This document shows, piece by piece, positions 1 to 58,645 of a stretch of 58,645 nt of DNA. The notes under the pieces were generated by a model. The model did no database searches. It had not been told where the DNA came from and worked only from the letters and a program-made list of their open reading frames with translations. Numbering within the stretch: position 1 is the stretch's first letter; each line of letters starts with the position of its first letter. The stretch covers positions 1-58,645 of the forward strand of contig JAJDZD010000047.1 in NCBI GenBank assembly GCA_022824865.1. Direction: 5' to 3'. This DNA comes from Chloroflexota bacterium (GTDB lineage: Bacteria > Chloroflexota > UBA11872). Made by a program: the position numbers and the translations under genes.

Positions 1-3000
1 CCGGATAGCTATGGGTCAGGCGTGACGAACGAAGCGTGGAGAACAGGCGACGGCTGGACGCCTCTCGGCACGGAAGCCAGTCCCTTTACGGCAACGTTCG
101 AAGGCAACGAACACGTCGTCTCCAACCTCTACATTCTTCGGCTCGAAGAAAACGCCGATCCACAACCGGCAGGCCTCTTCGGATACCTGGATAGTTCGGC
201 GGCTGTCGTGGGCCTCGGTGTAGTGAAGGTAGATGTCACAGGCCTTCAAATGGTCGGAGCCTTGGCCGGCTACAGCCGCGGAACGATTGATCGTAGCCAC
301 AGCTCCGGCAACGTCGACGGCCTCGACCAAATCGGTGGTCTCGTCGGAGAGAACCACGGTGTCATTCAAGATAGCTGGTCGTCGGCACGGGTACTGGGCT
401 GGTCTCAGATCGGCGGTCTTGTCGGAGCCAACTACGGTTCGATCCTGGTCAGTCATGCGAACGGCGGCGCTTCCGGAGAGTACGGAATTGGAGCTCTCGT
501 CGGCTTCAGCCGGGGTAGCGTCGCAGGCAGCTACGCGACTGGCAGTGTAGCTTGCGCCGATAGTCGCTGTGGGGGACTCACAGGGAACAATCAAGGTGAC
601 ATTGTCGATAGCTACGCTAGCGGAAAGGTGTTGGGAGTCTGGCGGGCTGGCGGCCTGGTTGGTTCGAATGAAGGGACCATTTCTAGGAGCTACGCCACCG
701 GACGGATCATGGGAGCGGAGGACATCGGCGGCCTGATCGGTTCCAATAGCGGCGTCGTAACGGCAAGCTACGCCATGGGATCCGTGCGGGCTAGAATTGA
801 CTCTGCCGGCGGTCTGGTCGGGCTAAACGTTGGTGACATTATCGCAGCTTACGCCGTCGGAAATGTCACCGGCGGTACGATTGTTGGCGGAATTATCGGA
901 TCGAACGAAGCCGGTACCGTTCGGGCGACTTTCAGCGTCGGTCGAGTTGAAGGTAACGGTATCGTCGGTGCTCTTGTCGGAAGAAACGTACCGCATAGTG
1001 ACTGGGAGACGGTGGTTGTCCAGGATAGCGTCTGGGATAGTCATGTTTCGGGTCAGTTGACCGATGTAGGCGAGGGCAATCCGACCGATAGTCACGGCAT
1101 TCCAACTGCCGTGCTTCAGGGCACCACCGACTACACCGGCCCATTCGAGAACTGGCGCCTGGACGTCGACAACGCGGACGGGGATGACAATGCCGACACC
1201 GGGGCTGACGACGTCTGGGACTTTCGTGGACCAGACCAGTACCCGGCGCTGAAAGTCGACGCCAACGGAGATGGGACGGCTACGTGGGAGGAGTTTGGTC
1301 CGCAGGGTCCAATTGCTGAGATCCAACAAGATAACGGCAACTACGACAAGGATGCCGATGGCCTGATTGAAGTCTCAAATTTGGAACAGTTAGCTGCCAT
1401 GGGTATGGACAGGGCCGGCAACGGACGCCCTGACTATGCTGCGGTGCGAAAACGTTTCTATGCAGCGTTTCCCGTTGTGGATAGTGAAGAGGTCTGCGAG
1501 TTTTGCTTCGGCTATGAACTCACGCGCTCTTTGGACTTTGCAGACCCGGGTAGCTATGCGACCGGAGTCGTGAATCCGGATTGGTGGAGCGGCATAGGCT
1601 GGCAGCCTGGGAACCTTGGCGATTATCGCTCTCCGGCTACATTCGATGGCAACGGCCGCGTCATTAGCAACCTCTATATTCACGCCGTGGATATCGACGC
1701 TCGAACCAGTGAGGCATCGGGACTCTTTGCACATGTGCAAGAGGACAGTGTGATTCGAAATATCGGCGTCATAAATGTGGACATCACCGGCGGCCACAAT
1801 GTCGGCGGTTTGGCCGCTACGAACGAGGGTGAGATTCTCAATTCGTACACCACCGGTAAAGTCATCGGCCAGGACAATGTGGGCGGATTGGTTGGGACCA
1901 ACCGTCGCATCATCAGGTTCAGCCACTCCGCAGCCGAAGTGTCCGGCGAGTCACGGGTAGGAGGACTAGTCGGATGGAACACAGGCGGTAGCCGTGGCCA
2001 GGAGGCCTCGATCACCACCAGCTTTGCCACCGCGACCGTGACCGGCGGCTCTGAGGTTGGCGGTCTTGTCGGCCGTAACCAGGAAGGTCGTGTCGCTTTC
2101 ACGTATGCAAAGGGGCCCGTGGCTGGACGCTCAAGGGTCGGCGGTCTCCTCGGGGTCAACGCTGCAGGTTTCTACCCCGGCACAGCTACGGCCAGTTACG
2201 CCACCGGAGATGTATCGGGACAGGAGGTTGCTGGCGGTATCGCTGGGGCCAATTCAGGATCCATTGCGGCCAGCTACGCAACCGGAAGCGTATCCGGGAC
2301 AGCGGCCGTTGGAGGTCTGGTCGGTGACAATTCAATGCCGTGGGTTGATCGGTGGGACGAAGGCGGCTCGGGAACGGTAATTGCCAGCTACGCCGCCGGC
2401 TTCGTGAGCGGTGAGAGTTCCGTCGGCGGACTTGCCGGACGTAATCCTGGGCGGCTAATCCTCAGCTTCTGGGACACCGACGTATCCGGTCAGTCCAACG
2501 GTGCTGGCGATGGCAATGTCCCGGCGAACTCCGGCAAGACCACGGCCGAGCTTCAATCGCCCGACGGATTCAACGGAGTCTTTAGTGTCTGGAACATCGA
2601 TCTGGACAACGCTGATGGTGATTACACCTTGGAAACGGGAACTGGTGATTTTTGGGACTTTGGCACCAGCCAGGACTACCCGGTGCTCAAAGCCGATATC
2701 GATGGAGACGGCGTTGCAACCTGGCAGGAATTCGGCAAGCAAGGGCGCGATCCCTCGTCAATAGCTCCGTCCGCCGCGCGCCCGACGACACCTGCGCCGG
2801 TCGCGACCCCGGTAGCGACAGTGCCGGCTGGCCAGGATCTCGACTCCGACTCCGACGGACTAATCGAAATCTCGAGCCTGGAGCAGTTGAATGCCGTCCG
2901 CTACGATCTGGATGGCAATGGAATCCCCGATGTCGTCGGTGGCAAAGCCTACGCGTCGGCTTTTCCCGCCGCGGCATCCAGTCCTTGCAGCGGCTGCAAC

Positions 3001-4278
3001 GGTTACGAATTGACCCGCCCTCTTGATTTCCAAGATCGCGAGAGCTATTCGTCCGGTGTACTCAATCCTCTGTGGACAAAGGGTAGTGGGTGGTTACCCA
3101 TCGGAGTGGGATCGAGCGAAACTGCGTTCACGGCCACGTTTGCAGGCAATAGGCATACGATTCGGAATCTCTTCATCAATCGAACGACCATTCTGGAAGA
3201 TGCCGGGGCAGGCGGGCTTTTCGGGTTCACAGGTCCTTCCGCCGTAATTCGCGGTATTGGCCTCATTGATGTGCGCGTCACCGGCCTGGCGTCGGCAGGA
3301 GCTTTGGTTGGAGAGAATCGGGGCGTCATCAGCGATAGCTATGCCACCGGCCAGGTATCGGGAACCACCCAGGTTGGCGGCCTTGTAGGCTACAATCGAG
3401 ACGTCGAGGTTGCGAACGAGGGGTGGCAAATAGCGTCAAGCTACGCAGAGGTGAACGTCAAAGGAACGGACTATGTGGGAGGCCTCATTGGACTGCTGTA
3501 TGGAACGGTCTATGCCTCATATGCTTCTGGAACTGTCGATGGTGACGAAGTTGTTGGCGGCTTCATCGGCGGGAATGGAGGAAAGGTGCGAGCCAGCTAC
3601 GCGACCGGCCGGGTGACGGGCAGGGGATCAGTTGGCGGACTGGTTGGATATAACTTCGACACGATAGATTCAAGCTACGCGAATGCCGAAGTGTCTGGTG
3701 GTGAAAGCGTTGGTGGACTGGTAGGTAATAATGGGTACGATGTTATTGTCAGTTATTCGATGGGTCGCGTCTCTGGCCAGCGGCATGTTGGCGGACTCAT
3801 TGGTTGGAACGGGGGGAGTCAGAGTCCCGCCGCGGTCATTGACGGCTATACCACAGCCTATGTCGTCGGCGACGACTTGGTGGGAGGCCTGGTTGGAGTG
3901 AACCGGAGCGCTGTAATCAACAGTTTCTGGGACACCCAAGCGTCCGGTCAGGCAGTCGGGTTCGGTCAGAACGATCCATCCAATGCTGCCCATTTCCCCA
4001 GGCGGTGGTGGGACGGAGAAGTGCAAATCGTTGGCAAGACCAGCTCGGAGTTGCAGGATCCCACGGATTTCGTAGGGATTTATGCGCCCTGGCGCCACGA
4101 AGGCGGACCCGGGATTCCGATCTTTGCGTATCACATGCCCACCGAACTGACGGATGTCTGGGACTTTGGCACGGCCAGTCAGTACCCGGCGCTCACCGTG
4201 GACTTTGACGGAGATGGACAAGCGAGTTGGGAAGAATTCGGCACCCAGGCCAGGAATAGCGTCCAGGATCAACGCTAG
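1..4278 (+). CDS. GLUG-repeat modular surface protein, 5' end outside the window
   Basis: The reading frame is open from base 1, and its first residues (SYGSG, then GWTPLG) match the interior of later modules. The GTG at 22 is therefore not the real start and the gene begins upstream. About 1,425 residues are visible, in three copies of one module. Each module has an Asp-rich entry (DADGLIE or DSDGLIE), a GYELTR segment, a GN.H.I.NL segment, eight to ten GLUG repeats (pattern GGLVGxNxGxI, then SYAtG.V.G), a SFWDT motif, and a closing WDFG..QYPAL followed by an EF-hand-like loop such as DANGDGTATWEE. A Pro/Thr/Ala-rich linker lies between modules 2 and 3 (about 2755-2835). GLUG repeats occur in large secreted or adhesive bacterial proteins, so a cell-surface role is inferred. 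No anchor is seen at the C-terminus, so any signal peptide must be upstream. Confidence 0.9.
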   Translation, partial: PDSYGSGVTNEAWRTGDGWTPLGTEASPFTATFEGNEHVVSNLYILRLEENADPQPAGLFGYLDSSAAVVGLGVVKVDVTGLQMVGALAGYSRGTIDRSHSSGNVDGLDQIGGLVGENHGVIQDSWSSARVLGWSQIGGLVGANYGSILVSHANGGASGEYGIGALVGFSRGSVAGSYATGSVACADSRCGGLTGNNQGDIVDSYASGKVLGVWRAGGLVGSNEGTISRSYATGRIMGAEDIGGLIGSNSGVVTASYAMGSVRARIDSAGGLVGLNVGDIIAAYAVGNVTGGTIVGGIIGSNEAGTVRATFSVGRVEGNGIVGALVGRNVPHSDWETVVVQDSVWDSHVSGQLTDVGEGNPTDSHGIPTAVLQGTTDYTGPFENWRLDVDNADGDDNADTGADDVWDFRGPDQYPALKVDANGDGTATWEEFGPQGPIAEIQQDNGNYDKDADGLIEVSNLEQLAAMGMDRAGNGRPDYAAVRKRFYAAFPVVDSEEVCEFCFGYELTRSLDFADPGSYATGVVNPDWWSGIGWQPGNLGDYRSPATFDGNGRVISNLYIHAVDIDARTSEASGLFAHVQEDSVIRNIGVINVDITGGHNVGGLAATNEGEILNSYTTGKVIGQDNVGGLVGTNRRIIRFSHSAAEVSGESRVGGLVGWNTGGSRGQEASITTSFATATVTGGSEVGGLVGRNQEGRVAFTYAKGPVAGRSRVGGLLGVNAAGFYPGTATASYATGDVSGQEVAGGIAGANSGSIAASYATGSVSGTAAVGGLVGDNSMPWVDRWDEGGSGTVIASYAAGFVSGESSVGGLAGRNPGRLILSFWDTDVSGQSNGAGDGNVPANSGKTTAELQSPDGFNGVFSVWNIDLDNADGDYTLETGTGDFWDFGTSQDYPVLKADIDGDGVATWQEFGKQGRDPSSIAPSAARPTTPAPVATPVATVPAGQDLDSDSDGLIEISSLEQLNAVRYDLDGNGIPDVVGGKAYASAFPAAASSPCSGCNGYELTRPLDFQDRESYSSGVLNPLWTKGSGWLPIGVGSSETAFTATFAGNRHTIRNLFINRTTILEDAGAGGLFGFTGPSAVIRGIGLIDVRVTGLASAGALVGENRGVISDSYATGQVSGTTQVGGLVGYNRDVEVANEGWQIASSYAEVNVKGTDYVGGLIGLLYGTVYASYASGTVDGDEVVGGFIGGNGGKVRASYATGRVTGRGSVGGLVGYNFDTIDSSYANAEVSGGESVGGLVGNNGYDVIVSYSMGRVSGQRHVGGLIGWNGGSQSPAAVIDGYTTAYVVGDDLVGGLVGVNRSAVINSFWDTQASGQAVGFGQNDPSNAAHFPRRWWDGEVQIVGKTSSELQDPTDFVGIYAPWRHEGGPGIPIFAYHMPTELTDVWDFGTASQYPALTVDFDGDGQASWEEFGTQARNSVQDQR

Positions 4279-4437
4279 ACGTCAATGGCTCCAGCCGAAG
4301 GGCCCAGTCCGACGTTCAAGCCCATTTGAATCACCCATCGCCAATGAGCAGTCACAACCCGAAGTCAGGAACATCGCGCCGAACGTCAGGCAAGGCTGCT
4401 CGTCTACTCCGCACACCGTCAGAGGCCCCGTCGCGGC

Positions 4438-4677
4438 ATGGACGAAATCGATTCCGATCACTTCCAATCCGGTTGGTCCGGACCGATCCTCGTCGGCAAC
4501 TCCGGCCACCTGCGCGCCGACCTCAAGCGCGCGAGTCGGACGCTCGCCGCCCCCGACGCCTGGATTGCTGCTACTGCCCTTCTCCGCCAATGCCCTCTCG
4601 CCTCTGCCTATCATGACTTCCGCCACATCCGCGGCCTCCACCTCATCCAACTCCACGAACCACCAGGCACCCCCTAG
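4438..4677 (+). pseudogene. Remnant of a PIN-domain (VapC-like) toxin, C-terminal part only
   Basis: The 79-residue frame keeps the end of a PIN ribonuclease domain: RADLKRA, PDAWIAATALL with the conserved acidic Asp, and HDFRHIRGLHL, a typical VapC C-terminus. The N-terminal half, including the first catalytic Asp (usual LDTN-like start), is absent. Reading upstream in this frame meets stops by about 4345, and a full VapC would have to overlap the end of the GLUG gene. No antitoxin gene is recognisable next to it. I interpret it as a decayed toxin gene. The ATG at 4438 is only the first Met of the surviving frame. The rest of the 528-bp gap (4279-4806) shows nothing else. Confidence 0.5.
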
Positions 4678-4806
4678 ACACTCCTCTTCTGGCCCGCCCG
4701 AGTTGCTGAGAGCAATGCCGTGCCCCATCTCGTCCGCAACCGGATCGACGGCCGGCGCCGTTCCCACCGCAGGGCTGACCGCTGCGGGCTTCGTCTCCGT
4801 GAACGC

Positions 4807-7800
4807 CTAGCTAGCCGCTCCGCCCCCCGGCGGCTCGTCCACGTTGGTGACGGTGATGGTGACGGGGACCGCAGCGGCGGCGGCGGGGCCGCTGCGGGCT
4901 TCGACGGTGAGGTGATAGCTGGCGGTGGTCTCGTGGTCCAGCGCCGCCCTCACCGTGAGCACGCCGGTCGCCACGTCCAGCGCCCACGCGCCGCCCGCGT
5001 TGCCGGCGGTCAGGGTGTGGGTCACCGCCGCGCCGCCGGCGACGCTGGCTCGGACCGTGCCGACCTGCGACCCGGCTTCCAGGTCTTCGGCCACCGTGAA
5101 GGCGAAGCTGGCCGCCGCGAACGCCGGGGCGGGCGGCACGTCGATGACGCTGACGGTCACGGTGGTGGTGGCGCTCCCGCTGTGGGCGTCGGTGGCCGTC
5201 AGGGTCAGGCGATAGATGGGCGTCGTCGCGTGGTCCAGCGCGCCCGCCACCGTGAGAGCGCCGGAGGTGGGGTCCAGGGCAAACGCGCCGCCGGTGTTGC
5301 CGGCGGTCAGCGCGTAGGTCAGCGGGCCGCCGTCCAGGTCGCGGGCGGCGGCCGTGCCGACCACGGTGCCCACCGCGGCGTTCTCCGGTACGTGGAGTGT
5401 CCAGCCCCCTGGCGGGAACAGCGGCGGCGCCCGCTGCTGGGCCGCGTCGGCCACCGCCACCGCCACCGCCACCCGGGTCGAGCCGCCGCGGGCGTCGCTG
5501 GCCGTGACCTCCAGGCTGGCGCCGCCGGCCGGCAGCCGCCCCACCACCGAGAGGATGCCGGTGGTCGCGTCGAGTTGAAACACGCCGGCGTCGTTGCCGG
5601 CCGTCAGCGCGTGGGTGACGGCTCCACCGGCCGGGTCGGTGGCCTGCAGCTGGCCGACGGCCGCGCCCGCCGGCAGCCCGGCCGGCACGATCCAGTCGTA
5701 GCGAGGGGCGTCGAAGGTGGGGCCGGCCTGGCAGGCGGCTAGGCCCTGTGCCGCCGCGTCCGTGGTCGCCACCCCAGCCAGCGCCGCCGGTAGGCAGCCG
5801 GTGAGCCGGGTGCCGGCCAGGCGCAGCTCGGTCAGCCGGGTTAGCGCTGCAAGCTCGGCGGGCACCGCACCGGTCAGGGCGTTGCCGCGCAGGTCCAGCG
5901 CGCTCAGCTGGGTCAGCTGGCCCAGCGCCGCCGGCAGAGGGCCCGTCAGATCCTGCGCGCCCAGCCGCAGCCCGGTTACCCGTTGCGGCGTGCCGCCCAC
6001 GGTGACGCCGGTCCAGGCGCTGAGCGCCCGCGTGCCGTCCCAGGTGAGGCGGCCAGGGCCGGCCAGGGCGTGGCGCCCCTCAAGTAGCGCCTGGCAGTCC
6101 CGCACCAGGCCGGGATTGGTCGTGGGATTGGGCACCGTGACGCCGTTGCTGCACGGGGCCGTGGCCGGGGCCGGCCAGGTCAGCGTGACCGGGGCCGAGT
6201 GGGCCAGGGCTCCGGAGGCGTAGCGGGCCTGTACCCGCCAGGTCCCGGTCATCGCGGTCAGGGCACGCGCCTGGTAGGTGGCGCCGGCCGCGCCGACCGG
6301 TGTCCAGACCCCGCCCACGTCGCGTTGCCACTGGTAGGTCGCCGTCCCTGCGGCGCTGGGTACCGTCGCCGCCAGGGTGGCGGCGGCGCCGGCCGTGGGG
6401 GCGGCCGTATCGGCCGTCACCGTGGGCAGGGCGGGTGCGCCGGGGCAGGCCGGGGCCGCCGGCGGGTCGCCGGCCGGGGCCGGACGGATCCGCAGCATCA
6501 GGCGCTCGCCCGGCTGCCAGGGTTGCGTACACACCGGCCAGCGCAACTCGTGGCCGCCGGCGGTGGCCGTGCGCGTCGCCGCGTCGCCGCGCAGCGTCAG
6601 CCCCACCGTCCCGTCCAGGCGGATCAGCTCCAGCTGCTGGCCGGCCAGGGTGGTCCCGCTCACGTCCAGCCGCAGCTGCCCGGCGTCCCAGGTCAGCCGC
6701 CGCAGCGTGGCGGACGTCGTGCTGCCGGCCGCAGCGCCCGCGGCGCCGCCGACCGTGCCAACCGCCGCCGGCGCCAGCAGCCCCTGGGCCGCGTCCCGCC
6801 CCACCACCCCGCTGCCCAACGCCGCCGGATCGAAGAACGCCTCGTGCACCGTCCCCGCCGGCGCCGTGACCGTGACGGTGAAATCATCATATGTATCGTC
6901 GGGCGCAAAGCCGCAGGGGACTTCCGACGAGTGTTGCCAGTTGTAGCGCACCCGGTACGTGCCGCCCGGCAGGGGACGCGTGGTAGTCAGCGCGTGGTCG
7001 TAACCGGTGCTCAGAGTCCCGTCATCGTCGATGATCAGCGTGTCGAAGCGCCCCTGGTCTGGACCGCTGAGCCAGTAGCGGCTGTGCTGTGTCTCTTCAT
7101 ACGTATTGGTCTCGCGAATCACCTCGGTCCCGGCCGACGCCCCGGAGGCCAGCGTCGCGGCTTCCTGCGGAGGCGTCCACGGGACGGCGCGACGATGCCG
7201 CGCATGGCCGATTCGGCTGAGGATGCACTCGCGGATCCCCGCCTGCAGCTCCGCCGCCAGCGCCGCGATCTGGGCCCGCAGGTCGGCGAGGGTGATTGTG
7301 GGCGGCGGCGATTGGGCTCCGTCCGTGATGAAGGCCGTCGGCGCCTCCCCCTCGGCCCACGTGTCCTGCGCCGGCAGCCAGGCCCGGCTCAGCGTGTCCA
7401 CGCTGTAGGCCCACGGCGACTGGTCGTAGTTCGATAACACGAACTGCCAGGCGGACGGGGTCGGGCTTTCCGAGGTATCGGCCGCTTCGCCGCCGGCGGC
7501 GGCCGGAGTGTACGGCGGCGTCGGCGTCTCGAGGAACAGCACCGCTTGCCGCTCGTCCCAGGTCGTGACCCGCAGTTCCACCGCGTGGCCCGCGTCGGTG
7601 CGGGCCCCGGCCTCGGTCAGGTAGCCGTGGCTGCCCCGCACCACCACCAGCAAGGACGTCGGGCCGCTCCCCTGCAGGTACTCGTGCACCGTGAAGCGCA
7701 ATTCCTGCACGGCCAGGTAGGTGGGGGCCACGCCGGAGGCGCTGGGCAGCGTCTCCACCGCCGCCGTCGCCGACTGTAGCGTCGCCCGCACGATCACGTC

Positions 7801-8070
7801 GGCGAAGAAGATCTGCTCCTCGATGGACGGCGGGACCCGCCACGTCGGATTTGACGGTCGATGTATGTGCGGGGTCGGGGTAGGCGCCCGCAGACCGCCC
7901 GGCGCGAACGGTCCGCAGGCGGCGCCTGCCATTGCCAGCGCTGCAGCCAGCGCCAACGCCGCCACCGCCAGCCAGAGCCCGGCAACGGCCGCCGACCGAA
8001 ACCGACGCGCCTTCTGCACCGCGCGTCGTGCCGGCCGCGCCCGCACCCGCAAGGCCAGTCGGCAAGGCAC
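4807..8070 (-). CDS. Large lipoprotein-like surface protein with Ig-like, LRR and cadherin-like repeats
   Basis: A basic N-terminus is followed by a hydrophobic stretch (LWLAVAALALAAALAMAGAAC) ending at a Cys that may be lipidated, although the lipobox is imperfect. A Thr/Pro spacer and a long unassigned region come next. Then there is an Ig-like segment with TYQWQRD, plant-type leucine-rich repeats (LTGPLPAALGQL, LTGAVPAEL) and three cadherin-like repeats, each with a LTAGN...G.F.LD..TG.L.V core, ending PPGGGAAS. The frame is open to 8244. I chose the GTG at 8070 because GGGTGGGGAC precedes it; a GTG at 8019, next to the hydrophobic segment, is the alternative. Related Chloroflexota proteins are thought to act in adhesion. 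GC content is very high and Ala-rich repeats dominate. Confidence 0.78.
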   Translation of the reverse strand: MPCRLALRVRARPARRAVQKARRFRSAAVAGLWLAVAALALAAALAMAGAACGPFAPGGLRAPTPTPHIHRPSNPTWRVPPSIEEQIFFADVIVRATLQSATAAVETLPSASGVAPTYLAVQELRFTVHEYLQGSGPTSLLVVVRGSHGYLTEAGARTDAGHAVELRVTTWDERQAVLFLETPTPPYTPAAAGGEAADTSESPTPSAWQFVLSNYDQSPWAYSVDTLSRAWLPAQDTWAEGEAPTAFITDGAQSPPPTITLADLRAQIAALAAELQAGIRECILSRIGHARHRRAVPWTPPQEAATLASGASAGTEVIRETNTYEETQHSRYWLSGPDQGRFDTLIIDDDGTLSTGYDHALTTTRPLPGGTYRVRYNWQHSSEVPCGFAPDDTYDDFTVTVTAPAGTVHEAFFDPAALGSGVVGRDAAQGLLAPAAVGTVGGAAGAAAGSTTSATLRRLTWDAGQLRLDVSGTTLAGQQLELIRLDGTVGLTLRGDAATRTATAGGHELRWPVCTQPWQPGERLMLRIRPAPAGDPPAAPACPGAPALPTVTADTAAPTAGAAATLAATVPSAAGTATYQWQRDVGGVWTPVGAAGATYQARALTAMTGTWRVQARYASGALAHSAPVTLTWPAPATAPCSNGVTVPNPTTNPGLVRDCQALLEGRHALAGPGRLTWDGTRALSAWTGVTVGGTPQRVTGLRLGAQDLTGPLPAALGQLTQLSALDLRGNALTGAVPAELAALTRLTELRLAGTRLTGCLPAALAGVATTDAAAQGLAACQAGPTFDAPRYDWIVPAGLPAGAAVGQLQATDPAGGAVTHALTAGNDAGVFQLDATTGILSVVGRLPAGGASLEVTASDARGGSTRVAVAVAVADAAQQRAPPLFPPGGWTLHVPENAAVGTVVGTAAARDLDGGPLTYALTAGNTGGAFALDPTSGALTVAGALDHATTPIYRLTLTATDAHSGSATTTVTVSVIDVPPAPAFAAASFAFTVAEDLEAGSQVGTVRASVAGGAAVTHTLTAGNAGGAWALDVATGVLTVRAALDHETTASYHLTVEARSGPAAAAAVPVTITVTNVDEPPGGGAAS

Positions 8071-8470
8071 GTCGTCCCCACCCGAGCCCGACACAAGGCC
8101 CCTTCCTGGCTGACTTGGGCGTGCAGACACGTTCACACTAGCGGACTCACCACGTAAGAGCCGGTATGTCCGCACGCGTCGCATCCGACGTCGCCAAGCC
8201 CGCTGCCGCGCCATTCCCCTGGACACCGGGTCCGATCCCGCCACCAGCCGGCCGTGTCCTGTCGGTCACTCCACCTGCCGATGCTCCAGGCTGGGACATC
8301 AAATCGTTAGTGCAACGTCCGATTACATGAACCACTCCGTCGTGGAAATCCCATTCGCCGCGTTATCCCCGAATACGTCGCGCCCCTGTCGTCTTCTTTG
8401 GATGTCCCCGGGCCGTGGGAACATTCAAGTACTGATGCCGACCCAGGACTCGATTCGGGGGCGATAGTCC

Positions 8471-9409
8471 TTGCCGCCTACAACGCAAGAGATTCCACGA
8501 CCGCCACTCCTCGTCATCGCCGGACCCACCGCCACCGGCAAGACCGAACTCGCACTGCAACTGGCCGAGCACCTGCCCATCGAAGTCATCTCCGCTGATT
8601 CGCGGCAGGTTTATCGCGGACTCGACGTGGGCACCGCCAAACCCACGCCGTCCGAGCGACGACGACTACCCCATCATCTAGTTGACATAATCGATCCTGA
8701 CGAATCCTTCAGCGCGCACCAATTTGCCCGCATTGCACGCACTGCAATCACTGCAATCAGATCACGGCAGGCCATGCCAGTCCTCGTCGGCGGTACCGGC
8801 TTCTACATCCAGGCCCTGCTCACCGGCTCCCCCCTCGGCGCCACCCCGCCCGACCCCGAGCTCCGCAGCCGACTAGTCCGACAACTTGAGGCCGAAGGCC
8901 CCGAGCCTTTGATCGGACGCCTGCGCGAAATCGCCCCCGGCCGCGCCGCCGCCATCGACCTCGACAACCCTCGCCGCCTCATCCGCGCCCTCGAAATAGC
9001 CGACTCCCGATGCCGCCAGACCGCGTCACAAAGCCAGCCCGCGGCCAATCCCCCCATCCCGGCCTACATCGTCGGCCTGGAAGTCGAACCCGCCGCGTTA
9101 GCCGAACGCATCGCCCGGCGCACCGCGCACATGTTCGAGCACGGCCTCCTAAACGAAGCCCGCCGCCTCCGCGACCACGGCTACGACCGCTCCCTCCCCG
9201 CCCTCACCGGCGTCGGCTACGCCGAAGCCCTGGCCCACCTGGACGGACAGCTCACCCTCCCCGAGGCCATCCACCGCACCACCATCCGCACCCGCCAATA
9301 CGCCCGCCGCCAACGCACCTGGTTCCGCCACCAACTCCCCACCCACTGGCGCCCACCCGACACCGCCCTCAAAACCGCCCTCCACCACCTCGCCGCCGAC
9401 CTCCGGTAA
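8471..9409 (+). CDS. miaA: tRNA dimethylallyltransferase MiaA
   Basis: MiaA transfers a dimethylallyl group from DMAPP to the N6 of A37 in tRNAs that read UNN codons. The 312-residue length is normal. The Walker A motif GPTATGKT is at about residue 18, followed by ISADSRQVYRGLDVGTAKPT, HHLVDIIDP and GGTGFYIQALL, all family signatures. The DNPRRLIRALE segment and the C-terminal YARRQRTWFR are also present. The start is TTG, with a GGGGGCG stretch about ten bases upstream; no ATG lies in frame nearby. The gene stands alone on the plus strand between two minus-strand surface-protein genes, and no operon partner is visible. Confidence 0.95.
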   Translation: MPPTTQEIPRPPLLVIAGPTATGKTELALQLAEHLPIEVISADSRQVYRGLDVGTAKPTPSERRRLPHHLVDIIDPDESFSAHQFARIARTAITAIRSRQAMPVLVGGTGFYIQALLTGSPLGATPPDPELRSRLVRQLEAEGPEPLIGRLREIAPGRAAAIDLDNPRRLIRALEIADSRCRQTASQSQPAANPPIPAYIVGLEVEPAALAERIARRTAHMFEHGLLNEARRLRDHGYDRSLPALTGVGYAEALAHLDGQLTLPEAIHRTTIRTRQYARRQRTWFRHQLPTHWRPPDTALKTALHHLAADLR

Positions 9410-9415
9410 CCCCAA

Positions 9416-9708
9416 TCAGCCCCCGCTGGTCACGGCAACCGTGGCCCGGATCGTCCCGACCTGGGTGGCGACGGCCGTGTCCGCGGCCACCGTCACTCGT
9501 AGCTGGCCGCCCCGAATTCCGCCGCGGGCGGCACGTCCGTCACCGTCACGCGCACTGTGGTGGTGGCCGAGCCGCCGTGGGTGTCGGTCACCGTCGGCGT
9601 CAGGGCATAGGTCGACGTGGAGTCATGATCCAGCGCGTCCGCCGCCATCGTGGCGGCGCGCGCCGCGGATCCTACGGGTGCGTCGTCGCGGTTGAGCTCG
9701 CGGCTCAC
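9416..9708 (-). pseudogene. Degraded cadherin-like repeat fragment with a frameshift
   Basis: Read on the minus strand, the frame gives ALDHDSTSTYAL, VTDTHGGSATTTVRVTV, DVPPAAEFGAASYE and then a TGA at 9495-9493. Moving one frame over, it continues VAADTAVATQVGTIRATV to a stop at 9416. Joined, this matches the repeat boundary in the large gene at 4807-8070 (ALDHATTPIYRLTL, DVPPAPAFAAASFAFTVAEDLEAGSQVGTVRA). A single missing base near 9494 explains the break. No start, signal peptide or complete repeat is present. It is most likely the relic of a second cadherin gene or of a duplication that miaA now separates from the intact copy. Confidence 0.7.
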
Positions 9709-9712
9709 TGGT

Positions 9713-9943
9713 TTATCCTCTGAGCTTGGCTCTGCACTCCACCTCGATCTTCCAGTGGTCTTCCCCGGTCACCTCAAGACCCTGCTGACCACGCAGAAGC
9801 ACCTCTGTGTGAACGCAATTCATCACGGAATGGGAATACGAATGCTGTTTGACCGAATCGTATTCCGACGTGTCTCCGCACGCCATGAAGGCCGTCCCGG
9901 CCACCACCAACGCAGCCGCAGCCGCGCCAATCGACTTTCGCAT
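9713..9943 (-). CDS. Small predicted lipoprotein of unknown function
   Basis: This 76-residue protein starts MRKSIG and has a short hydrophobic core (AAAAALVVAGTAFMAC). The Cys after FMA fits a lipobox, giving a mature protein of about 55 residues. An excellent ribosome site, AGGGAGGA, ends five bases before the ATG, which strongly supports expression. The mature part contains two further Cys residues (MNCVH and VECRA) that could pair. I do not recognise a family. It lies downstream of the VanZ-like pair on the same strand, but a gap of about 190 bp with a possible tiny ORF separates them. Confidence 0.7.
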   Translation of the reverse strand: MRKSIGAAAAALVVAGTAFMACGDTSEYDSVKQHSYSHSVMNCVHTEVLLRGQQGLEVTGEDHWKIEVECRAKLRG

Positions 9944-9985
9944 CGCTTCCTCCCTGGATGACGAACGCCGTCTGTTCGCCTGACC

Positions 9986-10108
9986 TCACGCGGCTCTCCG
10001 ACGCTGGTGCACGACCTCCGCGTACCTCCACAGATTCGCTCGAAAGCCCTGAAGTTCCTCGTCCGTCAGGCTTTCCGCGATGAGGCGATTCGACAGCATC
10101 GCGTTCAC
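9986..10108 (-). CDS. Possible 40-residue ORF downstream of the VanZ-like genes
   Basis: A GTG 28 bases after the stop of the upstream VanZ-like gene, in the same frame, opens a 40-codon ORF: VNAMLSNRLIAESL, TDEELQGFRANLWRY, AEVVHQRRRAA. The composition looks protein-like, with an acidic helix followed by a basic tail, and an ATG lies three codons in. There is no clear ribosome site. It could be a small translated product or the decayed end of a longer protein. Confidence 0.3.
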   Translation of the reverse strand: MNAMLSNRLIAESLTDEELQGFRANLWRYAEVVHQRRRAA

Positions 10109-10135
10109 CCGGTCCGCAGGCCGCCGCCATCGACT

Positions 10136-10753
10136 TCAACGCCGCCCTCCACCACCTCGCCGCTGAGCACCCCTGGCCACTCGCTCCCCACGCCGTCTCA
10201 AAGTCCACCTCCGCGCCCACCCCAACGCGACAACCGCCGCGACCGACGTCGTGCCCGCCAGGAAGTTGAACAGCATGTCCACCGGGTCGAAGACGCGATT
10301 CGGCAGCAACCACTGGATGCTCTCGTCCACCACGCCAAGTGCCGCGGTCAATACGACGGCCACCACTGGAGGAACGGGAACGCGCCGGCCCTGGCTCACC
10401 CGCTCGGCCAGCGCTTCGTGGATGAAGACGCCCAGCACGCCGTACTCCATCAGGTGCGTGCGCTCCGCCGGACTCGCGGTGCTGCGCAGAAACAGCAGCA
10501 GGTACACGGCCGCGACTCCCAGCATCACCGCAATCTCGATCCCGCCGGGCCTCACGTTCAGTCCCCTGGTCAGAATCGTCGCTCCCACAAGGAACATCGC
10601 CAACAGCACCCAGGTCGAAACGTCCAGCAGCCGGAGTTCGCGCAGCGCCCCTGCCAGGCTTCCCGCCAGCCCTAGCGTCGCGTAGATCGCCGCCGCCACC
10701 GCCAGCGACCACAGCCACAGACGCCGCTCCCGAGGCGACGAAAACAAGCGCAC
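10136..10753 (-). CDS. VanZ-like integral membrane protein (second copy)
   Basis: This 205-residue protein has several membrane segments (LWLWSLAVAAAIYATLGLAG, WVLLAMFLVGATIL, IAVMLGVAAVYLLLFL, VVAVVLTAALGVV) and the VanZ signature HLMEYGVLGVFIHEAL with DESIQWLLPNRVFDPVDMLFN. VanZ-family proteins are membrane proteins of mostly unknown role; one confers teicoplanin resistance. The GTG start lies three bases after the stop of the neighbouring copy, so the two are co-transcribed and probably coupled. About 25 basic and Gly residues extend past the last helix and are missing from the first copy. Confidence 0.8.
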   Translation of the reverse strand: MRLFSSPRERRLWLWSLAVAAAIYATLGLAGSLAGALRELRLLDVSTWVLLAMFLVGATILTRGLNVRPGGIEIAVMLGVAAVYLLLFLRSTASPAERTHLMEYGVLGVFIHEALAERVSQGRRVPVPPVVAVVLTAALGVVDESIQWLLPNRVFDPVDMLFNFLAGTTSVAAVVALGWARRWTLRRRGERVARGAQRRGGGGRR

Positions 10754-10756
10754 GGC

Positions 10757-11329
10757 CTACGCGCCGCCCCTGGCGCGATTCGTCCGCCGGCGTGCCCACG
10801 AAAGCGCCATGACCGCGCCAATCGCCATCGTGCCCGCCAGCAGGTTGAACAGGATGTCCTGCGGATCGAAGACCCGATGTGGCAGAAACCACTGGATGCC
10901 CTCGTCAATCACGCCCAGCGCCGCCGTCAGCAACGCGGCAATCAACGGAGGCAGCGGAACCCGTCGGCCCTGTCGAGCCCGTTCCGAGAGCGCCTCGTAA
11001 ATGAACACGCCCAGCACCCCGTACTCGATCAGGTGCGAGCGCTCCTCCAGGATCGCCATTCGTGTGAACACCATCAAATACGCGGCCACCACTCCCATCG
11101 CCACGGCGATCTCGGCCTTGCCGATCCGCACCCTGACCCCTTGCGTCACGATCGTGGCGCCCACCAGGAACATGCCCAGCAGAAAGAACACCGCGGCGTC
11201 CAGAAAACCGTGCTCCCGCAGCCACTCGGCCAACGTGCCCGTCAGCCCCAGCGTCGCGTAAATCGCCGCCACCACCGCCAGCGTCCACAGCCACAACCGC
11301 CGCTCCCGCCTCGACGAAAACAGGCTCAT
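10757..11329 (-). CDS. VanZ-like integral membrane protein (first copy)
   Basis: This 190-residue protein is clearly paralogous to the next gene: it shares FSSRRERRLWLWTLAV at the start and DEGIQWFLPHRVFDPQDI near the end. It has the VanZ signature HLIEYGVLGVFIYEAL and about five hydrophobic segments. The HLxEYxxL and DExxQxFxPxRxxxxxD motifs are the conserved polar positions of the family. It is first in a two-gene minus-strand unit, divergent from the dapF promoter. Substrate and role are unknown. Confidence 0.82.
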   Translation of the reverse strand: MSLFSSRRERRLWLWTLAVVAAIYATLGLTGTLAEWLREHGFLDAAVFFLLGMFLVGATIVTQGVRVRIGKAEIAVAMGVVAAYLMVFTRMAILEERSHLIEYGVLGVFIYEALSERARQGRRVPLPPLIAALLTAALGVIDEGIQWFLPHRVFDPQDILFNLLAGTMAIGAVMALSWARRRTNRARGGA

Positions 11330-11421
11330 GGCATGACTCCACGCCGGCTGCCCTCAGCAGCCGCGTTCAAAATGGACCGGTCCCACCGGCAGCCCTCGCC
11401 GACTGCCCGCGGACACGGTCA

Positions 11422-11450
11422 TTGCGTTGTGTCTGCGATCAGTGTACAAT
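11422..11450 (+). promoter_or_regulatory. Sigma-70-type promoter of the dapF operon
   Basis: TTGCGT (11422-11427) and TACAAT (11445-11450) are separated by exactly 17 bases, and a TG dinucleotide one base before the -10 adds an extended element. Transcription would start near 11457 and give a leader of about 210 nt before dapF. It is one of the best matches to a housekeeping promoter in the window. Confidence 0.6.
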
Positions 11451-11500
11451 CGACCCGATGTCTCCGCAACCACGATTCTGGATGCCTCCAACCCACCCCC

Positions 11501-11527
11501 CGTTCACCCTGAGCCTGTCGAAGGGCG
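11501..11527 (+). repeat. REP-like element (CCTGAGCCTGTCGAAGGG core)
   Basis: The stretch CGTTCACCCTGAGCCTG followed by TCGAAGGGC is the short interspersed repeat seen in many unrelated GC-rich bacterial genomes, often written from the other strand as CCCTTCGACAGGCTCAGGG. It sits in the dapF leader. One copy was found in this window. Confidence 0.6.
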
Positions 11528-11583
11528 CCGCCCCCTCGCCCCGCGTCGCGATTCGCCGGCCCCAGGACGCCCCGAATTGCCTC

Positions 11584-11607
11584 AAGAGTTTTTTGGAAAA
11601 AACTCTT
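11584..11607 (+). repeat. Perfect 11-bp AT-rich inverted repeat in the dapF leader
   Basis: AAGAGTTTTTT and AAAAAACTCTT flank a two-base GG centre. The stem is AT-rich and no T-run follows it, so it does not look like a standard intrinsic terminator on either strand. It stands out from the GC-rich surroundings. It may be a mobile-repeat tip, a protein-binding site or an RNA structure in the leader. Confidence 0.6.
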
Positions 11608-11666
11608 ACGCGCGCAACCCCGCCACCAAGTACCCTGACCCCGCGCCTCCCAGGCCTTCCCCGTCC

Positions 11667-12527
11667 ATGACCCTCCCCTTCACCAAGATGCACGGCGCCG
11701 GCAACGACTTCGTCCTCCTCGACGGCCGCCGCGACCTGCCCTCCGACCTCGGCGCAGTCGCCCGCGCCATCGGCGACCGCCACCTGGGCGTCGGCTTCGA
11801 CCAACTCCTCGTCGTCCGCGACGGCCAGTCGCATCCCTACCACATGGAAATCTGGAACTCCGACGGCTCCCTCGCCCAGATGTGCGGCAACGGCATCCGC
11901 TGCTTCGCCAAGTGGCTCTACGACCGCGACGAGCTGTCCACCGGCCCCGTCACCGTCGAAACCGCCGGCGGCCCCCGCCCCATCCAGGTCGGCGGCTACG
12001 TCAACGGCGCCTTCGAGGCCGCGGTCACCATGGGCGTCCCCGACTTCGAACCACCAAACATCCCCATGCGCACCGGCAGCCCCAACAGCCGCGCCACTCT
12101 CCACCCCGGCGGCCAGGCACTCACCGTCACCGGCGTCTCCATGGGCAATCCCCACGCCGTCTCCTTCCAGGACTCCGTCGACGAATTCCCCCTCGAACAC
12201 GTCGGCCCGCTCGTCGAGCACGACCCCATGTTCCCCGAACGCGTCAACTTCGAAATCGTCCAGGTCCTTTCCCCCGGCCACCTCAAGGTCCGCGTCTGGG
12301 AACGCGGCGCCGGCATCACCCTCGCCTGCGGCACCGGCGCGTCCGCCTCGGTAGCTGTCGCCGTGCTCGAGGGCCGAATCGATCCCGGTGCCGTCGTCTT
12401 GGACATGCCGGGCGGTAGGCTGCGGGTCGTTTGGGACGGTCCGGGCCACGAACTGATCCTGCGTGGACCGGCGGCCACCGTCTTCGAAGGCGCGTGGCCC
12501 ACTAGCAACGCTGCGGAGGCCCTCTGA
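11667..12527 (+). CDS. dapF: Diaminopimelate epimerase
   Basis: DapF converts LL- to meso-diaminopimelate for lysine and peptidoglycan synthesis. The 286-residue product begins TLPFTKMHGAGNDFV, the usual N-terminus, which fixes the ATG at 11667 even though the frame is open far upstream and no ribosome site is clear. The two catalytic Cys lie in MCGNGIRC (about residue 74) and ACGTGASAS (about 220). GNPHAV and ERVNFE are further signatures. Its stop is followed after one base by the GTG of dapL, and the two enzymes act consecutively, so this is a functional operon. Confidence 0.95.
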   Translation: MTLPFTKMHGAGNDFVLLDGRRDLPSDLGAVARAIGDRHLGVGFDQLLVVRDGQSHPYHMEIWNSDGSLAQMCGNGIRCFAKWLYDRDELSTGPVTVETAGGPRPIQVGGYVNGAFEAAVTMGVPDFEPPNIPMRTGSPNSRATLHPGGQALTVTGVSMGNPHAVSFQDSVDEFPLEHVGPLVEHDPMFPERVNFEIVQVLSPGHLKVRVWERGAGITLACGTGASASVAVAVLEGRIDPGAVVLDMPGGRLRVVWDGPGHELILRGPAATVFEGAWPTSNAAEAL

Positions 12528-12528
12528 C

Positions 12529-13695
12529 GTGAGCGTCCAGTTCGCCGACCGAATCTCCAACCTTCCGCCCTACCTGTTCGCCGAGCTCGACAAGCTCCGC
12601 GACGCCAAGCGCGCCGAGGGCGTCGACGTAATCAGCCTCGGCATCGGCGACCCGGACCTCCCTACCCCCGACCCGATCCTCGACGCCCTGGATCGCGCCG
12701 CCCGTGATCCCGTCAACCACCGCTACCCCGAGTACTACGGCCTGGACGGACTGCGCGAAGCCATCGCCGCCTGGTACGCCCGCCGCTTCCAGGTAAACCT
12801 CGACCCCGCCACCGAAATCGTCCCCCTCATCGGCTCCAAGGAGGGCATCGCCCACCTCCCGCTGGCCCTTGTAAACCCCGGCGACACCGTCTTGATGACG
12901 GATCCCGGCTACCCCGTCTACGCCATCGGCACCATGCTCGCGGGCGGCGTCTCGCACTCGCTTCCCCTCACGTCTGAGCGCGGCTGGATTCCCGACCTGA
13001 GTGCTGTTCCCGCCGACGCGCTGGCCAACGCCCGCCTGCTCTGGCTCTGCTACCCCGGCAACCCGACCGCCGCCGTCGCCCCCTTCGGATTCTTCGAAGA
13101 AGCCGTCGACTTCGCCCGCGCCAACAACGTCGTGCTCGCCCAGGACGCCGCCTACTCGGAGGTCGTCTTCGACGGCCACCGCTGCCGCAGCATTCTTGAA
13201 ATCCCCGAAGCCCGCGACGTCGCGGTCGAGTTCCACTCCCTCTCCAAGACCTACAACATGACCGGCTGGCGCATCGGCTGGATGGCCGGAAACCCAGAAG
13301 TGGTCGAGGCCCTGGGACGCGTTAAGACCAACGTCGACTCCGGAATCTTCCAGGCCGTCCAGCACGCCGGCATCGCGGCCTTGGACGTCGACCAGGACTG
13401 GATCGATGCCCGCAACGATCACCTGCAGGATCGCCGCGACCGTGTCGTGACCGCCCTGCGCAACGTGGGCGTCGCGCCGGAGGTCCCCAAGGCCAGCCTC
13501 TATCTCTGGAGCCCCACGCCCGGCGGCATGTCGTCCGTCGACTTTGCGACTCGCTTGATCGACGAGGTCGGCGTCATCGTGACCCCGGGCGTCGGTTTTG
13601 GAACCTACGGCGAAGGCCATTTCCGCATCTCCCTCACCACCCCCGACGACCGGCTCGACGAAGCCCTGGAGCGCATTGCCACTGTCAGCTTCTAA
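12529..13695 (+). CDS. dapL: LL-diaminopimelate aminotransferase, class I/II PLP enzyme
   Basis: This fold-type I aminotransferase has 388 residues. The PLP lysine lies in SLSKTYNMTGWRIGW (about residue 242). GIGDPD, HRYPEYYG, CYPGNPT and AQDAAYSEV are typical of LL-DAP aminotransferases, which make LL-DAP directly from tetrahydrodipicolinate. The C-terminal FRISLTTPDDRL holds the substrate-binding Arg. The GTG start has GGAGG upstream and one base separates it from the dapF stop. Adjacency to dapF favours DapL over a generic aspartate or alanine aminotransferase, although sequence alone does not exclude those. Confidence 0.87.
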   Translation: MSVQFADRISNLPPYLFAELDKLRDAKRAEGVDVISLGIGDPDLPTPDPILDALDRAARDPVNHRYPEYYGLDGLREAIAAWYARRFQVNLDPATEIVPLIGSKEGIAHLPLALVNPGDTVLMTDPGYPVYAIGTMLAGGVSHSLPLTSERGWIPDLSAVPADALANARLLWLCYPGNPTAAVAPFGFFEEAVDFARANNVVLAQDAAYSEVVFDGHRCRSILEIPEARDVAVEFHSLSKTYNMTGWRIGWMAGNPEVVEALGRVKTNVDSGIFQAVQHAGIAALDVDQDWIDARNDHLQDRRDRVVTALRNVGVAPEVPKASLYLWSPTPGGMSSVDFATRLIDEVGVIVTPGVGFGTYGEGHFRISLTTPDDRLDEALERIATVSF

Positions 13696-15007
13696 CGGCC
13701 GCCCCCTGACCGGACCGTCCGATACGGATGTCTCCGGTCGGCTGCTTGATGCGCGTCCCGAGCGAGCCTTTCTCGTCGGCCTCGAGGGTCTGCCCGAACT
13801 CGGCGACTGGCCTGCCGACGCGTCCCTCGACGAACTCGCCCAACTCGTCGAAACCGCCGGAGCCGAAGTCGTTGGCCGCACCCTCCTCCGCATCCGCCGC
13901 CCCGTCGCCGCCACCCTCATGGGCAGCGGCCAGCTTGAAGATTCCATCGGCCTTGCCCGCGCCCACGACGCCGATGTGCTGATGATTGACGCCGACCTTA
14001 AGCCCCGCCAGCAGCGCAACCTCGAGAACGCCTACAAGGGCAAAGTTCTCGACCGCACCGGCGTGATCCTCGACATCTTCGCCGCCCGCGCCCGCACCGT
14101 GGAGGGCCACCTCCAGGTCGAACGCGCCCAGCTGGAGTACCTCCTGCCCCGGCTCTCCGAGCTCTGGGTCCAGTTCTCACGGCAGCGTGGCGGTGTCGGA
14201 CCGTTCCGCGGTCCCGGCGAAACCCAGATCGAAACCGACCGCCGTCTCTACCGCGGCCGCATGGCCATGCTGGACAAGCGGCTGGACGCTGTACGCGCTC
14301 GCCGCGCCAGGGGCCGCGCGCGCCGCCGCGAGTCGGGCTTCCTCACCGCCGCCTTGGTCGGCTACACCAACGCCGGCAAGAGCAGCCTCCTCAACGCTCT
14401 CACGGGCGCCGGCGTCTTCACCGAAGACCGGCTCTTCGCCACGCTGGATCCAACCACCCGCAGCGTCGACCTGCCGGATGGCGGCGCAATCCTCGTCTCC
14501 GACACGGTCGGATTCATTCAGCGCCTCCCCACCCGCCTGGTCCAGGCCTTCCGCGGAACGCTCGAAGAGGCGCTCGAGGCCGATGTCCTGATTCACGTCG
14601 TCGACCTGGCGAACCCCGCCTTCGAGCGCCAGGTCCAGGTCGTCCACGACACTCTCCGCGACATCGGCGCCGGCCGGCGCCCGATCGTCACGGCGCTCAA
14701 CAAGGTCGACATCGCCCCCGCGCCCGACCTTGCCGAGTACCCCAACGCGGTGGCCGTCTCCGCAACGACTGGCGAGGGAATCCAGGATTTACTCCAGCGG
14801 CTGGCCGACATTCACCGGGTCAGCACCGTTGACATCGAAGTCGAAATCCCCTACGACGACAGCCGTCTGGTAGCCCTCTTCCACGAACATGGCAGAGTGG
14901 AAGAGGAGTCCTTCGGCCAGTCCGGAACGCGATTACGCGGCGCTGTGCCGTCAGCCCTTGCCGGCCGTTTTGACGCCTACCGCGTGGAACCGGCGACCTC
15001 CCGGTGA
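13676..15007 (+). CDS. hflX: GTPase HflX
   Basis: HflX is a ribosome-associated GTPase that splits or rescues stalled ribosomes under stress. The 443 residues show the HflX N-terminal domain (ATLMGSGQLE, LDRTGVILDIFAARARTVEG, GPGETQIETDRR), then a coiled linker and the G domain: P-loop GYTNAGKSSL, switch DPTTR, DTVGFI, NKVD and a C-terminal tail. I chose the TTG at 13676 because GGAGCG precedes it; it overlaps dapL by 20 bases, which suggests translational coupling. The GTG of the next gene overlaps its stop. Confidence 0.93.
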   Translation: MPLSASNGRPLTGPSDTDVSGRLLDARPERAFLVGLEGLPELGDWPADASLDELAQLVETAGAEVVGRTLLRIRRPVAATLMGSGQLEDSIGLARAHDADVLMIDADLKPRQQRNLENAYKGKVLDRTGVILDIFAARARTVEGHLQVERAQLEYLLPRLSELWVQFSRQRGGVGPFRGPGETQIETDRRLYRGRMAMLDKRLDAVRARRARGRARRRESGFLTAALVGYTNAGKSSLLNALTGAGVFTEDRLFATLDPTTRSVDLPDGGAILVSDTVGFIQRLPTRLVQAFRGTLEEALEADVLIHVVDLANPAFERQVQVVHDTLRDIGAGRRPIVTALNKVDIAPAPDLAEYPNAVAVSATTGEGIQDLLQRLADIHRVSTVDIEVEIPYDDSRLVALFHEHGRVEEESFGQSGTRLRGAVPSALAGRFDAYRVEPATSR

Positions 15008-16320
15008 CCGGCCAGTTGCAGGTCGGCTTCGCACGCCGGGACATCACCCCGTCGCCCGGCATCGACCTCAGCGGCTTCGGCTTCCGCTTCGGCGCCAGTC
15101 TCGGTTCCCTTGAGCCGCTTGAAGTCGGTGCACTTGCCGTCACCGACGGCGACCGGACCTTGCTGCTTCTGAGCTTCGACCTGATCGGTCTGACCATCGA
15201 GCACCTGGCCGACCTCCGTGCCCGCATGGTGGCTGAGACCGGTGTTCCCGGCGCCAACCAGATGTGGGCCTGCACCCACACCCACGGCGGACCTGAGACC
15301 GGGGTGCTCCCCAGCATGGGTGAGAAAGACCCCGACTATCTGGAATCCGTCGCTGAGGCAGCGCTCGCCGCCGCCGCTGCGGCGCTAGGTCGGATGACCA
15401 CAGCCGACCTCTGGCTGGCCCGCGGCGAGTCCTACGTCGGCGCGAACCGCCGCTCCGCTGCATTCCGCCCCGGAGGGCCCGAGGACGGACACATTGACGA
15501 CATCGATGCTGCAGTGGTCGTGGGCGAATTTCGCGGCACCGATGGCAACCCCATCGTCACCCTCGTCAATTACAGTTGCCACCCAACCGGCTCACGCGAG
15601 AGCGTCAGCACCTCCGACTATCCCGGCCATATGCGCCGCACCGTCAGCGCGGCAACCGGCGCACCCAGCCTGTACGTCAACGGCGCCGGTGGTGACGTCA
15701 ATCAGCGCTTCGACGGCGCCGGCTACCGCAGCGTCTCCAACGCCCGCCACCACGGCGTCGACCTTGGCCGCACGGTCCTCGACCTCCGTTCGCAATTGCG
15801 CCGATCCTCGACGTCGTGTGCGGACGCTGCTTCCTCGCCCGCCGACCTCCACTACGCCGATCCAATCAGCCAGGACGAAGCCCACCGAATCCTCGCAGAG
15901 GGTCAGCGCGCCTTGGAGGCGACGACCGGAACCGCCCAGCGCCTGCGCATCCAGTCGCACCAGGTCGACTTCGCCCGGCGCGTCCTCGACTGGCAGCCAT
16001 CTGACGGCTCCGACCTCACCGTCGACATCCAGGCGCTTCGCATAGGCGATCTCGCGCTGGTCGCCATCCCCTCCGAATTCTTCTCAGCCGACGGCCGTGC
16101 GCTTCGCGCCGAAACTCGGTCGCACGAACTCATGATCGCCGGTTGGAGCAATGGCCTCGTCGGCTACACGCCCACCCGCCGCGCCATGGCCACCGGCGGC
16201 TACGAAGTTGACGATGCTCATCGCTGGTACGGCCATCACGCCGCCTGGGATCCCGTCAGCGGCGACAACCTGCGTGAGGCTGCGCTGGCCTCAATCAGAC
16301 ACCTGTTCAACGACGATTAA
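15004..16320 (+). CDS. Neutral/alkaline ceramidase-family protein
   Basis: The 438 residues match the N-terminal catalytic domain of the neutral ceramidase family: GFARRDITPSPGIDLSGFG, LLSFDLIGL, CTHTHGGPETG with the zinc-binding His pair, NYSCHPTG, and NGAGGDVNQR. The second zinc region appears as AIPSEFFSADG. It is shorter than classical ceramidases (over 600 residues) and lacks an obvious signal peptide and the C-terminal Ig-like domain, so the substrate need not be ceramide; many bacterial members are uncharacterised. GTGA overlap with hflX puts it last in the dapF operon. It converges on the zinc-ribbon gene with a four-base overlap. Confidence 0.8.
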   Translation: MTGQLQVGFARRDITPSPGIDLSGFGFRFGASLGSLEPLEVGALAVTDGDRTLLLLSFDLIGLTIEHLADLRARMVAETGVPGANQMWACTHTHGGPETGVLPSMGEKDPDYLESVAEAALAAAAAALGRMTTADLWLARGESYVGANRRSAAFRPGGPEDGHIDDIDAAVVVGEFRGTDGNPIVTLVNYSCHPTGSRESVSTSDYPGHMRRTVSAATGAPSLYVNGAGGDVNQRFDGAGYRSVSNARHHGVDLGRTVLDLRSQLRRSSTSCADAASSPADLHYADPISQDEAHRILAEGQRALEATTGTAQRLRIQSHQVDFARRVLDWQPSDGSDLTVDIQALRIGDLALVAIPSEFFSADGRALRAETRSHELMIAGWSNGLVGYTPTRRAMATGGYEVDDAHRWYGHHAAWDPVSGDNLREAALASIRHLFNDD

Positions 16321-16673
16321 TCGCCGCTCAACGCCCGCCTCATCCACACGATGACCAGGGCCGCCAGGCAACCCACTACCCAGACCGCAATGGCCGGAAC
16401 CACCCACGGCCCGCTGATTACCGCTCCCCAGGCACTCAACACCACCACCCCAATCGCCCCGCTGCCGACAGCCGTCAGCAGAAACGCAACCGAACGAAAG
16501 GTCCGCGTCTGCATCCACGCGCGCCGCGCCGGACGCTCCGCGCCGCACGCCCGGCATACCTGCCACCCTCGCGCGTTGGTCCGGTGACACACCCGGCACA
16601 GCCAAATCGCCCCGGGTGATACGTGCGTCGTCGTGGTCAGGCCGCTGACGTTGCGCTGATGCTCGGTGGCCAT
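16317..16673 (-). CDS. Zinc-ribbon membrane protein of unknown function
   Basis: This 118-residue protein carries a RanBP2-like zinc ribbon near residues 26-44 (CRVCHRTNARGWQVCRACG, two CxxC pairs) followed by two hydrophobic segments (FLLTAVGSGAIGVVVLSAWG, and VVPAIAVWVVGCLAALVIVW) that should span the membrane. The ATG lies six bases after the stop of the recombinase gene with AAGG just upstream, so both are probably on one transcript. No family function is known to me. Confidence 0.7.
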   Translation of the reverse strand: MATEHQRNVSGLTTTTHVSPGAIWLCRVCHRTNARGWQVCRACGAERPARRAWMQTRTFRSVAFLLTAVGSGAIGVVVLSAWGAVISGPWVVPAIAVWVVGCLAALVIVWMRRALSGD

Positions 16674-16679
16674 CGCGCC

Positions 16680-17711
16680 TTACCGTGACCCCGCCAGCGA
16701 GCGGCCCTTCCGAGCCGTCGCCGCCGCCTCTTCCACGGTCGGGCTATAGCGGTCGAATGCCTCGCGCAGCTTGGCAGTCTCGTAGTGCGCGTAGATTCTC
16801 TTCGTCGTATCCGGCGAGGCGTGACCCAGGATGTCCTGAACCTCAGACAGATTCGCCCCTCGGTTCAACAGCGACGTCGCCTTCAGGTGCCGGAAGTCAT
16901 GCGTGGTGGCGGGCACACCCACAGCCGTGGCATAGGTCTTCACGATCTTCCAGATCGATTGCGGCGACAGGCGCAGCCGCTCGCCCGCACGGCCTGGATT
17001 CTTTGGCTTTCCGTGATGACGAATGAATAACGGCGCATACGCGTCGTGCCGGGCCTCGACATAAGCGCGAATCGCCTCACGCGTGTCATCGTCGAAAAAG
17101 ACCACCCGCTCCCGGTCGCCCTTCCCCGTAATCAGCGCCTGCTGCGCTGACCCGTCGTCCACATCTCGCCGATCCAGCCGAGCCGCCTCGCGCCGCCGCA
17201 TGCCGGTGGTAAACAACAGCAACAGCAAAGCTCGATCCCGATAGACGCGCAGCCGGGCATCTCTGGAAGCCGAATCGGCAATCAGGCTCGGCAATTCGTT
17301 CTTGACATAATCAACGATTAGCGCCAGCCCATCCTCAACCCGTGGCGTCCGATATCCGGGCTTGTCGCGAACCGCCCGCAATCGCTCGACCGCCCGTTCC
17401 AGCTCCACGCCATCCAGGGCCCCGGAACGCAGGCAATGCCTCAGGAACGCGCGAACCGCCGCCAGGTAGGTCGAAATCGTCGCCTGCCGTTCGCGTCCGA
17501 ATTCATCCACCAGCTCCAGGTAAAACCGCTCGAGCACACTGTCGTCCAGCTCGTCCAGCGACGTCTCGGTACCGCGCCAGGCCGAAAAGCGCCGCAACCC
17601 GGTCGCATAGGTCGCCCGCGTGCTGGGGGACTTGGCACGCATGGCGCCCAAGAAATCCGCCGTGGCGGCCTGCAATGTCGGGCTCATGGACTCCAGTCCA
17701 GACTCACTCAT
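16680..17711 (-). CDS. Tyrosine recombinase / phage-type integrase (XerC/D-like)
   Basis: The 343 residues have an N-terminal SAM-like core-binding domain (KSPSTRATYATGLRRF) and a catalytic domain with the full active-site set: Arg in TTGMRRREAARL, Lys in GKGDRERVV, His and Arg in HDFRHLKATSLL, His in LGHASPDTTKRIYAHY, and Tyr in that last motif. Length and layout suit XerC/XerD-like or integrative-element recombinases. There is no neighbouring replication or dif context, and a gene-poor, AT-richer stretch lies upstream, so an element integrase is more likely than the housekeeping Xer. An ATG eight codons downstream is an alternative start. Confidence 0.88.
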   Translation of the reverse strand: MSESGLESMSPTLQAATADFLGAMRAKSPSTRATYATGLRRFSAWRGTETSLDELDDSVLERFYLELVDEFGRERQATISTYLAAVRAFLRHCLRSGALDGVELERAVERLRAVRDKPGYRTPRVEDGLALIVDYVKNELPSLIADSASRDARLRVYRDRALLLLLFTTGMRRREAARLDRRDVDDGSAQQALITGKGDRERVVFFDDDTREAIRAYVEARHDAYAPLFIRHHGKPKNPGRAGERLRLSPQSIWKIVKTYATAVGVPATTHDFRHLKATSLLNRGANLSEVQDILGHASPDTTKRIYAHYETAKLREAFDRYSPTVEEAAATARKGRSLAGSR

Positions 17712-17724
17712 GCACCATCGGTAC

Positions 17725-17742
17725 TCTCACGACACAGTGAGA
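17725..17742. repeat. Inverted repeat next to the recombinase start
   Basis: TCTCAC and GTGAGA are separated by six bases, just 13 bases upstream of the recombinase ATG on the minus strand. The position fits an operator or a recombinase-binding site, but the arms are short and chance is possible. Confidence 0.3.
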
Positions 17743-18500
17743 ACTTTGAATCTAGCGCGCCCGGCCAACTCTGTCACGAGACTTTTCCAACCCGTACGGC
17801 CAATCCGTACCTCGCAGCAGTACCCGTATTTCCTCGAGATGCCGACTCGTGTGCCCCCAAAACCTCCGCAGGCAGCACGTAGTCCACGCTAGCCAAGGGA
17901 CTCGTGTGGCGAAGTCCAAGAATCCGATCGCTAGTCACGCAATCTTTACCGAGGTGCCGACCACACGACCCATCCGCGGCTCGTAGGAAAGAGTTGGAGC
18001 ACGCCGCGCCTGCAAGGCTCAGATTCGCAATGGCCGCTGCGTGCATCAGCTCTCGTCACGGTGTGCCGAGATCTCCGCGCTATGCACCGCCCCTATCCAC
18101 AGTGCCCGGAATCTCAAAGTCAAATAATAGAACTAATGTGTATTAGTTCTATAACTGCCTCAATTCACTCTCCTGACTTGCGCGTGCTGGACCCTGTCTC
18201 TGGAGCCCCAGATGACGACCGCGGCACGACCCTGGCTCCGAGCCTGAGGGACGCCGCCATTCCCCGATCGGTCGAGGAGAACGCTGTACTTCGCCTGTCC
18301 GTCAATGTGTCAGACCACACTGGCGGCCACGGCCCGACTAGTGGCCGCACCGGCGCCCCGGACACGTCCACGTCATGCCTCATCGGACCGAGGACGATCG
18401 TGCGGCCGTGAGGCATTTCCCAGGCCGTTACAGGCAACCCTTGGCACTCAGGAAACACCGTTTCGAACAGCGCGACTCGAGCAGAGGCTCACTGAGGCAG
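17743..18500. other. Gene-poor accessory stretch
   Basis: I see no convincing gene here. The open frames have no family resemblance, no ribosome sites and no protein-like composition. The stretch contains an AT-rich island around 18110-18160 with a perfect inverted repeat. One short frame near 18265 (IPRSVEENAVLRLSV) faintly resembles the start of a cadherin repeat but is too short to call. The segment looks like decayed or horizontally acquired DNA next to an integrase. Confidence 0.4.
18127..18152. repeat. Perfect 11-bp AT-rich inverted repeat with a 4-base loop
   Basis: ATAGAACTAAT and ATTAGTTCTAT flank GTGT. The hairpin lies in an AT-rich island within GC-rich sequence, between the recombinase and the DUF2089 gene. 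It could be a transposon or attachment-site end, an operator, or a transcription stop; a run of T does not follow on either strand. Confidence 0.6.
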
Positions 18501-18510
18501 CCAAGCATAC

Positions 18511-18522
18511 TTATGTAAAGTT
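18511..18522 (+). repeat. TTATGTAAAGTT motif, copy 1
   Basis: This is one of three intergenic occurrences of TTATGTAAAGYT on the plus strand (the others are at 21282 and 51262). It sits just upstream of the promoter for the DUF2089 operon. Its meaning is unknown. Confidence 0.4.
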
Positions 18523-18550
18523 AGGAAAATGAAGAAATAACTTAATAAAC

Positions 18551-18580
18551 TTGACTGATATTCCCAATATCTACTAAGAT
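18551..18580 (+). promoter_or_regulatory. Promoter with palindromic operator for the DUF2089-DUF4097 operon
   Basis: TTGACT (18551-18556) and TAAGAT (18575-18580) are spaced by 18 bases. The spacer begins with a perfect palindrome, GATATT-CCC-AATATC (18557-18571), which would place a bound dimeric regulator between the -35 and -10 boxes. The predicted start near 18587 leaves a leader of about 15 bases without a ribosome site, so the first gene may be read from a very short leader. Confidence 0.55.
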
Positions 18581-18601
18581 TCATCATCCATAGTCAATGT
18601 C

Positions 18602-18964
18602 ATGGATCTCATGTCACACAACGTGCCCTCCGAATGCCCATTCTGCAGGGAGGCAGTCGTGATTACTCGGATCGAATGTCCGGCCTGCGCCATTGGTATC
18701 GAGGGGCGCTTCAGCGCCCGCGGTTTGGCCAATCTGGATAGCGATCAACTGGCCTTTGTTGAGGTCTTCGTCCGCAACCGCGGCGTGATCCGCGACGTCG
18801 AAGCCGAGCTCGGTGTCTCCTACCCAACGGTCCGTGGACGGCTTGACGCCGTAGCCGAGGCGCTGGTGCGACGGCTGCCTGAAGCGCAGCGGGAGCGCCG
18901 CCGCACACTTGAAGCGCTGCAGCGTGGCGACATCAACATCGACGAGGCGGTCCGCCGTGTCTAG
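18602..18964 (+). CDS. DUF2089-family zinc-ribbon/HTH protein
   Basis: The 120 residues match DUF2089 proteins: a zinc ribbon (CPFC about residue 12, CPAC about residue 25), then IEGRFSARGLANLDSDQLAF, FVRNRG, and a helix-turn-helix-like segment ELGVSYPTVRGRLD. The C-terminus (about 98-120) is a short helical module of the SHOCT-like kind, LEALQRGDINIDEAVRRV. The family is thought to be regulatory. An alternative ATG lies three codons in (18611). It leads an operon with two DUF4097 proteins, and the palindromic promoter upstream suggests autoregulation (inference). Confidence 0.8.
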   Translation: MDLMSHNVPSECPFCREAVVITRIECPACAIGIEGRFSARGLANLDSDQLAFVEVFVRNRGVIRDVEAELGVSYPTVRGRLDAVAEALVRRLPEAQRERRRTLEALQRGDINIDEAVRRV

Positions 18965-19023
18965 CGCAGTGGACCAGGTTTCTGGAATGCCCCGACGTAC
19001 CGGCGCACACGGAGGTCATTGAA

Positions 19024-20001
19024 ATGCCCAGCGGCTCTGAGCAGCGACATGTGTTTGAGGTTGGGCCAACAGCGGTCCTCCATATAAGTACGGGCCAGGG
19101 ATCAATCCAAGTAGCTTCCTGGGACCGCGAGTCAGTGGAGATTCGGGCACGGATCTCGGACGGCGAACCCTACCTTCTCGACCTGACGATCGAATCGGAA
19201 GGTCCGCGCGTTTCAGCCAAGGCCAAGCCGGAGTTCCCGCAGCAGCGCTGGAAGTTCTGGCGGCGCGTGCCAACTGTGCACTTTCAGGTTCGCGCTCCGG
19301 TGGCGTCGAGTCTGGATGCCTCCACGGCCGGTCCCGTGCGCGTGTTTGGCCTGACGGGCGGCGTCCGCGTCAGGACCACGGCCGGCGGAGTCAAGTTGGA
19401 GAACCTGCAAGGCCTGCTCAACATCAAGGACGTAAGCGGCGGCATTGAGACGTACCGGGCCATCGGCGCCGTGCGGCTAGGCACCGTGAGCGGCGACATC
19501 AAGGCACGGCGAGTCATCGGCGCTGTGCGAGCGCGGACCGTAAACGGCGACATCGCGGTTACGGAATCAGCAATACGTGGGTTGGATCTGCGAACCGTGT
19601 GCGGCAGCGTGACAGTGGATCATCTCGAGCGGGGTGACGAGGCGAGCAGGATTCGAACTGTTAGCGGATCGATTGACTTGGCCTTGCAACCAGATCTGGA
19701 TCTGGACATGCACTTGCAGGCGTTGAGCGGCGAACTCAGCATCCAAGTGCCCATGCAGAACAGCGAGCGCTCGCGCGGCCGACTCCGTGGACAGCTCAAT
19801 CGGGGCGGCCGGCTGCTCAACCTTCGTTGTATGAGTGGCGGCATACGGCTGCGCGCAGCATCACAGAAACGCTCCGTCTTAGAAGATGCTGAAAAACGGC
19901 GTGATCTGATCGCGGCAGTGGCCGCGGGTGAGTTAGACGCGTCCGCGGCCACTCGGGATCTTCTTGCGTCCCCTGCTACCGGTGCGAACGGCGGATCCTG
20001 A
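19024..20001 (+). CDS. DUF4097 beta-repeat protein with C-terminal SHOCT-like module
   Basis: The 325 residues are built of short beta-strand repeats typical of DUF4097 (GLLNIKDVSGGIETYRA, LGTVSGDIKARRV, ARTVNGDIAV), which probably form a right-handed beta-helix or solenoid. The C-terminus holds a helical module, RRDLIAAVAAGELDASAA, like the end of the preceding DUF2089 protein. GGAGGT lies eight bases before the ATG. No signal peptide is visible. In Firmicutes, proteins of this type (YvlB, LiaX) belong to cell-envelope stress systems, so a similar role is possible. Its TGA shares one base with the ATG of the next gene. Confidence 0.8.
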   Translation: MPSGSEQRHVFEVGPTAVLHISTGQGSIQVASWDRESVEIRARISDGEPYLLDLTIESEGPRVSAKAKPEFPQQRWKFWRRVPTVHFQVRAPVASSLDASTAGPVRVFGLTGGVRVRTTAGGVKLENLQGLLNIKDVSGGIETYRAIGAVRLGTVSGDIKARRVIGAVRARTVNGDIAVTESAIRGLDLRTVCGSVTVDHLERGDEASRIRTVSGSIDLALQPDLDLDMHLQALSGELSIQVPMQNSERSRGRLRGQLNRGGRLLNLRCMSGGIRLRAASQKRSVLEDAEKRRDLIAAVAAGELDASAATRDLLASPATGANGGS

Positions 20002-21212
20002 TGGAGCGTCTGCAGTTCGGCGGAACCGAGACCATCATCGTTGTGGGGGCACAAGGATCGCTGGAGATTCGAGGTGCGAAGGCCGGCTTCGGCGTGGTTG
20101 AGAGCCTCGGCGACGTGGACATTGACAGTGGTGACGAATGCACCACGATCAGCCTTGGCGAGATGTCCGCCATTCAGGTTCCTGCCGGCGGACGTTTGCA
20201 ACTCGGCGAGGTACGCGGACCATTGCGGCTTCAGGCGGTCAAGCGCGATGTCACCGTCGGTACTGTAAACGGATCGCTGCAGGCTCGGGACATGGGTGGC
20301 GACATTGAAGTGTCAGGGCCTGTCAGCGGCAATTTACGTATCCAAGGGGCGCGGAATCTCTCCGCGGATGGCGCGGCGCCACTTCGCGGTGACGTCAAAC
20401 TGTCCCGCCTCGCTCAGGTCAACTTGGCGCAGGTCAATGGGAATCTCACAGTACGGCAGGTCTCGGGCACGGTGCGTTTAGGCGAGGTAAACGGCCATAG
20501 CCGCGTCGCCAACCTGACCGGTGGACTAGTCGCCGGATCCATTGAAGGAAACCTCCTGCTGGAGGGGCGCTTCACGGGAGATTCAGTGTGGCAGGCCCAC
20601 GTCGAAGGTCGAACCAGGCTCCGCATGCATCCGGAGTCCTCGGTTCGATTGGAGCTTGAGTCCGAGAACCATCCACCCTCACTCGACGAAGAGTTCCAGG
20701 TCGTTGAACGTTCCCACGGACGCGCCGTCGCCACGCTAGGCAGCGGACAGGCGCTTATCGCCATCCGCGCGGAGGGACCAGTTGCAGCCAAGGTCGGCGC
20801 TTCCGCCGATGCACCAGACGAGTTCGCCGACGCCTTTGCCGACGTGGGTGTTGCGGTCGAGCGTGCCATGGCTGAAATGAACGTGGCGTTAGATGCCGCC
20901 TTCGATGACGTTGGAGCCGAGCTGGCAGGCATTGGGGCTGACCTCGATCTCGCCGGCTTGGGCGAGCGCGTGTCGACTCGTGTCCGCCGTGAGGTGGACC
21001 GTCACACACGCCAGGTGGCACGGCGCGTTCGCAGGGCCCGTCGACACAGCCGGCGGCAACCCACCGCCGCCCGTCGCGTGACCGCCCGACAGGTCCCAAT
21101 CAGCCCCGCCGAGCGCGAAGCCCGCGTGCGCGAAATCCTGCACCGCGTCCAGGACGGATCGCTGGACGTGGACGAAGCCGACCGTCAACTGAGCGAACTG
21201 CCACTGGCATAG
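20001..21212 (+). CDS. Second DUF4097-like beta-repeat protein with C-terminal SHOCT-like module
   Basis: The 403 residues carry beta-solenoid-like repeats throughout the first 240 residues (VTVGTVNGSLQARDMGGDIEVSG, VRQVSGTVRLGEVNGHSRV). An Asp/Ala-rich segment (about 265-315), a very basic stretch (VRRARRHSRRQ) and a final helical module VREILHRVQDGSLDVDEADRQL follow. That end resembles those of the two preceding proteins. The start overlaps the previous stop by one base, so translation is coupled. The basic stretch could contact membrane or nucleic acid; this is a guess. No membrane segment is seen. Confidence 0.75.
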   Translation: MERLQFGGTETIIVVGAQGSLEIRGAKAGFGVVESLGDVDIDSGDECTTISLGEMSAIQVPAGGRLQLGEVRGPLRLQAVKRDVTVGTVNGSLQARDMGGDIEVSGPVSGNLRIQGARNLSADGAAPLRGDVKLSRLAQVNLAQVNGNLTVRQVSGTVRLGEVNGHSRVANLTGGLVAGSIEGNLLLEGRFTGDSVWQAHVEGRTRLRMHPESSVRLELESENHPPSLDEEFQVVERSHGRAVATLGSGQALIAIRAEGPVAAKVGASADAPDEFADAFADVGVAVERAMAEMNVALDAAFDDVGAELAGIGADLDLAGLGERVSTRVRREVDRHTRQVARRVRRARRHSRRQPTAARRVTARQVPISPAEREARVREILHRVQDGSLDVDEADRQLSELPLA

Positions 21213-21281
21213 CGGTCCGGGCCTCCTCCTCTGCCGCTGGCTCACTACTCGCCACCGTACTCACTGACCCGGTATGAGGTG

Positions 21282-21293
21282 TTATGTAAAGCT
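21282..21293 (+). repeat. TTATGTAAAGCT motif, copy 2
   Basis: This copy lies 70 bases after the stop of the second DUF4097 gene and just before the end of the convergent enolase-family gene. It shares ten bases (TTATGTAAAG) with the copies at 18511 and 51262. Confidence 0.4.
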
Positions 21294-21298
21294 GTGAC

Positions 21299-22549
21299 TT
21301 ACGCATACTGCGTCAGGGCTCCGGCCTGCCGCACCTGTCCCCACCGCTCCCCAAAAGCGGTACGTCCGTCGTCTTCCTCAGTGGTCAACGTCACACCACG
21401 CTCGAACGCCGGTCGGCTCCCCGCGAGGAAGTCGGCCTCCATATCATCGTGTTCCGTGTAAGCGACTGACGACCCATCGGGCCAGCGAACCGTGTGAATC
21501 ATGCGGGGCAGTTCGTGCTGCGAGACGTCCGGTCGGCGCAGCCGGTCCAGCGCGTCCTCATCCACCTCGACTCCCAGACCGGGCGCCTCGGGAACCCGCA
21601 TGTGACCGCGCCGAATCGCCAGCGGCGCTCGAATCAGGTCGTCCTGGTAGGTATTCAGACACGTGATGGCCGGCCACTGGGCCGCTGGCAGCACCGCGCC
21701 CAGGTGAGCGGTGAACGCCGTCGTGATCCCCGTACCCACAAGCTGGAGCCACAGCGGCATGTTCGCCTCATCCGCCAGCGCCCCCTGGTGAATGGTTCGC
21801 GCCGCCCCCTGATTCAGCACCCAGCCGTCGCAGACGCCCTCCTTCACGGCCGTTAGAAACGGCGGATTGTCGAAGTGCATCGCCACCGGTCGCCGCAACT
21901 TCGACCGCAGCGAGCGGTTGCCTTCCACGTCGTGCTGCGGAATCGGTGTCTCGAAGAAGTGCACCTTCGAAAACGCTTCCAGATCCTCCAGTACATGCCT
22001 CGCCTGTCCGGCCGACACCAGCAGGCTGTTGAAGTCCAGGTCGAACACGCAGTGGTCGGGCGTTGCATCGCTGATCGCCTGCGTGGCTGCGCGCAGGTCG
22101 TGCCAGGGCCGCGCCTTCAGCTTGAAGCTGGCGTAGCCGGCCGCCACCGCGTCCTGCGTCTCTCCTACCCACTCGTCTGGCGGCATGTCCCAACACCACC
22201 AGGCGATCGGGCACCAGTCCCGCACCTTGTGACCAAGCAGCCGATACGCCGGCACCCCGAGCGCCTTGCCGGCCAGATCGAACAGCGCCTGCTGCAAGCC
22301 GGCCCCGAGTCCGTCGTCCCACATCAGCTCGGCCGGATTGCTCCCGATCGCCCGCTCGGCGGCTTCGTCCGGCACCCGGCCCCAGGTGTAGTGCGGGACG
22401 GTCTCGCCCCAACCAACCAGCCCGTTGTCGGCCGTGACCTTGCACACCTCGATGATTGACCAGTCCGCACACTTCCGACGCATATGCCGGCCCGGTCGCT
22501 CCGTGTGCCCCGCGTCAACCGGAATCCGCTCAACCGAAACGATCCTCAT
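21299..22549 (-). CDS. Enolase-superfamily (mandelate racemase/muconate cycloisomerase-like) protein
   Basis: The 416 residues have the capping domain (WGETVPHYTWG) and a TIM barrel. FKLKARPW would supply the KxK-type Lys pair, FDLDFNSLL the first metal Asp, FFETPIP the Glu, and MHFDNPP the third position. The usual catalytic His near the C-terminus is not obvious: LQLVGTGITTAF lies there instead. Members of the group are sugar-acid dehydratases or racemases, so a role in sugar-acid catabolism is plausible but the substrate is unknown. The frame is open 50 codons further upstream; I chose the ATG at 22549 because MRIVSVERIPV is a normal start for the family. Confidence 0.8.
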   Translation of the reverse strand: MRIVSVERIPVDAGHTERPGRHMRRKCADWSIIEVCKVTADNGLVGWGETVPHYTWGRVPDEAAERAIGSNPAELMWDDGLGAGLQQALFDLAGKALGVPAYRLLGHKVRDWCPIAWWCWDMPPDEWVGETQDAVAAGYASFKLKARPWHDLRAATQAISDATPDHCVFDLDFNSLLVSAGQARHVLEDLEAFSKVHFFETPIPQHDVEGNRSLRSKLRRPVAMHFDNPPFLTAVKEGVCDGWVLNQGAARTIHQGALADEANMPLWLQLVGTGITTAFTAHLGAVLPAAQWPAITCLNTYQDDLIRAPLAIRRGHMRVPEAPGLGVEVDEDALDRLRRPDVSQHELPRMIHTVRWPDGSSVAYTEHDDMEADFLAGSRPAFERGVTLTTEEDDGRTAFGERWGQVRQAGALTQYA

Positions 22550-22701
22550 GGCAGCCGCACCACCCGCGGACATCGCCGGGAGTGTCGCATGCTTCAGTGG
22601 GACCTGCCGACTTCGGCATACCATGCAGCTATGGACCGGGTCGGCAACCGGTGCGAGTCGAGTCTCGCGCTGCGTCCGGACTTGCGATCCCACATGCACT
22701 T

Positions 22702-23289
22702 ATGAACAGCGACCAATACAAGACAGTCGAACTACGAACCGCTCGCCTACTGCTGCGGCCGTTCGAGGTCACCGATGTTGACGATGTGTGGGCGTATGCG
22801 TCCGATCCTGAGGTCGCACGGTACCGCCCGCTCCCAGACCCTTACAGGCGCAACCATGCGGCGGAGTTCGTCAACCGGCAAATGCACACCGACTGGTCGG
22901 TTCAGCCGGAGTTCGCCGTTGTCTATGGATACCGGGTCATCGGCGGCATAAGCCTGCACGTGAACCCCGAGCATGAAACCGCCGAGTTGGGCTACCTGCT
23001 GGGCAGGCGCTGGTGGGGGCGAGGACTCGCCACCGAGGCCGCTCGCGCGGTTGTCGACTGGGGCTTTCAGAGCTTCAAATTGCACAAGGTGTATGCCCGA
23101 GCGCACGTCGACAACAAGCCGTCATGGCGTGTCATGGAAAGGCTGGGCATGACCCGCGAGGGTGTCCTCCGAGGTCATTGGAAAATGCGAGACGAACACG
23201 TGGACCTTGTCTACTACGCCGTGTTTCGCGACGAATGGACGCTGCCAACAGACAGTTGCGCGGACCAGGTCTCGTCAGGAGCGACGTGA
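22702..23289 (+). CDS. GNAT-family N-acetyltransferase (RimJ/RimL type)
   Basis: The 195 residues follow the RimJ/L pattern: LRTARLLLRPFEVTD at the start, AELGYLLGRRWWGRGLATEAARAVVDWGF containing the acetyl-CoA binding loop (RGLATEA), and ARAHVDNKPSWRVMERLGMTREG. These enzymes acetylate protein N-termini, amino groups of small molecules or antibiotics; the substrate cannot be told. It is divergent from the enolase-family gene, with about 150 bases between, and the stop is one base before the ATG of the next gene. Confidence 0.87.
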   Translation: MNSDQYKTVELRTARLLLRPFEVTDVDDVWAYASDPEVARYRPLPDPYRRNHAAEFVNRQMHTDWSVQPEFAVVYGYRVIGGISLHVNPEHETAELGYLLGRRWWGRGLATEAARAVVDWGFQSFKLHKVYARAHVDNKPSWRVMERLGMTREGVLRGHWKMRDEHVDLVYYAVFRDEWTLPTDSCADQVSSGAT

Positions 23290-23290
23290 A

Positions 23291-24397
23291 ATGAACGTGG
23301 AGCGCTTCGAAGCTCTTCTCGCCGAGTCTGGACTGGACGCTCTAGTCGCCAGTTCATTGGAAAACGTGTCCTACCTGTCGGGCGCTCGAATGGTCATGCA
23401 GCGCCTTATTCCCGACCGGCTGGCGCTGCTTCTGTGGCCGGCCCAGGGCGATCCGGCCATCGTCGTCTGCAAGGGCGAGGACGTCGCCTGCCGGGACGAC
23501 TGCCAGATCGAAGACATGCGCAGCTATACGGAGTTTGTGGAATCTCCGGTTGATCTCCTTGCCGAAGTCGTCGTCGAAAAGGGACTTGCCAGGGGCCGAC
23601 TCGGCATTGAGACGCATTCACTGCCTGCCGCTTATGTCAACCAACTACGGAGTCGGCTTCCGGGCGCCACGCTAGTCGACTGTGCAGATCTCTTGGACCG
23701 CACCCGAATGGTCAAGACGCGCGAAGAGATCGAGGCCCTGGCCGCGGCCGGTCGAGCGACCGAGCGCGCGATTCGTGACGCCTTCCAGCGGGCATCCATC
23801 GGCGAACCGGAAAAGAAGGTCGCCGACGACATCACGGCCGGAGTTACCGCCGCCGGTGCCGATGTCCTGAACTTCATGTTCCTCGGCACCGGAACGCGCT
23901 CGTTCGAATGGCACGCTCGCCCTGGTGGGACGCGCCTGGAAGCCGGCCAGGTCGTGCATACGGACGTCGCGGGGAACTTCGTGGGCTACTGGTCGGATCT
24001 GGCCCGCACGGCCTTCGTTGGCAACCCAAGTCCGCAGCAGCGAGACATCTACAGCCGCCTGTATCAGACCCACGTCGAGACGCTTGACGCAATCCGGCCC
24101 GGCCTGCGAGCGGGAGATCTGCTCGCCGTCTGCGAGGCGGCGTACCAGAAGGTCGGTCTGCCCTTCCAGATGGCCCACATCGGCCATGGGCTGGGTCTGG
24201 GCCTCCACGAATACCCCATGCTCAAGCCCACCACCGACGAATTGCTCCAGCCCGGCATGGTGCTTTGCATCGAACCCGCCTACCTCGATCCGGGTGTCGC
24301 GGGATATCACATTGAGGACCTCGTTCTGGTCACCGACGAGGGACGGGAAGTGCTGACCGACTTTGAGCGAGCACACGAACCCCAGGTGATCATGTAG
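23291..24397 (+). CDS. M24-family metallopeptidase (Xaa-Pro aminopeptidase-like)
   Basis: The 368 residues have a creatinase-type N-terminal domain and a pita-bread catalytic domain. The metal ligands are all present: two Asp in HTDVAGNFVGYWSDLARTAF, His in GHGLGLGLHEYP, Glu in LCIEPAY, and Glu in GYHIEDLVLVT. M24B enzymes remove N-terminal residues before proline or cleave related amides; the exact substrate is open. AGGAG lies nine bases before the ATG. The gene immediately follows the GNAT gene and is probably co-transcribed. Confidence 0.88.
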   Translation: MNVERFEALLAESGLDALVASSLENVSYLSGARMVMQRLIPDRLALLLWPAQGDPAIVVCKGEDVACRDDCQIEDMRSYTEFVESPVDLLAEVVVEKGLARGRLGIETHSLPAAYVNQLRSRLPGATLVDCADLLDRTRMVKTREEIEALAAAGRATERAIRDAFQRASIGEPEKKVADDITAGVTAAGADVLNFMFLGTGTRSFEWHARPGGTRLEAGQVVHTDVAGNFVGYWSDLARTAFVGNPSPQQRDIYSRLYQTHVETLDAIRPGLRAGDLLAVCEAAYQKVGLPFQMAHIGHGLGLGLHEYPMLKPTTDELLQPGMVLCIEPAYLDPGVAGYHIEDLVLVTDEGREVLTDFERAHEPQVIM

Positions 24398-24639
24398 TCC
24401 GGCGTGGGACCGATTAGGGTTGACGTCGGGCGGTTCGAGCATCCGGGAGTCTCGAGCAGGTCACCAGATTGACGTGCCGCAAGTCGTCATGTTCCGGGCA
24501 GTTCACACACCTGACTGTCCGAGTTGCCTGAAGCCTCCGGACAAGAGCCTCAATGCAATCGCGCGTATTCCCACGAAGCTGTGCTGGTCGCCACCACTAG
24601 GATGAACGCAGATCACGGAAGCAGGTTGAGAGGCAGGCC

Positions 24640-26079
24640 ATGGTCCTGGTAACCGGTGCGACCGGCTACATCGGCGGACGCCTGGTCCCTCAACTGCTTC
24701 GCGAAGGCCACCGCGTTCGCGTGCTCGTGCGAAGCCCGGCGCGCGCGAATTCTCGTGCGTGGTCAAAAAAGGTCGAGATTTCGGTCGGCGACGCCCTCAA
24801 CCCTCAAGACCTTTCGCGGGCGCTCGACGGTGTCGATACCGCCTACTACCTGATTCACAGTATGTCCACGGGAGTCAGTTTCGGCGACTTGGATGTCCGG
24901 GCCGCCCGGGCATTCGGGTTGGCTGCCAGGCGGGCAAGCGTGAAGCGAATCGTCTACTTGGGAGGCCTCGGGGAACCTGGCGCCGACCTGTCCCGGCACC
25001 TGCGTTCCCGCCACGAAACGGGACAAGCACTTCGGGAAGGCGAGGTCCCGGTTACGGAATTCCGAGCCGCCGTTATTGTCGGCGCGGGCAGTATCTCCTT
25101 CGAGATGATCCGATATCTCGTGGAACGACTCCCGGTCATGATCTGTCCCAGGTGGATCTACTCGCGGATTCAGCCCATCGCCGTCGATGACGTGCTGAGC
25201 TACCTGGTGTCGTCACTCTCTGTGCCCGAGAGCGCAGGAAAGATCGTCGAGATTGGCGGGAGGGACGTGACCACCTACCAGGGCCTCACTCTTGGATACG
25301 CCAGGGCCCGAGGTCTTCGCCGGCTGCTACTCCCCGTCCCGGTGCTTACCCCACGACTGTCTTCCTACTGGGTTCACTGGATCACCCCCATTCCAGCCAA
25401 CATCACCGTGGCACTTGTGGAAGGGCTTCGAAACGATGTCGTGGTAACGAAGAACCTGGCGCGCGCGCTCTTTCCCGATATAGAGCCACTCGACTACACC
25501 TCGGCAATCGACCGGGTGATAGATGATATCGACCACGGACACATCCACACGTCCTGGACCGACGCCGCGGGGCCGGAGTCTGAACAGAAGCCAGGGGTGC
25601 GCTTGGAGTCCAGCCAGGGAATGATCATCGAGCGTCGCCACCGCAGGATTCCGGCCCCGGCCAGTGACGTGTTTCGCGTAGTTGCTGGAATCGGCGCCGC
25701 TCGAGGGTGGTACTTCGCCAACTGGACCTGGCGGATTCGAGGGGCCCTGGACCGTCTGCTTGGCGGCGTCGGATTGCGCCGTGGGCGACGCCATCCCGAC
25801 GACCTGCGCATCGGAGATGCTCTCGACTTCTGGCGAGTCGATGACCTGAGAGACGACAAGTTGATCCGGCTACGGGCCGAGATGAAACTGCCGGGACGAG
25901 CCTGGCTCCAATTCAGGCTGCGACCAGAGGCCGACGGCGCCACCCTCTTGGAGCAGACAGCGGCGTTCAGTCCGAAAGGACTGGCCGGTCTGGCCTACTG
26001 GTATGCCCTGTATCCGATACACGCCTGGATCTTCGACGGGTTGGCGACGGCCATTGCCCGTCGCGCGGTACGTGACTAG
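24640..26079 (+). CDS. NAD(P)-dependent epimerase fused to DUF2867
   Basis: The 479 residues start with an atypical SDR domain (VTGATGYIGGRL dinucleotide motif, VGDALNP, YYLIHSM, YLGGLGE, TEFRAAVIVGAGS), followed from about residue 320 by a DUF2867-like domain (ASDVFRVVAGIGAARGWYFANWTWRIRG, WRVDD, LKLPGRAWLQF-like segment, YWYALYPIHAWIF). This two-domain architecture occurs in many bacteria; the substrate is unknown. GAGAGG lies ten bases before the ATG. The stop codon ends one base from the tRNA on the other strand, leaving no room for a terminator. Confidence 0.85.
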   Translation: MVLVTGATGYIGGRLVPQLLREGHRVRVLVRSPARANSRAWSKKVEISVGDALNPQDLSRALDGVDTAYYLIHSMSTGVSFGDLDVRAARAFGLAARRASVKRIVYLGGLGEPGADLSRHLRSRHETGQALREGEVPVTEFRAAVIVGAGSISFEMIRYLVERLPVMICPRWIYSRIQPIAVDDVLSYLVSSLSVPESAGKIVEIGGRDVTTYQGLTLGYARARGLRRLLLPVPVLTPRLSSYWVHWITPIPANITVALVEGLRNDVVVTKNLARALFPDIEPLDYTSAIDRVIDDIDHGHIHTSWTDAAGPESEQKPGVRLESSQGMIIERRHRRIPAPASDVFRVVAGIGAARGWYFANWTWRIRGALDRLLGGVGLRRGRRHPDDLRIGDALDFWRVDDLRDDKLIRLRAEMKLPGRAWLQFRLRPEADGATLLEQTAAFSPKGLAGLAYWYALYPIHAWIFDGLATAIARRAVRD

Positions 26080-26080
26080 G

Positions 26081-26154
26081 CGCCCCCGGCAGGACTCGAA
26101 CCTGCGACCCACGGCTTAGAAGGCCGTCGCTCTGGTCCACTGAGCTACGGGGGC
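26081..26154 (-). tRNA. tRNA-Arg (anticodon UCU)
   Basis: The 74-nt cloverleaf pairs fully. The acceptor arms are GCCCCCG and CGGGGGC with discriminator G, the D arm is GCTC/GAGC, the anticodon arm is ACGGC-CTTCTAA-GCCGT, and the T arm is GCAGG-TTCGAGT-CCTGC. The anticodon TCT reads AGA (and AGG by wobble). The 3' CCA is not encoded (CCT follows). It lies between two genes, and its 3' end is one base from the stop of the convergent SDR gene. I saw no integrase next to it, though such tRNAs are common attachment sites. Confidence 0.96.
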
Positions 26155-26259
26155 TGCGGCGAGTCTGGCACAGCCGCCAACCCACCTGGGCAGCGCCTAC
26201 GGGAATCCGCGGCTACCTGCGAACCGGTGATTCCGACGTGAGGCCTGGGGAACGGCGCG

Positions 26260-27207
26260 TTAGCGGTAGGCGTCTTGAAGTCTCGAGATGTCCTGTCCCG
26301 GCGTAGCCAGTTCAAGGAGGCTGCTGGTTCCCAGTTCCGGCAGTCGACCGGCCAATTCATCCTCGTAGGTCGGAGCGTCAAGCTGGTAGAGAACCCCAAT
26401 GGGAATTCGGTCGCCCCACTCGAACGACTTCGCGATCGCCGCCTGCTGCTTGGCTACGATCTCGTCCTGGTTGCTCGGGTCGTGCACCCGACCGTCGAAC
26501 CCTTCGTCCGCGAGCCGATAGGTGCGGTTGTGCCCGATGTCTCTTCCGCGGAAGAAATCGATCGTCATCAGATCGTTGTAGATCGGGCAGGGCTGCAAGA
26601 TGTCGATGAGCGCGGTTCCCCGATGCTGGACGGCCTGCACGATCAGGCTTACAAGATCCGGCTGTGCCATCGCGTAGCCGCGCGCAATGAAGGTGTAACC
26701 CGAGGCGATCGCCAGACCGATCGGGTTGACGCTTTCCTGGATCGCCGCTTCGGCCATGCCCTTGGTCTTTTGGCCGCGGCGCATCGTGGGAGCAGCCTGG
26801 CCCTTGGTGAGGCCGTAGACGCCGTTGTTGTGGACGAGATACGCGATGTTCAGGTTGCGACGACCAGAATTGACTAAGTAGCCCGCGCCAATGCCATAGC
26901 CGTCGCCGTCTCCACCGGCCACGAGAACTTCCAGGTTTTGATTGGCCAGCTTCACGCCGGTAGCCACATTAAGGGCCCGACCGTGGAGCGTGTGGAGGCC
27001 ATAGGAGTTGATGTAGTGAGGGAGCTTGCCGGCGCAGCCGATGCCCGAAATGACCGCAACTTCATGCGGCGGGCGCCCAAGCTTGGCCAGCGCCTGCTTC
27101 ACCGCGCTCAGGATCCCAAAGTCGCCGCAGCCGCCGCACCAGTCCGGATGCGAGTCCTCAACCCCAAAGGTCTTGGCTGTCAATCGTTCGGTGTCAGCGA
27201 CTACCAC
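26260..27207 (-). CDS. korB: 2-oxoacid:ferredoxin oxidoreductase, beta subunit (probably 2-oxoglutarate)
   Basis: The beta subunit binds thiamine diphosphate and an iron-sulfur cluster. The 315 residues show DWCGGCGDFGIL (two cluster Cys), GIGCAGK (third Cys), the ThDP/Mg site GGDGDGYGIGAG...HNNGVYGLTKGQ and LQPCPIYN (fourth Cys). With the alpha subunit upstream it would oxidise 2-oxoglutarate to succinyl-CoA and reduce ferredoxin. I chose the GTG at 27207, 17 bases after the alpha stop with AGGAAGG upstream; an ATG at 27276 would overlap alpha by 52 bases. The specificity is inferred from the sucCD neighbours. Confidence 0.88.
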   Translation of the reverse strand: MVVADTERLTAKTFGVEDSHPDWCGGCGDFGILSAVKQALAKLGRPPHEVAVISGIGCAGKLPHYINSYGLHTLHGRALNVATGVKLANQNLEVLVAGGDGDGYGIGAGYLVNSGRRNLNIAYLVHNNGVYGLTKGQAAPTMRRGQKTKGMAEAAIQESVNPIGLAIASGYTFIARGYAMAQPDLVSLIVQAVQHRGTALIDILQPCPIYNDLMTIDFFRGRDIGHNRTYRLADEGFDGRVHDPSNQDEIVAKQQAAIAKSFEWGDRIPIGVLYQLDAPTYEDELAGRLPELGTSSLLELATPGQDISRLQDAYR

Positions 27208-27224
27208 GGTATTCGTTGCCCTTC

Positions 27225-29084
27225 CTACGGGTGCGACAGTACCAGCCGGCCGAGGTCGGCTGCCGAGTGCTCGCATACAGCTTCAACTACTTCGTCCTGG
27301 GAGAACGGGCGCCCGTCATACTTCAGGGCCATCCGTTCAAGCTTAATCCCGGTCTGCTCCGCGATCAGCATGCCCAACTGGCCCATGTAGTTGTCTTCGA
27401 CCAGGATCACCCGGCGGGCGCGGTCCAGCTTCTCGCGAACAACCGTGGCGGGAAACGGCCTGAGCAGCCGAATCTGCAGGAAGTTGGCGGAGATGCCATG
27501 CTCGGATTGCAGCACCGGCAGGGCGTCCGTGATCGGTCCGCGCGTCGAACCCCAGCCGACTATCGTGACGTCGGCGTCCTCCGGACCAATGAACTCGTAC
27601 TGCCACTCGTCGGGAATTTCTTGAGCCGCCAGGTCGAGCTTTTGCATGCGCTTGTCCATTTGCGCTATGCGGTTCTCGACTTGCTCGTCAATTCGCCCGC
27701 GCTCCGTATGTTCGTCGCTGGTCGTCACGTACTGTCCACCAGGCGTACCGAAAACCGCGCGCGGGCTGATCCCCGACTCGGTCAGGCGGTGCCGCCGGTA
27801 GGGATCCGAGCCGTTCATTTCCAGTGTCCAGTACTCGCCGCGATCGATGGGGAGTCCATCCAGCCCCAGGTCGTCAAGCGTGACCAGGGAATTGGCAATG
27901 AATTTGTCCGCCAGTACCACCACCGGCATCTGGTAGCGGTCCCCCCAGTTGAATGCCATGTGGGTGACGCGCGCGGCTTCGCGAGCGTCGCCCGGTGCGA
28001 CGACGATATGGGGAAACTCGCCGTGGGCGGGCTGCAAGGCAAAGCGCAGGTCCTGCTGCGACTGGCGCGTGGGCAGTCCCGTGCTCGGCCCGCCGCGCTG
28101 CCATAGAACCACCACCGGGCCTGCGGCCTCGGTGATCGATGCGAAGCCCAGGCCTTCGGCCATCAGGCTGAAGCCCGGGCCGGCCGTTGAAGTAGCCGCT
28201 CGCACCCCGGCGTGGGCCGCTCCCACCGCCATGTTCATGGAGGCTATCTCGTCTTCAGCCTGGAGAACCACGATCGGGTACCGGGTCTGCTGGCGTTCCA
28301 GCATCACGCTCTCGTCGGAGGCGGGGGCGATGGGGTAGTAGGTTTGAAACCCGCAGCCGGCGTGAATCTTCGCGATCCCAACGGCATCCACACCCTTGAT
28401 CAGCATGTGGCCGTTGCGCTCGGGACGCGGCCGCAGCGTGACGTGGAACTCTTCCTTGGCGTACGCACGCCGCGCCTGCTCGGCCGCGTGCAGCAGAACG
28501 TGGCGATTCATCTCCACCATGTCCTGGTGGCGTGCCGGAAGCACCTCCGCCACCAGGGTCACCACGTGACTGATGTCAAAGTCCAGCAGGGCGCAGCTGG
28601 CGCCAATGGGCACCATGTTGCGCATCACGCTGTGGCGCCGGGCGTTGTACGTAACGCCGAGTTCCTCGACCGATTCCCTGACCAGGTCGTCGTAGGCAAG
28701 GGCAACGACGTGAATGTCGTCCCGCTCAATGGCCGAATGGTCGATTTTGGCCTTGGCATCCAGGATGACCGCGCCGTCCGGCGCCACTCGATGCAGGTGA
28801 CCACCGTGTCGCTGGTAATCCTGGTACTCCGGTGTTCCGAACAGCGTCTCGGAGTCGAGCGCAAGCAGCAGATCCACCTGTTCCACGTGTGAATGGACCG
28901 GCGTGTCGCTCGTCCGCACCCGGTACGAAATGTGGCGTCCCATGATGTTCGAGTGGTATTCGATGTTCGAGAACACATACAGGCCGGCCCGAGCGCAGGC
29001 CTTGGCAAAGACCTCCGCCGAACTATTGACGCCGCCCGTGAGCGCGGGGCCGCCGATCATCCACGAGAGAGCGTTTTCCTTCAT
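27225..29084 (-). CDS. korA: 2-oxoacid:ferredoxin oxidoreductase, fused gamma-alpha subunit (probably 2-oxoglutarate)
   Basis: The 619 residues join a gamma domain (about 1-190, with WMIGGPALTGGVNSS) and an alpha domain (from about 210: AGCGFQTYYPIAPASDES, QAEDEIASMNMAVGAAHAG, ATSTAGPGFSLM, WGSTRGP, LLRPFP). This is the arrangement of two-subunit Kor enzymes of many bacteria. It pairs with the beta subunit just downstream. AGGGGA lies eight bases before the ATG. A 108-bp gap with a small hairpin (29104-29120) separates it from sucD, so kor could also have its own signal. Confidence 0.9.
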   Translation of the reverse strand: MKENALSWMIGGPALTGGVNSSAEVFAKACARAGLYVFSNIEYHSNIMGRHISYRVRTSDTPVHSHVEQVDLLLALDSETLFGTPEYQDYQRHGGHLHRVAPDGAVILDAKAKIDHSAIERDDIHVVALAYDDLVRESVEELGVTYNARRHSVMRNMVPIGASCALLDFDISHVVTLVAEVLPARHQDMVEMNRHVLLHAAEQARRAYAKEEFHVTLRPRPERNGHMLIKGVDAVGIAKIHAGCGFQTYYPIAPASDESVMLERQQTRYPIVVLQAEDEIASMNMAVGAAHAGVRAATSTAGPGFSLMAEGLGFASITEAAGPVVVLWQRGGPSTGLPTRQSQQDLRFALQPAHGEFPHIVVAPGDAREAARVTHMAFNWGDRYQMPVVVLADKFIANSLVTLDDLGLDGLPIDRGEYWTLEMNGSDPYRRHRLTESGISPRAVFGTPGGQYVTTSDEHTERGRIDEQVENRIAQMDKRMQKLDLAAQEIPDEWQYEFIGPEDADVTIVGWGSTRGPITDALPVLQSEHGISANFLQIRLLRPFPATVVREKLDRARRVILVEDNYMGQLGMLIAEQTGIKLERMALKYDGRPFSQDEVVEAVCEHSAADLGRLVLSHP

Positions 29085-29103
29085 CGCGTCGTCCCCTGCC
29101 AGC

Positions 29104-29120
29104 GGCCAGCGTGGCTGGCC
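29104..29120 (-). other. Small hairpin between sucD and korA
   Basis: GGCCAGC and GCTGGCC flank GTG in the gap before korA. No T-run follows, so it is probably not a full terminator; it may shape expression between the suc and kor genes. Such GC palindromes can also arise by chance in this sequence. Confidence 0.3.
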
Positions 29121-29192
29121 GTGTCGGGCGACCAGATCTCCTCAAGTCTCCTCGTTATTCCGTCCATTATCACCAGCCGGACACTCTCCTAC

Positions 29193-30074
29193 CTATGGCA
29201 ATCGGTCTACCAGCAAGCGGGCGGCGTGCTCCGGCGTCTCGCCTACCAGCACACCGGCCGCCCTTAGCGCGGATTCTTTCGCGGTCGCACTGCCGGAGGT
29301 GCCTGACACGATGGCGCCCGCGTGCCCCATCCGGCGTTCGGGGGGCGCGGTCTTCCCGGCGATGAACGATGTGACGGGCTTCGTCATTCGCTCCTGAATA
29401 TACGTTGCCGCCCGTTCTTCGTCGTCACCGCCGATCTCGCCCAACAAGACTACTCCATGAGTCTCGCAATCCGCCTCAAACATTGACAGCACGTCGATGA
29501 AGCGCGTGCCGATGATGGGATCGCCTCCGATTCCCACGGTTGTCGTCTGTCCAACTCCCAGGTCGGTCAAATGCTGAACGACCTCATACGTGAGCGTTCC
29601 GCTGCGGCTGACGACGCCCACGTGCCCGGGCGCGTGGACGGCCCAGGGCATCACACCCACCTTTACACCGTGCGCCGGCGTGGTGACGCCCGGACAATTC
29701 GGCCCGATGAGGTGCGATCCAGCCGCACGAACGCTCGGCATGACTCGAAGCATGTCCAGGACGGGGATTCCCTCGGTCAGACAAACAATGACGCCCAGAC
29801 CCGCAGCCGCGTCTTCAAGAATGGCGTCCGCGGCGAAGGCGGCCGGTACGAAAATACATGCGGCGTTGGCGCCGGTTTCCTGAGTCGCCTCGGCGACCGT
29901 ATTGAATACGGGCACGTCTTCTAGGCCTTCCACCGATGCGCCCGCGCGACCCGGTGTGACCCCGGCCACAACCTGCGTGCCTGCTTCTCGCATAAGCCGG
30001 GTGTGAAACGATCCTTGACTTCCCGTCATGCCCTGCACAACAAGCCGCGTGCTTGCGTCAAGCAGAATGCTCAT
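29193..30074 (-). CDS. sucD: Succinyl-CoA synthetase, alpha subunit
   Basis: The 293-residue alpha subunit carries the CoA-binding Rossmann-type domain ([18 protein letters not shown]) and the phospho-histidine loop [18 protein letters not shown] and GEIGGDDEE are family signatures. With SucC it converts succinyl-CoA, ADP (or GDP) and phosphate to succinate and a nucleoside triphosphate. Its ATG overlaps the sucC stop (ATGA), so the two are coupled. Next to korAB it completes 2-oxoglutarate to succinate. Confidence 0.95.
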
Positions 30075-31201
30075 CGGACCGCCTCGACGACCTGGGCGGC
30101 TGCCGAGTCCATCGAGCGTTCAGCGCCGATTCCAGCTTCTTCGAGAAGTGCCAGAGCCTCGGCCTCGCGCGTGCCGGCGACTCGAACCACCAGCGGAATC
30201 TCCTGGGACAGGCGTTCGCGGGCGGCAATAACGCCGGCAGCCACGTCATCGGCGCGAGTGATGCCGGCAAAAATGTTCACGAGCACCGCGCGCACGTTGG
30301 GGTCTTCGAGGATGATCTCGAAGGCCGTGGTGATTTTCTCCACGCCGGCGCCGCCGCCCACGTCCAGAAAATTGGCCGGCTCCCCGCCGTAGTGCTTGAT
30401 CACGTCCATTGTGGCCATGGCAAGCCCGGCGCCATTGACCATGCAGCCGATCGTGCCGTCCAGCTTGATGTAGCTCAGCCCGGCGGCGCGTGCGCGCCGC
30501 TCGGCCTCGCTCTCCTCGTGCGGGTCGCGGAGTTGCTCGATCTCCCGCTGCCGGCCCAGCGCGTTGTCGTCGATGTTCAGCTTGGCGTCGATGGCTTGTA
30601 GATCGCCGCCGGCGTCGACCACCAGTGGATTGACTTCGGCGAGGGACGCGTCGACGTCGACAAAGGCCTCCACGAGCCCCTGGGCGATTCCCACGAACTG
30701 GCGAACTTGCGCGCCGGTCAGCCCCAGCGCGAAACCCAGCTGCCGGGCTTCCCAGTCGGCCAGTCCGGCCAGCGGGTCTACGTTCACACGGAGAATCGCC
30801 GACGGGTTTGTGGCCGCCACGTCCTCGATATCCACACCGCCTTCGGCGCTGGCCATGAGCACCAGCGACTGGGCCGTCCGATCAATTACCACACCCAGGT
30901 AAAGCTCGCGAGCGATGTCCACGGCTGGCGCAACAAGCACTCGGCGAACAGGCTCACCGCCAATGTTCAGGGAGAGAACTCGCGTCGCTGCCTCGGCGGC
31001 TGCCTCGGCTGAGTCGGCCAGCTTCACGCCCCCGGCCTTGCCGCGTCCACCGGCAAGCACCTGGGCCTTGATGACCACGGGGCATCCAAGGGCGCTTGCC
31101 GCCTGCGCGGCGTCGGCGGCCGTCGCGGCTACACGCCAGTCCGGAACCGGCAGGCCGTGGCGCCGAAAGACCTCGCGGGCGTCGCACTCGTGAACCTTCA
31201 T
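30071..31201 (-). CDS. sucC: Succinyl-CoA synthetase, beta subunit
   Basis: The 376 residues begin [19 protein letters not shown] and contain the ATP-grasp signatures [39 protein letters not shown] and the CoA-ligase part [36 protein letters not shown]. Length is close to the usual 385-395. Adjacent ndk upstream fits, since Ndk equilibrates the NTP product. No clear ribosome site precedes the ATG. Confidence 0.95.
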
Positions 31202-31246
31202 GCGCGGCCCGTCACGAACGGCCCTGGGGAATCCGGAAGTACTCGC

Positions 31247-31702
31247 TCAGTCCGACTCATACACCCAGCGATCAAGCGGCCGCTCGTAGTCCAGAACTTC
31301 CTGAGCGTCGAACCAGTGGGCAATCTCGCGCGCCGCGGTCTCCGGCGAGTCCGAAGCATGGACCAGGTTACGCAGACCGGCCAGCGCCAGATCCCCTCGA
31401 ATCGTGCCCGCCGCGGCCTCGTGCGGCCGCGTGGATCCAACCATTGCGCGCACAACCGAAATAGCCTCCGGGCCTTCCAGGACGACGGCCACGACCGGTC
31501 CGCTCTGCAGGTGGGCCACCAGGCCGTCGAAGAAGAACTTCCCCTCGTGCTCGGCGTAGTGTTGGCTCGCCTGCTCGGCGCTCGCAGCCACAAGCTTCAG
31601 CCCAATCAGCCGCAGCCCGCGCTGTTCGAATCGCTGGAGAATTTGCATTGCGATCGCACGCTGCAGCGCGTCGGGCTTGAGCAGGACTAGCGTCCGTTCC
31701 AT
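31247..31702 (-). CDS. ndk: Nucleoside diphosphate kinase
   Basis: Ndk moves the gamma phosphate between NTPs through a phospho-histidine. The 151 residues start ERTLVLLKPDALQR. The catalytic site is NLVHASDSPETAAREIAHWF, with the His at about residue 116. The chosen ATG has AGGAAGGAAG just upstream; an earlier in-frame ATG at 31747 would add 15 residues with no family support. It lies 28 bases after the Roadblock gene and 45 before sucC. Confidence 0.94.
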   Translation of the reverse strand: MERTLVLLKPDALQRAIAMQILQRFEQRGLRLIGLKLVAASAEQASQHYAEHEGKFFFDGLVAHLQSGPVVAVVLEGPEAISVVRAMVGSTRPHEAAAGTIRGDLALAGLRNLVHASDSPETAAREIAHWFDAQEVLDYERPLDRWVYESD

Positions 31703-31730
31703 TCGGCTTCCTTCCTGTGGACGCCCATCC

Positions 31731-32078
31731 TCAGGCGCCGGGTTCATCGTTCGCCGCGAGCAGGCTTGTCAAGCCGTCGCGAACGTTATCGACATCCAAG
31801 TCAAGTCCGCCGATCACGACGGCCTGCCATTGTCCCGACCGCAGCGCCAGACATTGGGTGTCCTGGGTCACAAACCAGATCTCCGCGATCTGCCCAAGAC
31901 CCATCGTCTCAACCGCCTGCTCCATCGTTCCGATGCTGGCCGAGAGCAGTCCTGGGCCAATAGACCCGCCATGTCCCCCGAGATCGCCGGTCGGTATCTC
32001 GCCAATCTTCCAGACGGCGGCGCCAGTAACGCCGGGCAGGCGCTGAATTCCTGCGTGCAGGTCTGCGGCGGAGGTCAC
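31731..32078 (-). CDS. Roadblock/LC7-domain protein
   Basis: The 115-residue protein is essentially one Roadblock/LC7 domain: ADLHAGIQRLPGVTGAAVWKIGEI at the start, a GPGLLSASIGTMEQAVETMGLGQ helix, IWFVTQDTQCLALRSGQWQAVVIGG strands and a final helix. In bacteria such domains (MglB type) usually act with a small GTPase in polarity or motility, but no GTPase gene is seen here. The GTG start overlaps the stop of the TPR gene (GTGA), so the two products are likely to be partners. Confidence 0.78.
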   Translation of the reverse strand: MTSAADLHAGIQRLPGVTGAAVWKIGEIPTGDLGGHGGSIGPGLLSASIGTMEQAVETMGLGQIAEIWFVTQDTQCLALRSGQWQAVVIGGLDLDVDNVRDGLTSLLAANDEPGA

Positions 32079-33469
32079 TCGGTCGACCCGCCGGCGACAT
32101 TCGCCGCCCGCAGATAGGCGTCCGCGGCAGCCTGCGGACGGCCGGTCTGCATGTAGTGGTCGCCCAACAGCTTCCATGCCGATCCGCGGAGTTCCCGATG
32201 CGCCACCGCTTCCAATAGCAGTCCATCCACACGTGAAACGTCGGGATCGTTCGCCGTGACAATGTCGGTCAACACGCGCTCGGCTTCCGTCCATTCCGAC
32301 TGCTCGATCAAGTGACGCGCCCAGTCAAACGTTGAGAAGTCTGCACCCACGTCCGCTTCATCCGTGGGCGCGGCGGCCTCCGCAGCAGCGTCTGACGAAA
32401 CAGGCGGAACTTCACCCGCGGGCGTCTCTTCCGCGTCCAGCGATACTGGTTCTTCGGCAACCTCATCGAGACGCAGCTGTTCTGACGAAACAGCTGACTC
32501 CTCGCCAGTGACCGCTACGCTGCCGGCGGTGTCCACCTGGTCTTCGGACCCTGGGAGGTCTTCCACCGGTTGCGAAAGCTGGTCTTGGACGGCGGAATCG
32601 CCAAGCGTCTCAGCCTGCCCTTCACGCCCGTCGGCTGTCTGCGCTTCCACTGGTGCGGAATCAGCGCCCGGCTCTGCGACCGGCTCGACGGTCCCGTTGG
32701 ATTGCCGGACGAGTTCCGGCGGCAAGTCGATTTCAACCACGCCTGGCAGCACAAGCCGATGGACTTCTAGCGTGCCCAGCAATTCACGGGCTTCTCGGAA
32801 TTCGGGGTCGATCCGCCCGATTCGGTCCAGGAGTTCCTGGCCCTCGGCGGTGCGCCCTCGCTCGGAGAGGATGTGGGCACGCATCACGGCGGCGCGGACG
32901 CACTCCTCGGCCTGATCGGCGACAACCCGGCACTCGGCCTCGCAGGCGGAGAGTCGTCCGAGCCGCCACAACGCTTCGGCCAGCGTGAGGCGAACATCTA
33001 CGCGCTCCGGACTCTCGCTTACGGCGACACGGGCGTGGCGCTCCGCCAGGTCCGGCCAGCCGCAGTTCAGATGAACGCGTGCCAGAACCGCGGCGCTCGT
33101 CTCCAGTGCATCGGGCTCGACATTCAGAATCTCGAGAGCCGACTCAAGAACCTCGGGCTCATTGGGTATGAGTTCCACAGACTGTCGTGCGGCCATGCGC
33201 GCACGGTCGGTGTCGCCCCGGCGTTGAAACAGGCGTGCCTGTGCAGCTCGTGCCTCGGAGTTTGTCGGTTCGGAGGAAGTGACGGCTCGTAAGTCGTCCA
33301 GGGCGGCATCGGTATCGTTTGCCTGCTCGGCCAGCAGCGCGCGCACCAGCCGCGCGGGTGGATAGCTCGCGAACTCGGCAAGCAGCCGTTCAGTGATTGA
33401 ACCGGCCAGCGCCGACTCACCGTCAGCCAGCGCCTGCCGCGCCAGAGCCGCCGCTTCGCTCGGCCGCAT
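32075..33469 (-). CDS. TPR-repeat protein with acidic linker
   Basis: The 464 residues have about 230 residues of TPR-like helical repeats (AALDDLRAVTSSEPTNSEARAAQARLF, GRTAEGQELLDRIGRIDPEFREARELLG), then a long acidic low-complexity linker (about 265-395, rich in E, A, S, V) and a second TPR region at the end. No signal peptide or membrane span is seen, so it is probably a cytoplasmic scaffold. The ATG at 33469 is one base after the stop of the M16 protease. It overlaps the Roadblock gene, suggesting a shared complex. Confidence 0.75.
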   Translation of the reverse strand: MRPSEAAALARQALADGESALAGSITERLLAEFASYPPARLVRALLAEQANDTDAALDDLRAVTSSEPTNSEARAAQARLFQRRGDTDRARMAARQSVELIPNEPEVLESALEILNVEPDALETSAAVLARVHLNCGWPDLAERHARVAVSESPERVDVRLTLAEALWRLGRLSACEAECRVVADQAEECVRAAVMRAHILSERGRTAEGQELLDRIGRIDPEFREARELLGTLEVHRLVLPGVVEIDLPPELVRQSNGTVEPVAEPGADSAPVEAQTADGREGQAETLGDSAVQDQLSQPVEDLPGSEDQVDTAGSVAVTGEESAVSSEQLRLDEVAEEPVSLDAEETPAGEVPPVSSDAAAEAAAPTDEADVGADFSTFDWARHLIEQSEWTEAERVLTDIVTANDPDVSRVDGLLLEAVAHRELRGSAWKLLGDHYMQTGRPQAAADAYLRAANVAGGSTE

Positions 33470-33470
33470 G

Positions 33471-34760
33471 TCAACCAGCGCCTTCGAGCGCCAGTTCGGT
33501 GGGAATCTCGACGTCGTCGCCCAGCGGGCCGGCCACGGCAATGAGTGGCCAGTCCCGGGCCAGGCACGCGTGGGCGGAAGTGTTGACGTCGTGGCGAGTC
33601 ACGGCGCGTATCCGTCCAGTCAGCGCCTCCGGTGTGAGCGGAGTCGGTTCCAGCGCCTGCTCGCGGGCGTACCATGCCGCCACAACCGCAGAGTCCTCCA
33701 AAGATCGCACGAGGCCTCCGACAATGTAGGCGCGGGCTCGTTCGAACTCGTCCTCCGTAATGCCTTGCTCGACCACATCGCCCAGTTCGCCCAACACGAT
33801 TGCAATGGCTCGTGTCAGCTGGTCGGGATCGGTCGCACCGTCAATGGAAAGAACGCCCTGTTCGCCGCAATGCCCAACATCGGCGCCGATGTCGTAGGCC
33901 AGACCGTGCCGTTCGCGTAACTCCAGCACCAGCCGAGCCCCAAATCCGGCGCCCAGGACCGCACCCAACAGTTCCATCGCGTAGCGGTCACGACTGGTCC
34001 GGCCGGGCGTGAATCCGGCAATGGAAAAGTACGCCTGTTCGGCCTCACGCTGAACGACCTGGACTCTTTCCGGCGCCTGGCCGTTGGCCTGAAACACGGG
34101 ATAAATCTCGCGGGAGCCGGCGGGCGCCGAGCCAAAGGCGTCGGCCAGCAAGTCCAGGGCCGCCGCAGGATCCAGCGCCCCCGCCACACTCACGATCGTG
34201 TTGCGACCGGCAAACATCTCGGCAGCCCGCTGAAGCAGGGCATCGCGCGTCAATGCACGAACGGTTGTCGGCCTTCCGGCGATTTCGCGCCCGAACGGAT
34301 GGTTTGGCCACAGCCGAGCCAGAACAGAGCGGCGCGCTGACTCTTCAGGCAGGTCGTCCAGCAACGCCAGTTCGTCCAGGATGACGGTGCGTTCCTTCTC
34401 AATCTCGCCCGGGTCCATCGCCGGTTCATGCACCATTCGGGCCACGATCTGGAGCGCGTCAGGCCAAGCCTCGGCGGGAACCTTGGCCCCAACCGCCGTC
34501 AGTTCCGGTTCCGTCGCCGCATTGATCTGCCCGCCAAGACGCTCGATCGCGCAGGCGAACGCGCCCGGTTCGTGCGAGCAATGACGAAACAGCATGTGTT
34601 CAACGAAGTGCGTCACGCCGCTCAACGCGGACGGCTCACTGCCTGATCCGGCTCGCGAGGCCACGTGCAAGCTGACCGCTGCGGTATGCGGAACCGGAGT
34701 CGCGATCAGGTGTACGCCGTTCGCCAGCGTGCGCTGCACGGCCGTGAACGCGGCAGGCAT
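33471..34760 (-). CDS. M16-family metalloprotease (pitrilysin/mitochondrial processing peptidase-like)
   Basis: The 429 residues carry the inverted zinc motif HFVEHMLF (HxxEH, about residue 44) and a downstream Glu segment (ATEPELTAVGAKVP). LDELALLDDLPEES is another M16 landmark, and the second half (YAMELLGAVLGAGFGARLVLELRERHGLAYDIGADV) is the inactive C-terminal domain. Length fits the small M16B type. The ATG at 34760 is chosen because AFTAVQRTLANGVHLI is the family start; upstream residues are basic and unlike it. Confidence 0.87.
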   Translation of the reverse strand: MPAAFTAVQRTLANGVHLIATPVPHTAAVSLHVASRAGSGSEPSALSGVTHFVEHMLFRHCSHEPGAFACAIERLGGQINAATEPELTAVGAKVPAEAWPDALQIVARMVHEPAMDPGEIEKERTVILDELALLDDLPEESARRSVLARLWPNHPFGREIAGRPTTVRALTRDALLQRAAEMFAGRNTIVSVAGALDPAAALDLLADAFGSAPAGSREIYPVFQANGQAPERVQVVQREAEQAYFSIAGFTPGRTSRDRYAMELLGAVLGAGFGARLVLELRERHGLAYDIGADVGHCGEQGVLSIDGATDPDQLTRAIAIVLGELGDVVEQGITEDEFERARAYIVGGLVRSLEDSAVVAAWYAREQALEPTPLTPEALTGRIRAVTRHDVNTSAHACLARDWPLIAVAGPLGDDVEIPTELALEGAG

Positions 34761-34791
34761 CAGGGCGGCAGGTGGCCGGGCGGCCGCGCCG

Positions 34792-34920
34792 CTACGACGT
34801 CTGACGCGACCGTCGGCGACCAGGTGCGCTGTCGGCTTCGCGCTCGGCCTTTCGGCGCAGGCGACCACGCTTCTTGGTGCGGCGGTGCTTGCGCCAGGCC
34901 ACGCGCTTACGCTTATTCAA
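34792..34920 (-). CDS. Very small basic protein, 42 residues
   Basis: A TTG start opens NKRKRVAWRKHRRTKKRGRLRRK, AEREADSAPGRRRSRQTS. The K/R-rich KRVAWRKHRRTKKR core resembles small conserved proteins that are often missed by gene finders, possibly ribosome-associated (a similarity to AURKAIP1/COX24-like small proteins is a guess). It precedes the M16 gene by 31 bases on the same strand and could head the cluster. No clear ribosome site is present; the bases just before TTG read CCTCCT, the complement of one. No firm family is assigned. Confidence 0.5.
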   Translation of the reverse strand: MNKRKRVAWRKHRRTKKRGRLRRKAEREADSAPGRRRSRQTS

Positions 34921-35025
34921 AGGAGGCGTGTGCCCAGTTCTGAGTAACCAGAAGTCTCGAGAAATGATAACAGGAACGCCGACGGGCTCTGCTACGCTGC
35001 CGCCCCGAAGGAGCAGGGCCTAACC

Positions 35026-35796
35026 ATGAAACTGTCCGCGCAGGTACGACTGGCGCCCGGAAACTCGGTCGCCGAACGGATCGACTGCCTCGCTGCGGCC
35101 GGGTTCGAGGCCGTCGAAATCCACAGCGACGCGGTCGACCACGTCGCCGAATACCGTGGCGCTCTTGCGGCGGCCGGACTCCCCGCCATGAGCATGTGCC
35201 CGGACGGTCGCGGTCTGGATCTGGTGGAGGACGAGTACTCCCAGCGCCGCCGCATCGAGCAGACGCGGCGAGCCCTCGACGCCTGCCGCGAACTGGGCGT
35301 AACCGCCCTGATCTCCGTGCCGGTGCGCGGCTCGCTGCCGGACGGCATCGTCGCGCAGGACCAGGCCGACAGCTACGTGCGGGCCTTGGAGCAACTGGCG
35401 CCGCACGCGGAGTCCGCGGGCGTGACCATCACGGTCGAGCCGCTCAACCGTTACGAAATGCACCTCATCAACACCTTGGCGGACGGCATCGCCATCGCCC
35501 GGCGCGTGGGCAGCCCGCGCGTCAAGGTCCTGGCCGATGTATTCCATATGAGCATCGAGGAAGACAACATCGCCGCCAGCATTCGCGCGGCCGGCGACTG
35601 GATCGGCCACGTGCACTTCGCGGACAACCAGCGATCGCACCCAGGCACCGGCTCGCTCGACTTCCCCGCGGTTTACGCCGCGCTACGCGACATCGGCTAC
35701 ACCGGATCCACAGCCTTGGAGTGCCGCATGCGCGGTGACCCGGCCGAGGCCTTGCGCCAGTGCGCCGCGTACCTGCGTGCAGCGCGCGGCTCATAG
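35026..35796 (+). CDS. TIM-barrel sugar isomerase/epimerase (hydroxypyruvate isomerase-like)
   Basis: The 256 residues fit the xylose-isomerase-like TIM-barrel fold (AP endonuclease 2 superfamily): AAGFEAVEIHSD at the start, VTITVEPLNRYEMHLINT with the metal-ligand Glu, VKVLADVFHMSIEE, IGHVHFADNQRSHPGTGSLDF and TALECRMRGDP. Hydroxypyruvate isomerase or a keto-sugar 3-epimerase are reasonable guesses. GGAG lies upstream of the ATG. The next gene begins immediately after its stop, so the two are coupled. Confidence 0.82.
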   Translation: MKLSAQVRLAPGNSVAERIDCLAAAGFEAVEIHSDAVDHVAEYRGALAAAGLPAMSMCPDGRGLDLVEDEYSQRRRIEQTRRALDACRELGVTALISVPVRGSLPDGIVAQDQADSYVRALEQLAPHAESAGVTITVEPLNRYEMHLINTLADGIAIARRVGSPRVKVLADVFHMSIEEDNIAASIRAAGDWIGHVHFADNQRSHPGTGSLDFPAVYAALRDIGYTGSTALECRMRGDPAEALRQCAAYLRAARGS

Positions 35797-36822
35797 ATGG
35801 GGGCCTCCGGCCCGACCATAAGTTCTGAGCGCGCCGCCCACATCCTCGATTGTGCGGCCGGCAAGCGTGCCATCGTGCTCGGCGACATGGTGGTCGACGA
35901 GCACATCGTCGGCACTGCGGCGCGCCTGTCTCGCGAGGCACCTCTGCCCGTCATTGAGCAGCACGAACGTCGGCTAATCCCGGGCGGAGCCACCAACGTG
36001 GCTACCAATCTCAGCGGTCTGGGCTGCAACGTCGCCGTGGCCGGTGTCGTTGGCGCCGACGCAATGGCCGACCGGCTGGGCAAAGAACTTGAACAGCTTG
36101 GGATTCGCACCCAGGGCCTGATTCGCGACGGCGATCGAGCGACGGCGGTCAAGCTCCGAATCTGGGCCGGGGGGGACCGCCAGCGCCCGCAGAGCATGAT
36201 CGCCCGCGTGGACTCGCTCGATCGAACCCCGATCACGCGGGCGACGATCGAGTCGATGATCGCCTACCTGACGTCGGCAATCGCCGAGGCCGACGCCCTT
36301 GTGATATCCGACTACGAAACAGGCGTGGTCAGCTCATCCATTCTGGATGTGGCGTTACCTGCGGCACATGCAGCCGGACTGGTCATCACGGCTGATGCAC
36401 ACGGCGATCTGGCCAGGTTTCGCAACGCCACGCTCCTTACTCCGAACCAGCCCGAGGCCGAAGCCGAACTCGGCCGCGAAATCTCCTCGACAGCCGACGC
36501 CCTGGCAGCCGCCGATGAGCTGCGGCAATCCGTGGGAGTGCAAGCCGTACTTGTCACGCTCGGTGCGGCTGGCATGGCGTTGGACGCTGGCGCGGACGGA
36601 CGTGCCTATATTCCCGCGGCAGCTACGGGCCGAGTGGCCGATCCCTCCGGCGCTGGCGACACCGTGGCCGCAACCATGACCGCCGCAATCCTGGGCGGAG
36701 CTACGCCTCAAGAGGCGGCCGTCCTCGCCTCACTGGCCGCTCGGGTCGTCGTGCGCCAGCTTGGCGTGGCCGTGGTGTCGGCCGAAGAAATCGTGCGCGA
36801 GGCCCGTGAGCTCTACGTCTGA
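35797..36822 (+). CDS. rfaE1: PfkB-family sugar kinase, heptose 7-phosphate kinase type
   Basis: The 341 residues match the kinase domain of HldE/RfaE: VLGDMVVDEHIVGTAARLSREAPLPV, LIPGGATNVATNL, GGDRQRPQSMIARVD, and the active-site loop DPSGAGDTVAA. These enzymes phosphorylate D-glycero-beta-D-manno-heptose 7-phosphate at C1 on the way to ADP-heptose. In many bacteria kinase and adenylyltransferase are fused; here they are adjacent genes. ATG follows the TAG of the preceding gene directly. Confidence 0.87.
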   Translation: MGASGPTISSERAAHILDCAAGKRAIVLGDMVVDEHIVGTAARLSREAPLPVIEQHERRLIPGGATNVATNLSGLGCNVAVAGVVGADAMADRLGKELEQLGIRTQGLIRDGDRATAVKLRIWAGGDRQRPQSMIARVDSLDRTPITRATIESMIAYLTSAIAEADALVISDYETGVVSSSILDVALPAAHAAGLVITADAHGDLARFRNATLLTPNQPEAEAELGREISSTADALAAADELRQSVGVQAVLVTLGAAGMALDAGADGRAYIPAAATGRVADPSGAGDTVAATMTAAILGGATPQEAAVLASLAARVVVRQLGVAVVSAEEIVREARELYV

Positions 36823-37306
36823 AGCCGAGGTCATCCAGCCAGCCGATCTGGCGAACTGGGGTGCACGAGAACGCGCCGCCGGTCGGCGCCTCGTACTGAC
36901 GAACGGGTGCTTTGACCTCATCCATCCGGGGCACGTGGCCCTGCTCCGCGGCGCGGCAGCCGTGGGCGACGTGCTGGTCGTGGGGCTCAATAGCGACGCT
37001 GGCGTTCGCAAGCTGAAAGGACCCCATCGCCCCCTGATGCCGCTGGAGGATCGACTGACGGTACTACGCGCGGTGCGCTGGGTGACTGCGGTCACGCCCT
37101 TCGACGAGACGACCGCGGATCGACTCATCAAGCATCTGCGCCCGGATTATTATGTCAAGGGAGCGGATTACGATCCGACGGCGGGAGGTCGAACGCTGCC
37201 CGAGACTGCAACGCTCCAGCGACTGGGAATCCCGGCCGTCTTCGTGCCTCTCGCCCCTGGCCACGCCTCCAGCGAGTTAATCGCCCGCAGCCGCCCCACG
37301 TCGTGA
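36806..37306 (+). CDS. rfaE2: D-glycero-beta-D-manno-heptose 1-phosphate adenylyltransferase
   Basis: The 166-residue nucleotidyltransferase shows LTNGCFDLIHPGHVALL (the HxGH motif), GLNSDAGVRKLKG, and YYVKGADYDP. It would add AMP to heptose 1-phosphate to make ADP-heptose. I chose the GTG at 36806, which overlaps the kinase gene by 17 bases; GAGG lies close upstream. The partner kinase is the preceding gene. ADP-heptose is used for LPS cores or S-layer glycans. Confidence 0.88.
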   Translation: MSSTSEAEVIQPADLANWGARERAAGRRLVLTNGCFDLIHPGHVALLRGAAAVGDVLVVGLNSDAGVRKLKGPHRPLMPLEDRLTVLRAVRWVTAVTPFDETTADRLIKHLRPDYYVKGADYDPTAGGRTLPETATLQRLGIPAVFVPLAPGHASSELIARSRPTS

Positions 37307-38883
37307 ACACGGCGACCGCCAGGCGGGTGGCCCAGGCCGCCGTGCTGGTCGCGGCCGGCAACATCCTCAGCCGGCTCCTGGGCTTCGTCCGCGAGCCTGT
37401 GATTGCCGCCCTGTTCGGCATCTCGGGTGCAACCGACGCGTTCGAAGTGGCCACGCGCATCCCGCAGCTGGTGCACGAGCTCGTGATCGGCGGCGCGATC
37501 TCTGGCGTCCTGATCCCGCTGTTCAGCGAAATGGCGTCGGATGATCGCCGCCTGGCGCGCACGTTCTCGACGCTCATGTCGTCCGTCGGGCTGGCGTTGG
37601 TCGGTGTGATCGTTGTGCTCGTGCTGCTGGCCGAACCCCTGGTCGCCGCGGCCGCGCCCGGCTTGCCGCAGGCGACGCGAGACCTCGCGGTCGTCATGAC
37701 CCGGATTACCCTGCCGGCGGTTCTTTTCCTGGGGTTGTCCGCGGTCACGGCGGCCCGGCTCTACGCCCGCGATCGCTTTGCCGCCCCGTCGTTTGCCCCG
37801 GCCACGCTGAACGGGACGCTGATCGTCCTGGCGCTCGCGCTCACGCCCATCGTCGGTCCGGTGGGGGTAGCGATCGGCTACCTGGCGGGCGCGGGCGCCC
37901 ATCTCCTGGTCCAGGTTCCGGCGCTGATTCGGGACCGGGCGTGGCTTACGAAGCCTGCCTGGCGAGGCAATGCCGACACGACCCGCGCGCTTCGCTTGTA
38001 CCTCCCCATTGCGGCCGGTCTGGTTGTGGCGCAAGCGCTGGTGATCGTTGACACCAACCTGGCATCGCGCACCGGCGAAGGCAGCCTGGCCATCATGCGT
38101 TTCGCCACCCGCCTGCAGCAGTTTCCGCTGGGTCTGATCGGGTCGGCCATCGCGTTGGCTTTTCTTCCCGTGCTGGCTCGCAGCGCACCCGAGGATCCGC
38201 GCGACCTCGTGAACGCCCACGAGTTCAAGTCGGCGCTGGTGGCCGCCGGGCGCAGCGCCTTCGTCCTGATGATTCCGGTCACCGTCATACTCACGGCCTT
38301 GAGCGTGCCGGTGATACGCGTGGTCTACGAACGCGGCGACTTCGACGCGGCGGCCACGGACCTGACCGGTCTCGCATTGCTTATCTATGCGGTTCAACTG
38401 CCCCTCACCGTGCTCGACCAAGTCTTTATCGCGGCCTTCTATGCCACCCGCAACACCCTCACGCCGGTGCTCGTAGGCGTCGGAGGTGGTCTGGCCTACC
38501 TGGTCGTGGCGCTCGCGCTGGTCGAGCCCTTCGGCGTCTTCGGGCTGGTCGCGGCCAACTCGGTCCAGAACAGCCTGCACGGCGCGGTTCTGGGCTGGCT
38601 GCTGTGGCGTCGCCTGGGCGGATTCGGCGACCCCGGTCTCTGGTTCTTCGGCGTCCGCGTGATCGCGGCCGGCGGCCTGGCCGCCGCTGTCGGTCTGCTC
38701 TTGCGCGAGTGGTCAACCGTGGCGCTCGAACCCGGGGGAATGGCTGGCTGGCGCGTGCTCTTCGTGAGCGGAGTCGGGATTGCCATCGTGTACGTCGGCG
38801 CCCTTGCACTCATGCGAGTCCCGGAGGTGCCAAGACTGGTACGCCTGCTTCGGAGTCGGCTCGGGACGAGACTGGCGAACTAG
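37303..38883 (+). CDS. murJ: Lipid II flippase MurJ (MviN family)
   Basis: The 526-residue membrane protein belongs to the MATE-like MOP superfamily. The start RRVAQAAVLVAAGNILSRLLGFVREPVIAALFG and IPQLVHELVIGGAISGVLIPLF are MurJ/MviN signatures, with LARTFSTLM and AATDLTGLALLIYAVQLP further on; about 14 hydrophobic segments are spread over the sequence. MurJ moves lipid-linked peptidoglycan precursor across the membrane. The GTG start overlaps the rfaE2 stop (GTGA). Some members move other polyprenyl-linked sugars, which the heptose genes could suggest. Confidence 0.9.
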   Translation: MNTATARRVAQAAVLVAAGNILSRLLGFVREPVIAALFGISGATDAFEVATRIPQLVHELVIGGAISGVLIPLFSEMASDDRRLARTFSTLMSSVGLALVGVIVVLVLLAEPLVAAAAPGLPQATRDLAVVMTRITLPAVLFLGLSAVTAARLYARDRFAAPSFAPATLNGTLIVLALALTPIVGPVGVAIGYLAGAGAHLLVQVPALIRDRAWLTKPAWRGNADTTRALRLYLPIAAGLVVAQALVIVDTNLASRTGEGSLAIMRFATRLQQFPLGLIGSAIALAFLPVLARSAPEDPRDLVNAHEFKSALVAAGRSAFVLMIPVTVILTALSVPVIRVVYERGDFDAAATDLTGLALLIYAVQLPLTVLDQVFIAAFYATRNTLTPVLVGVGGGLAYLVVALALVEPFGVFGLVAANSVQNSLHGAVLGWLLWRRLGGFGDPGLWFFGVRVIAAGGLAAAVGLLLREWSTVALEPGGMAGWRVLFVSGVGIAIVYVGALALMRVPEVPRLVRLLRSRLGTRLAN

Positions 38884-38945
38884 CTCGGCCGCGGCGGTCC
38901 GTCGGCTACGATCATCGCTCGCACGCGACCCGCGGGAGTTCTCGT

Positions 38946-40562
38946 ATGGCAGTGATGACCGGCTCCGACGCCGTGGTCCAGAGTTTGATCGCCGAGGGCA
39001 TTGACCTGGTATTCGGGATCCCCGGATATCACAGCGAACACCTTTACGGTCGCCTGATGCAACAGGACAAGATTCGCCACGTGCTGGTGCGGCACGAGCA
39101 GGGCGCCGGCTACATGGCTATCGGGGCGGCCCGTGTGACCGGCAAGCCGGCCACGATTCTTAGCACCGCGGGCCCAGGTGCGCTCAACGTCGCCACCCCC
39201 ATGGGCGAGGCCTACGGCGACGGCATCCCGCTGCTCAACATCATGGCCGAGGACATGTCCGCGTACCTCTATCAGGACAAGGGCATCGTCCACGAGAGCA
39301 AGGACCAGTTCGGCGTCTTCAGCCGCCTCAGCCAGTGGAGCCGGCAGGCCATGTCGCCCGGAGAGATTCCCGGCGCCATTCACGAAGGGCTCCGCCGCAT
39401 GCAGGTCAACCGGCCGCGTCCGGTCGTCGTCGAAATCCCGGTCGACGTCTTCCAGGGCGAGGGCGACGTAGAGCTGCTTCAAGAGGAGACCCACCAGCCG
39501 CCGCAAGGCGATCCCTCAGACCTGGAGCGCATGGCATCGATCCTGGCCGCGGCCGAGCGACCGATCATCTGGGCCGGTGGCGGCGTAATGATGTCCGGCG
39601 CATGGGACGAACTGCGGACCCTGGCCGAGACGCTGGACATCCCCGTCATGCTGACCACCACCAGCAAGGGCGCCATGCCCGAGGATCATCCGCTGGTCAT
39701 CGGCAACTTGAACCAGCACGGCCCGATTCGCCGCTTCATGGAGCAGGCGGACGTCATGCTGGCCGTGGGCGCAAGGTTCTCGTATCTCTCCAGCGGTCGC
39801 TGGACGCTGCCGGTGCCGAAGCGTTTGCTGCACATCGACATTGACCCCACCCAGCCAGGCAAGAACTTCCCGGCCGAAATCGGCGTGCACGCGGATGCGA
39901 AGGCCGGGCTGGCGGCGCTGGTGGAAGCCACCGCCGATGCGCCCGAGGTCGACCGCGACGAGTGGGTTGACGCCGGACGGGCGGCGCGCGACGAAGTTCG
40001 CGCCGAACTGGCGGAGCGCGCTCCGCTGGAGTGGGGCCTCATGCAATCCATACGCAACGCGCTCCCGCGAAACACCATCGTCGCCAGCGATCCACACCTC
40101 CTCGGCTACTGGAGTCGTGAACACCTGCCCTTCTACGAGCCGCGAACCTGGCTCTACGGCCTGGCATTTGGAACGTTGGGTTACTCATACCCCGTGGCCC
40201 TCGGCGCCAAGGTCGTGGCTCCCGATCGACCCGTCATCTCACTGACCGGCGACGGGGGCTTTCTGTTCACCGCGCAGGAAATGGCCACCGCCGTACAGCA
40301 GGGGCTGAATGTCCCCGTGGTGATCATCAATGACGACGCGTATGGCGCAATCAAGGAAGACTTCCTGCGCGACTACGACAACGACTACGAAGTCAACCTC
40401 AGGAACCCCGACTTCGTGAAGTTCGCCGAGTCGTTCGGCGCCGTCGGCATGCGGGCCACGCCCGAGACGCTGGAGGCCACGCTGCACGACGCGCTAGAAC
40501 TCGACCGCCCTTCGCTCATCGACGTGCCGGTGAAGTGCCGGCGGCCGCTGCAGGTGCAATAG
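38946..40562 (+). CDS. Thiamine diphosphate-dependent enzyme, acetolactate synthase-like
   Basis: The 538 residues have the three domains of the ThDP family: N-terminal Pyr domain with FGIPGYHSEHLYG and the catalytic Glu in HEQGAGYMA, a central Rossmann-type domain (WAGGGVMMSGAW), and the PP domain with ThDP site GDGGFLFTAQEMATA...NDDAYGAI. Acetolactate synthase, benzoylformate decarboxylase and related activities share this architecture, so the substrate is open. GGGAG lies nine bases before the ATG. It follows murJ after about 60 bases. Confidence 0.87.
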   Translation: MAVMTGSDAVVQSLIAEGIDLVFGIPGYHSEHLYGRLMQQDKIRHVLVRHEQGAGYMAIGAARVTGKPATILSTAGPGALNVATPMGEAYGDGIPLLNIMAEDMSAYLYQDKGIVHESKDQFGVFSRLSQWSRQAMSPGEIPGAIHEGLRRMQVNRPRPVVVEIPVDVFQGEGDVELLQEETHQPPQGDPSDLERMASILAAAERPIIWAGGGVMMSGAWDELRTLAETLDIPVMLTTTSKGAMPEDHPLVIGNLNQHGPIRRFMEQADVMLAVGARFSYLSSGRWTLPVPKRLLHIDIDPTQPGKNFPAEIGVHADAKAGLAALVEATADAPEVDRDEWVDAGRAARDEVRAELAERAPLEWGLMQSIRNALPRNTIVASDPHLLGYWSREHLPFYEPRTWLYGLAFGTLGYSYPVALGAKVVAPDRPVISLTGDGGFLFTAQEMATAVQQGLNVPVVIINDDAYGAIKEDFLRDYDNDYEVNLRNPDFVKFAESFGAVGMRATPETLEATLHDALELDRPSLIDVPVKCRRPLQVQ

Positions 40563-40598
40563 CCGTTCCGACGCTGGCCGGCCCGGCCGCGGCCGGAC

Positions 40599-40628
40599 TT
40601 CAACTGGTTTGGCCGTCTGGGCTATGCT
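40599..40628 (+). promoter_or_regulatory. Possible promoter for the small lipoprotein gene
   Basis: TTCAAC (40599-40604) and TATGCT (40623-40628) are spaced by 18 bases and stand 33 bases before the lipoprotein ATG. Both boxes depart from the consensus, so this is tentative. Confidence 0.35.
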
Positions 40629-40661
40629 CGTACCCGATTAGGGCATCAGTGAGCCGGGATC

Positions 40662-40898
40662 ATGCTTCACCATGCTCCTCGAGTCCTAGGCCGACGCGCC
40701 GTACTCGGTGCGTTGATCGTCGCCCCGGCCCTGATCGGGCTGAGCGCTTGCGCCGACAGCGATTCCTTCGAGTTCAAGCCCTCGGGACGCTGTGGACGCG
40801 GCTGCGTGGGCGCGACGGACCACGAGAAGGACGCCGAAGCGCGCCGCTCGGGCCTCGATCAGGCCAAGGCGGCCAAGGAAGCCGGCCAGGGCAGCTAG
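40662..40898 (+). CDS. Small predicted lipoprotein with Tat-like signal
   Basis: The 78 residues begin with a GRRAVLG segment resembling a twin-arginine signal, a hydrophobic core (ALIVAPALIGLSAC) and lipobox LSAC with the Cys near residue 30. The short mature part has two more Cys (GRCGRGC) and an Asp/Lys/Ala-rich end. No family is recognised. It stands between the ThDP enzyme and an SDR gene, with a possible promoter of its own. Confidence 0.6.
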   Translation: MLHHAPRVLGRRAVLGALIVAPALIGLSACADSDSFEFKPSGRCGRGCVGATDHEKDAEARRSGLDQAKAAKEAGQGS

Positions 40899-40988
40899 AA
40901 CCGCAACGTCGGTTCACGCTGCGTCCTCGGCCGGCTGTTGGGCCGTGCATCTGTTGACGTTGTCGTCGTAGCCGAAGGGACGGTCCGT

Positions 40989-41717
40989 ATGAGTCTTGCT
41001 GGTCGAGTCGCACTGGTCACCGGTGCCAGCCGGGGGATTGGACGCGAAATCGCGCTTGGCTACGCGCGCACTGGCGCGCACGTCATTCTGACCGCACGCG
41101 ACGAGGCACGGCTTGTGGCCGTGGCATCCGAGATTGCCGACGCGTCCGGAACCTCGGACGTCGTGCCGCTGGACGTGAGCGATCCGGAGGCCGTGCGACA
41201 GGCAATTGACCGGGTCGTGGCACGGCATGGCCGGCTCGATGTCCTGTGCAACAACGCCGGCGTCAGTAACGCCCGCGGCCCTGTGGCCGAGGTTTCGCCC
41301 GAAGCCTTCGCCGGCGTGCAGGCCGTCAACCTCATCGGCCTCTTCGCCTGCTGCCACGCCGCGCTACCGCACATGATCGCGGCCGGCTATGGGCGCATCG
41401 TCAACGTCTCGTCCGGCACCGCCATCATGTGCAATCCCGGCGAGTCGGCCTATGCCGCCTCCAAGGCGGCGGTCAACGCGCTGACGATTGCGATGGCCAA
41501 AGAGGCTCAGGCGTCGAACGTTTTGGTCAACGCCATGAGCCCCGGCTCGGTCAAAACCGACATGAACCCGACCTCGGACGTGCCGCCGTCCGAGGCTGTG
41601 CCGACGGCCGTCTGGCTGGCCGCGCTGCCGGACGGCGGGCCGACCGGACGCTTCTACCGGTTCATGCAGGAACTGCCGATGCTGCCCGAGATAGACCTCG
41701 ACTGGAAGAGCCGCTGA
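40989..41717 (+). CDS. Short-chain dehydrogenase/reductase
   Basis: The 242 residues show the classical SDR set: cofactor motif TGASRGIG, NNAG, active-site Ser in VNVSSGTA, and YAASK (Tyr and Lys). The Arg in RDEARLVAV may favour NADP. Many SDRs of this group act on 3-oxoacyl or sugar-derived carbonyls; the substrate is not inferable. The ATG lies seven bases after GGACGG with GAAGGGAC nearby. It converges on the GH32-like gene. Confidence 0.9.
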   Translation: MSLAGRVALVTGASRGIGREIALGYARTGAHVILTARDEARLVAVASEIADASGTSDVVPLDVSDPEAVRQAIDRVVARHGRLDVLCNNAGVSNARGPVAEVSPEAFAGVQAVNLIGLFACCHAALPHMIAAGYGRIVNVSSGTAIMCNPGESAYAASKAAVNALTIAMAKEAQASNVLVNAMSPGSVKTDMNPTSDVPPSEAVPTAVWLAALPDGGPTGRFYRFMQELPMLPEIDLDWKSR

Positions 41718-41736
41718 CCCGGCGGTATCTCTCGGC

Positions 41737-43302
41737 CTAGTCCCAGAGCGCCTCCAGCGTCCAGGCCTTGAGCGATCGCACCGTGCTGGGCGCTCCCTGC
41801 GAACGCAGCGACACGCCCACGCTGTCCTCGCGCTCGGGATAGACGCGCACGGCCAGGGCCTGCCGCCCGTTCGCGAACACCTCCACCGCGCTTCGATCAA
41901 CGAAGACTCGCAGCCGCAGCGGTTCGTCGGGCCCGATCAGGACCTGAGCGTTCTCCGGCGCGCGCGACAACGCGTCAGGCGCCACCGACGAGTACGACGT
42001 GTCGATTGAGATCTGGCTCAAATGCGTCCAGAGCGGTCCGACGATTCCCTGGGTGAAATGGTTGGTGCGATAGCCGCGGTCGCGGTAGAAGGCCACGCGC
42101 GTGAACTCTTCCCGGTCTGGCGAACGCAAGACGTTCAGTTCGACCATCGGCGCGGACGAAGGCTCGACCTCCAACTCCAGCTCAAGCGAGTCGCCGGCCG
42201 TTCCGTCCAGCACTACCTCCTGGTTTGCCGGCAATTCCAGTGAACCCAGGTCTTGCTCGGACTGCCGCAGGGAGGTCAGGGTCTCGACCGGTTCCACAAA
42301 CACCACGTCGCCGTCGACCGTCAGACGTCGCGGCAGCGTCATGATCTGGTTCCAGCGCGGTGTGGGCTTGCCCGGGTTCATGTTGAAGATCACGATCAGG
42401 CCGCCCGAGCCGTCCGGCGTCGCTGACGGAGCGTGTAGGCCTGATGGCCCTGACGGCCCAAAGTTGTACTTCGCGCCATTCGTCACCACGAATTTGTCGC
42501 GCTCGGTGTCGTAGTCGCCCAGCAGGTATTGGCCGCCGCTCGTGTGGCTATAGAAGAGCAGCATGTGGCGATCGCCAATCGGCCAGAAGTACGGACAGGC
42601 GCCGTCGTCGCCAACCATGGAGTAGTGGTCGTCTTCGACGAAGGGGTGCAGGTACTCCCAGTGCTCCAGGTCCTCGGACCTGAAGAGGAAGTTGGCCCGG
42701 ATCGGCTTGCCGGCGGGGCCTTCCGGCTTGGTTCCTGCGGACAGCGAGTAGTAGACGCCGTCTTTCATCCAGATACACGGATCGAAAACCCGGTAGGGCG
42801 CGGGCGGACCATCGCGATCCGGCATCGGAATCACGGCCCGGTTGCCGACTTTCTCCCAGTTGAGAAGCAGCGGATCGCTGGACGTCGCCACCATGTTCCC
42901 GGCGCCGACCCCGTGATAGATGGCAATCACCCGGTCGTCCTCGACCAGGGTCGATCCCGAAAAGCACTTGTGCTCGGGGCTGGGATAAATGGCATAGGGC
43001 AGGTCGCGCCAGTGCACCAGGTCGTCGGACACCGCGTGACCCCAGTGCTGCCGGTCGTCCTCCGGCGGATAGGCCTGGTAGAAGAGGTGCCAGCGGCCCT
43101 GCCAGAAGCAGAGCCCATTGGGGTCGTTGAGGGTCGATTCAGGGTTGACGTAGTGATAGGCCGGACGGTGGCGCAAGCCGGCATATGACTCCCGCGACGC
43201 CAGCAGGCGCTGCATCAGCGGGTTCGATGCCAGCGCGGCTTCCTGCTCGGCCAACGTCGTTGGATAGGTGTACGCGGGAACGCGCGACTTGGGAGCGATC
43301 AC
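41737..43302 (-). CDS. Glycoside hydrolase family 32-like protein
   Basis: The 521 residues hold the GH32 five-bladed propeller and a C-terminal beta-sandwich (RLRVFVDRSAVEVFANGRQAL). The nucleophile motif is TLNDPNG, and the stabilising Asp lies in RVFDPC. The third motif, normally ECP around the acid/base Glu, reads GACPYF here, so that Glu is missing at the usual place. The GTG at 43302 has GGAGG just upstream, ending four bases before it. It lacks a signal peptide, so it probably acts inside the cell on an imported oligosaccharide; sucrose or fructan is the family default, but the motif change makes this doubtful. Confidence 0.85.
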   Translation of the reverse strand: MIAPKSRVPAYTYPTTLAEQEAALASNPLMQRLLASRESYAGLRHRPAYHYVNPESTLNDPNGLCFWQGRWHLFYQAYPPEDDRQHWGHAVSDDLVHWRDLPYAIYPSPEHKCFSGSTLVEDDRVIAIYHGVGAGNMVATSSDPLLLNWEKVGNRAVIPMPDRDGPPAPYRVFDPCIWMKDGVYYSLSAGTKPEGPAGKPIRANFLFRSEDLEHWEYLHPFVEDDHYSMVGDDGACPYFWPIGDRHMLLFYSHTSGGQYLLGDYDTERDKFVVTNGAKYNFGPSGPSGLHAPSATPDGSGGLIVIFNMNPGKPTPRWNQIMTLPRRLTVDGDVVFVEPVETLTSLRQSEQDLGSLELPANQEVVLDGTAGDSLELELEVEPSSAPMVELNVLRSPDREEFTRVAFYRDRGYRTNHFTQGIVGPLWTHLSQISIDTSYSSVAPDALSRAPENAQVLIGPDEPLRLRVFVDRSAVEVFANGRQALAVRVYPEREDSVGVSLRSQGAPSTVRSLKAWTLEALWD

Positions 43303-43419
43303 GATGCCTCCAGTCTCGGTGGAACCCGAGCTAACGCCAACGATTGGCCAAGAATCTAGACCGCGGCGCATCCGGCGACAAGCGCGGCGGCAATCCCGGC
43401 GCTGAGCGTATGTCGCGCG

Positions 43420-44565
43420 CTAGCGGCTGGGAGGCGCCACGACCTGGCCGTCACGCACCACGGCCGCGGCGGTCCAGATCCGGCCGGGGCGCTCGCTGCC
43501 GCTTACGTCGCGCAACGCCACCTCGTCCTTCGCCTCAGTCAGGACCACCAGATCGGCGCTCGCGCCTGGCGCCAGTGTGCCCACCTCTCCTGCCAGGCCC
43601 AGCAGTTCAGCGGGACGTGCCGTAATCCTCGGCCAGGCGTCCTCCTCGCGCATTCCCGCCGCCAGCAGCTTGGACACCGTCAGCGGAAGGTCGTGCTGTG
43701 GGTCGGACCCCACGTGCCGCCGGTACTGGTCCGTCGAGATCGTGTCGGGCAGAAAGCCCTCCTTGATCACCGTCTCCGCCACCTCGAAATCGAACGACCC
43801 CATCCCGTGCCCGGTGTCGAACAGCACGCCGCGTTCCCTGGCTCGCCAGACGCAATCCAGGACCCTGCCGTCCCGCGCGATGCGGTCGACCAGACCGTGC
43901 AAGCAGTAGGTCACGACATCGCCCGGGCGCAGTTGGTCCAACAACTCGTCAAGCGGGAAGTCGTCGGCGTGCCGCGTACCCACCAGCAACGGTCGATCCG
44001 TCGCCTCGCCGGCCTGGATCGCGCGGCGCAGCATCTCGCGCGGATCGGTATCCCCGCAGACGGCCTCGGCCACGTTGATCGCGATGCCCCAGATCAGGTC
44101 GCCTCCGTCGCGGATGGCGCTAACGCAGGCGTCCACGTCCGCCTCGGCAAGATCGCCCAGGCTGAAACCGGGATTGGACTCCCCCGAAGCCGACAGGTTG
44201 ATCGCCATCCGCACCCGCGTGCGAGCGCGCTCGATCAGCCGCTCGCGATAGCGCGGCCAGTTGCGCGCGCCGGCATCACCCTGCGACATGACGGTGGTGG
44301 CGCCGCGCGGTAGGAAGTGCACGTCCGGATCGATTCCGTACTTCGAGTCCTCGATGGCCGGATGCGCGTGCATGTCCACAAGCCCCGGCAACAACACGCC
44401 GTCCGGAAAGTCGAGCCGCCGCCCCGCCTCTGGAACTCTCCCCGCATCCGTTCCAATGGCTGTGCTCGCTATGCGATCGCCGTTCGTCGCCACATATCCG
44501 GGTCCGCGGAGGCCTCGAGCCGGATCTTCAATGCGACCGGCAGTGACCAGCAGATCGTATTTCAC
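43420..44565 (-). CDS. Amidohydrolase-superfamily protein (deacetylase/dihydroorotase-like)
   Basis: The 381 residues have the HxH metal motif LVDMHAHP, ATTVMSQGDAGA, GTRHADDFP, CLHGLVD, DTGHGMGSFDF and DTISTDQYRRH, and a closing beta-sandwich end LAPGASADLVVLTEAK. These features fit the metal-dependent amidohydrolase superfamily, D-aminoacylase or N-acetyl-sugar deacetylase branches. The gene is divergent from the ABC importer, with about 97 bases between, which suggests joint control with it. Confidence 0.82.
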   Translation of the reverse strand: MKYDLLVTAGRIEDPARGLRGPGYVATNGDRIASTAIGTDAGRVPEAGRRLDFPDGVLLPGLVDMHAHPAIEDSKYGIDPDVHFLPRGATTVMSQGDAGARNWPRYRERLIERARTRVRMAINLSASGESNPGFSLGDLAEADVDACVSAIRDGGDLIWGIAINVAEAVCGDTDPREMLRRAIQAGEATDRPLLVGTRHADDFPLDELLDQLRPGDVVTYCLHGLVDRIARDGRVLDCVWRARERGVLFDTGHGMGSFDFEVAETVIKEGFLPDTISTDQYRRHVGSDPQHDLPLTVSKLLAAGMREEDAWPRITARPAELLGLAGEVGTLAPGASADLVVLTEAKDEVALRDVSGSERPGRIWTAAAVVRDGQVVAPPSR

Positions 44566-44662
44566 GAGATTTACCGTTTCGGGTTAGGACGATTTCGGCG
44601 CTGCATGGTACTTTGGCTTGCGGCGCCGAGCCGATGCGGCGCACTTAAGGGAGGCTCACGGT

Positions 44663-46300
44663 ATGGGCATCAGTTCAAATATGACCCGACGCCGGATGCT
44701 GCGCATCGCCGGTGGTCTGGGTGTAAGCGCGGCTGGCGTCGCGGCCCTGGCGGCCTGCGGCGAGTCCGAGCCGCAGATCATCACCAAGGAAGTCCCGGTA
44801 GAGACGACGGTCATCAAGGAAGTTCCGGTCGAGAAGATCGTCCGTGAGACCGAAGTCAGAGAAGTCCCGGTCGAACGGATCGTTACGCAGGAGAAGATCG
44901 TTACCCAGCAAGTCGAGGTACCGGTTGAGCGCGTCGTGACGCAAGTCGTGGAGCGCGAAAAGGTCGTCGAGAAGGTCGTGACCAAGGAAGTCGAGGTCAT
45001 GGTCGAGGCGCCGATGCAGAAGGCGCCGGTTCGGCTGGAGTTCTCCACCGACTGGGGTTCCGGGGTTCGCGCGGCCACGCACAAGTTCATGGCCGAGCAG
45101 TACAACAAGGTCAACCCCCACGTCACCGTGGACATCCTCATCATCTCGGGTTCCGGCGGCAGCACCGCCGTTGGCTATTCCGGCATCCTGACGAACCTGC
45201 TGGTGGCGGGTTCTGGGCCGGAGCTAATGTCCGAGCTCTGGTGGAACGCTGACCTTTACAACCTGGACCTCGAGCCGCACATGCAGCGAGAGGGGTTGAC
45301 GAAGGACGACTTCTGGTGGCACGACGGCTACCTGGTCGACAAGGACGGGGTCACCCGTGGCGTGCCCTACGGCGTCTACGTGGGCGCCATGATGGCCAAC
45401 CTGAGCCTGGTCGAGCGGTTCGGCGTCACCATTCCCGACAAGGACTACTCGTTCGACGAACTGCGCGACCTGGCGGCCCAGATGCGCGACCCTGAGACCA
45501 ACGTTTGGGGTTTTGAGCGTCAGACCTACAGTTGGAACCAGGGCTTCGCCGAGCGCTTTGCCAGCGAGGGCGCCAAGTGGTACGACACGGCGACCGAGAC
45601 GTCCACCGCTTCGATCGCCACGCAGCCCGGCGGCAACTCCGTTGAGGCGTTCGCCGACTGGTGGAAGCTGGCCTGGGAAGACGGCGTGTCGCCAAACACC
45701 GACGAGGTACAGGCCACGCTGGAGTCGCCGGCCAATACGTCAGGCTCGAACAACCTGTTTGCCACAGGCCTGATCGGTATGTCCGGCTTCGGGTACAACT
45801 CGGGCGGGGGCATCAAGAACCGCATCGGCGGTCGCTTCGACTTCCACGTGTTCTGGCCCTACCAGTCGCCCTACTCGGGGCTCCGCGGTTACCACAACGA
45901 GACCAACAACATCGTGGTCAACCGGGCGGCCGAAGAGCGCGGCAACGCCGAGGAGGCCGCCGGGCTTGCCTTCTTCTGGCACGGCGACATCATGGCGCCG
46001 TACCTGGCCGAGTTCCAGCCCGTGGTTCCGGCCGTCAAGAACATCTGGAACAGCCCGTTCATTACCGAGTTCGCCAGCGGAACGGACAACTTCCCCGACC
46101 TGGCCGCTGAGGCCGAGGCCGTGGGCCAGTTCCGCGAGAACTGGGTCCGCGGCACCCACTCGCACCCGAACTGGTTGGAGTGGTTCCGTCTCTCCCGCGC
46201 CAAGTTGACCGACCGGGCGCTGGTTGGCGGCGAGAGCCCCTACCAGATGATGGAAGAGTTGGACGCCGAGGGAACCGAAGCTCTCCGGCGCGAGGTCTAG
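44663..46300 (+). CDS. Extracellular sugar-binding lipoprotein of an ABC importer
   Basis: The 545 residues begin with a twin-arginine-like signal (TRRRMLRIAGG) and a lipobox ending VAALAAC, with the Cys at about residue 32. A stalk of about 80 residues made of repeated K/E/V/P motifs (KEVPVE, VEKIV, VEVPVE) separates the lipid anchor from a type-1 extracellular solute-binding domain, with FWWHDGYLVD and GGNSVEAFADWWK typical of the carbohydrate family. Such stalks are common in Chloroflexota. AGGGAGG lies nine bases before the ATG. A stem-loop after the stop separates it from the permease genes. Confidence 0.9.
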   Translation: MGISSNMTRRRMLRIAGGLGVSAAGVAALAACGESEPQIITKEVPVETTVIKEVPVEKIVRETEVREVPVERIVTQEKIVTQQVEVPVERVVTQVVEREKVVEKVVTKEVEVMVEAPMQKAPVRLEFSTDWGSGVRAATHKFMAEQYNKVNPHVTVDILIISGSGGSTAVGYSGILTNLLVAGSGPELMSELWWNADLYNLDLEPHMQREGLTKDDFWWHDGYLVDKDGVTRGVPYGVYVGAMMANLSLVERFGVTIPDKDYSFDELRDLAAQMRDPETNVWGFERQTYSWNQGFAERFASEGAKWYDTATETSTASIATQPGGNSVEAFADWWKLAWEDGVSPNTDEVQATLESPANTSGSNNLFATGLIGMSGFGYNSGGGIKNRIGGRFDFHVFWPYQSPYSGLRGYHNETNNIVVNRAAEERGNAEEAAGLAFFWHGDIMAPYLAEFQPVVPAVKNIWNSPFITEFASGTDNFPDLAAEAEAVGQFRENWVRGTHSHPNWLEWFRLSRAKLTDRALVGGESPYQMMEELDAEGTEALRREV

Positions 46301-46316
46301 GCTTTCAGGATTTGTT

Positions 46317-46349
46317 CCGGTGGGGACGCCGCTCAGGCGTCCCCACCGG
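46317..46349 (+). terminator. Strong intercistronic stem-loop after the binding-protein gene
   Basis: CCGGTGGGGACGCC and GGCGTCCCCACCGG flank GCTCA: a perfect 14-bp GC-rich stem with a five-base loop, 17 bases after the stop. No T-run follows (GGCTATCCAATAGC), so it resembles a partial terminator or an mRNA 3'-end stabiliser, as seen in other binding-protein operons. It would raise binding protein over permease levels. Confidence 0.65.
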
Positions 46350-46422
46350 CTATCCAATAGCATCCCAGGCCAGACACTTCGGTTGTCTAGGCGCAGACGG
46401 GCAATTGGCCCGGAGGTGAGGC

Positions 46423-47379
46423 GTGGCGTCGAGCAGCCTTAGCGCGAATACGACGGATCTGCGCGAGCCGCCTGCACCCCTGTCACGTTGGCGTGCCGCA
46501 CGCAAGTGGATTGCCGCCCAGGAAGGCTGGGTCTTCATCTTCCCCTGGGTCGTGGGATTCATCCTGCTCGACCTTGGCCCCTACATATTCGCGCTGATCA
46601 TCTCGTTCCTGAACTGGGATGTGGGTCGCCCGCCGACATACATCGGCCTGCGCAACTATCAGGCTGCCTTCACCGATCCGCTAGTCGGCAAGAGCCTCTG
46701 GAATACCGCCTACTACACCCTGTTCCACGTACCCGGGTCCACGATCATTGCGTTCGCGGTGGCCGGCCTGCTCAATCAGCGGGTCCGCGGCATGCCGATC
46801 TGGCGCACGATGTACTACATCCCCTCCGTCACGTCCGGCGTGGGCATGGCATTGATCTGGATCTGGCTGTTCGCACCGCGCGGAGCGCTCAACGGCATGC
46901 TCGGCTGGTTCGGAATCGAGGGGCCTCGCTGGCTGACCTCGACCACCTGGGCCATGCCGGCCCTCATCATCATGAGCTTCTGGGGCGTGGGTTCCTCGAT
47001 GGTGATTTTCCTCGCCGGCCTGCAGGGCGTACCCCAACACCTCTACGAGGCGGCCGAAGTAGATGGCGGCGGCTGGTGGGCCAAAGTCCGACATGTGACC
47101 ATTCCCATGATGACTCCCTACATATTCCTGAGCCTGATCCTTGGCGTGATTGGCTCCTTCCAGGTCGTGACCCAGGCGCTGCTCATGACCGAGGGCGGCC
47201 CGGACAACGCCACACTGTTCATCCTGCTCTACATCTGGATCATGGGCTGGAACGCCTTCAAGATGGGCTATGCCGCCTCGATCTCCTGGATCCTCTTCGC
47301 CATAATCTTTGCGGCCACAATCGTTCAGTTCCTGGGCGCCAGACGCTGGGTCTACTACGAATACCAGGAGCCGGGCTAG
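46423..47379 (+). CDS. ABC sugar transporter permease (MalF-like)
   Basis: The 318 residues hold about six membrane segments (FPWVVGFILLDLGPYIFALI, FAVAGLLNQ, ISWILFAIIFAATIV) and the EAA-type loop YEAAEVDGGGWWAKVRHVTIPMM that contacts the ATPase. IWIWLFAPRGALNG is typical of the carbohydrate CUT1 family. GGAGGTGAG lies eight bases before the GTG start. The second permease begins right at its stop. Confidence 0.92.
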   Translation: MASSSLSANTTDLREPPAPLSRWRAARKWIAAQEGWVFIFPWVVGFILLDLGPYIFALIISFLNWDVGRPPTYIGLRNYQAAFTDPLVGKSLWNTAYYTLFHVPGSTIIAFAVAGLLNQRVRGMPIWRTMYYIPSVTSGVGMALIWIWLFAPRGALNGMLGWFGIEGPRWLTSTTWAMPALIIMSFWGVGSSMVIFLAGLQGVPQHLYEAAEVDGGGWWAKVRHVTIPMMTPYIFLSLILGVIGSFQVVTQALLMTEGGPDNATLFILLYIWIMGWNAFKMGYAASISWILFAIIFAATIVQFLGARRWVYYEYQEPG

Positions 47380-48255
47380 ATGTCGGCGACAACGGCCGGA
47401 ATGGAGCGGCGACGGCCGATTGTGCTGCGCGCGTTTCGCTGGACCCGGCGAATCCTCCTCTACCTCATTGTGGTCGGCGGCTCGTTTGTCTACATGTACC
47501 CCGTCTTCTTCATGCTGCGAACCTCACTGACCAAGGAGTCCGACCTCTACGTCGTCCCGCCGATCATCGTTCCCCTGCCGCCGGTGTGGGAAAACTACGC
47601 CATCATGTGGCAGAACGGACCCACGTGGTCGTGGATCAAGAACTCCCTCATCGTGGTCTCGTTCAGCGTGGTCGCTGAGACGGTAACCAGCGTGTCAGTG
47701 GCTTATGGCTTCGCGCGCACCCGTTTCGCGGCGCGCGACAAGCTCTTTATCGGCGTGCTGGCCACGATGATGCTCCCGGGCGCCGTCACGCTGATCCCGC
47801 GCTGGCTGATCTTCCACCGCCTGGACATGATCGACACCTTGTGGCCATTGTTGATTCCGCGGCTCTTTGGAACCGCCTTCTACATTTTCATCATGCGGCA
47901 ATTCTTCCTCACGCTGCCGCGCGAGCTTGACGACGCGGCCCGCATCGACGGCGCGTCCCACCTCCAGATCCTGCGCAAGGTCGTCATCCCACTCTCGGTC
48001 CCCGCCATCGCAACCATTGCGGTCTTCTCGTTCATGAACCGCTGGAATGACTTCCTGGAGCCCCTGATCTACCTCCTGCGTACCGAGAATCTCACCCTTG
48101 CGGTAGGCCTGAGATTCTTCGTCTCCAGGTTCGGCACCGAATACCACCTGCTCATGGCTGGCGCCATGCTGCTCATCGTCCCCATGATCTTCGCCTTCTT
48201 CCTGGCCCAGAAGCAGTTCATCCGCGGCATCGCCCTAACCGGCATCAAGGGCTAA
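47380..48255 (+). CDS. ABC sugar transporter permease (MalG-like)
   Basis: The 291 residues show the second CUT1 permease: FVYMYPVFFMLRTSLT, VAYGFARTRFAAR, ELDDAARIDGASHLQILRKVVIPLSVPAIATIAVFSFMNRWNDFLEPLIYL with the EAA loop, and a final transmembrane part. The ATG follows the previous stop directly. No ATP-binding protein gene is in the window, so a shared ATPase (MsmK or MalK type) is presumed. Confidence 0.92.
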   Translation: MSATTAGMERRRPIVLRAFRWTRRILLYLIVVGGSFVYMYPVFFMLRTSLTKESDLYVVPPIIVPLPPVWENYAIMWQNGPTWSWIKNSLIVVSFSVVAETVTSVSVAYGFARTRFAARDKLFIGVLATMMLPGAVTLIPRWLIFHRLDMIDTLWPLLIPRLFGTAFYIFIMRQFFLTLPRELDDAARIDGASHLQILRKVVIPLSVPAIATIAVFSFMNRWNDFLEPLIYLLRTENLTLAVGLRFFVSRFGTEYHLLMAGAMLLIVPMIFAFFLAQKQFIRGIALTGIKG

Positions 48256-48376
48256 CGCACTCCCCCCTAACGCTCCTCGCTTCAGCAGACATCGTGAAGG
48301 GCGCGTGCTGGTCGCGCGGGACTTCCGGGCTGTCTATCCTGAGCATCGGCCAGTCTTCAGCGTCGAAGGACTCCAC

Positions 48377-49873
48377 ATGAGCGCCAACCCAGCCAGCACC
48401 GATGGCTTCCTCCTCCTGGACCGTGTGGAGTCTTGCCACAACGTCGTCCGGGCCGTCTGCAAGGCCGAAAAGCACCCGCTCAACCCCGTGCTCCCGCTCG
48501 GCGACATCCACGAGTGGGACTCCACCCACTGCGCCCCCTGGTCATCCCAGAGCGTCATCTACGACGAAGATGACAAGCTCTTCAAGGCCTGGTACGCCGG
48601 ATCCGACATGGGCGGCGCCAGTTGGTGGGCGACCGGCTATGCCATAAGTGAAGACGGCGTCAACTGGCACAAGCCGAACCTGGGGATGTTCGAGTACAAG
48701 GGCAGCAAGCAAAACAACATCGTCATTGAAGGCCGCGGCCCCATCATCAAGGACGATGCCGAGCCTGACCCCAACAAGCGCTACAAGGGCATCAAGCGCC
48801 TCCACAGCTACGTTGGCGAGCCTGCCTACAGCGAACACGGCGCGCGCGCCATCTTCTCCCCGGACGGCATCAACTGGACCACCGGCGAGCGAATCCTGCT
48901 TCCGCGCTGGGGTGGACGACCGCCAGACGTCGGCGTTCTGGTCCGTGACGATCAGGACCCCGATCCAAGCCGGCGTTTCAAATTCGTCTACCAGTGGATG
49001 GTCGACATTGACGAGCCCCACCAGAAGCAATTCGCCAAGCGAAACCCGTCTCAGGGTCGAGCCAAGTTCCTGGCCTACGGTCCCGACATCGAGAACTTCC
49101 GCGAAGCCGACGAAAACCCGCTGATTTCACCCAACGACGGCCTAGAGGAAGAAGACCACCACGTCATGATGGGCCCATACGGCGGCGCCTGGATCATGGC
49201 CTACGAGTACGGCTGGTACGTGCCCAGCGACTACGGGCTCTACGGCATGTATGGCGGAGACATTCGCCTGGCGGTCAGCGCCGACGGCGCCAACTTCGAG
49301 CGCGTCAACCCTCACCAGCCCACCATCCCCCGCGGCGCCCACACCGAGTGGGACGGCGGCCTGCTCGTCATCTCCGACAAGCCCGTCGTCAAGGACGGCA
49401 CCATTTACCTCTACTACGGCGGCGCCGCCGAGGACTTCACCACCTGGCCGCCCGAGAACTTCATTCCGGGCGTCGACTACGGCGGGTCCGGCAGCGGCTC
49501 CGGACGCGTCGTGCGCATGGGCCTTGCCACCCTCCGCGAGGACGGCTTCACCTGCCTCGAAACCCCCGACCGCGAAACCCCCGGCCACGCCACGACCACG
49601 CCTATTGATTCGGCCGGTCTCACGAACCTCTCAATCAACGTCGGCGACGTTCGTCAAAACCGCAGCTGGATCGAAGTCGAAGTCCTCGACCCCGACACCA
49701 ACCAGCCCCTCGAAGGCTTCACCCGCCGGGACTCCGACGACATCTTCATCGACGGCCTGCGCCGGCCCGTTGCATGGAACGGCAAGAACCTGTCCGACCT
49801 GCAATCCGGCAAGTTCAAGCTCCGCTTCTGGCTCTACGGCGCCGCCCGCCTCTATGCCTACGGGTTGTCGTAG
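48377..49873 (+). CDS. Beta-propeller glycosidase-like protein, family not identified (copy A)
   Basis: The 498 residues have propeller-like blades with repeated WY and DG.NW elements: FKAWYAGSDMGGASWWATGYAISEDGVNWHKP, NNIVIEGRG, ARAIFSPDGINWTTGE, RLAVSADGANFERV and IYLYYGGAAEDF. A beta-sandwich-like tail ends WNGKNLSDLQSGKFKLRFWLYGAARLYAYG. The layout resembles GH32/43-type enzymes but I see no NDPNG or other named catalytic motif. No signal peptide is evident. AAGGA lies upstream of the ATG. The gene follows the two permeases and precedes the sialidase-like gene. Function is inferred from context only. Confidence 0.7.
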   Translation: MSANPASTDGFLLLDRVESCHNVVRAVCKAEKHPLNPVLPLGDIHEWDSTHCAPWSSQSVIYDEDDKLFKAWYAGSDMGGASWWATGYAISEDGVNWHKPNLGMFEYKGSKQNNIVIEGRGPIIKDDAEPDPNKRYKGIKRLHSYVGEPAYSEHGARAIFSPDGINWTTGERILLPRWGGRPPDVGVLVRDDQDPDPSRRFKFVYQWMVDIDEPHQKQFAKRNPSQGRAKFLAYGPDIENFREADENPLISPNDGLEEEDHHVMMGPYGGAWIMAYEYGWYVPSDYGLYGMYGGDIRLAVSADGANFERVNPHQPTIPRGAHTEWDGGLLVISDKPVVKDGTIYLYYGGAAEDFTTWPPENFIPGVDYGGSGSGSGRVVRMGLATLREDGFTCLETPDRETPGHATTTPIDSAGLTNLSINVGDVRQNRSWIEVEVLDPDTNQPLEGFTRRDSDDIFIDGLRRPVAWNGKNLSDLQSGKFKLRFWLYGAARLYAYGLS

Positions 49874-49906
49874 GGCGCGATTTCGCCCTTCGGCAATGTC
49901 GACCAA

Positions 49907-51190
49907 ATGAGTCAGCGCTACGCGCCGCAACGCCTGGCGGAGACAATCAACCTGCAGGACCGGCAGGTCGATCTGGCCGCACCGCCGGGCGAACTGGTCG
50001 TTCGCGAACACCTCGGCCTCATCACTGCCCCATCCGTCGACGGCCACGTCGTCTACCGCACCGAGCGCGGCACCCTCTTCGAAACCCGGGCCACGAAGAC
50101 GCCCGGCGGCGACTACCTCCTGATGTTCCCCGCCAACACCCTCACCGTCCCCGAAGGCCGCTGCCACTATGGTCGCCAGGAACGCAAGGCCAACGATCTG
50201 GTGGCCTTCCGTTCAAGTGATCGGGGAGAGACCTGGCACGGGCCGACGCGGCCCATCGACATCGACTACAACCTCCACGGCTTCATCCCGCTTATGCCTC
50301 GCGCCGGCAGCGGTGTCCCCGAAGGCCGCATCTACTGCTTCGGCACCCAGCCGATCTGGGCCCTCCACACGACCAGGCGCGGCCTGCACGAAAACGCGCC
50401 AATCGGCTTCCGCTACTCCAACGACGACGGCCACACTTGGTCCGAGGTACGGCTGATTCAGCCAACCAACGATCCCGGCTTCACCGGCATGTCCGTCATG
50501 CGCATGTGCGAAACCGAGGCCGGAACCTGGCTGCTCGGCGCCCACGAAGCCGATTGGTCCTACCGCCCGCTCATGACCCGCCAGTACATCCTCCGCTCCG
50601 AAGACCAGGGCCAGTCCTGGGAGCTGCTGCCCCACGCCCGTCACGGCGGCTGGCACGCCGGCGGCTTCAACCGCATGGACGAGCTGCGCCCAATCGACTT
50701 GGGCGGCGGCGAGATTTACGCCATGGCCCGAACCCCCGAAGGCCACCTCTGGAACCTCCGCAGCCACGACGACGGCCGCACCTGGTCAGACCCTCAACCT
50801 ACCCCGCTGGTACATCCCGACGCCCCGCCCATGCTCTTCAAGCTCTCCAACGGCGACCTCGCGGCCTTCCACCACAACCGCCACCACGACCTCGACTACA
50901 CCGGCCTCAGCGGCGACAAGGAATCCCTGATGGGCGACCGCTCCGAAATCTGGGTCGCCGTCTCCTCCGATGGTGGACGCACCTGGGGCCGGCCCCGCTT
51001 CGTCTTCGCCAACGCCCTCGCCCCCGTCTACGACATCCCATTCATGAACCACCAGTGCTCCTACATCGATGCCTTCGTCGACGACGGCGTCCTCAACCTC
51101 TTCGTCCCCCACCGCTGGCACCAGGCCCTGCACCTGCGCCTTCCCGAAGCATCCCTGGCCGGGTTACAGACTGCCGCCGAAATATTCTGA
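49907..51190 (+). CDS. Sialidase-superfamily (BNR/Asp-box) protein
   Basis: The 427 residues hold at least five Asp-box repeats, S-x-D-x-G-x-x-W: SSDRGETW, SNDDGHTW, SEDQGQSW, SHDDGRTW and SSDGGRTW. These mark the six-bladed sialidase fold. True sialidases also need an Arg triad and a Tyr/Glu pair, which cannot be confirmed by eye; many family members have other substrates. No signal peptide is seen. It begins 33 bases after copy A of the propeller genes. Confidence 0.82.
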   Translation: MSQRYAPQRLAETINLQDRQVDLAAPPGELVVREHLGLITAPSVDGHVVYRTERGTLFETRATKTPGGDYLLMFPANTLTVPEGRCHYGRQERKANDLVAFRSSDRGETWHGPTRPIDIDYNLHGFIPLMPRAGSGVPEGRIYCFGTQPIWALHTTRRGLHENAPIGFRYSNDDGHTWSEVRLIQPTNDPGFTGMSVMRMCETEAGTWLLGAHEADWSYRPLMTRQYILRSEDQGQSWELLPHARHGGWHAGGFNRMDELRPIDLGGGEIYAMARTPEGHLWNLRSHDDGRTWSDPQPTPLVHPDAPPMLFKLSNGDLAAFHHNRHHDLDYTGLSGDKESLMGDRSEIWVAVSSDGGRTWGRPRFVFANALAPVYDIPFMNHQCSYIDAFVDDGVLNLFVPHRWHQALHLRLPEASLAGLQTAAEIF

Positions 51191-51261
51191 CCTAGCCTCA
51201 GGCGCCGCCCCAACTACCCAGGCTACGCCCGCACACAGGACTCAATTCCTGCTGCTGAGTT

Positions 51262-51273
51262 TTATGTAAAGTT
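51262..51273 (+). repeat. TTATGTAAAGTT motif, copy 3
   Basis: This copy lies 71 bases after the stop of the sialidase-like gene and 69 bases before the end of the convergent dehydrogenase gene. Its twelve bases match copy 1 exactly (18511) and differ from copy 2 in one base. Confidence 0.4.
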
Positions 51274-51341
51274 CCACATCTCGATTGAAGCGCAAGGCAC
51301 TTCTCTCCGGCGCCCGCAACGACCGCGAGTCTCCCCCGAAC

Positions 51342-52298
51342 CTAATACCCCCGCTCGAGATCGCAGACATACGCCAGCGGCCGCCCCTCGACAAAGCGAC
51401 AGACCTGGTCCTCAAGCGTTTGCCGCCGTTGCTTCCACATGCTCGGTGTAACCCCCGAGCAGTGCGGCGAGATCAGCACGTTGTCCATGTCCCACAGCGG
51501 ACTCTCGGCGGGCAGCGGCTCCGTTTTCGTCGCATCCAGCCCGGCCCCCGACAGGCGACCCGAACACAATCCCTCCGCCAGCGCGTCCTCGTCCACGATC
51601 CCGCCGCGCGATATCACGATCACCGCGGCGCCCTGTTTCAGCAGCCCGATCCGTCGGGCGTCGATCATGTTCCGCGTGCCCGGGGTTATGGGAACGGTCA
51701 CGACCAGCCAGTCGGTCTCGGCCAGCAGTTCATCCAGCCGCTCAACACCGCCAATCTCGCGAATGCCCGCCGGCACGTCCGTGGGCGTCGGATCGATCGC
51801 CGACACCTGCATCCCAAAGCTCTGCGCCCGCTGAAACACGGCGCGCCCAATGCCGCCCAGTCCAATCAGCAGCATGGAAGAGCCGTCAAGGTCGCGCAGC
51901 TGGCGCTCGTACGACCCGGTGTCCCAACGCCGAGCCCGCTGATCGTCCATCAGCCGGTGACCCTGGTGCGCCAGCGACAGCACGAAGAACATCACGTGGT
52001 CCGCGATCGGACTCGTGTGCGCCCCCGGCGAATTCGTCACCACGATCCCGGACTCGGCAATACCCGGGCTGAGCATCGTGTTGTTGATCCCCATCCCCGG
52101 CACGTGAATCCAGCGCAGCCGCTGCGCCGCGGCTATCGCTTCGGGCTCCGGCCAGCCCAGGAACGCATCGGCATCCACGATCTCGCGCACCTCGTCCGGA
52201 TCGGTAAGAGCCATGGAGAAGGTGGCCTCGGGAAAGCGCGCCTCCAGCCGCTCCGCGTAGTCCTCGCCGAACTGACCGGTTCCAATCACAATCTTCAT
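51342..52298 (-). CDS. D-2-hydroxyacid dehydrogenase
   Basis: The 318 residues show the NAD-binding motif LIGLGGIGRAV, and active-site elements VVISRGGIVDEDAL (Arg) and SPHCSGVTP (His), with VTVPITPGTRNMI between. The family oxidises D-2-hydroxyacids or reduces 2-oxoacids (glycerate, phosphoglycerate, lactate types). In this locus it could handle a sugar-acid breakdown product (inference). It is the only non-hydrolase among the minus-strand genes of the block and follows copy B of the propeller genes on the same strand. Confidence 0.9.
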   Translation of the reverse strand: MKIVIGTGQFGEDYAERLEARFPEATFSMALTDPDEVREIVDADAFLGWPEPEAIAAAQRLRWIHVPGMGINNTMLSPGIAESGIVVTNSPGAHTSPIADHVMFFVLSLAHQGHRLMDDQRARRWDTGSYERQLRDLDGSSMLLIGLGGIGRAVFQRAQSFGMQVSAIDPTPTDVPAGIREIGGVERLDELLAETDWLVVTVPITPGTRNMIDARRIGLLKQGAAVIVISRGGIVDEDALAEGLCSGRLSGAGLDATKTEPLPAESPLWDMDNVLISPHCSGVTPSMWKQRRQTLEDQVCRFVEGRPLAYVCDLERGY

Positions 52299-52376
52299 CA
52301 GCGCGTCACCCTCGGTGCTTCCCGCAACTAGGCGCCACCGTAAGTCTATGCCGACCCGCTGGCTGCTCCGCTGCGG

Positions 52377-53954
52377 CTAGCTCGCGACCTCGAAGCCGTA
52401 CAGCGTCGCCTTCCGCAGCTTGAACTGAAGAACCACCGGTCCATGCCTCGAAAGCGGCAACGCTTTGCTCCCGTTCCAGTCCACCGGCACACTCAGGTGA
52501 TCGCCCTGGATCGACCGGCTCTGGCCCACCTCGACCCAGGCGCCATGACCAGGACGCGACGTCCACCCCGGCCCGCGCTCCAGCGCCGTAACCCGGACCT
52601 CGCCGTCGGCAGCCGTCTTCACGTTCAGCCGTACCTCACGCCCCTGCAGCTGCAACTGTGGCGTCGCGAACTCCCCATGCCCCTCCGCAACCAGCCCCGC
52701 AATCCTCCCGCGCTCCCATGTGGCATACGCCGTTGCGCTCTGCAGATTCTGTCGCGGGTACTTGTGCGGCAGGTCATTCCCCCCATACGGCGTGCCAATC
52801 CGGTCGCCCGCCAGCTCGACCAGGCCCTTGCAGGAAAACAGGCAGCCCGAGTCGAACGTCCCCTCCGGCCCCGGCTCCAGCACAGGTCCGCCAGGCACCC
52901 AATTCCACACCACGTCGTCCGAACTGGTCGCAACCGCCAGCGACGTAGTGTCCAGCGCCCGGTCGTACAGCGTCGGAAACATGATGTGCGTGGACGGATC
53001 GCCCGGATACGTCACCTTGCCGTTGGTATAGATGTCCGTGAATGCCAGGTCGTCCGGCGGCGTGGTCAACACCTGCTCCGGCAGCGGCCATTCGTAGAAG
53101 TCGCGTGTCTCGGCCCGCGCAATCGTCCGCCGGTCCCACGACCATCCCCGCGAATACCATACGTAGCTCTGCCGCTCCGCGTTCCAATCCACCACGTTCA
53201 TGGTGTCGCTGATGAAGATCACGACGGGCTCCGGATGCGCGGTCCATTTGATCCCGTCCGGCGACGTAGCTACGAAGAACCCGCGATCGGGATGCACCGC
53301 AATCCACGGGTCCACCCGCTCCGGATGCTCCCGCGCCCAATGAGTAATGACGTCCTTCGAGAGTCGGCCCATGTAAATCGCCTTGAACCGCTCATGCGCC
53401 GGCGCCTGAGGATCCAGGAATACCGACTCTCCATGGATTCCCGGCTCGCCCGCCAGTTCTCGGCCAAACACGATGTTCGTGGCCTCCTGCCCCTGCCACG
53501 CGTACTGACCGCAATCCGGCTTGCGCCACTCGACCCCGTCGTCGGATTCCGCGTAACACACGAATCCGCCCCAGTCGGGACCCCACTTCAGCGTCGCCGC
53601 GATCTCGGGATCCCAGTGGTCCGGCGCGATCGCGTGGTACCACATGCGGTACAGCCCGCCGTCGCGAATGATCGCCGGCCCGCCGTTGTTGTACTCCCAC
53701 GGCTCGGTACAGGTCAGAATCGGATCCGACCGTTCGGCCGGCTGCGTCCGCAACTCGATGCCGCGCGGAACATTCGCGTGCTCGGCGCGAATCTCATCCG
53801 GGTCCGCCGTCTCCCAGTAGTGAATCGGCGTGCCGTCCGCCCCAACCCACCGCGGTTGTCCGGCGCTGACGAACCGGTAGTCCATGATCGGGTGATACCC
53901 GGCGGCAACGTCGAACGGCGGAACCCGCCCCGGCAGCAACTCAGCCATCACCAT
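52377..53954 (-). CDS. Beta-propeller glycosidase-like protein, family not identified (copy B)
   Basis: The 525 residues parallel copy A: a start PPFDVAAGYHPIMDYRF, blades with YRMWYHAIAPDHWDPE, VCYAESDDGVEWRKPDCGQYAWQGQEATNIVFG, GFFVATSPDGIKWTAHPE, IFISDTMNVVDWN, and DTTSLAVATSSDDVVWNW, with the end KALPLSRHGPVVLQFKLRKATLYGFEV. The DG.xW elements and closing LxFKLxxAxLYxF match copy A. ATG at 53954; two further Met codons follow within three residues. No signal peptide is seen. Context suggests glycan hydrolysis in the cell. Confidence 0.7.
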   Translation of the reverse strand: MVMAELLPGRVPPFDVAAGYHPIMDYRFVSAGQPRWVGADGTPIHYWETADPDEIRAEHANVPRGIELRTQPAERSDPILTCTEPWEYNNGGPAIIRDGGLYRMWYHAIAPDHWDPEIAATLKWGPDWGGFVCYAESDDGVEWRKPDCGQYAWQGQEATNIVFGRELAGEPGIHGESVFLDPQAPAHERFKAIYMGRLSKDVITHWAREHPERVDPWIAVHPDRGFFVATSPDGIKWTAHPEPVVIFISDTMNVVDWNAERQSYVWYSRGWSWDRRTIARAETRDFYEWPLPEQVLTTPPDDLAFTDIYTNGKVTYPGDPSTHIMFPTLYDRALDTTSLAVATSSDDVVWNWVPGGPVLEPGPEGTFDSGCLFSCKGLVELAGDRIGTPYGGNDLPHKYPRQNLQSATAYATWERGRIAGLVAEGHGEFATPQLQLQGREVRLNVKTAADGEVRVTALERGPGWTSRPGHGAWVEVGQSRSIQGDHLSVPVDWNGSKALPLSRHGPVVLQFKLRKATLYGFEVAS

Positions 53955-54127
53955 CGCCCCTGTAGCGAACCCCGGCCGCGTCGCTGACTATATGCCCAAT
54001 TCGCCGCACCGGTCAGCCAGGCCACTCCCAACGGTAATGTCGATCCGGACTCTGAGATGTCCGCACGCGACCTCCAACCACTCGTGCGCCATAATCAAGC
54101 CGCGTCTGCTGCAACAGGTCCCGCGCC

Positions 54128-55564
54128 TTGGCTGATCGCCGCCCGCACGTCATTTTCATCACGACGGATCAGCAGCGCGGCGACGCCCTCAGCATCAACG
54201 GCGCGGATCCCCTGGCCACCCCCAACCTCGACTTCCTGGCCGCCAGCGGGACCAACTTCACCCGCGCCTACGCCGAAGTCCCGTCCTGCATCGGCGCCCG
54301 CCGCACCATGCTGTCCGGCATGCGGCCCTTCAACCACGGCATGGTCGGCTTCTACGGCGGCGTCGGCTGGGCGCTCGACCACTCGCTGCCGGCTGAACTC
54401 TCCAGGGCCGGCTACCAGACCCAACTGGTCGGCAAGCTCCACATGTACCCCCGGCGCAAGCGCTACGGCTTCGACAACATGGTCTGGGCCGACAGCCAAC
54501 GCGACAACAACGATTACGCCGAGTGGCTGGCCGACAACGGCGCCACGTCGCTGGAGATGGGCCTCGCCCACGGCGTCTCCACCAACGGCTGGGTGGGACG
54601 CCCGAGCCATCTCGACGAACGCTTCTCCCACACCACCTGGTGCGTCAACGAGGCCCTCCGCTTCATCGGCCAGCGCGACCCCGACGCCCCGTTCTTCCTC
54701 TGGGTCTCCTTCGTCGATCCACACCCGCCCCTCACTCCACCTCTCGTCTACTGGGAACGCTACGAGTCGATAGACCTTCCCGAGCCCTACGTCGGCGACT
54801 GGGCGCCCCGGCTGGATACGCCGCCGCCCGGCCTCAACCCCGACGCCTCCGTCATGCGCCTCCGCGAAGACGATCTCCACCGCTGCCGCGCCGGCTACTA
54901 CGGCCTCGTCAACCACGTCGATGATCAGGTCTCGCGCCTGCTCAAGGGCTTCCGCGAAAGCGGCCTGCTGGACGACGCCTTCGTGCTCTTCACCAGCGAC
55001 CACGGCGAAATGCTTGGCGATCACAACCTCTTCCGAAAGACTTGGCCCTACGAGGCCTCCATCCGCGTCCCGTTCCTGGCCCGCGCTCCCGAGTGGATGG
55101 ACTGCACCGCCGAACGCACCATCGAACGCCCCGTCGGCCTGCAGGACGTCATGCCGACCATCCTCGACGCGGCCGGCGTCCCGATCCCCGAGTCTGTCGA
55201 CGGAGCCAGCGTCCTCCCCTTCATGCGCGGCGATTCACCCGCGTGGCGCGACTACCTCCACGGCGAGCACACCGCCTGCTACGAGCCCGACCAGGGCAAC
55301 CAGTGGGTCACCGACGGCCGCGAAAAACTGATCTGGTACACCCAGACCGGCGAGGAACAGTTCTTCGATCTCGACGCCGATCCACTCGAAATGCACAACG
55401 CCCTCAACGACGCCAGCGAACGCGTTGACAAGTGGCGTCGGCGCCTCATCGACGAACTGGCCGCTCGCCCCGAAGGCTTCGTCAGCGACGGCCGCCTGGT
55501 CGCCGGGCAGCACGAACTCCGCCCGGAACAGCTACAACCCGCAACCAACCAGGTGAGCGCCTGA
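54128..55564 (+). CDS. Sulfatase-family protein with non-standard FGly motif (CIGAR)
   Basis: The 478 residues begin RPHVIFITTDQQRGDALSI with the metal-binding Asp pair. The active-site Cys at about residue 53 lies in PSCIGARRTMLSG; the usual pattern is C-x-P/A-x-R, so the third position is Gly. Further signatures are GKLHMYPRR, HPPLTPP, FTSDHGEMLGDH and HGEH. Type I sulfatases remove sulfate esters after conversion of the Cys to formylglycine. Start TTG at 54128 is the best available. It is paralogous to the next gene, which starts five bases after its stop. Confidence 0.85.
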   Translation: MADRRPHVIFITTDQQRGDALSINGADPLATPNLDFLAASGTNFTRAYAEVPSCIGARRTMLSGMRPFNHGMVGFYGGVGWALDHSLPAELSRAGYQTQLVGKLHMYPRRKRYGFDNMVWADSQRDNNDYAEWLADNGATSLEMGLAHGVSTNGWVGRPSHLDERFSHTTWCVNEALRFIGQRDPDAPFFLWVSFVDPHPPLTPPLVYWERYESIDLPEPYVGDWAPRLDTPPPGLNPDASVMRLREDDLHRCRAGYYGLVNHVDDQVSRLLKGFRESGLLDDAFVLFTSDHGEMLGDHNLFRKTWPYEASIRVPFLARAPEWMDCTAERTIERPVGLQDVMPTILDAAGVPIPESVDGASVLPFMRGDSPAWRDYLHGEHTACYEPDQGNQWVTDGREKLIWYTQTGEEQFFDLDADPLEMHNALNDASERVDKWRRRLIDELAARPEGFVSDGRLVAGQHELRPEQLQPATNQVSA

Positions 55565-55569
55565 TCCCC

Positions 55570-57072
55570 ATGCCCCGCCGCCGCCCGCACATCCTCCTGA
55601 TCACCTCGGATCAGCAACGCGCCGACGCGCTCGGCATTGACGGCCATCCCGTCCTGCGAACCCCAAACCTCGACTACCTGGCCGGCAACGGCGCCTGGTT
55701 CCGCTCGGCCTTCAGCGAGTCGCCAACCTGCATCCCCGCGCGCCGCGTCATCCTCTCCGGCCAGGCCCCCGTCACCAACGGCATGGTCGGCTTCTACGGC
55801 GGCTACCACTGGAACCTCCGCCACTCCATCGCCTCCACCCTTGCGGACGCCGGCTATCAGACCGAGCTCATTGGCAAGACCCACTGGCACCCGGACCGCA
55901 AGCGCTTCGGCTTTCAGCACATGCTCGTCGCCAACAGCCAGCGTGACGGCAACGACTACGCCGACTGGCTCAACGCCCAGGGCCGCCGCGAAGTCTTGGC
56001 CGGCAAGTTGCACGGCGTCGAGACCAACTCCTTCAACGCCCGCCCCAGCCACCTGCCCGAGGGTTACGACCTCACCACCTGGTGCGTCAACGAGTCCCTC
56101 AAGCTCATCCAAAAGCGCGATCCCGAGGCCCCGCTCTTCTTGTGGGTCTCAGTGGTCGATCCGCACCCGCCCTTCACCCCGCCCAAGCTGTACTTCGACC
56201 GCTACATGGCCCGCGCCGACGACATCCCCGAGCCCTTCATCGGCGACTGGGCCAGGCAGTTCGACCAACCCAACCTCGGCCTCAACATCCAACCCGTCGA
56301 TATCAACCTGCCCGACGCCTGGATGCGCCGCATGCGTGCCGCCTACTACGGGCTCGTCAATCACATCGACGACCAGGTCAACCGCGTCTTTCGCGCGCTT
56401 TCCGCCGCCGGCATGTGGCGGGACACCGTCGTGCTCTACACCAGCGACCACGGCGAGATGCTGGGTGACCACAACCTCTTCCGCAAAGCCTGGGCGCACC
56501 AACCTTCCGCCAACATCCCCTTCATCCTGCGGCTCCCCGAATGGCTCGAACCGCAACACGGCGCCGTGATCGATCAGCCGGTCGGCCTCCAGGACGTCAT
56601 GCCAACCCTGCTGGACGCGGCGGACGTCCCGATCCCAGACTCAGTCGACGGCCGCAGCGTCCTCCCGCTCGCTCGCGGCGACCAAACGTCCTGGCGCCCC
56701 TTCCTCCACGGCGAGCACCATGGCGGCCGACGCGGCCGCAGCAGCGCACGCTGGGCGGAATACGCGCCGGCCCATCAGTACCTGACCGATGGCCGCGAAA
56801 AATACATCTGGTACCCCGCGGACGGCCGCGAGCAATTCTTCGACCTGGCACGCGACCCGCACGAGCTCCACAACGCGGCAGACGACCCCGCCGCCGCATC
56901 CCGCGTGGCCCTCTGGCGCCGGCGCATGCTGGACCAGCTACGCAACCGCCCGGAGGGGTTCGTGGACGGCCAACGCCTTGTCGCGGGACGTCCGCAACTC
57001 TTGCCCGACCAGATCCGCCCCGACATCAATCGCCGGGGCAAATCGTGGTCGCTCTCCGTAGCCGTCCCCTAG
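55570..57072 (+). CDS. Type I sulfatase
   Basis: The 500 residues begin RPHILLITSDQQRADALGIDG and carry the canonical formylglycine motif CIPAR at about residue 54 (PTCIPARRVILSG), with GKTHWHPDRKR, DPHPPFTPP, YTSDHGEMLGDHNLF and HGEHHGG. It aligns over its length with the preceding sulfatase. The natural substrate is not clear; sulfated sugars are favoured by the locus. No signal peptide is seen, so it may act on imported material. The ATG lies five bases past the stop of the first sulfatase; no clear ribosome site. Confidence 0.9.
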   Translation: MPRRRPHILLITSDQQRADALGIDGHPVLRTPNLDYLAGNGAWFRSAFSESPTCIPARRVILSGQAPVTNGMVGFYGGYHWNLRHSIASTLADAGYQTELIGKTHWHPDRKRFGFQHMLVANSQRDGNDYADWLNAQGRREVLAGKLHGVETNSFNARPSHLPEGYDLTTWCVNESLKLIQKRDPEAPLFLWVSVVDPHPPFTPPKLYFDRYMARADDIPEPFIGDWARQFDQPNLGLNIQPVDINLPDAWMRRMRAAYYGLVNHIDDQVNRVFRALSAAGMWRDTVVLYTSDHGEMLGDHNLFRKAWAHQPSANIPFILRLPEWLEPQHGAVIDQPVGLQDVMPTLLDAADVPIPDSVDGRSVLPLARGDQTSWRPFLHGEHHGGRRGRSSARWAEYAPAHQYLTDGREKYIWYPADGREQFFDLARDPHELHNAADDPAAASRVALWRRRMLDQLRNRPEGFVDGQRLVAGRPQLLPDQIRPDINRRGKSWSLSVAVP

Positions 57073-57166
57073 CGCCAGTGCATCGGCGCGATTTCAGCCC
57101 CACGCTCACCGCGCGGTATCGTCAGTGCAACCCGGTGCCTTGTGCGCCACGCAGGGAGTTTCCGCC

Positions 57167-58615
57167 ATGCTGAATTCCGGCGATTTCACACTCCTCTTCT
57201 GGGACGACAACTACCTGAGTCGCTGGAACAACTGCCGGCGGGGAATCGGCCAGCCGCAGCTTGTCCCGGAGGCCACGCTCGAAGAGCCCGGATTCTGGCT
57301 CGGCTCCGGCTACCCCACCGCCTTCAAGCACGAATCGGGCGTCTGGCGAATCCTCTACAACGGCAAGTCCGTCGTCCCCGAGGAACAGCCCGATAGCTAC
57401 GCCCTCGTAGCCGAGAGCGACGACGGCATCCACTGGGAGAAGCCCGACCTCACCGACCGCGTTCCCCTTCCCGACCGCCGCTACCCCAACCAAGTGCTGA
57501 GGAAGTCCGAGGACTTCCACCAGTGGGACTGCTACTTCGACGAGCGAGCCGAAGACCCGAACGAGCGCGTCAAGGGCTTTGCGGTCGGCAAGGGCAACCA
57601 CCTCTGGACGTCGCCCGAGGGCCTGAACTGGACGCGCGTTGAAGGCGTCGAATGGCGCAAGCACAGCCCCGACCCGCCCAGCACCGCCTACTGGAACCAC
57701 GTGCGCGACTGCTACGTCATCAGCGCCCGCCCGGCGCCTCACGCGCACCCGCGGCGGGTGGCCCTGTCCGAAACGAAGGACTTCCGCACCTACAGCGAGC
57801 CTGAACTGGTGCTCGCCACCGACGCCCTCGACACCCCATTGGCCGAAATCTACGGCATGGTCGCCTTCCCGTACGCCGACAAGTTTGTCGGCCTGGTCTG
57901 GATCTATCACACCGATCCCGTTCCCCTGGTGAAGTACTGGGGAGGCAAGACCGACTGCCAGTTGGCCTACAGCTACAACGGCTGGCACTTCAACCGCTCC
58001 ATCCGGGAGCCCTTCATCCCCAACGCCGAACAGGGCGAATACGGCGCGGGAACCATGCGCCCGCACAGCCTCGTCGTCGACGACGACAACCAGATCCGCA
58101 TCTACTCCAGTGCGTCCAAGCTCGAGCACGGCTACCACATCAACCCCCATATCGGACCCAAACGACTCGAACGCGGACCGGCTGGCGAGGGCAATGACAC
58201 CGGCGCCCTGCTCATGCACAAGCTGCGGTTGGACGGCTTCTATTACGTCGAGTCCTGCTTCGGTCCGGGCATGATCGGCACCCGCTCCCTCTATTGGCAG
58301 GGCGGCGAAGCCAGGTTCAACATCCAGTCCGGTCTTGAGACCCGAGTCCAGGTCACCGACCCGACCGGCGAGGTGATCGAGGGCTACAGCTACGACCACT
58401 GCCAGCCGTTTACCGGCGACGCGCTCGACTGGACGCCCCGCTGGAGCGGCGGTCGCGGCCTTGCGTCCTTCACCGGCCAGGCGATTCGCCTCGAGGTCGA
58501 AATGAACAACGCCCGCATCTACGCCATTCGCGGCGACTTCCTCCCGCTATCCGGCAGAGAGCTGAGGACCTTCATGGATCGGGGCGAGAAGCCCATCCCG
58601 CGCCCCGGCTTCTAG
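57167..58615 (+). CDS. Beta-propeller glycosidase-like protein, family not identified (copy C)
   Basis: The 482 residues belong with copies A and B: WRILYNGKSVVPEEQPDSYALVAESDDGIHWEKPDL, LWTSPEGLNWTRVEG, LAEIYGMVAFPYADKFVGLVWIYHTDP, CQLAYSYNGWHFNRSIREPFIPN, and ARIYAIRGDFLPL. It is shorter and more divergent than the other two. AGGGAG lies ten bases before the ATG chosen at 57167; an earlier ATG or GTG is possible but residues before it look unlike a protein start. It ends 30 bases before the window edge. Substrate unknown. Confidence 0.7.
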   Translation: MLNSGDFTLLFWDDNYLSRWNNCRRGIGQPQLVPEATLEEPGFWLGSGYPTAFKHESGVWRILYNGKSVVPEEQPDSYALVAESDDGIHWEKPDLTDRVPLPDRRYPNQVLRKSEDFHQWDCYFDERAEDPNERVKGFAVGKGNHLWTSPEGLNWTRVEGVEWRKHSPDPPSTAYWNHVRDCYVISARPAPHAHPRRVALSETKDFRTYSEPELVLATDALDTPLAEIYGMVAFPYADKFVGLVWIYHTDPVPLVKYWGGKTDCQLAYSYNGWHFNRSIREPFIPNAEQGEYGAGTMRPHSLVVDDDNQIRIYSSASKLEHGYHINPHIGPKRLERGPAGEGNDTGALLMHKLRLDGFYYVESCFGPGMIGTRSLYWQGGEARFNIQSGLETRVQVTDPTGEVIEGYSYDHCQPFTGDALDWTPRWSGGRGLASFTGQAIRLEVEMNNARIYAIRGDFLPLSGRELRTFMDRGEKPIPRPGF

Positions 58616-58645
58616 CATGGGGCTGGCTCAGGGCGCCTCTACGAA

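Follow-up and report, generated by a model that had tools for sequence, protein, structure and literature searches.

The window—a 58,645-nucleotide stretch of a contig from a Chloroflexota bacterium—contains a block of genes for an ABC importer, a GH32-like protein, a BNR/Asp-box protein, two sulfatases, a dehydrogenase, and three large proteins, here called propellers A, B, and C (Table 1). This gene set, named in an initial annotation from the bare sequence, is present in the ORF list and the Pfam and NCBIfam scans; the amidohydrolase gene of the block had not been mentioned there. The block stays together in five related contigs (whole loci) with 86–99% identity per gene, the BNR orthologue being undetected in two of these five syntenic loci. 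Both sulfatases pass the Pfam cut-off, and the ORF of the second opens at 55432, with the ATG given in Table 1 as its likely start. The presumed binding protein has no match in Pfam or NCBIfam, and its name therefore rests on sequence and place. The GH32-like protein is without the acid/base Glu of the ECP motif and the Arg of the RDP motif. For propellers A and C, the tabulated ATG starts—preceded by GAAGGA and GGGAG, respectively—look better than those of the longest ORFs; among the orthologous ORFs, some have their start at or close to these positions and others elsewhere.

Table 1. Features of the conserved block in the window
Feature	Position	Strand	Basis and remarks
Short-chain dehydrogenase	40938..41717	+	Edge of conserved block
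GH32-like protein	41737..43371	-	Pfam GH32N and GH32C above cut-off
Amidohydrolase-superfamily protein	43420..44565	-	PF01979 above cut-off; nearest PRK09237 model, below its cut-off
Presumed substrate-binding protein of ABC importer	44618..46300	+	Hydrophobic N-terminus; sequence and place
ABC permease 1	46423..47379	+	BPD_transp_1
ABC permease 2	47380..48255	+	BPD_transp_1
Propeller A	48377..49873	+	Predicted five-bladed propeller and all-beta C-terminal domain; longest ORF from 48305
BNR/Asp-box propeller protein	49907..51190	+	BNR_2
D-2-hydroxyacid dehydrogenase	51342..52298	-	Pfam/NCBIfam scans
Propeller B	52377..53954	-	Same family by sequence; no Pfam match
Sulfatase 1	54128..55564	+	PF00884; PRK13759 arylsulfatase model above cut-off; CIGAR where CxPxR expected
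Sulfatase 2	55570..57072	+	PF00884; PRK13759 above cut-off; motif CIPAR
Propeller C	57167..58615	+	Same family; longest ORF from 57125

Propellers A, B, and C share only 20–23% pairwise identity, and their proposed kinship is nevertheless beyond chance, with single-comparison BLASTP E values of 6e-9, 3e-8, and 1e-8. As anticipated from their repeated motifs, the predicted structures of A (pLDDT 86.6, pTM 0.88) and C (pLDDT 81.2, pTM 0.86) are five-bladed propellers followed by an all-beta C-terminal domain, which in these models is probably a sandwich as in GH32; blades were assigned from DSSP strings. Among the best 50 Foldseek matches of each model, nearly all are five-bladed carbohydrate enzymes—GH130, GH32, BT_0996, GH159, and GH43—and the models thus place A and C in the fold of this carbohydrate-enzyme superfamily.

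Starting from A, B, and C, iterative profile searching collected 31 ORFs from a search space of 648 ORFs, which comprised the window and 17 further stretches of its own genome picked for having hits. These are 26 paralogues, including A, B, and C, together with three fragments of short or broken copies, the GH32 protein of the window, and one small GH-like ORF. The paralogues span 439–717 residues, the shortest being truncated where its contig ends. With a propeller profile, this genome yields 29 matches, others yield up to 51 each, and three Verrucomicrobia-type genomes 18, 27, and 35. The family is hence far larger than the three proteins of the initial annotation, in which its size had not been mentioned. 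The fetched loci contributed 149 family hits, of which 127 had 380–620 residues and more than 100 bits; 42 relatives were left after an 85% identity cut, and 39 of these together with A, B, and C form a 42-row alignment (A3). Residue statistics refer to a 150-sequence family set that retains near-identical orthologues, so that its counts are not independent.

None of A, B, and C reaches a Pfam or NCBIfam cut-off, in line with the suggestion that they fit no named family. For C, a BT_1020-like propeller is matched below threshold in Pfam (E 0.013), and A scores 12.7 bits with the GH130 model of NCBIfam, whose cut-off is 450. Across the 26 paralogues, Pfam GH32N has no match at E 0.1, and the best scans are weak, with one Stork_head and one BT_1020 propeller at E 0.012–0.013. 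Among the 42 relatives, one matches GH32N (E 0.0077) and 17 match the NCBIfam GH130 model, the best at E 3.4e-5 for a model with a cut-off of 450 bits. For comparison, GH130, GH32, and GH43 samples were drawn from 27/30, 15/30, and 12/30 fetched loci, all of Chloroflexota; the wrong ORF seems to have been chosen for one GH32 sequence (L154), which is absent from the half-split HMMs and the tree, but present in the hhalign comparison and the motif counts. In the tree, the family forms one clade apart from these samples. Half-split family HMMs score members at 215–577 bits, GH130 at ≤50, GH32 at ≤19, and GH43 at ≤11. On the strength of the Pfam cut-offs, the tree, the half-split HMMs, and the motif counts given below, membership in GH32, GH43, or GH130 is rejected.

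The family is nonetheless linked to these enzymes at the profile level. By hhalign, it matches GH130 at E 1.8e-10, GH32 at 3.5e-6, and GH43 at 0.0053, while the known families match one another at 2.7e-8 (GH32–GH43) and 2.9e-6 (GH130–GH32); with fewer rows, family–GH130 stands at 1.5e-8 and GH32–GH43 at 3.1e-4. GH130, which comprises mannoside phosphorylases and beta-1,2-mannosidases, is the best PDB profile hit of the 26-paralogue set (E 2.1e-14), is matched by the 42-row profile at E 1.9e-13, and resembles model A with a Foldseek TM of 0.70 by target length. As a control, a 12-row GH130 profile finds GH130 structures at E ≤5.9e-44 and others at ≥1.3e-4. Among solved structures, such profiles rank GH130 and a GalNAc deacetylase closest, each of them remote. 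The blade register differs between hhalign and HMMER, which makes it uncertain which residues correspond to those of GH130. The catalytic Asp of GH130 lies in an EDPR motif on blade II; [ED]DPR occurs in 18/27 GH130 sequences but in 0/150 family members, which moreover carry the extra C-terminal domain. GH32 (clan GH-J), with its propeller and beta-rich C-terminal domain, shares this architecture and is among the Foldseek matches of A and C, yet its NDPNG-type motif (10/15 GH32) and FRD[PH] (4/15 GH32) are each found in 0/150 members. A loose E[CA]P pattern is uninformative (7/150 family, also 7/27 GH130). Of the other five-bladed enzymes, BT_0996 (5mui, 5mt2), which we take to be GH137-type, is among the top folds but reaches only E 6.5e-4 for 5mui with the 26-paralogue profile; GH159 (7zei) is matched by fold only; the Foldseek TM by query is ≤0.44 for both. 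GH117 gives no strong match (4ak7, E 0.001 with the 42-row profile).

The DG..W blade motif noticed at the outset is real and, as SxDGxx[WF], present in 150/150 family sequences, compared with 14/27 GH130, 0/15 GH32, and 0/12 GH43; the extended form SxDGxx[WF]x[KR]P is seen in 142/150 family sequences, 1/27 GH130, 0/15 GH32, and 0/12 GH43. The expected conserved acidic triad, on the other hand, is not borne out in its strict form. On blade III, D208 of A—equivalent to D250 in B and D183 in C—is near-invariant (D or E in 148/150), but E283 is acidic in 113/150 and D350 in 118/150, and all three together in 92/150. As E283 and D350 are not universal, a full triad is not established, and a strict triad by homology with GH32 is rejected, the GH32 motifs being absent. 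More members (128/150) are acidic at D208, D278, and D/E72 together; singly, the D278 column is acidic in 137/150 and D/E72 in 140/150, with a gap in C at the latter. R159 is Arg in 147/150, and R252 in all 142 sequences with a letter there. In 147/150 members a His stands at either column 285 or column 378, and in 0/150 at both.

From these data we propose, with a probability of about 0.55, that A, B, and C belong to a large cytoplasmic family of carbohydrate-active proteins, most likely glycosidases or other enzymes breaking glycosidic bonds, which act in an import–desulfation pathway. The structure models of A and C, the GH130 profile matches, the hhalign comparison, and the near-invariant polar residues argue for a carbohydrate enzyme. 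The kept gene block and an FGE-family gene in the same genome (strong match, E 2.8e-86) also count in favor of the proposal. The cytoplasmic setting is suggested by a crude hydropathy scan: none of the 26 paralogues has a hydrophobic N-terminus (15-residue hydropathy ≤1.32), compared with 1.82 for the binding protein, 2.23 and 2.33 for the permeases, and 0.45 and 0.24 for the sulfatases. The following scheme, with its catalysis, the part played by the individual acids, the succession of steps, and the substrate, is our inference. The ABC importer would take up a small oligosaccharide or a glycoside, and the two sulfatases, which are without signal peptides, would take off sulfate. Within the central pocket of their propellers, A, B, and C might then each have a linkage or sugar of their own as target, and would probably employ the blade-III Asp together with acids at the blade-IV mouth. 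Further processing of the products could fall to the dehydrogenase and the amidohydrolase.

Glycosidase is the likeliest function, albeit unproven. In its favor, beta-galactosidase activity has been measured, according to PMC5342196, for a five-bladed protein that may be related. Against it stand the missing GH32 and GH130 catalytic motifs, the incomplete conservation of E283 and D350, and a deacetylase as the solved structure that the 42-row profile matches best. Also against it, the genomic neighbors outside Chloroflexota, scanned for 102 of 123 candidate ORFs, are mixed: among the 25 of 99 families listed, GH2, GH3, GH4, and BNR genes occur alongside SBP_bac_5 importers, MlrC/M81, Gfo/Idh/MocA, hydroxyacid dehydrogenase, and CN-hydrolase genes.

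The possibly related protein, Lac161_ORF10 (AGW45555), raises a possible though rather doubtful alternative, namely that the family is, or contains, the CAZy family founded on it—perhaps GH165—in which case A, B, and C would be new, divergent representatives of a known beta-galactosidase type. According to PMC5342196, Lac161_ORF10 is a 63.7 kDa protein; it resembles the family in being five-bladed by model, in having no significant CDD domain, and in a KDP motif at residues 196–198. Its cosmid is assigned there to Chthoniobacter, a member of the Verrucomicrobia, and the family is abundant in the three Verrucomicrobia-type genomes. KDP occurs in 17/150 members at the column of D150 of A, taken as matching the KDP of Lac161_ORF10, and KDP followed by R[YF]K 4–10 residues on is seen in 14/150 members but in 0/27 GH130, 0/15 GH32, and 0/12 GH43. 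A 2024 paper credits GH165 to the PMC5342196 study, which has three enzymes. However, the comparison with A, B, and C covers only the description and the KDP motif. The authors of PMC5342196 put Lac161_ORF10 in Pfam DUF377 (PF04041, GH130), which matched no scanned family member, and its top BLAST homologues are mainly from Bacteroides, which is absent from the 73 loci. PF14100, a neighbor of Lac161_ORF10, is unsupported as a common neighbor: by eye, 1/23 matches lies within 10 kb of a family member, among the members listed. The claim that the family has not been described hence stands as far as Pfam and NCBIfam names go and is otherwise doubtful, because Lac161_ORF10 may be a tested member; the open-licence PMC literature yielded no recognisable description of the family, with PMC5342196 as possible exception.

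Less probable, and in our view unlikely, is a reading in which the propeller scaffold serves metal-dependent catalysis, in part of the family or throughout it, for instance carbohydrate deacetylation as by the Flavonifractor plautii GalNAc deacetylase (PDB 6n1a, 6n1b). It is 6n1a that the 42-row profile matches best among solved structures (E 1e-13), with the propeller blades aligned, and 6n1b is among the Foldseek matches of both models; yet 6n1a is missing from the 26-paralogue profile result (E up to 10), and the alignment is partial. The alternating His and an HxxD on blade II of C would suit metal binding, and the column aligned to the His of W-H-Q-D in 6n1a holds His in 74/150 and Tyr in 73/150. 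However, a blade-II His is present in only 25/150 and two of the three His columns examined in only 25/150, and no conserved two-His set is seen in the family. A non-catalytic role of the propellers in sugar binding or regulation, on a scaffold inherited from a glycosidase, is improbable: the high copy number, the variable E283 and D350, and a GH32-like neighbor also without canonical catalytic residues would fit, but the conservation of D208, R159, and R252 speaks against it.

Returning to the import–desulfation pathway with A, B, and C as putative glycosidases, the idea of a sulfated substrate fits this locus but does not extend to the whole family. Sulfatases accompany the family in 31/51 loci of Chloroflexota, many of them orthologous, and in 2/22 fetched loci outside this phylum, one locus without a sulfatase (L061) being from Alphaproteobacteria; since the profile was built from the two sulfatases of the window and their relatives, distant sulfatases may be missed in these counts. 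In the own genome with the window excluded, a sulfatase lies within 6 kb at 6/25 propeller positions, with 1.8 expected and 157/5000 shuffles reaching this number; with the window included, the count is 9/28 versus 2.1 expected (9/5000 shuffles), although the window itself prompted the question. A sulfatase link across the family is thus rejected outside Chloroflexota, and with the window set aside it is weak in the own genome.

A broader reading, which we put forward tentatively and at somewhat less than even odds, is that of a family outside CAZy so far, with its acidic site on blades III–V instead of I–III, a His at one of two alternative pocket positions, and an amplification to dozens of specialised paralogues in single genomes of Chloroflexota, Planctomycetota, and Verrucomicrobia; common annotation models would then miss a main part of sugar catabolism in such bacteria. 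In the own genome, Pfam searches give two GH32N, one GH130, and two GH43 matches, the latter two models at <27 bits; none of the 26 propellers—A, B, and C included—is among them, and surveys based on these models therefore miss the family. If its members are glycosidases of differing specificity, the copy number could explain a diverse use of small glycans by uncultured bacteria of several phyla. The family is a ready target for activity screens. Among plasmid records searched for annotated homologues, none was found for A; B and one relative (L108) both match the same record, annotated as hypothetical protein.

The propeller proteins A, B and C of the window belong to a family that is real, large and poorly annotated. 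The initial annotation had grouped the three by shared blade motifs, and this kinship holds: they share 20–23% identity over the alignment, with single-comparison E-values of 6e-9 to 3e-8. Profile iteration recovers A, B and C together with 23 more paralogues of near-full length from the same genome (3.52 Mb), along with some copies that are broken or short. The DG..W blade motif is general to the family—it reads SxDGxx[WF] in all 150 collected sequences and SxDGxx[WF]x[KR]P in 142 of them. For A and C, the starts originally assigned are the most likely ones. Two further copies in the own genome seem broken: one is spread over two frames, and the other is short, with an in-frame stop inside the matched stretch.

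Coordinates of propeller genes and associated features (L-numbers are fetched loci from the window's own or other genomes)
Feature	Sequence	Position	Strand
GH32-like protein	window	41737-43371	-
Amidohydrolase-superfamily gene	window	43420-44565	-
Propeller A	window	48377-49873	+
Propeller B	window	52377-53954	-
Sulfatase 1	window	54128-55564	+
Propeller C	window	57167-58615	+
Broken copy, own genome	L031	7911-9442	
Broken copy, own genome	L032	6979-7938	
2-Hydroxyacid dehydrogenase, Opitutales MAG	L079	5308-6297	
Dehydrogenase relative, own genome	L025	8013	

Within the window's genus, 13 genomes carry 9–34 family matches each (29 in the own genome), and six genomes of the sister genus carry 6–7 each. 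Of 301 genomes sampled evenly across the phylum, 28 show a match at E 1e-20; the window's taxonomic family accounts for 18 of these. Twenty genomes reached via hit loci—titled Latescibacterota, Gemmatimonadota, Verrucomicrobia or Opitutales, Planctomycetota, Zixiibacteriota, Acidobacteria and other Chloroflexota—contain 1–51 matches, with the highest counts in a Planctomycetota MAG (51), a Phycisphaeraceae MAG (36) and an Opitutaceae MAG (35); as these genomes were picked for having a hit, the counts say nothing of the family's frequency. Relatives of A in Gemmatimonadota and Latescibacterota MAGs (L050, L051, L065, L089) reach 66–68% identity over the best segment, whereas its nearest own-genome paralogue reaches 58%, which suggests that propeller-A-type genes may have been transferred between phyla.

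Pfam and NCBIfam scans of A, B and C give no family above cut-off, and those of their relatives give weak matches only. With a 26-row family profile, GH130 structures come up at E 2.1e-14 and GH32 ones at 1.3e-4; as a control, a GH130 profile scores GH130 structures no worse than 5.9e-44 and other families no better than 1.3e-4. Half-split HMMs keep the groups apart, with family members scoring 215–577 bits, against maxima of 50 for GH130, 19 for GH32 and 11 for GH43. The proposed clade outside the sampled GH families is likewise recovered by FastTree (118 rows), in which a branch with a local support of 99 separates all 65 family rows from the rest; since the run gave a long-branch warning, this split is support and not proof.

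AlphaFold2 models, calculated from alignments that combine window proteins with fetched relatives, reach pLDDT 86.6 and pTM 0.88 for A, and 81.2 and 0.86 for C. The strand pattern of the A model bears out the expected five-bladed propeller (about residues 75–419), followed by an all-beta C-terminal part (about 427–521) taken as a sandwich; B presumably shares this fold by homology. Among the best 50 Foldseek matches each for A and C are GH130, GH32, BT_0996, GH159, GH43, GH117 and FpGalNAcDeAc, the GalNAc deacetylase of Flavonifractor plautii (6n1a, 6n1b), all of them remote (TM by query 0.26–0.44).

The GH32 and GH130 catalytic motifs are absent from the 150 family sequences. In these sequences, which are not independent, acidic residues occupy the position of D208 (numbering of A; mouth of blade III; D or E) in 148, of D278 in 137, of E283 in 113 (Gln in 20) and of D350 in 118 (Gly in C); D208, E283 and D350 are all acidic in 92. 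The residue following W71 is acidic in 140, with a gap in C, R159 is Arg in 147, and R252 is Arg in all 142 sequences with a letter there. Judged from DSSP strands and the alignment, the acids would lie on blades III–V instead of I–III. In 147 of 150 sequences, a single His stands at either column 285 or column 378, and no sequence has His at both: A-type proteins have His 285 and mostly Trp or Phe 378, B- and C-type proteins Tyr 285 and His 378. This pattern may mark one deep split or the swap of a working His.

A 42-row family profile matches FpGalNAcDeAc at 1e-13 and GH130 at 1.9e-13. Glycosidase appears the likeliest activity of the family, with deacetylase as a serious rival. A plausible relative, compared by description and KDP motif only, is the beta-galactosidase Lac161_ORF10 (AGW45555). 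The study of this 63.7 kDa enzyme, encoded on a cosmid of soil DNA that was attributed to Chthoniobacter, reports lactose hydrolysis (Km 3.2 mM, kcat 8.6 per s), no significant CDD domain, a five-bladed propeller model and KDP at 196–198 (PMC5342196); the aligned Asp column of the family reads KDP in 17 of 150 sequences and xDP in 67. If the two are related, the propeller family would gain a tested activity. However, its authors assign Lac161_ORF10 to DUF377, a Pfam family that none of the scanned window-family members matches, and report mostly Bacteroides among its BLAST homologues, which counts against kinship. GH165 is credited to this study, with the founding enzyme unspecified in the text available (PMC11087588). 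The propeller family itself may be undescribed or may fall within GH165.

A, B and C are diverged paralogues within a conserved import and desulfation locus. Its order is short-chain dehydrogenase, GH32-like protein, amidohydrolase, presumed binding protein and two permeases, A, BNR protein, 2-hydroxyacid dehydrogenase, B, two sulfatases and C. The same gene set is clustered at 86–99% identity in five whole loci of Chloroflexi MAGs (L043, L044, L046, L049, L054); in two of these, L049 and L054, the search turned up no BNR orthologue. The amidohydrolase-superfamily gene, unnamed in the initial annotation, belongs to this block. We take RHO and COS in the MAG titles to be sponge codes, so the host may be a sponge symbiont.

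A crude hydropathy scan finds no signal-like N-terminus in 26 propellers or the two sulfatases, so their substrates should be small molecules brought in by import; in the same scan, the presumed binding protein and permeases do stand out. The own genome has 31 sulfatase matches and a strong FGE-family gene. The link between propellers and sulfatases is clear at the window locus and its orthologues, but outside Chloroflexota it is largely missing, with sulfatases in 2 of 22 fetched loci. Across the rest of the own genome the link is weak: 6 of 25 propeller positions have a sulfatase within 6 kb, where 1.8 are expected, and 157 of 5000 shuffles reach this count. Outside Chloroflexota, the neighbours include other importers and GH2, GH3, GH4, Gfo/Idh/MocA, enolase-type and hydroxyacid dehydrogenase genes; hence, a tie to sulfated glycans is not a trait of the whole family. 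In an Opitutales MAG, a 2-hydroxyacid dehydrogenase and a propeller gene lie close together; the own genome has a relative of the window's dehydrogenase close to another propeller.

The GH32-like neighbour keeps NDPNG, with FDP in place of RDP and GACP in place of ECP. As five other GH32 proteins compared (L156, L157, L162, L164, L165) show like changes, it may use a different acid/base or have a different activity. The formylglycine site of sulfatase 2 reads CIPAR; that of sulfatase 1 reads CIGAR, not CxPxR, and is kept in 6 of 6 orthologues.
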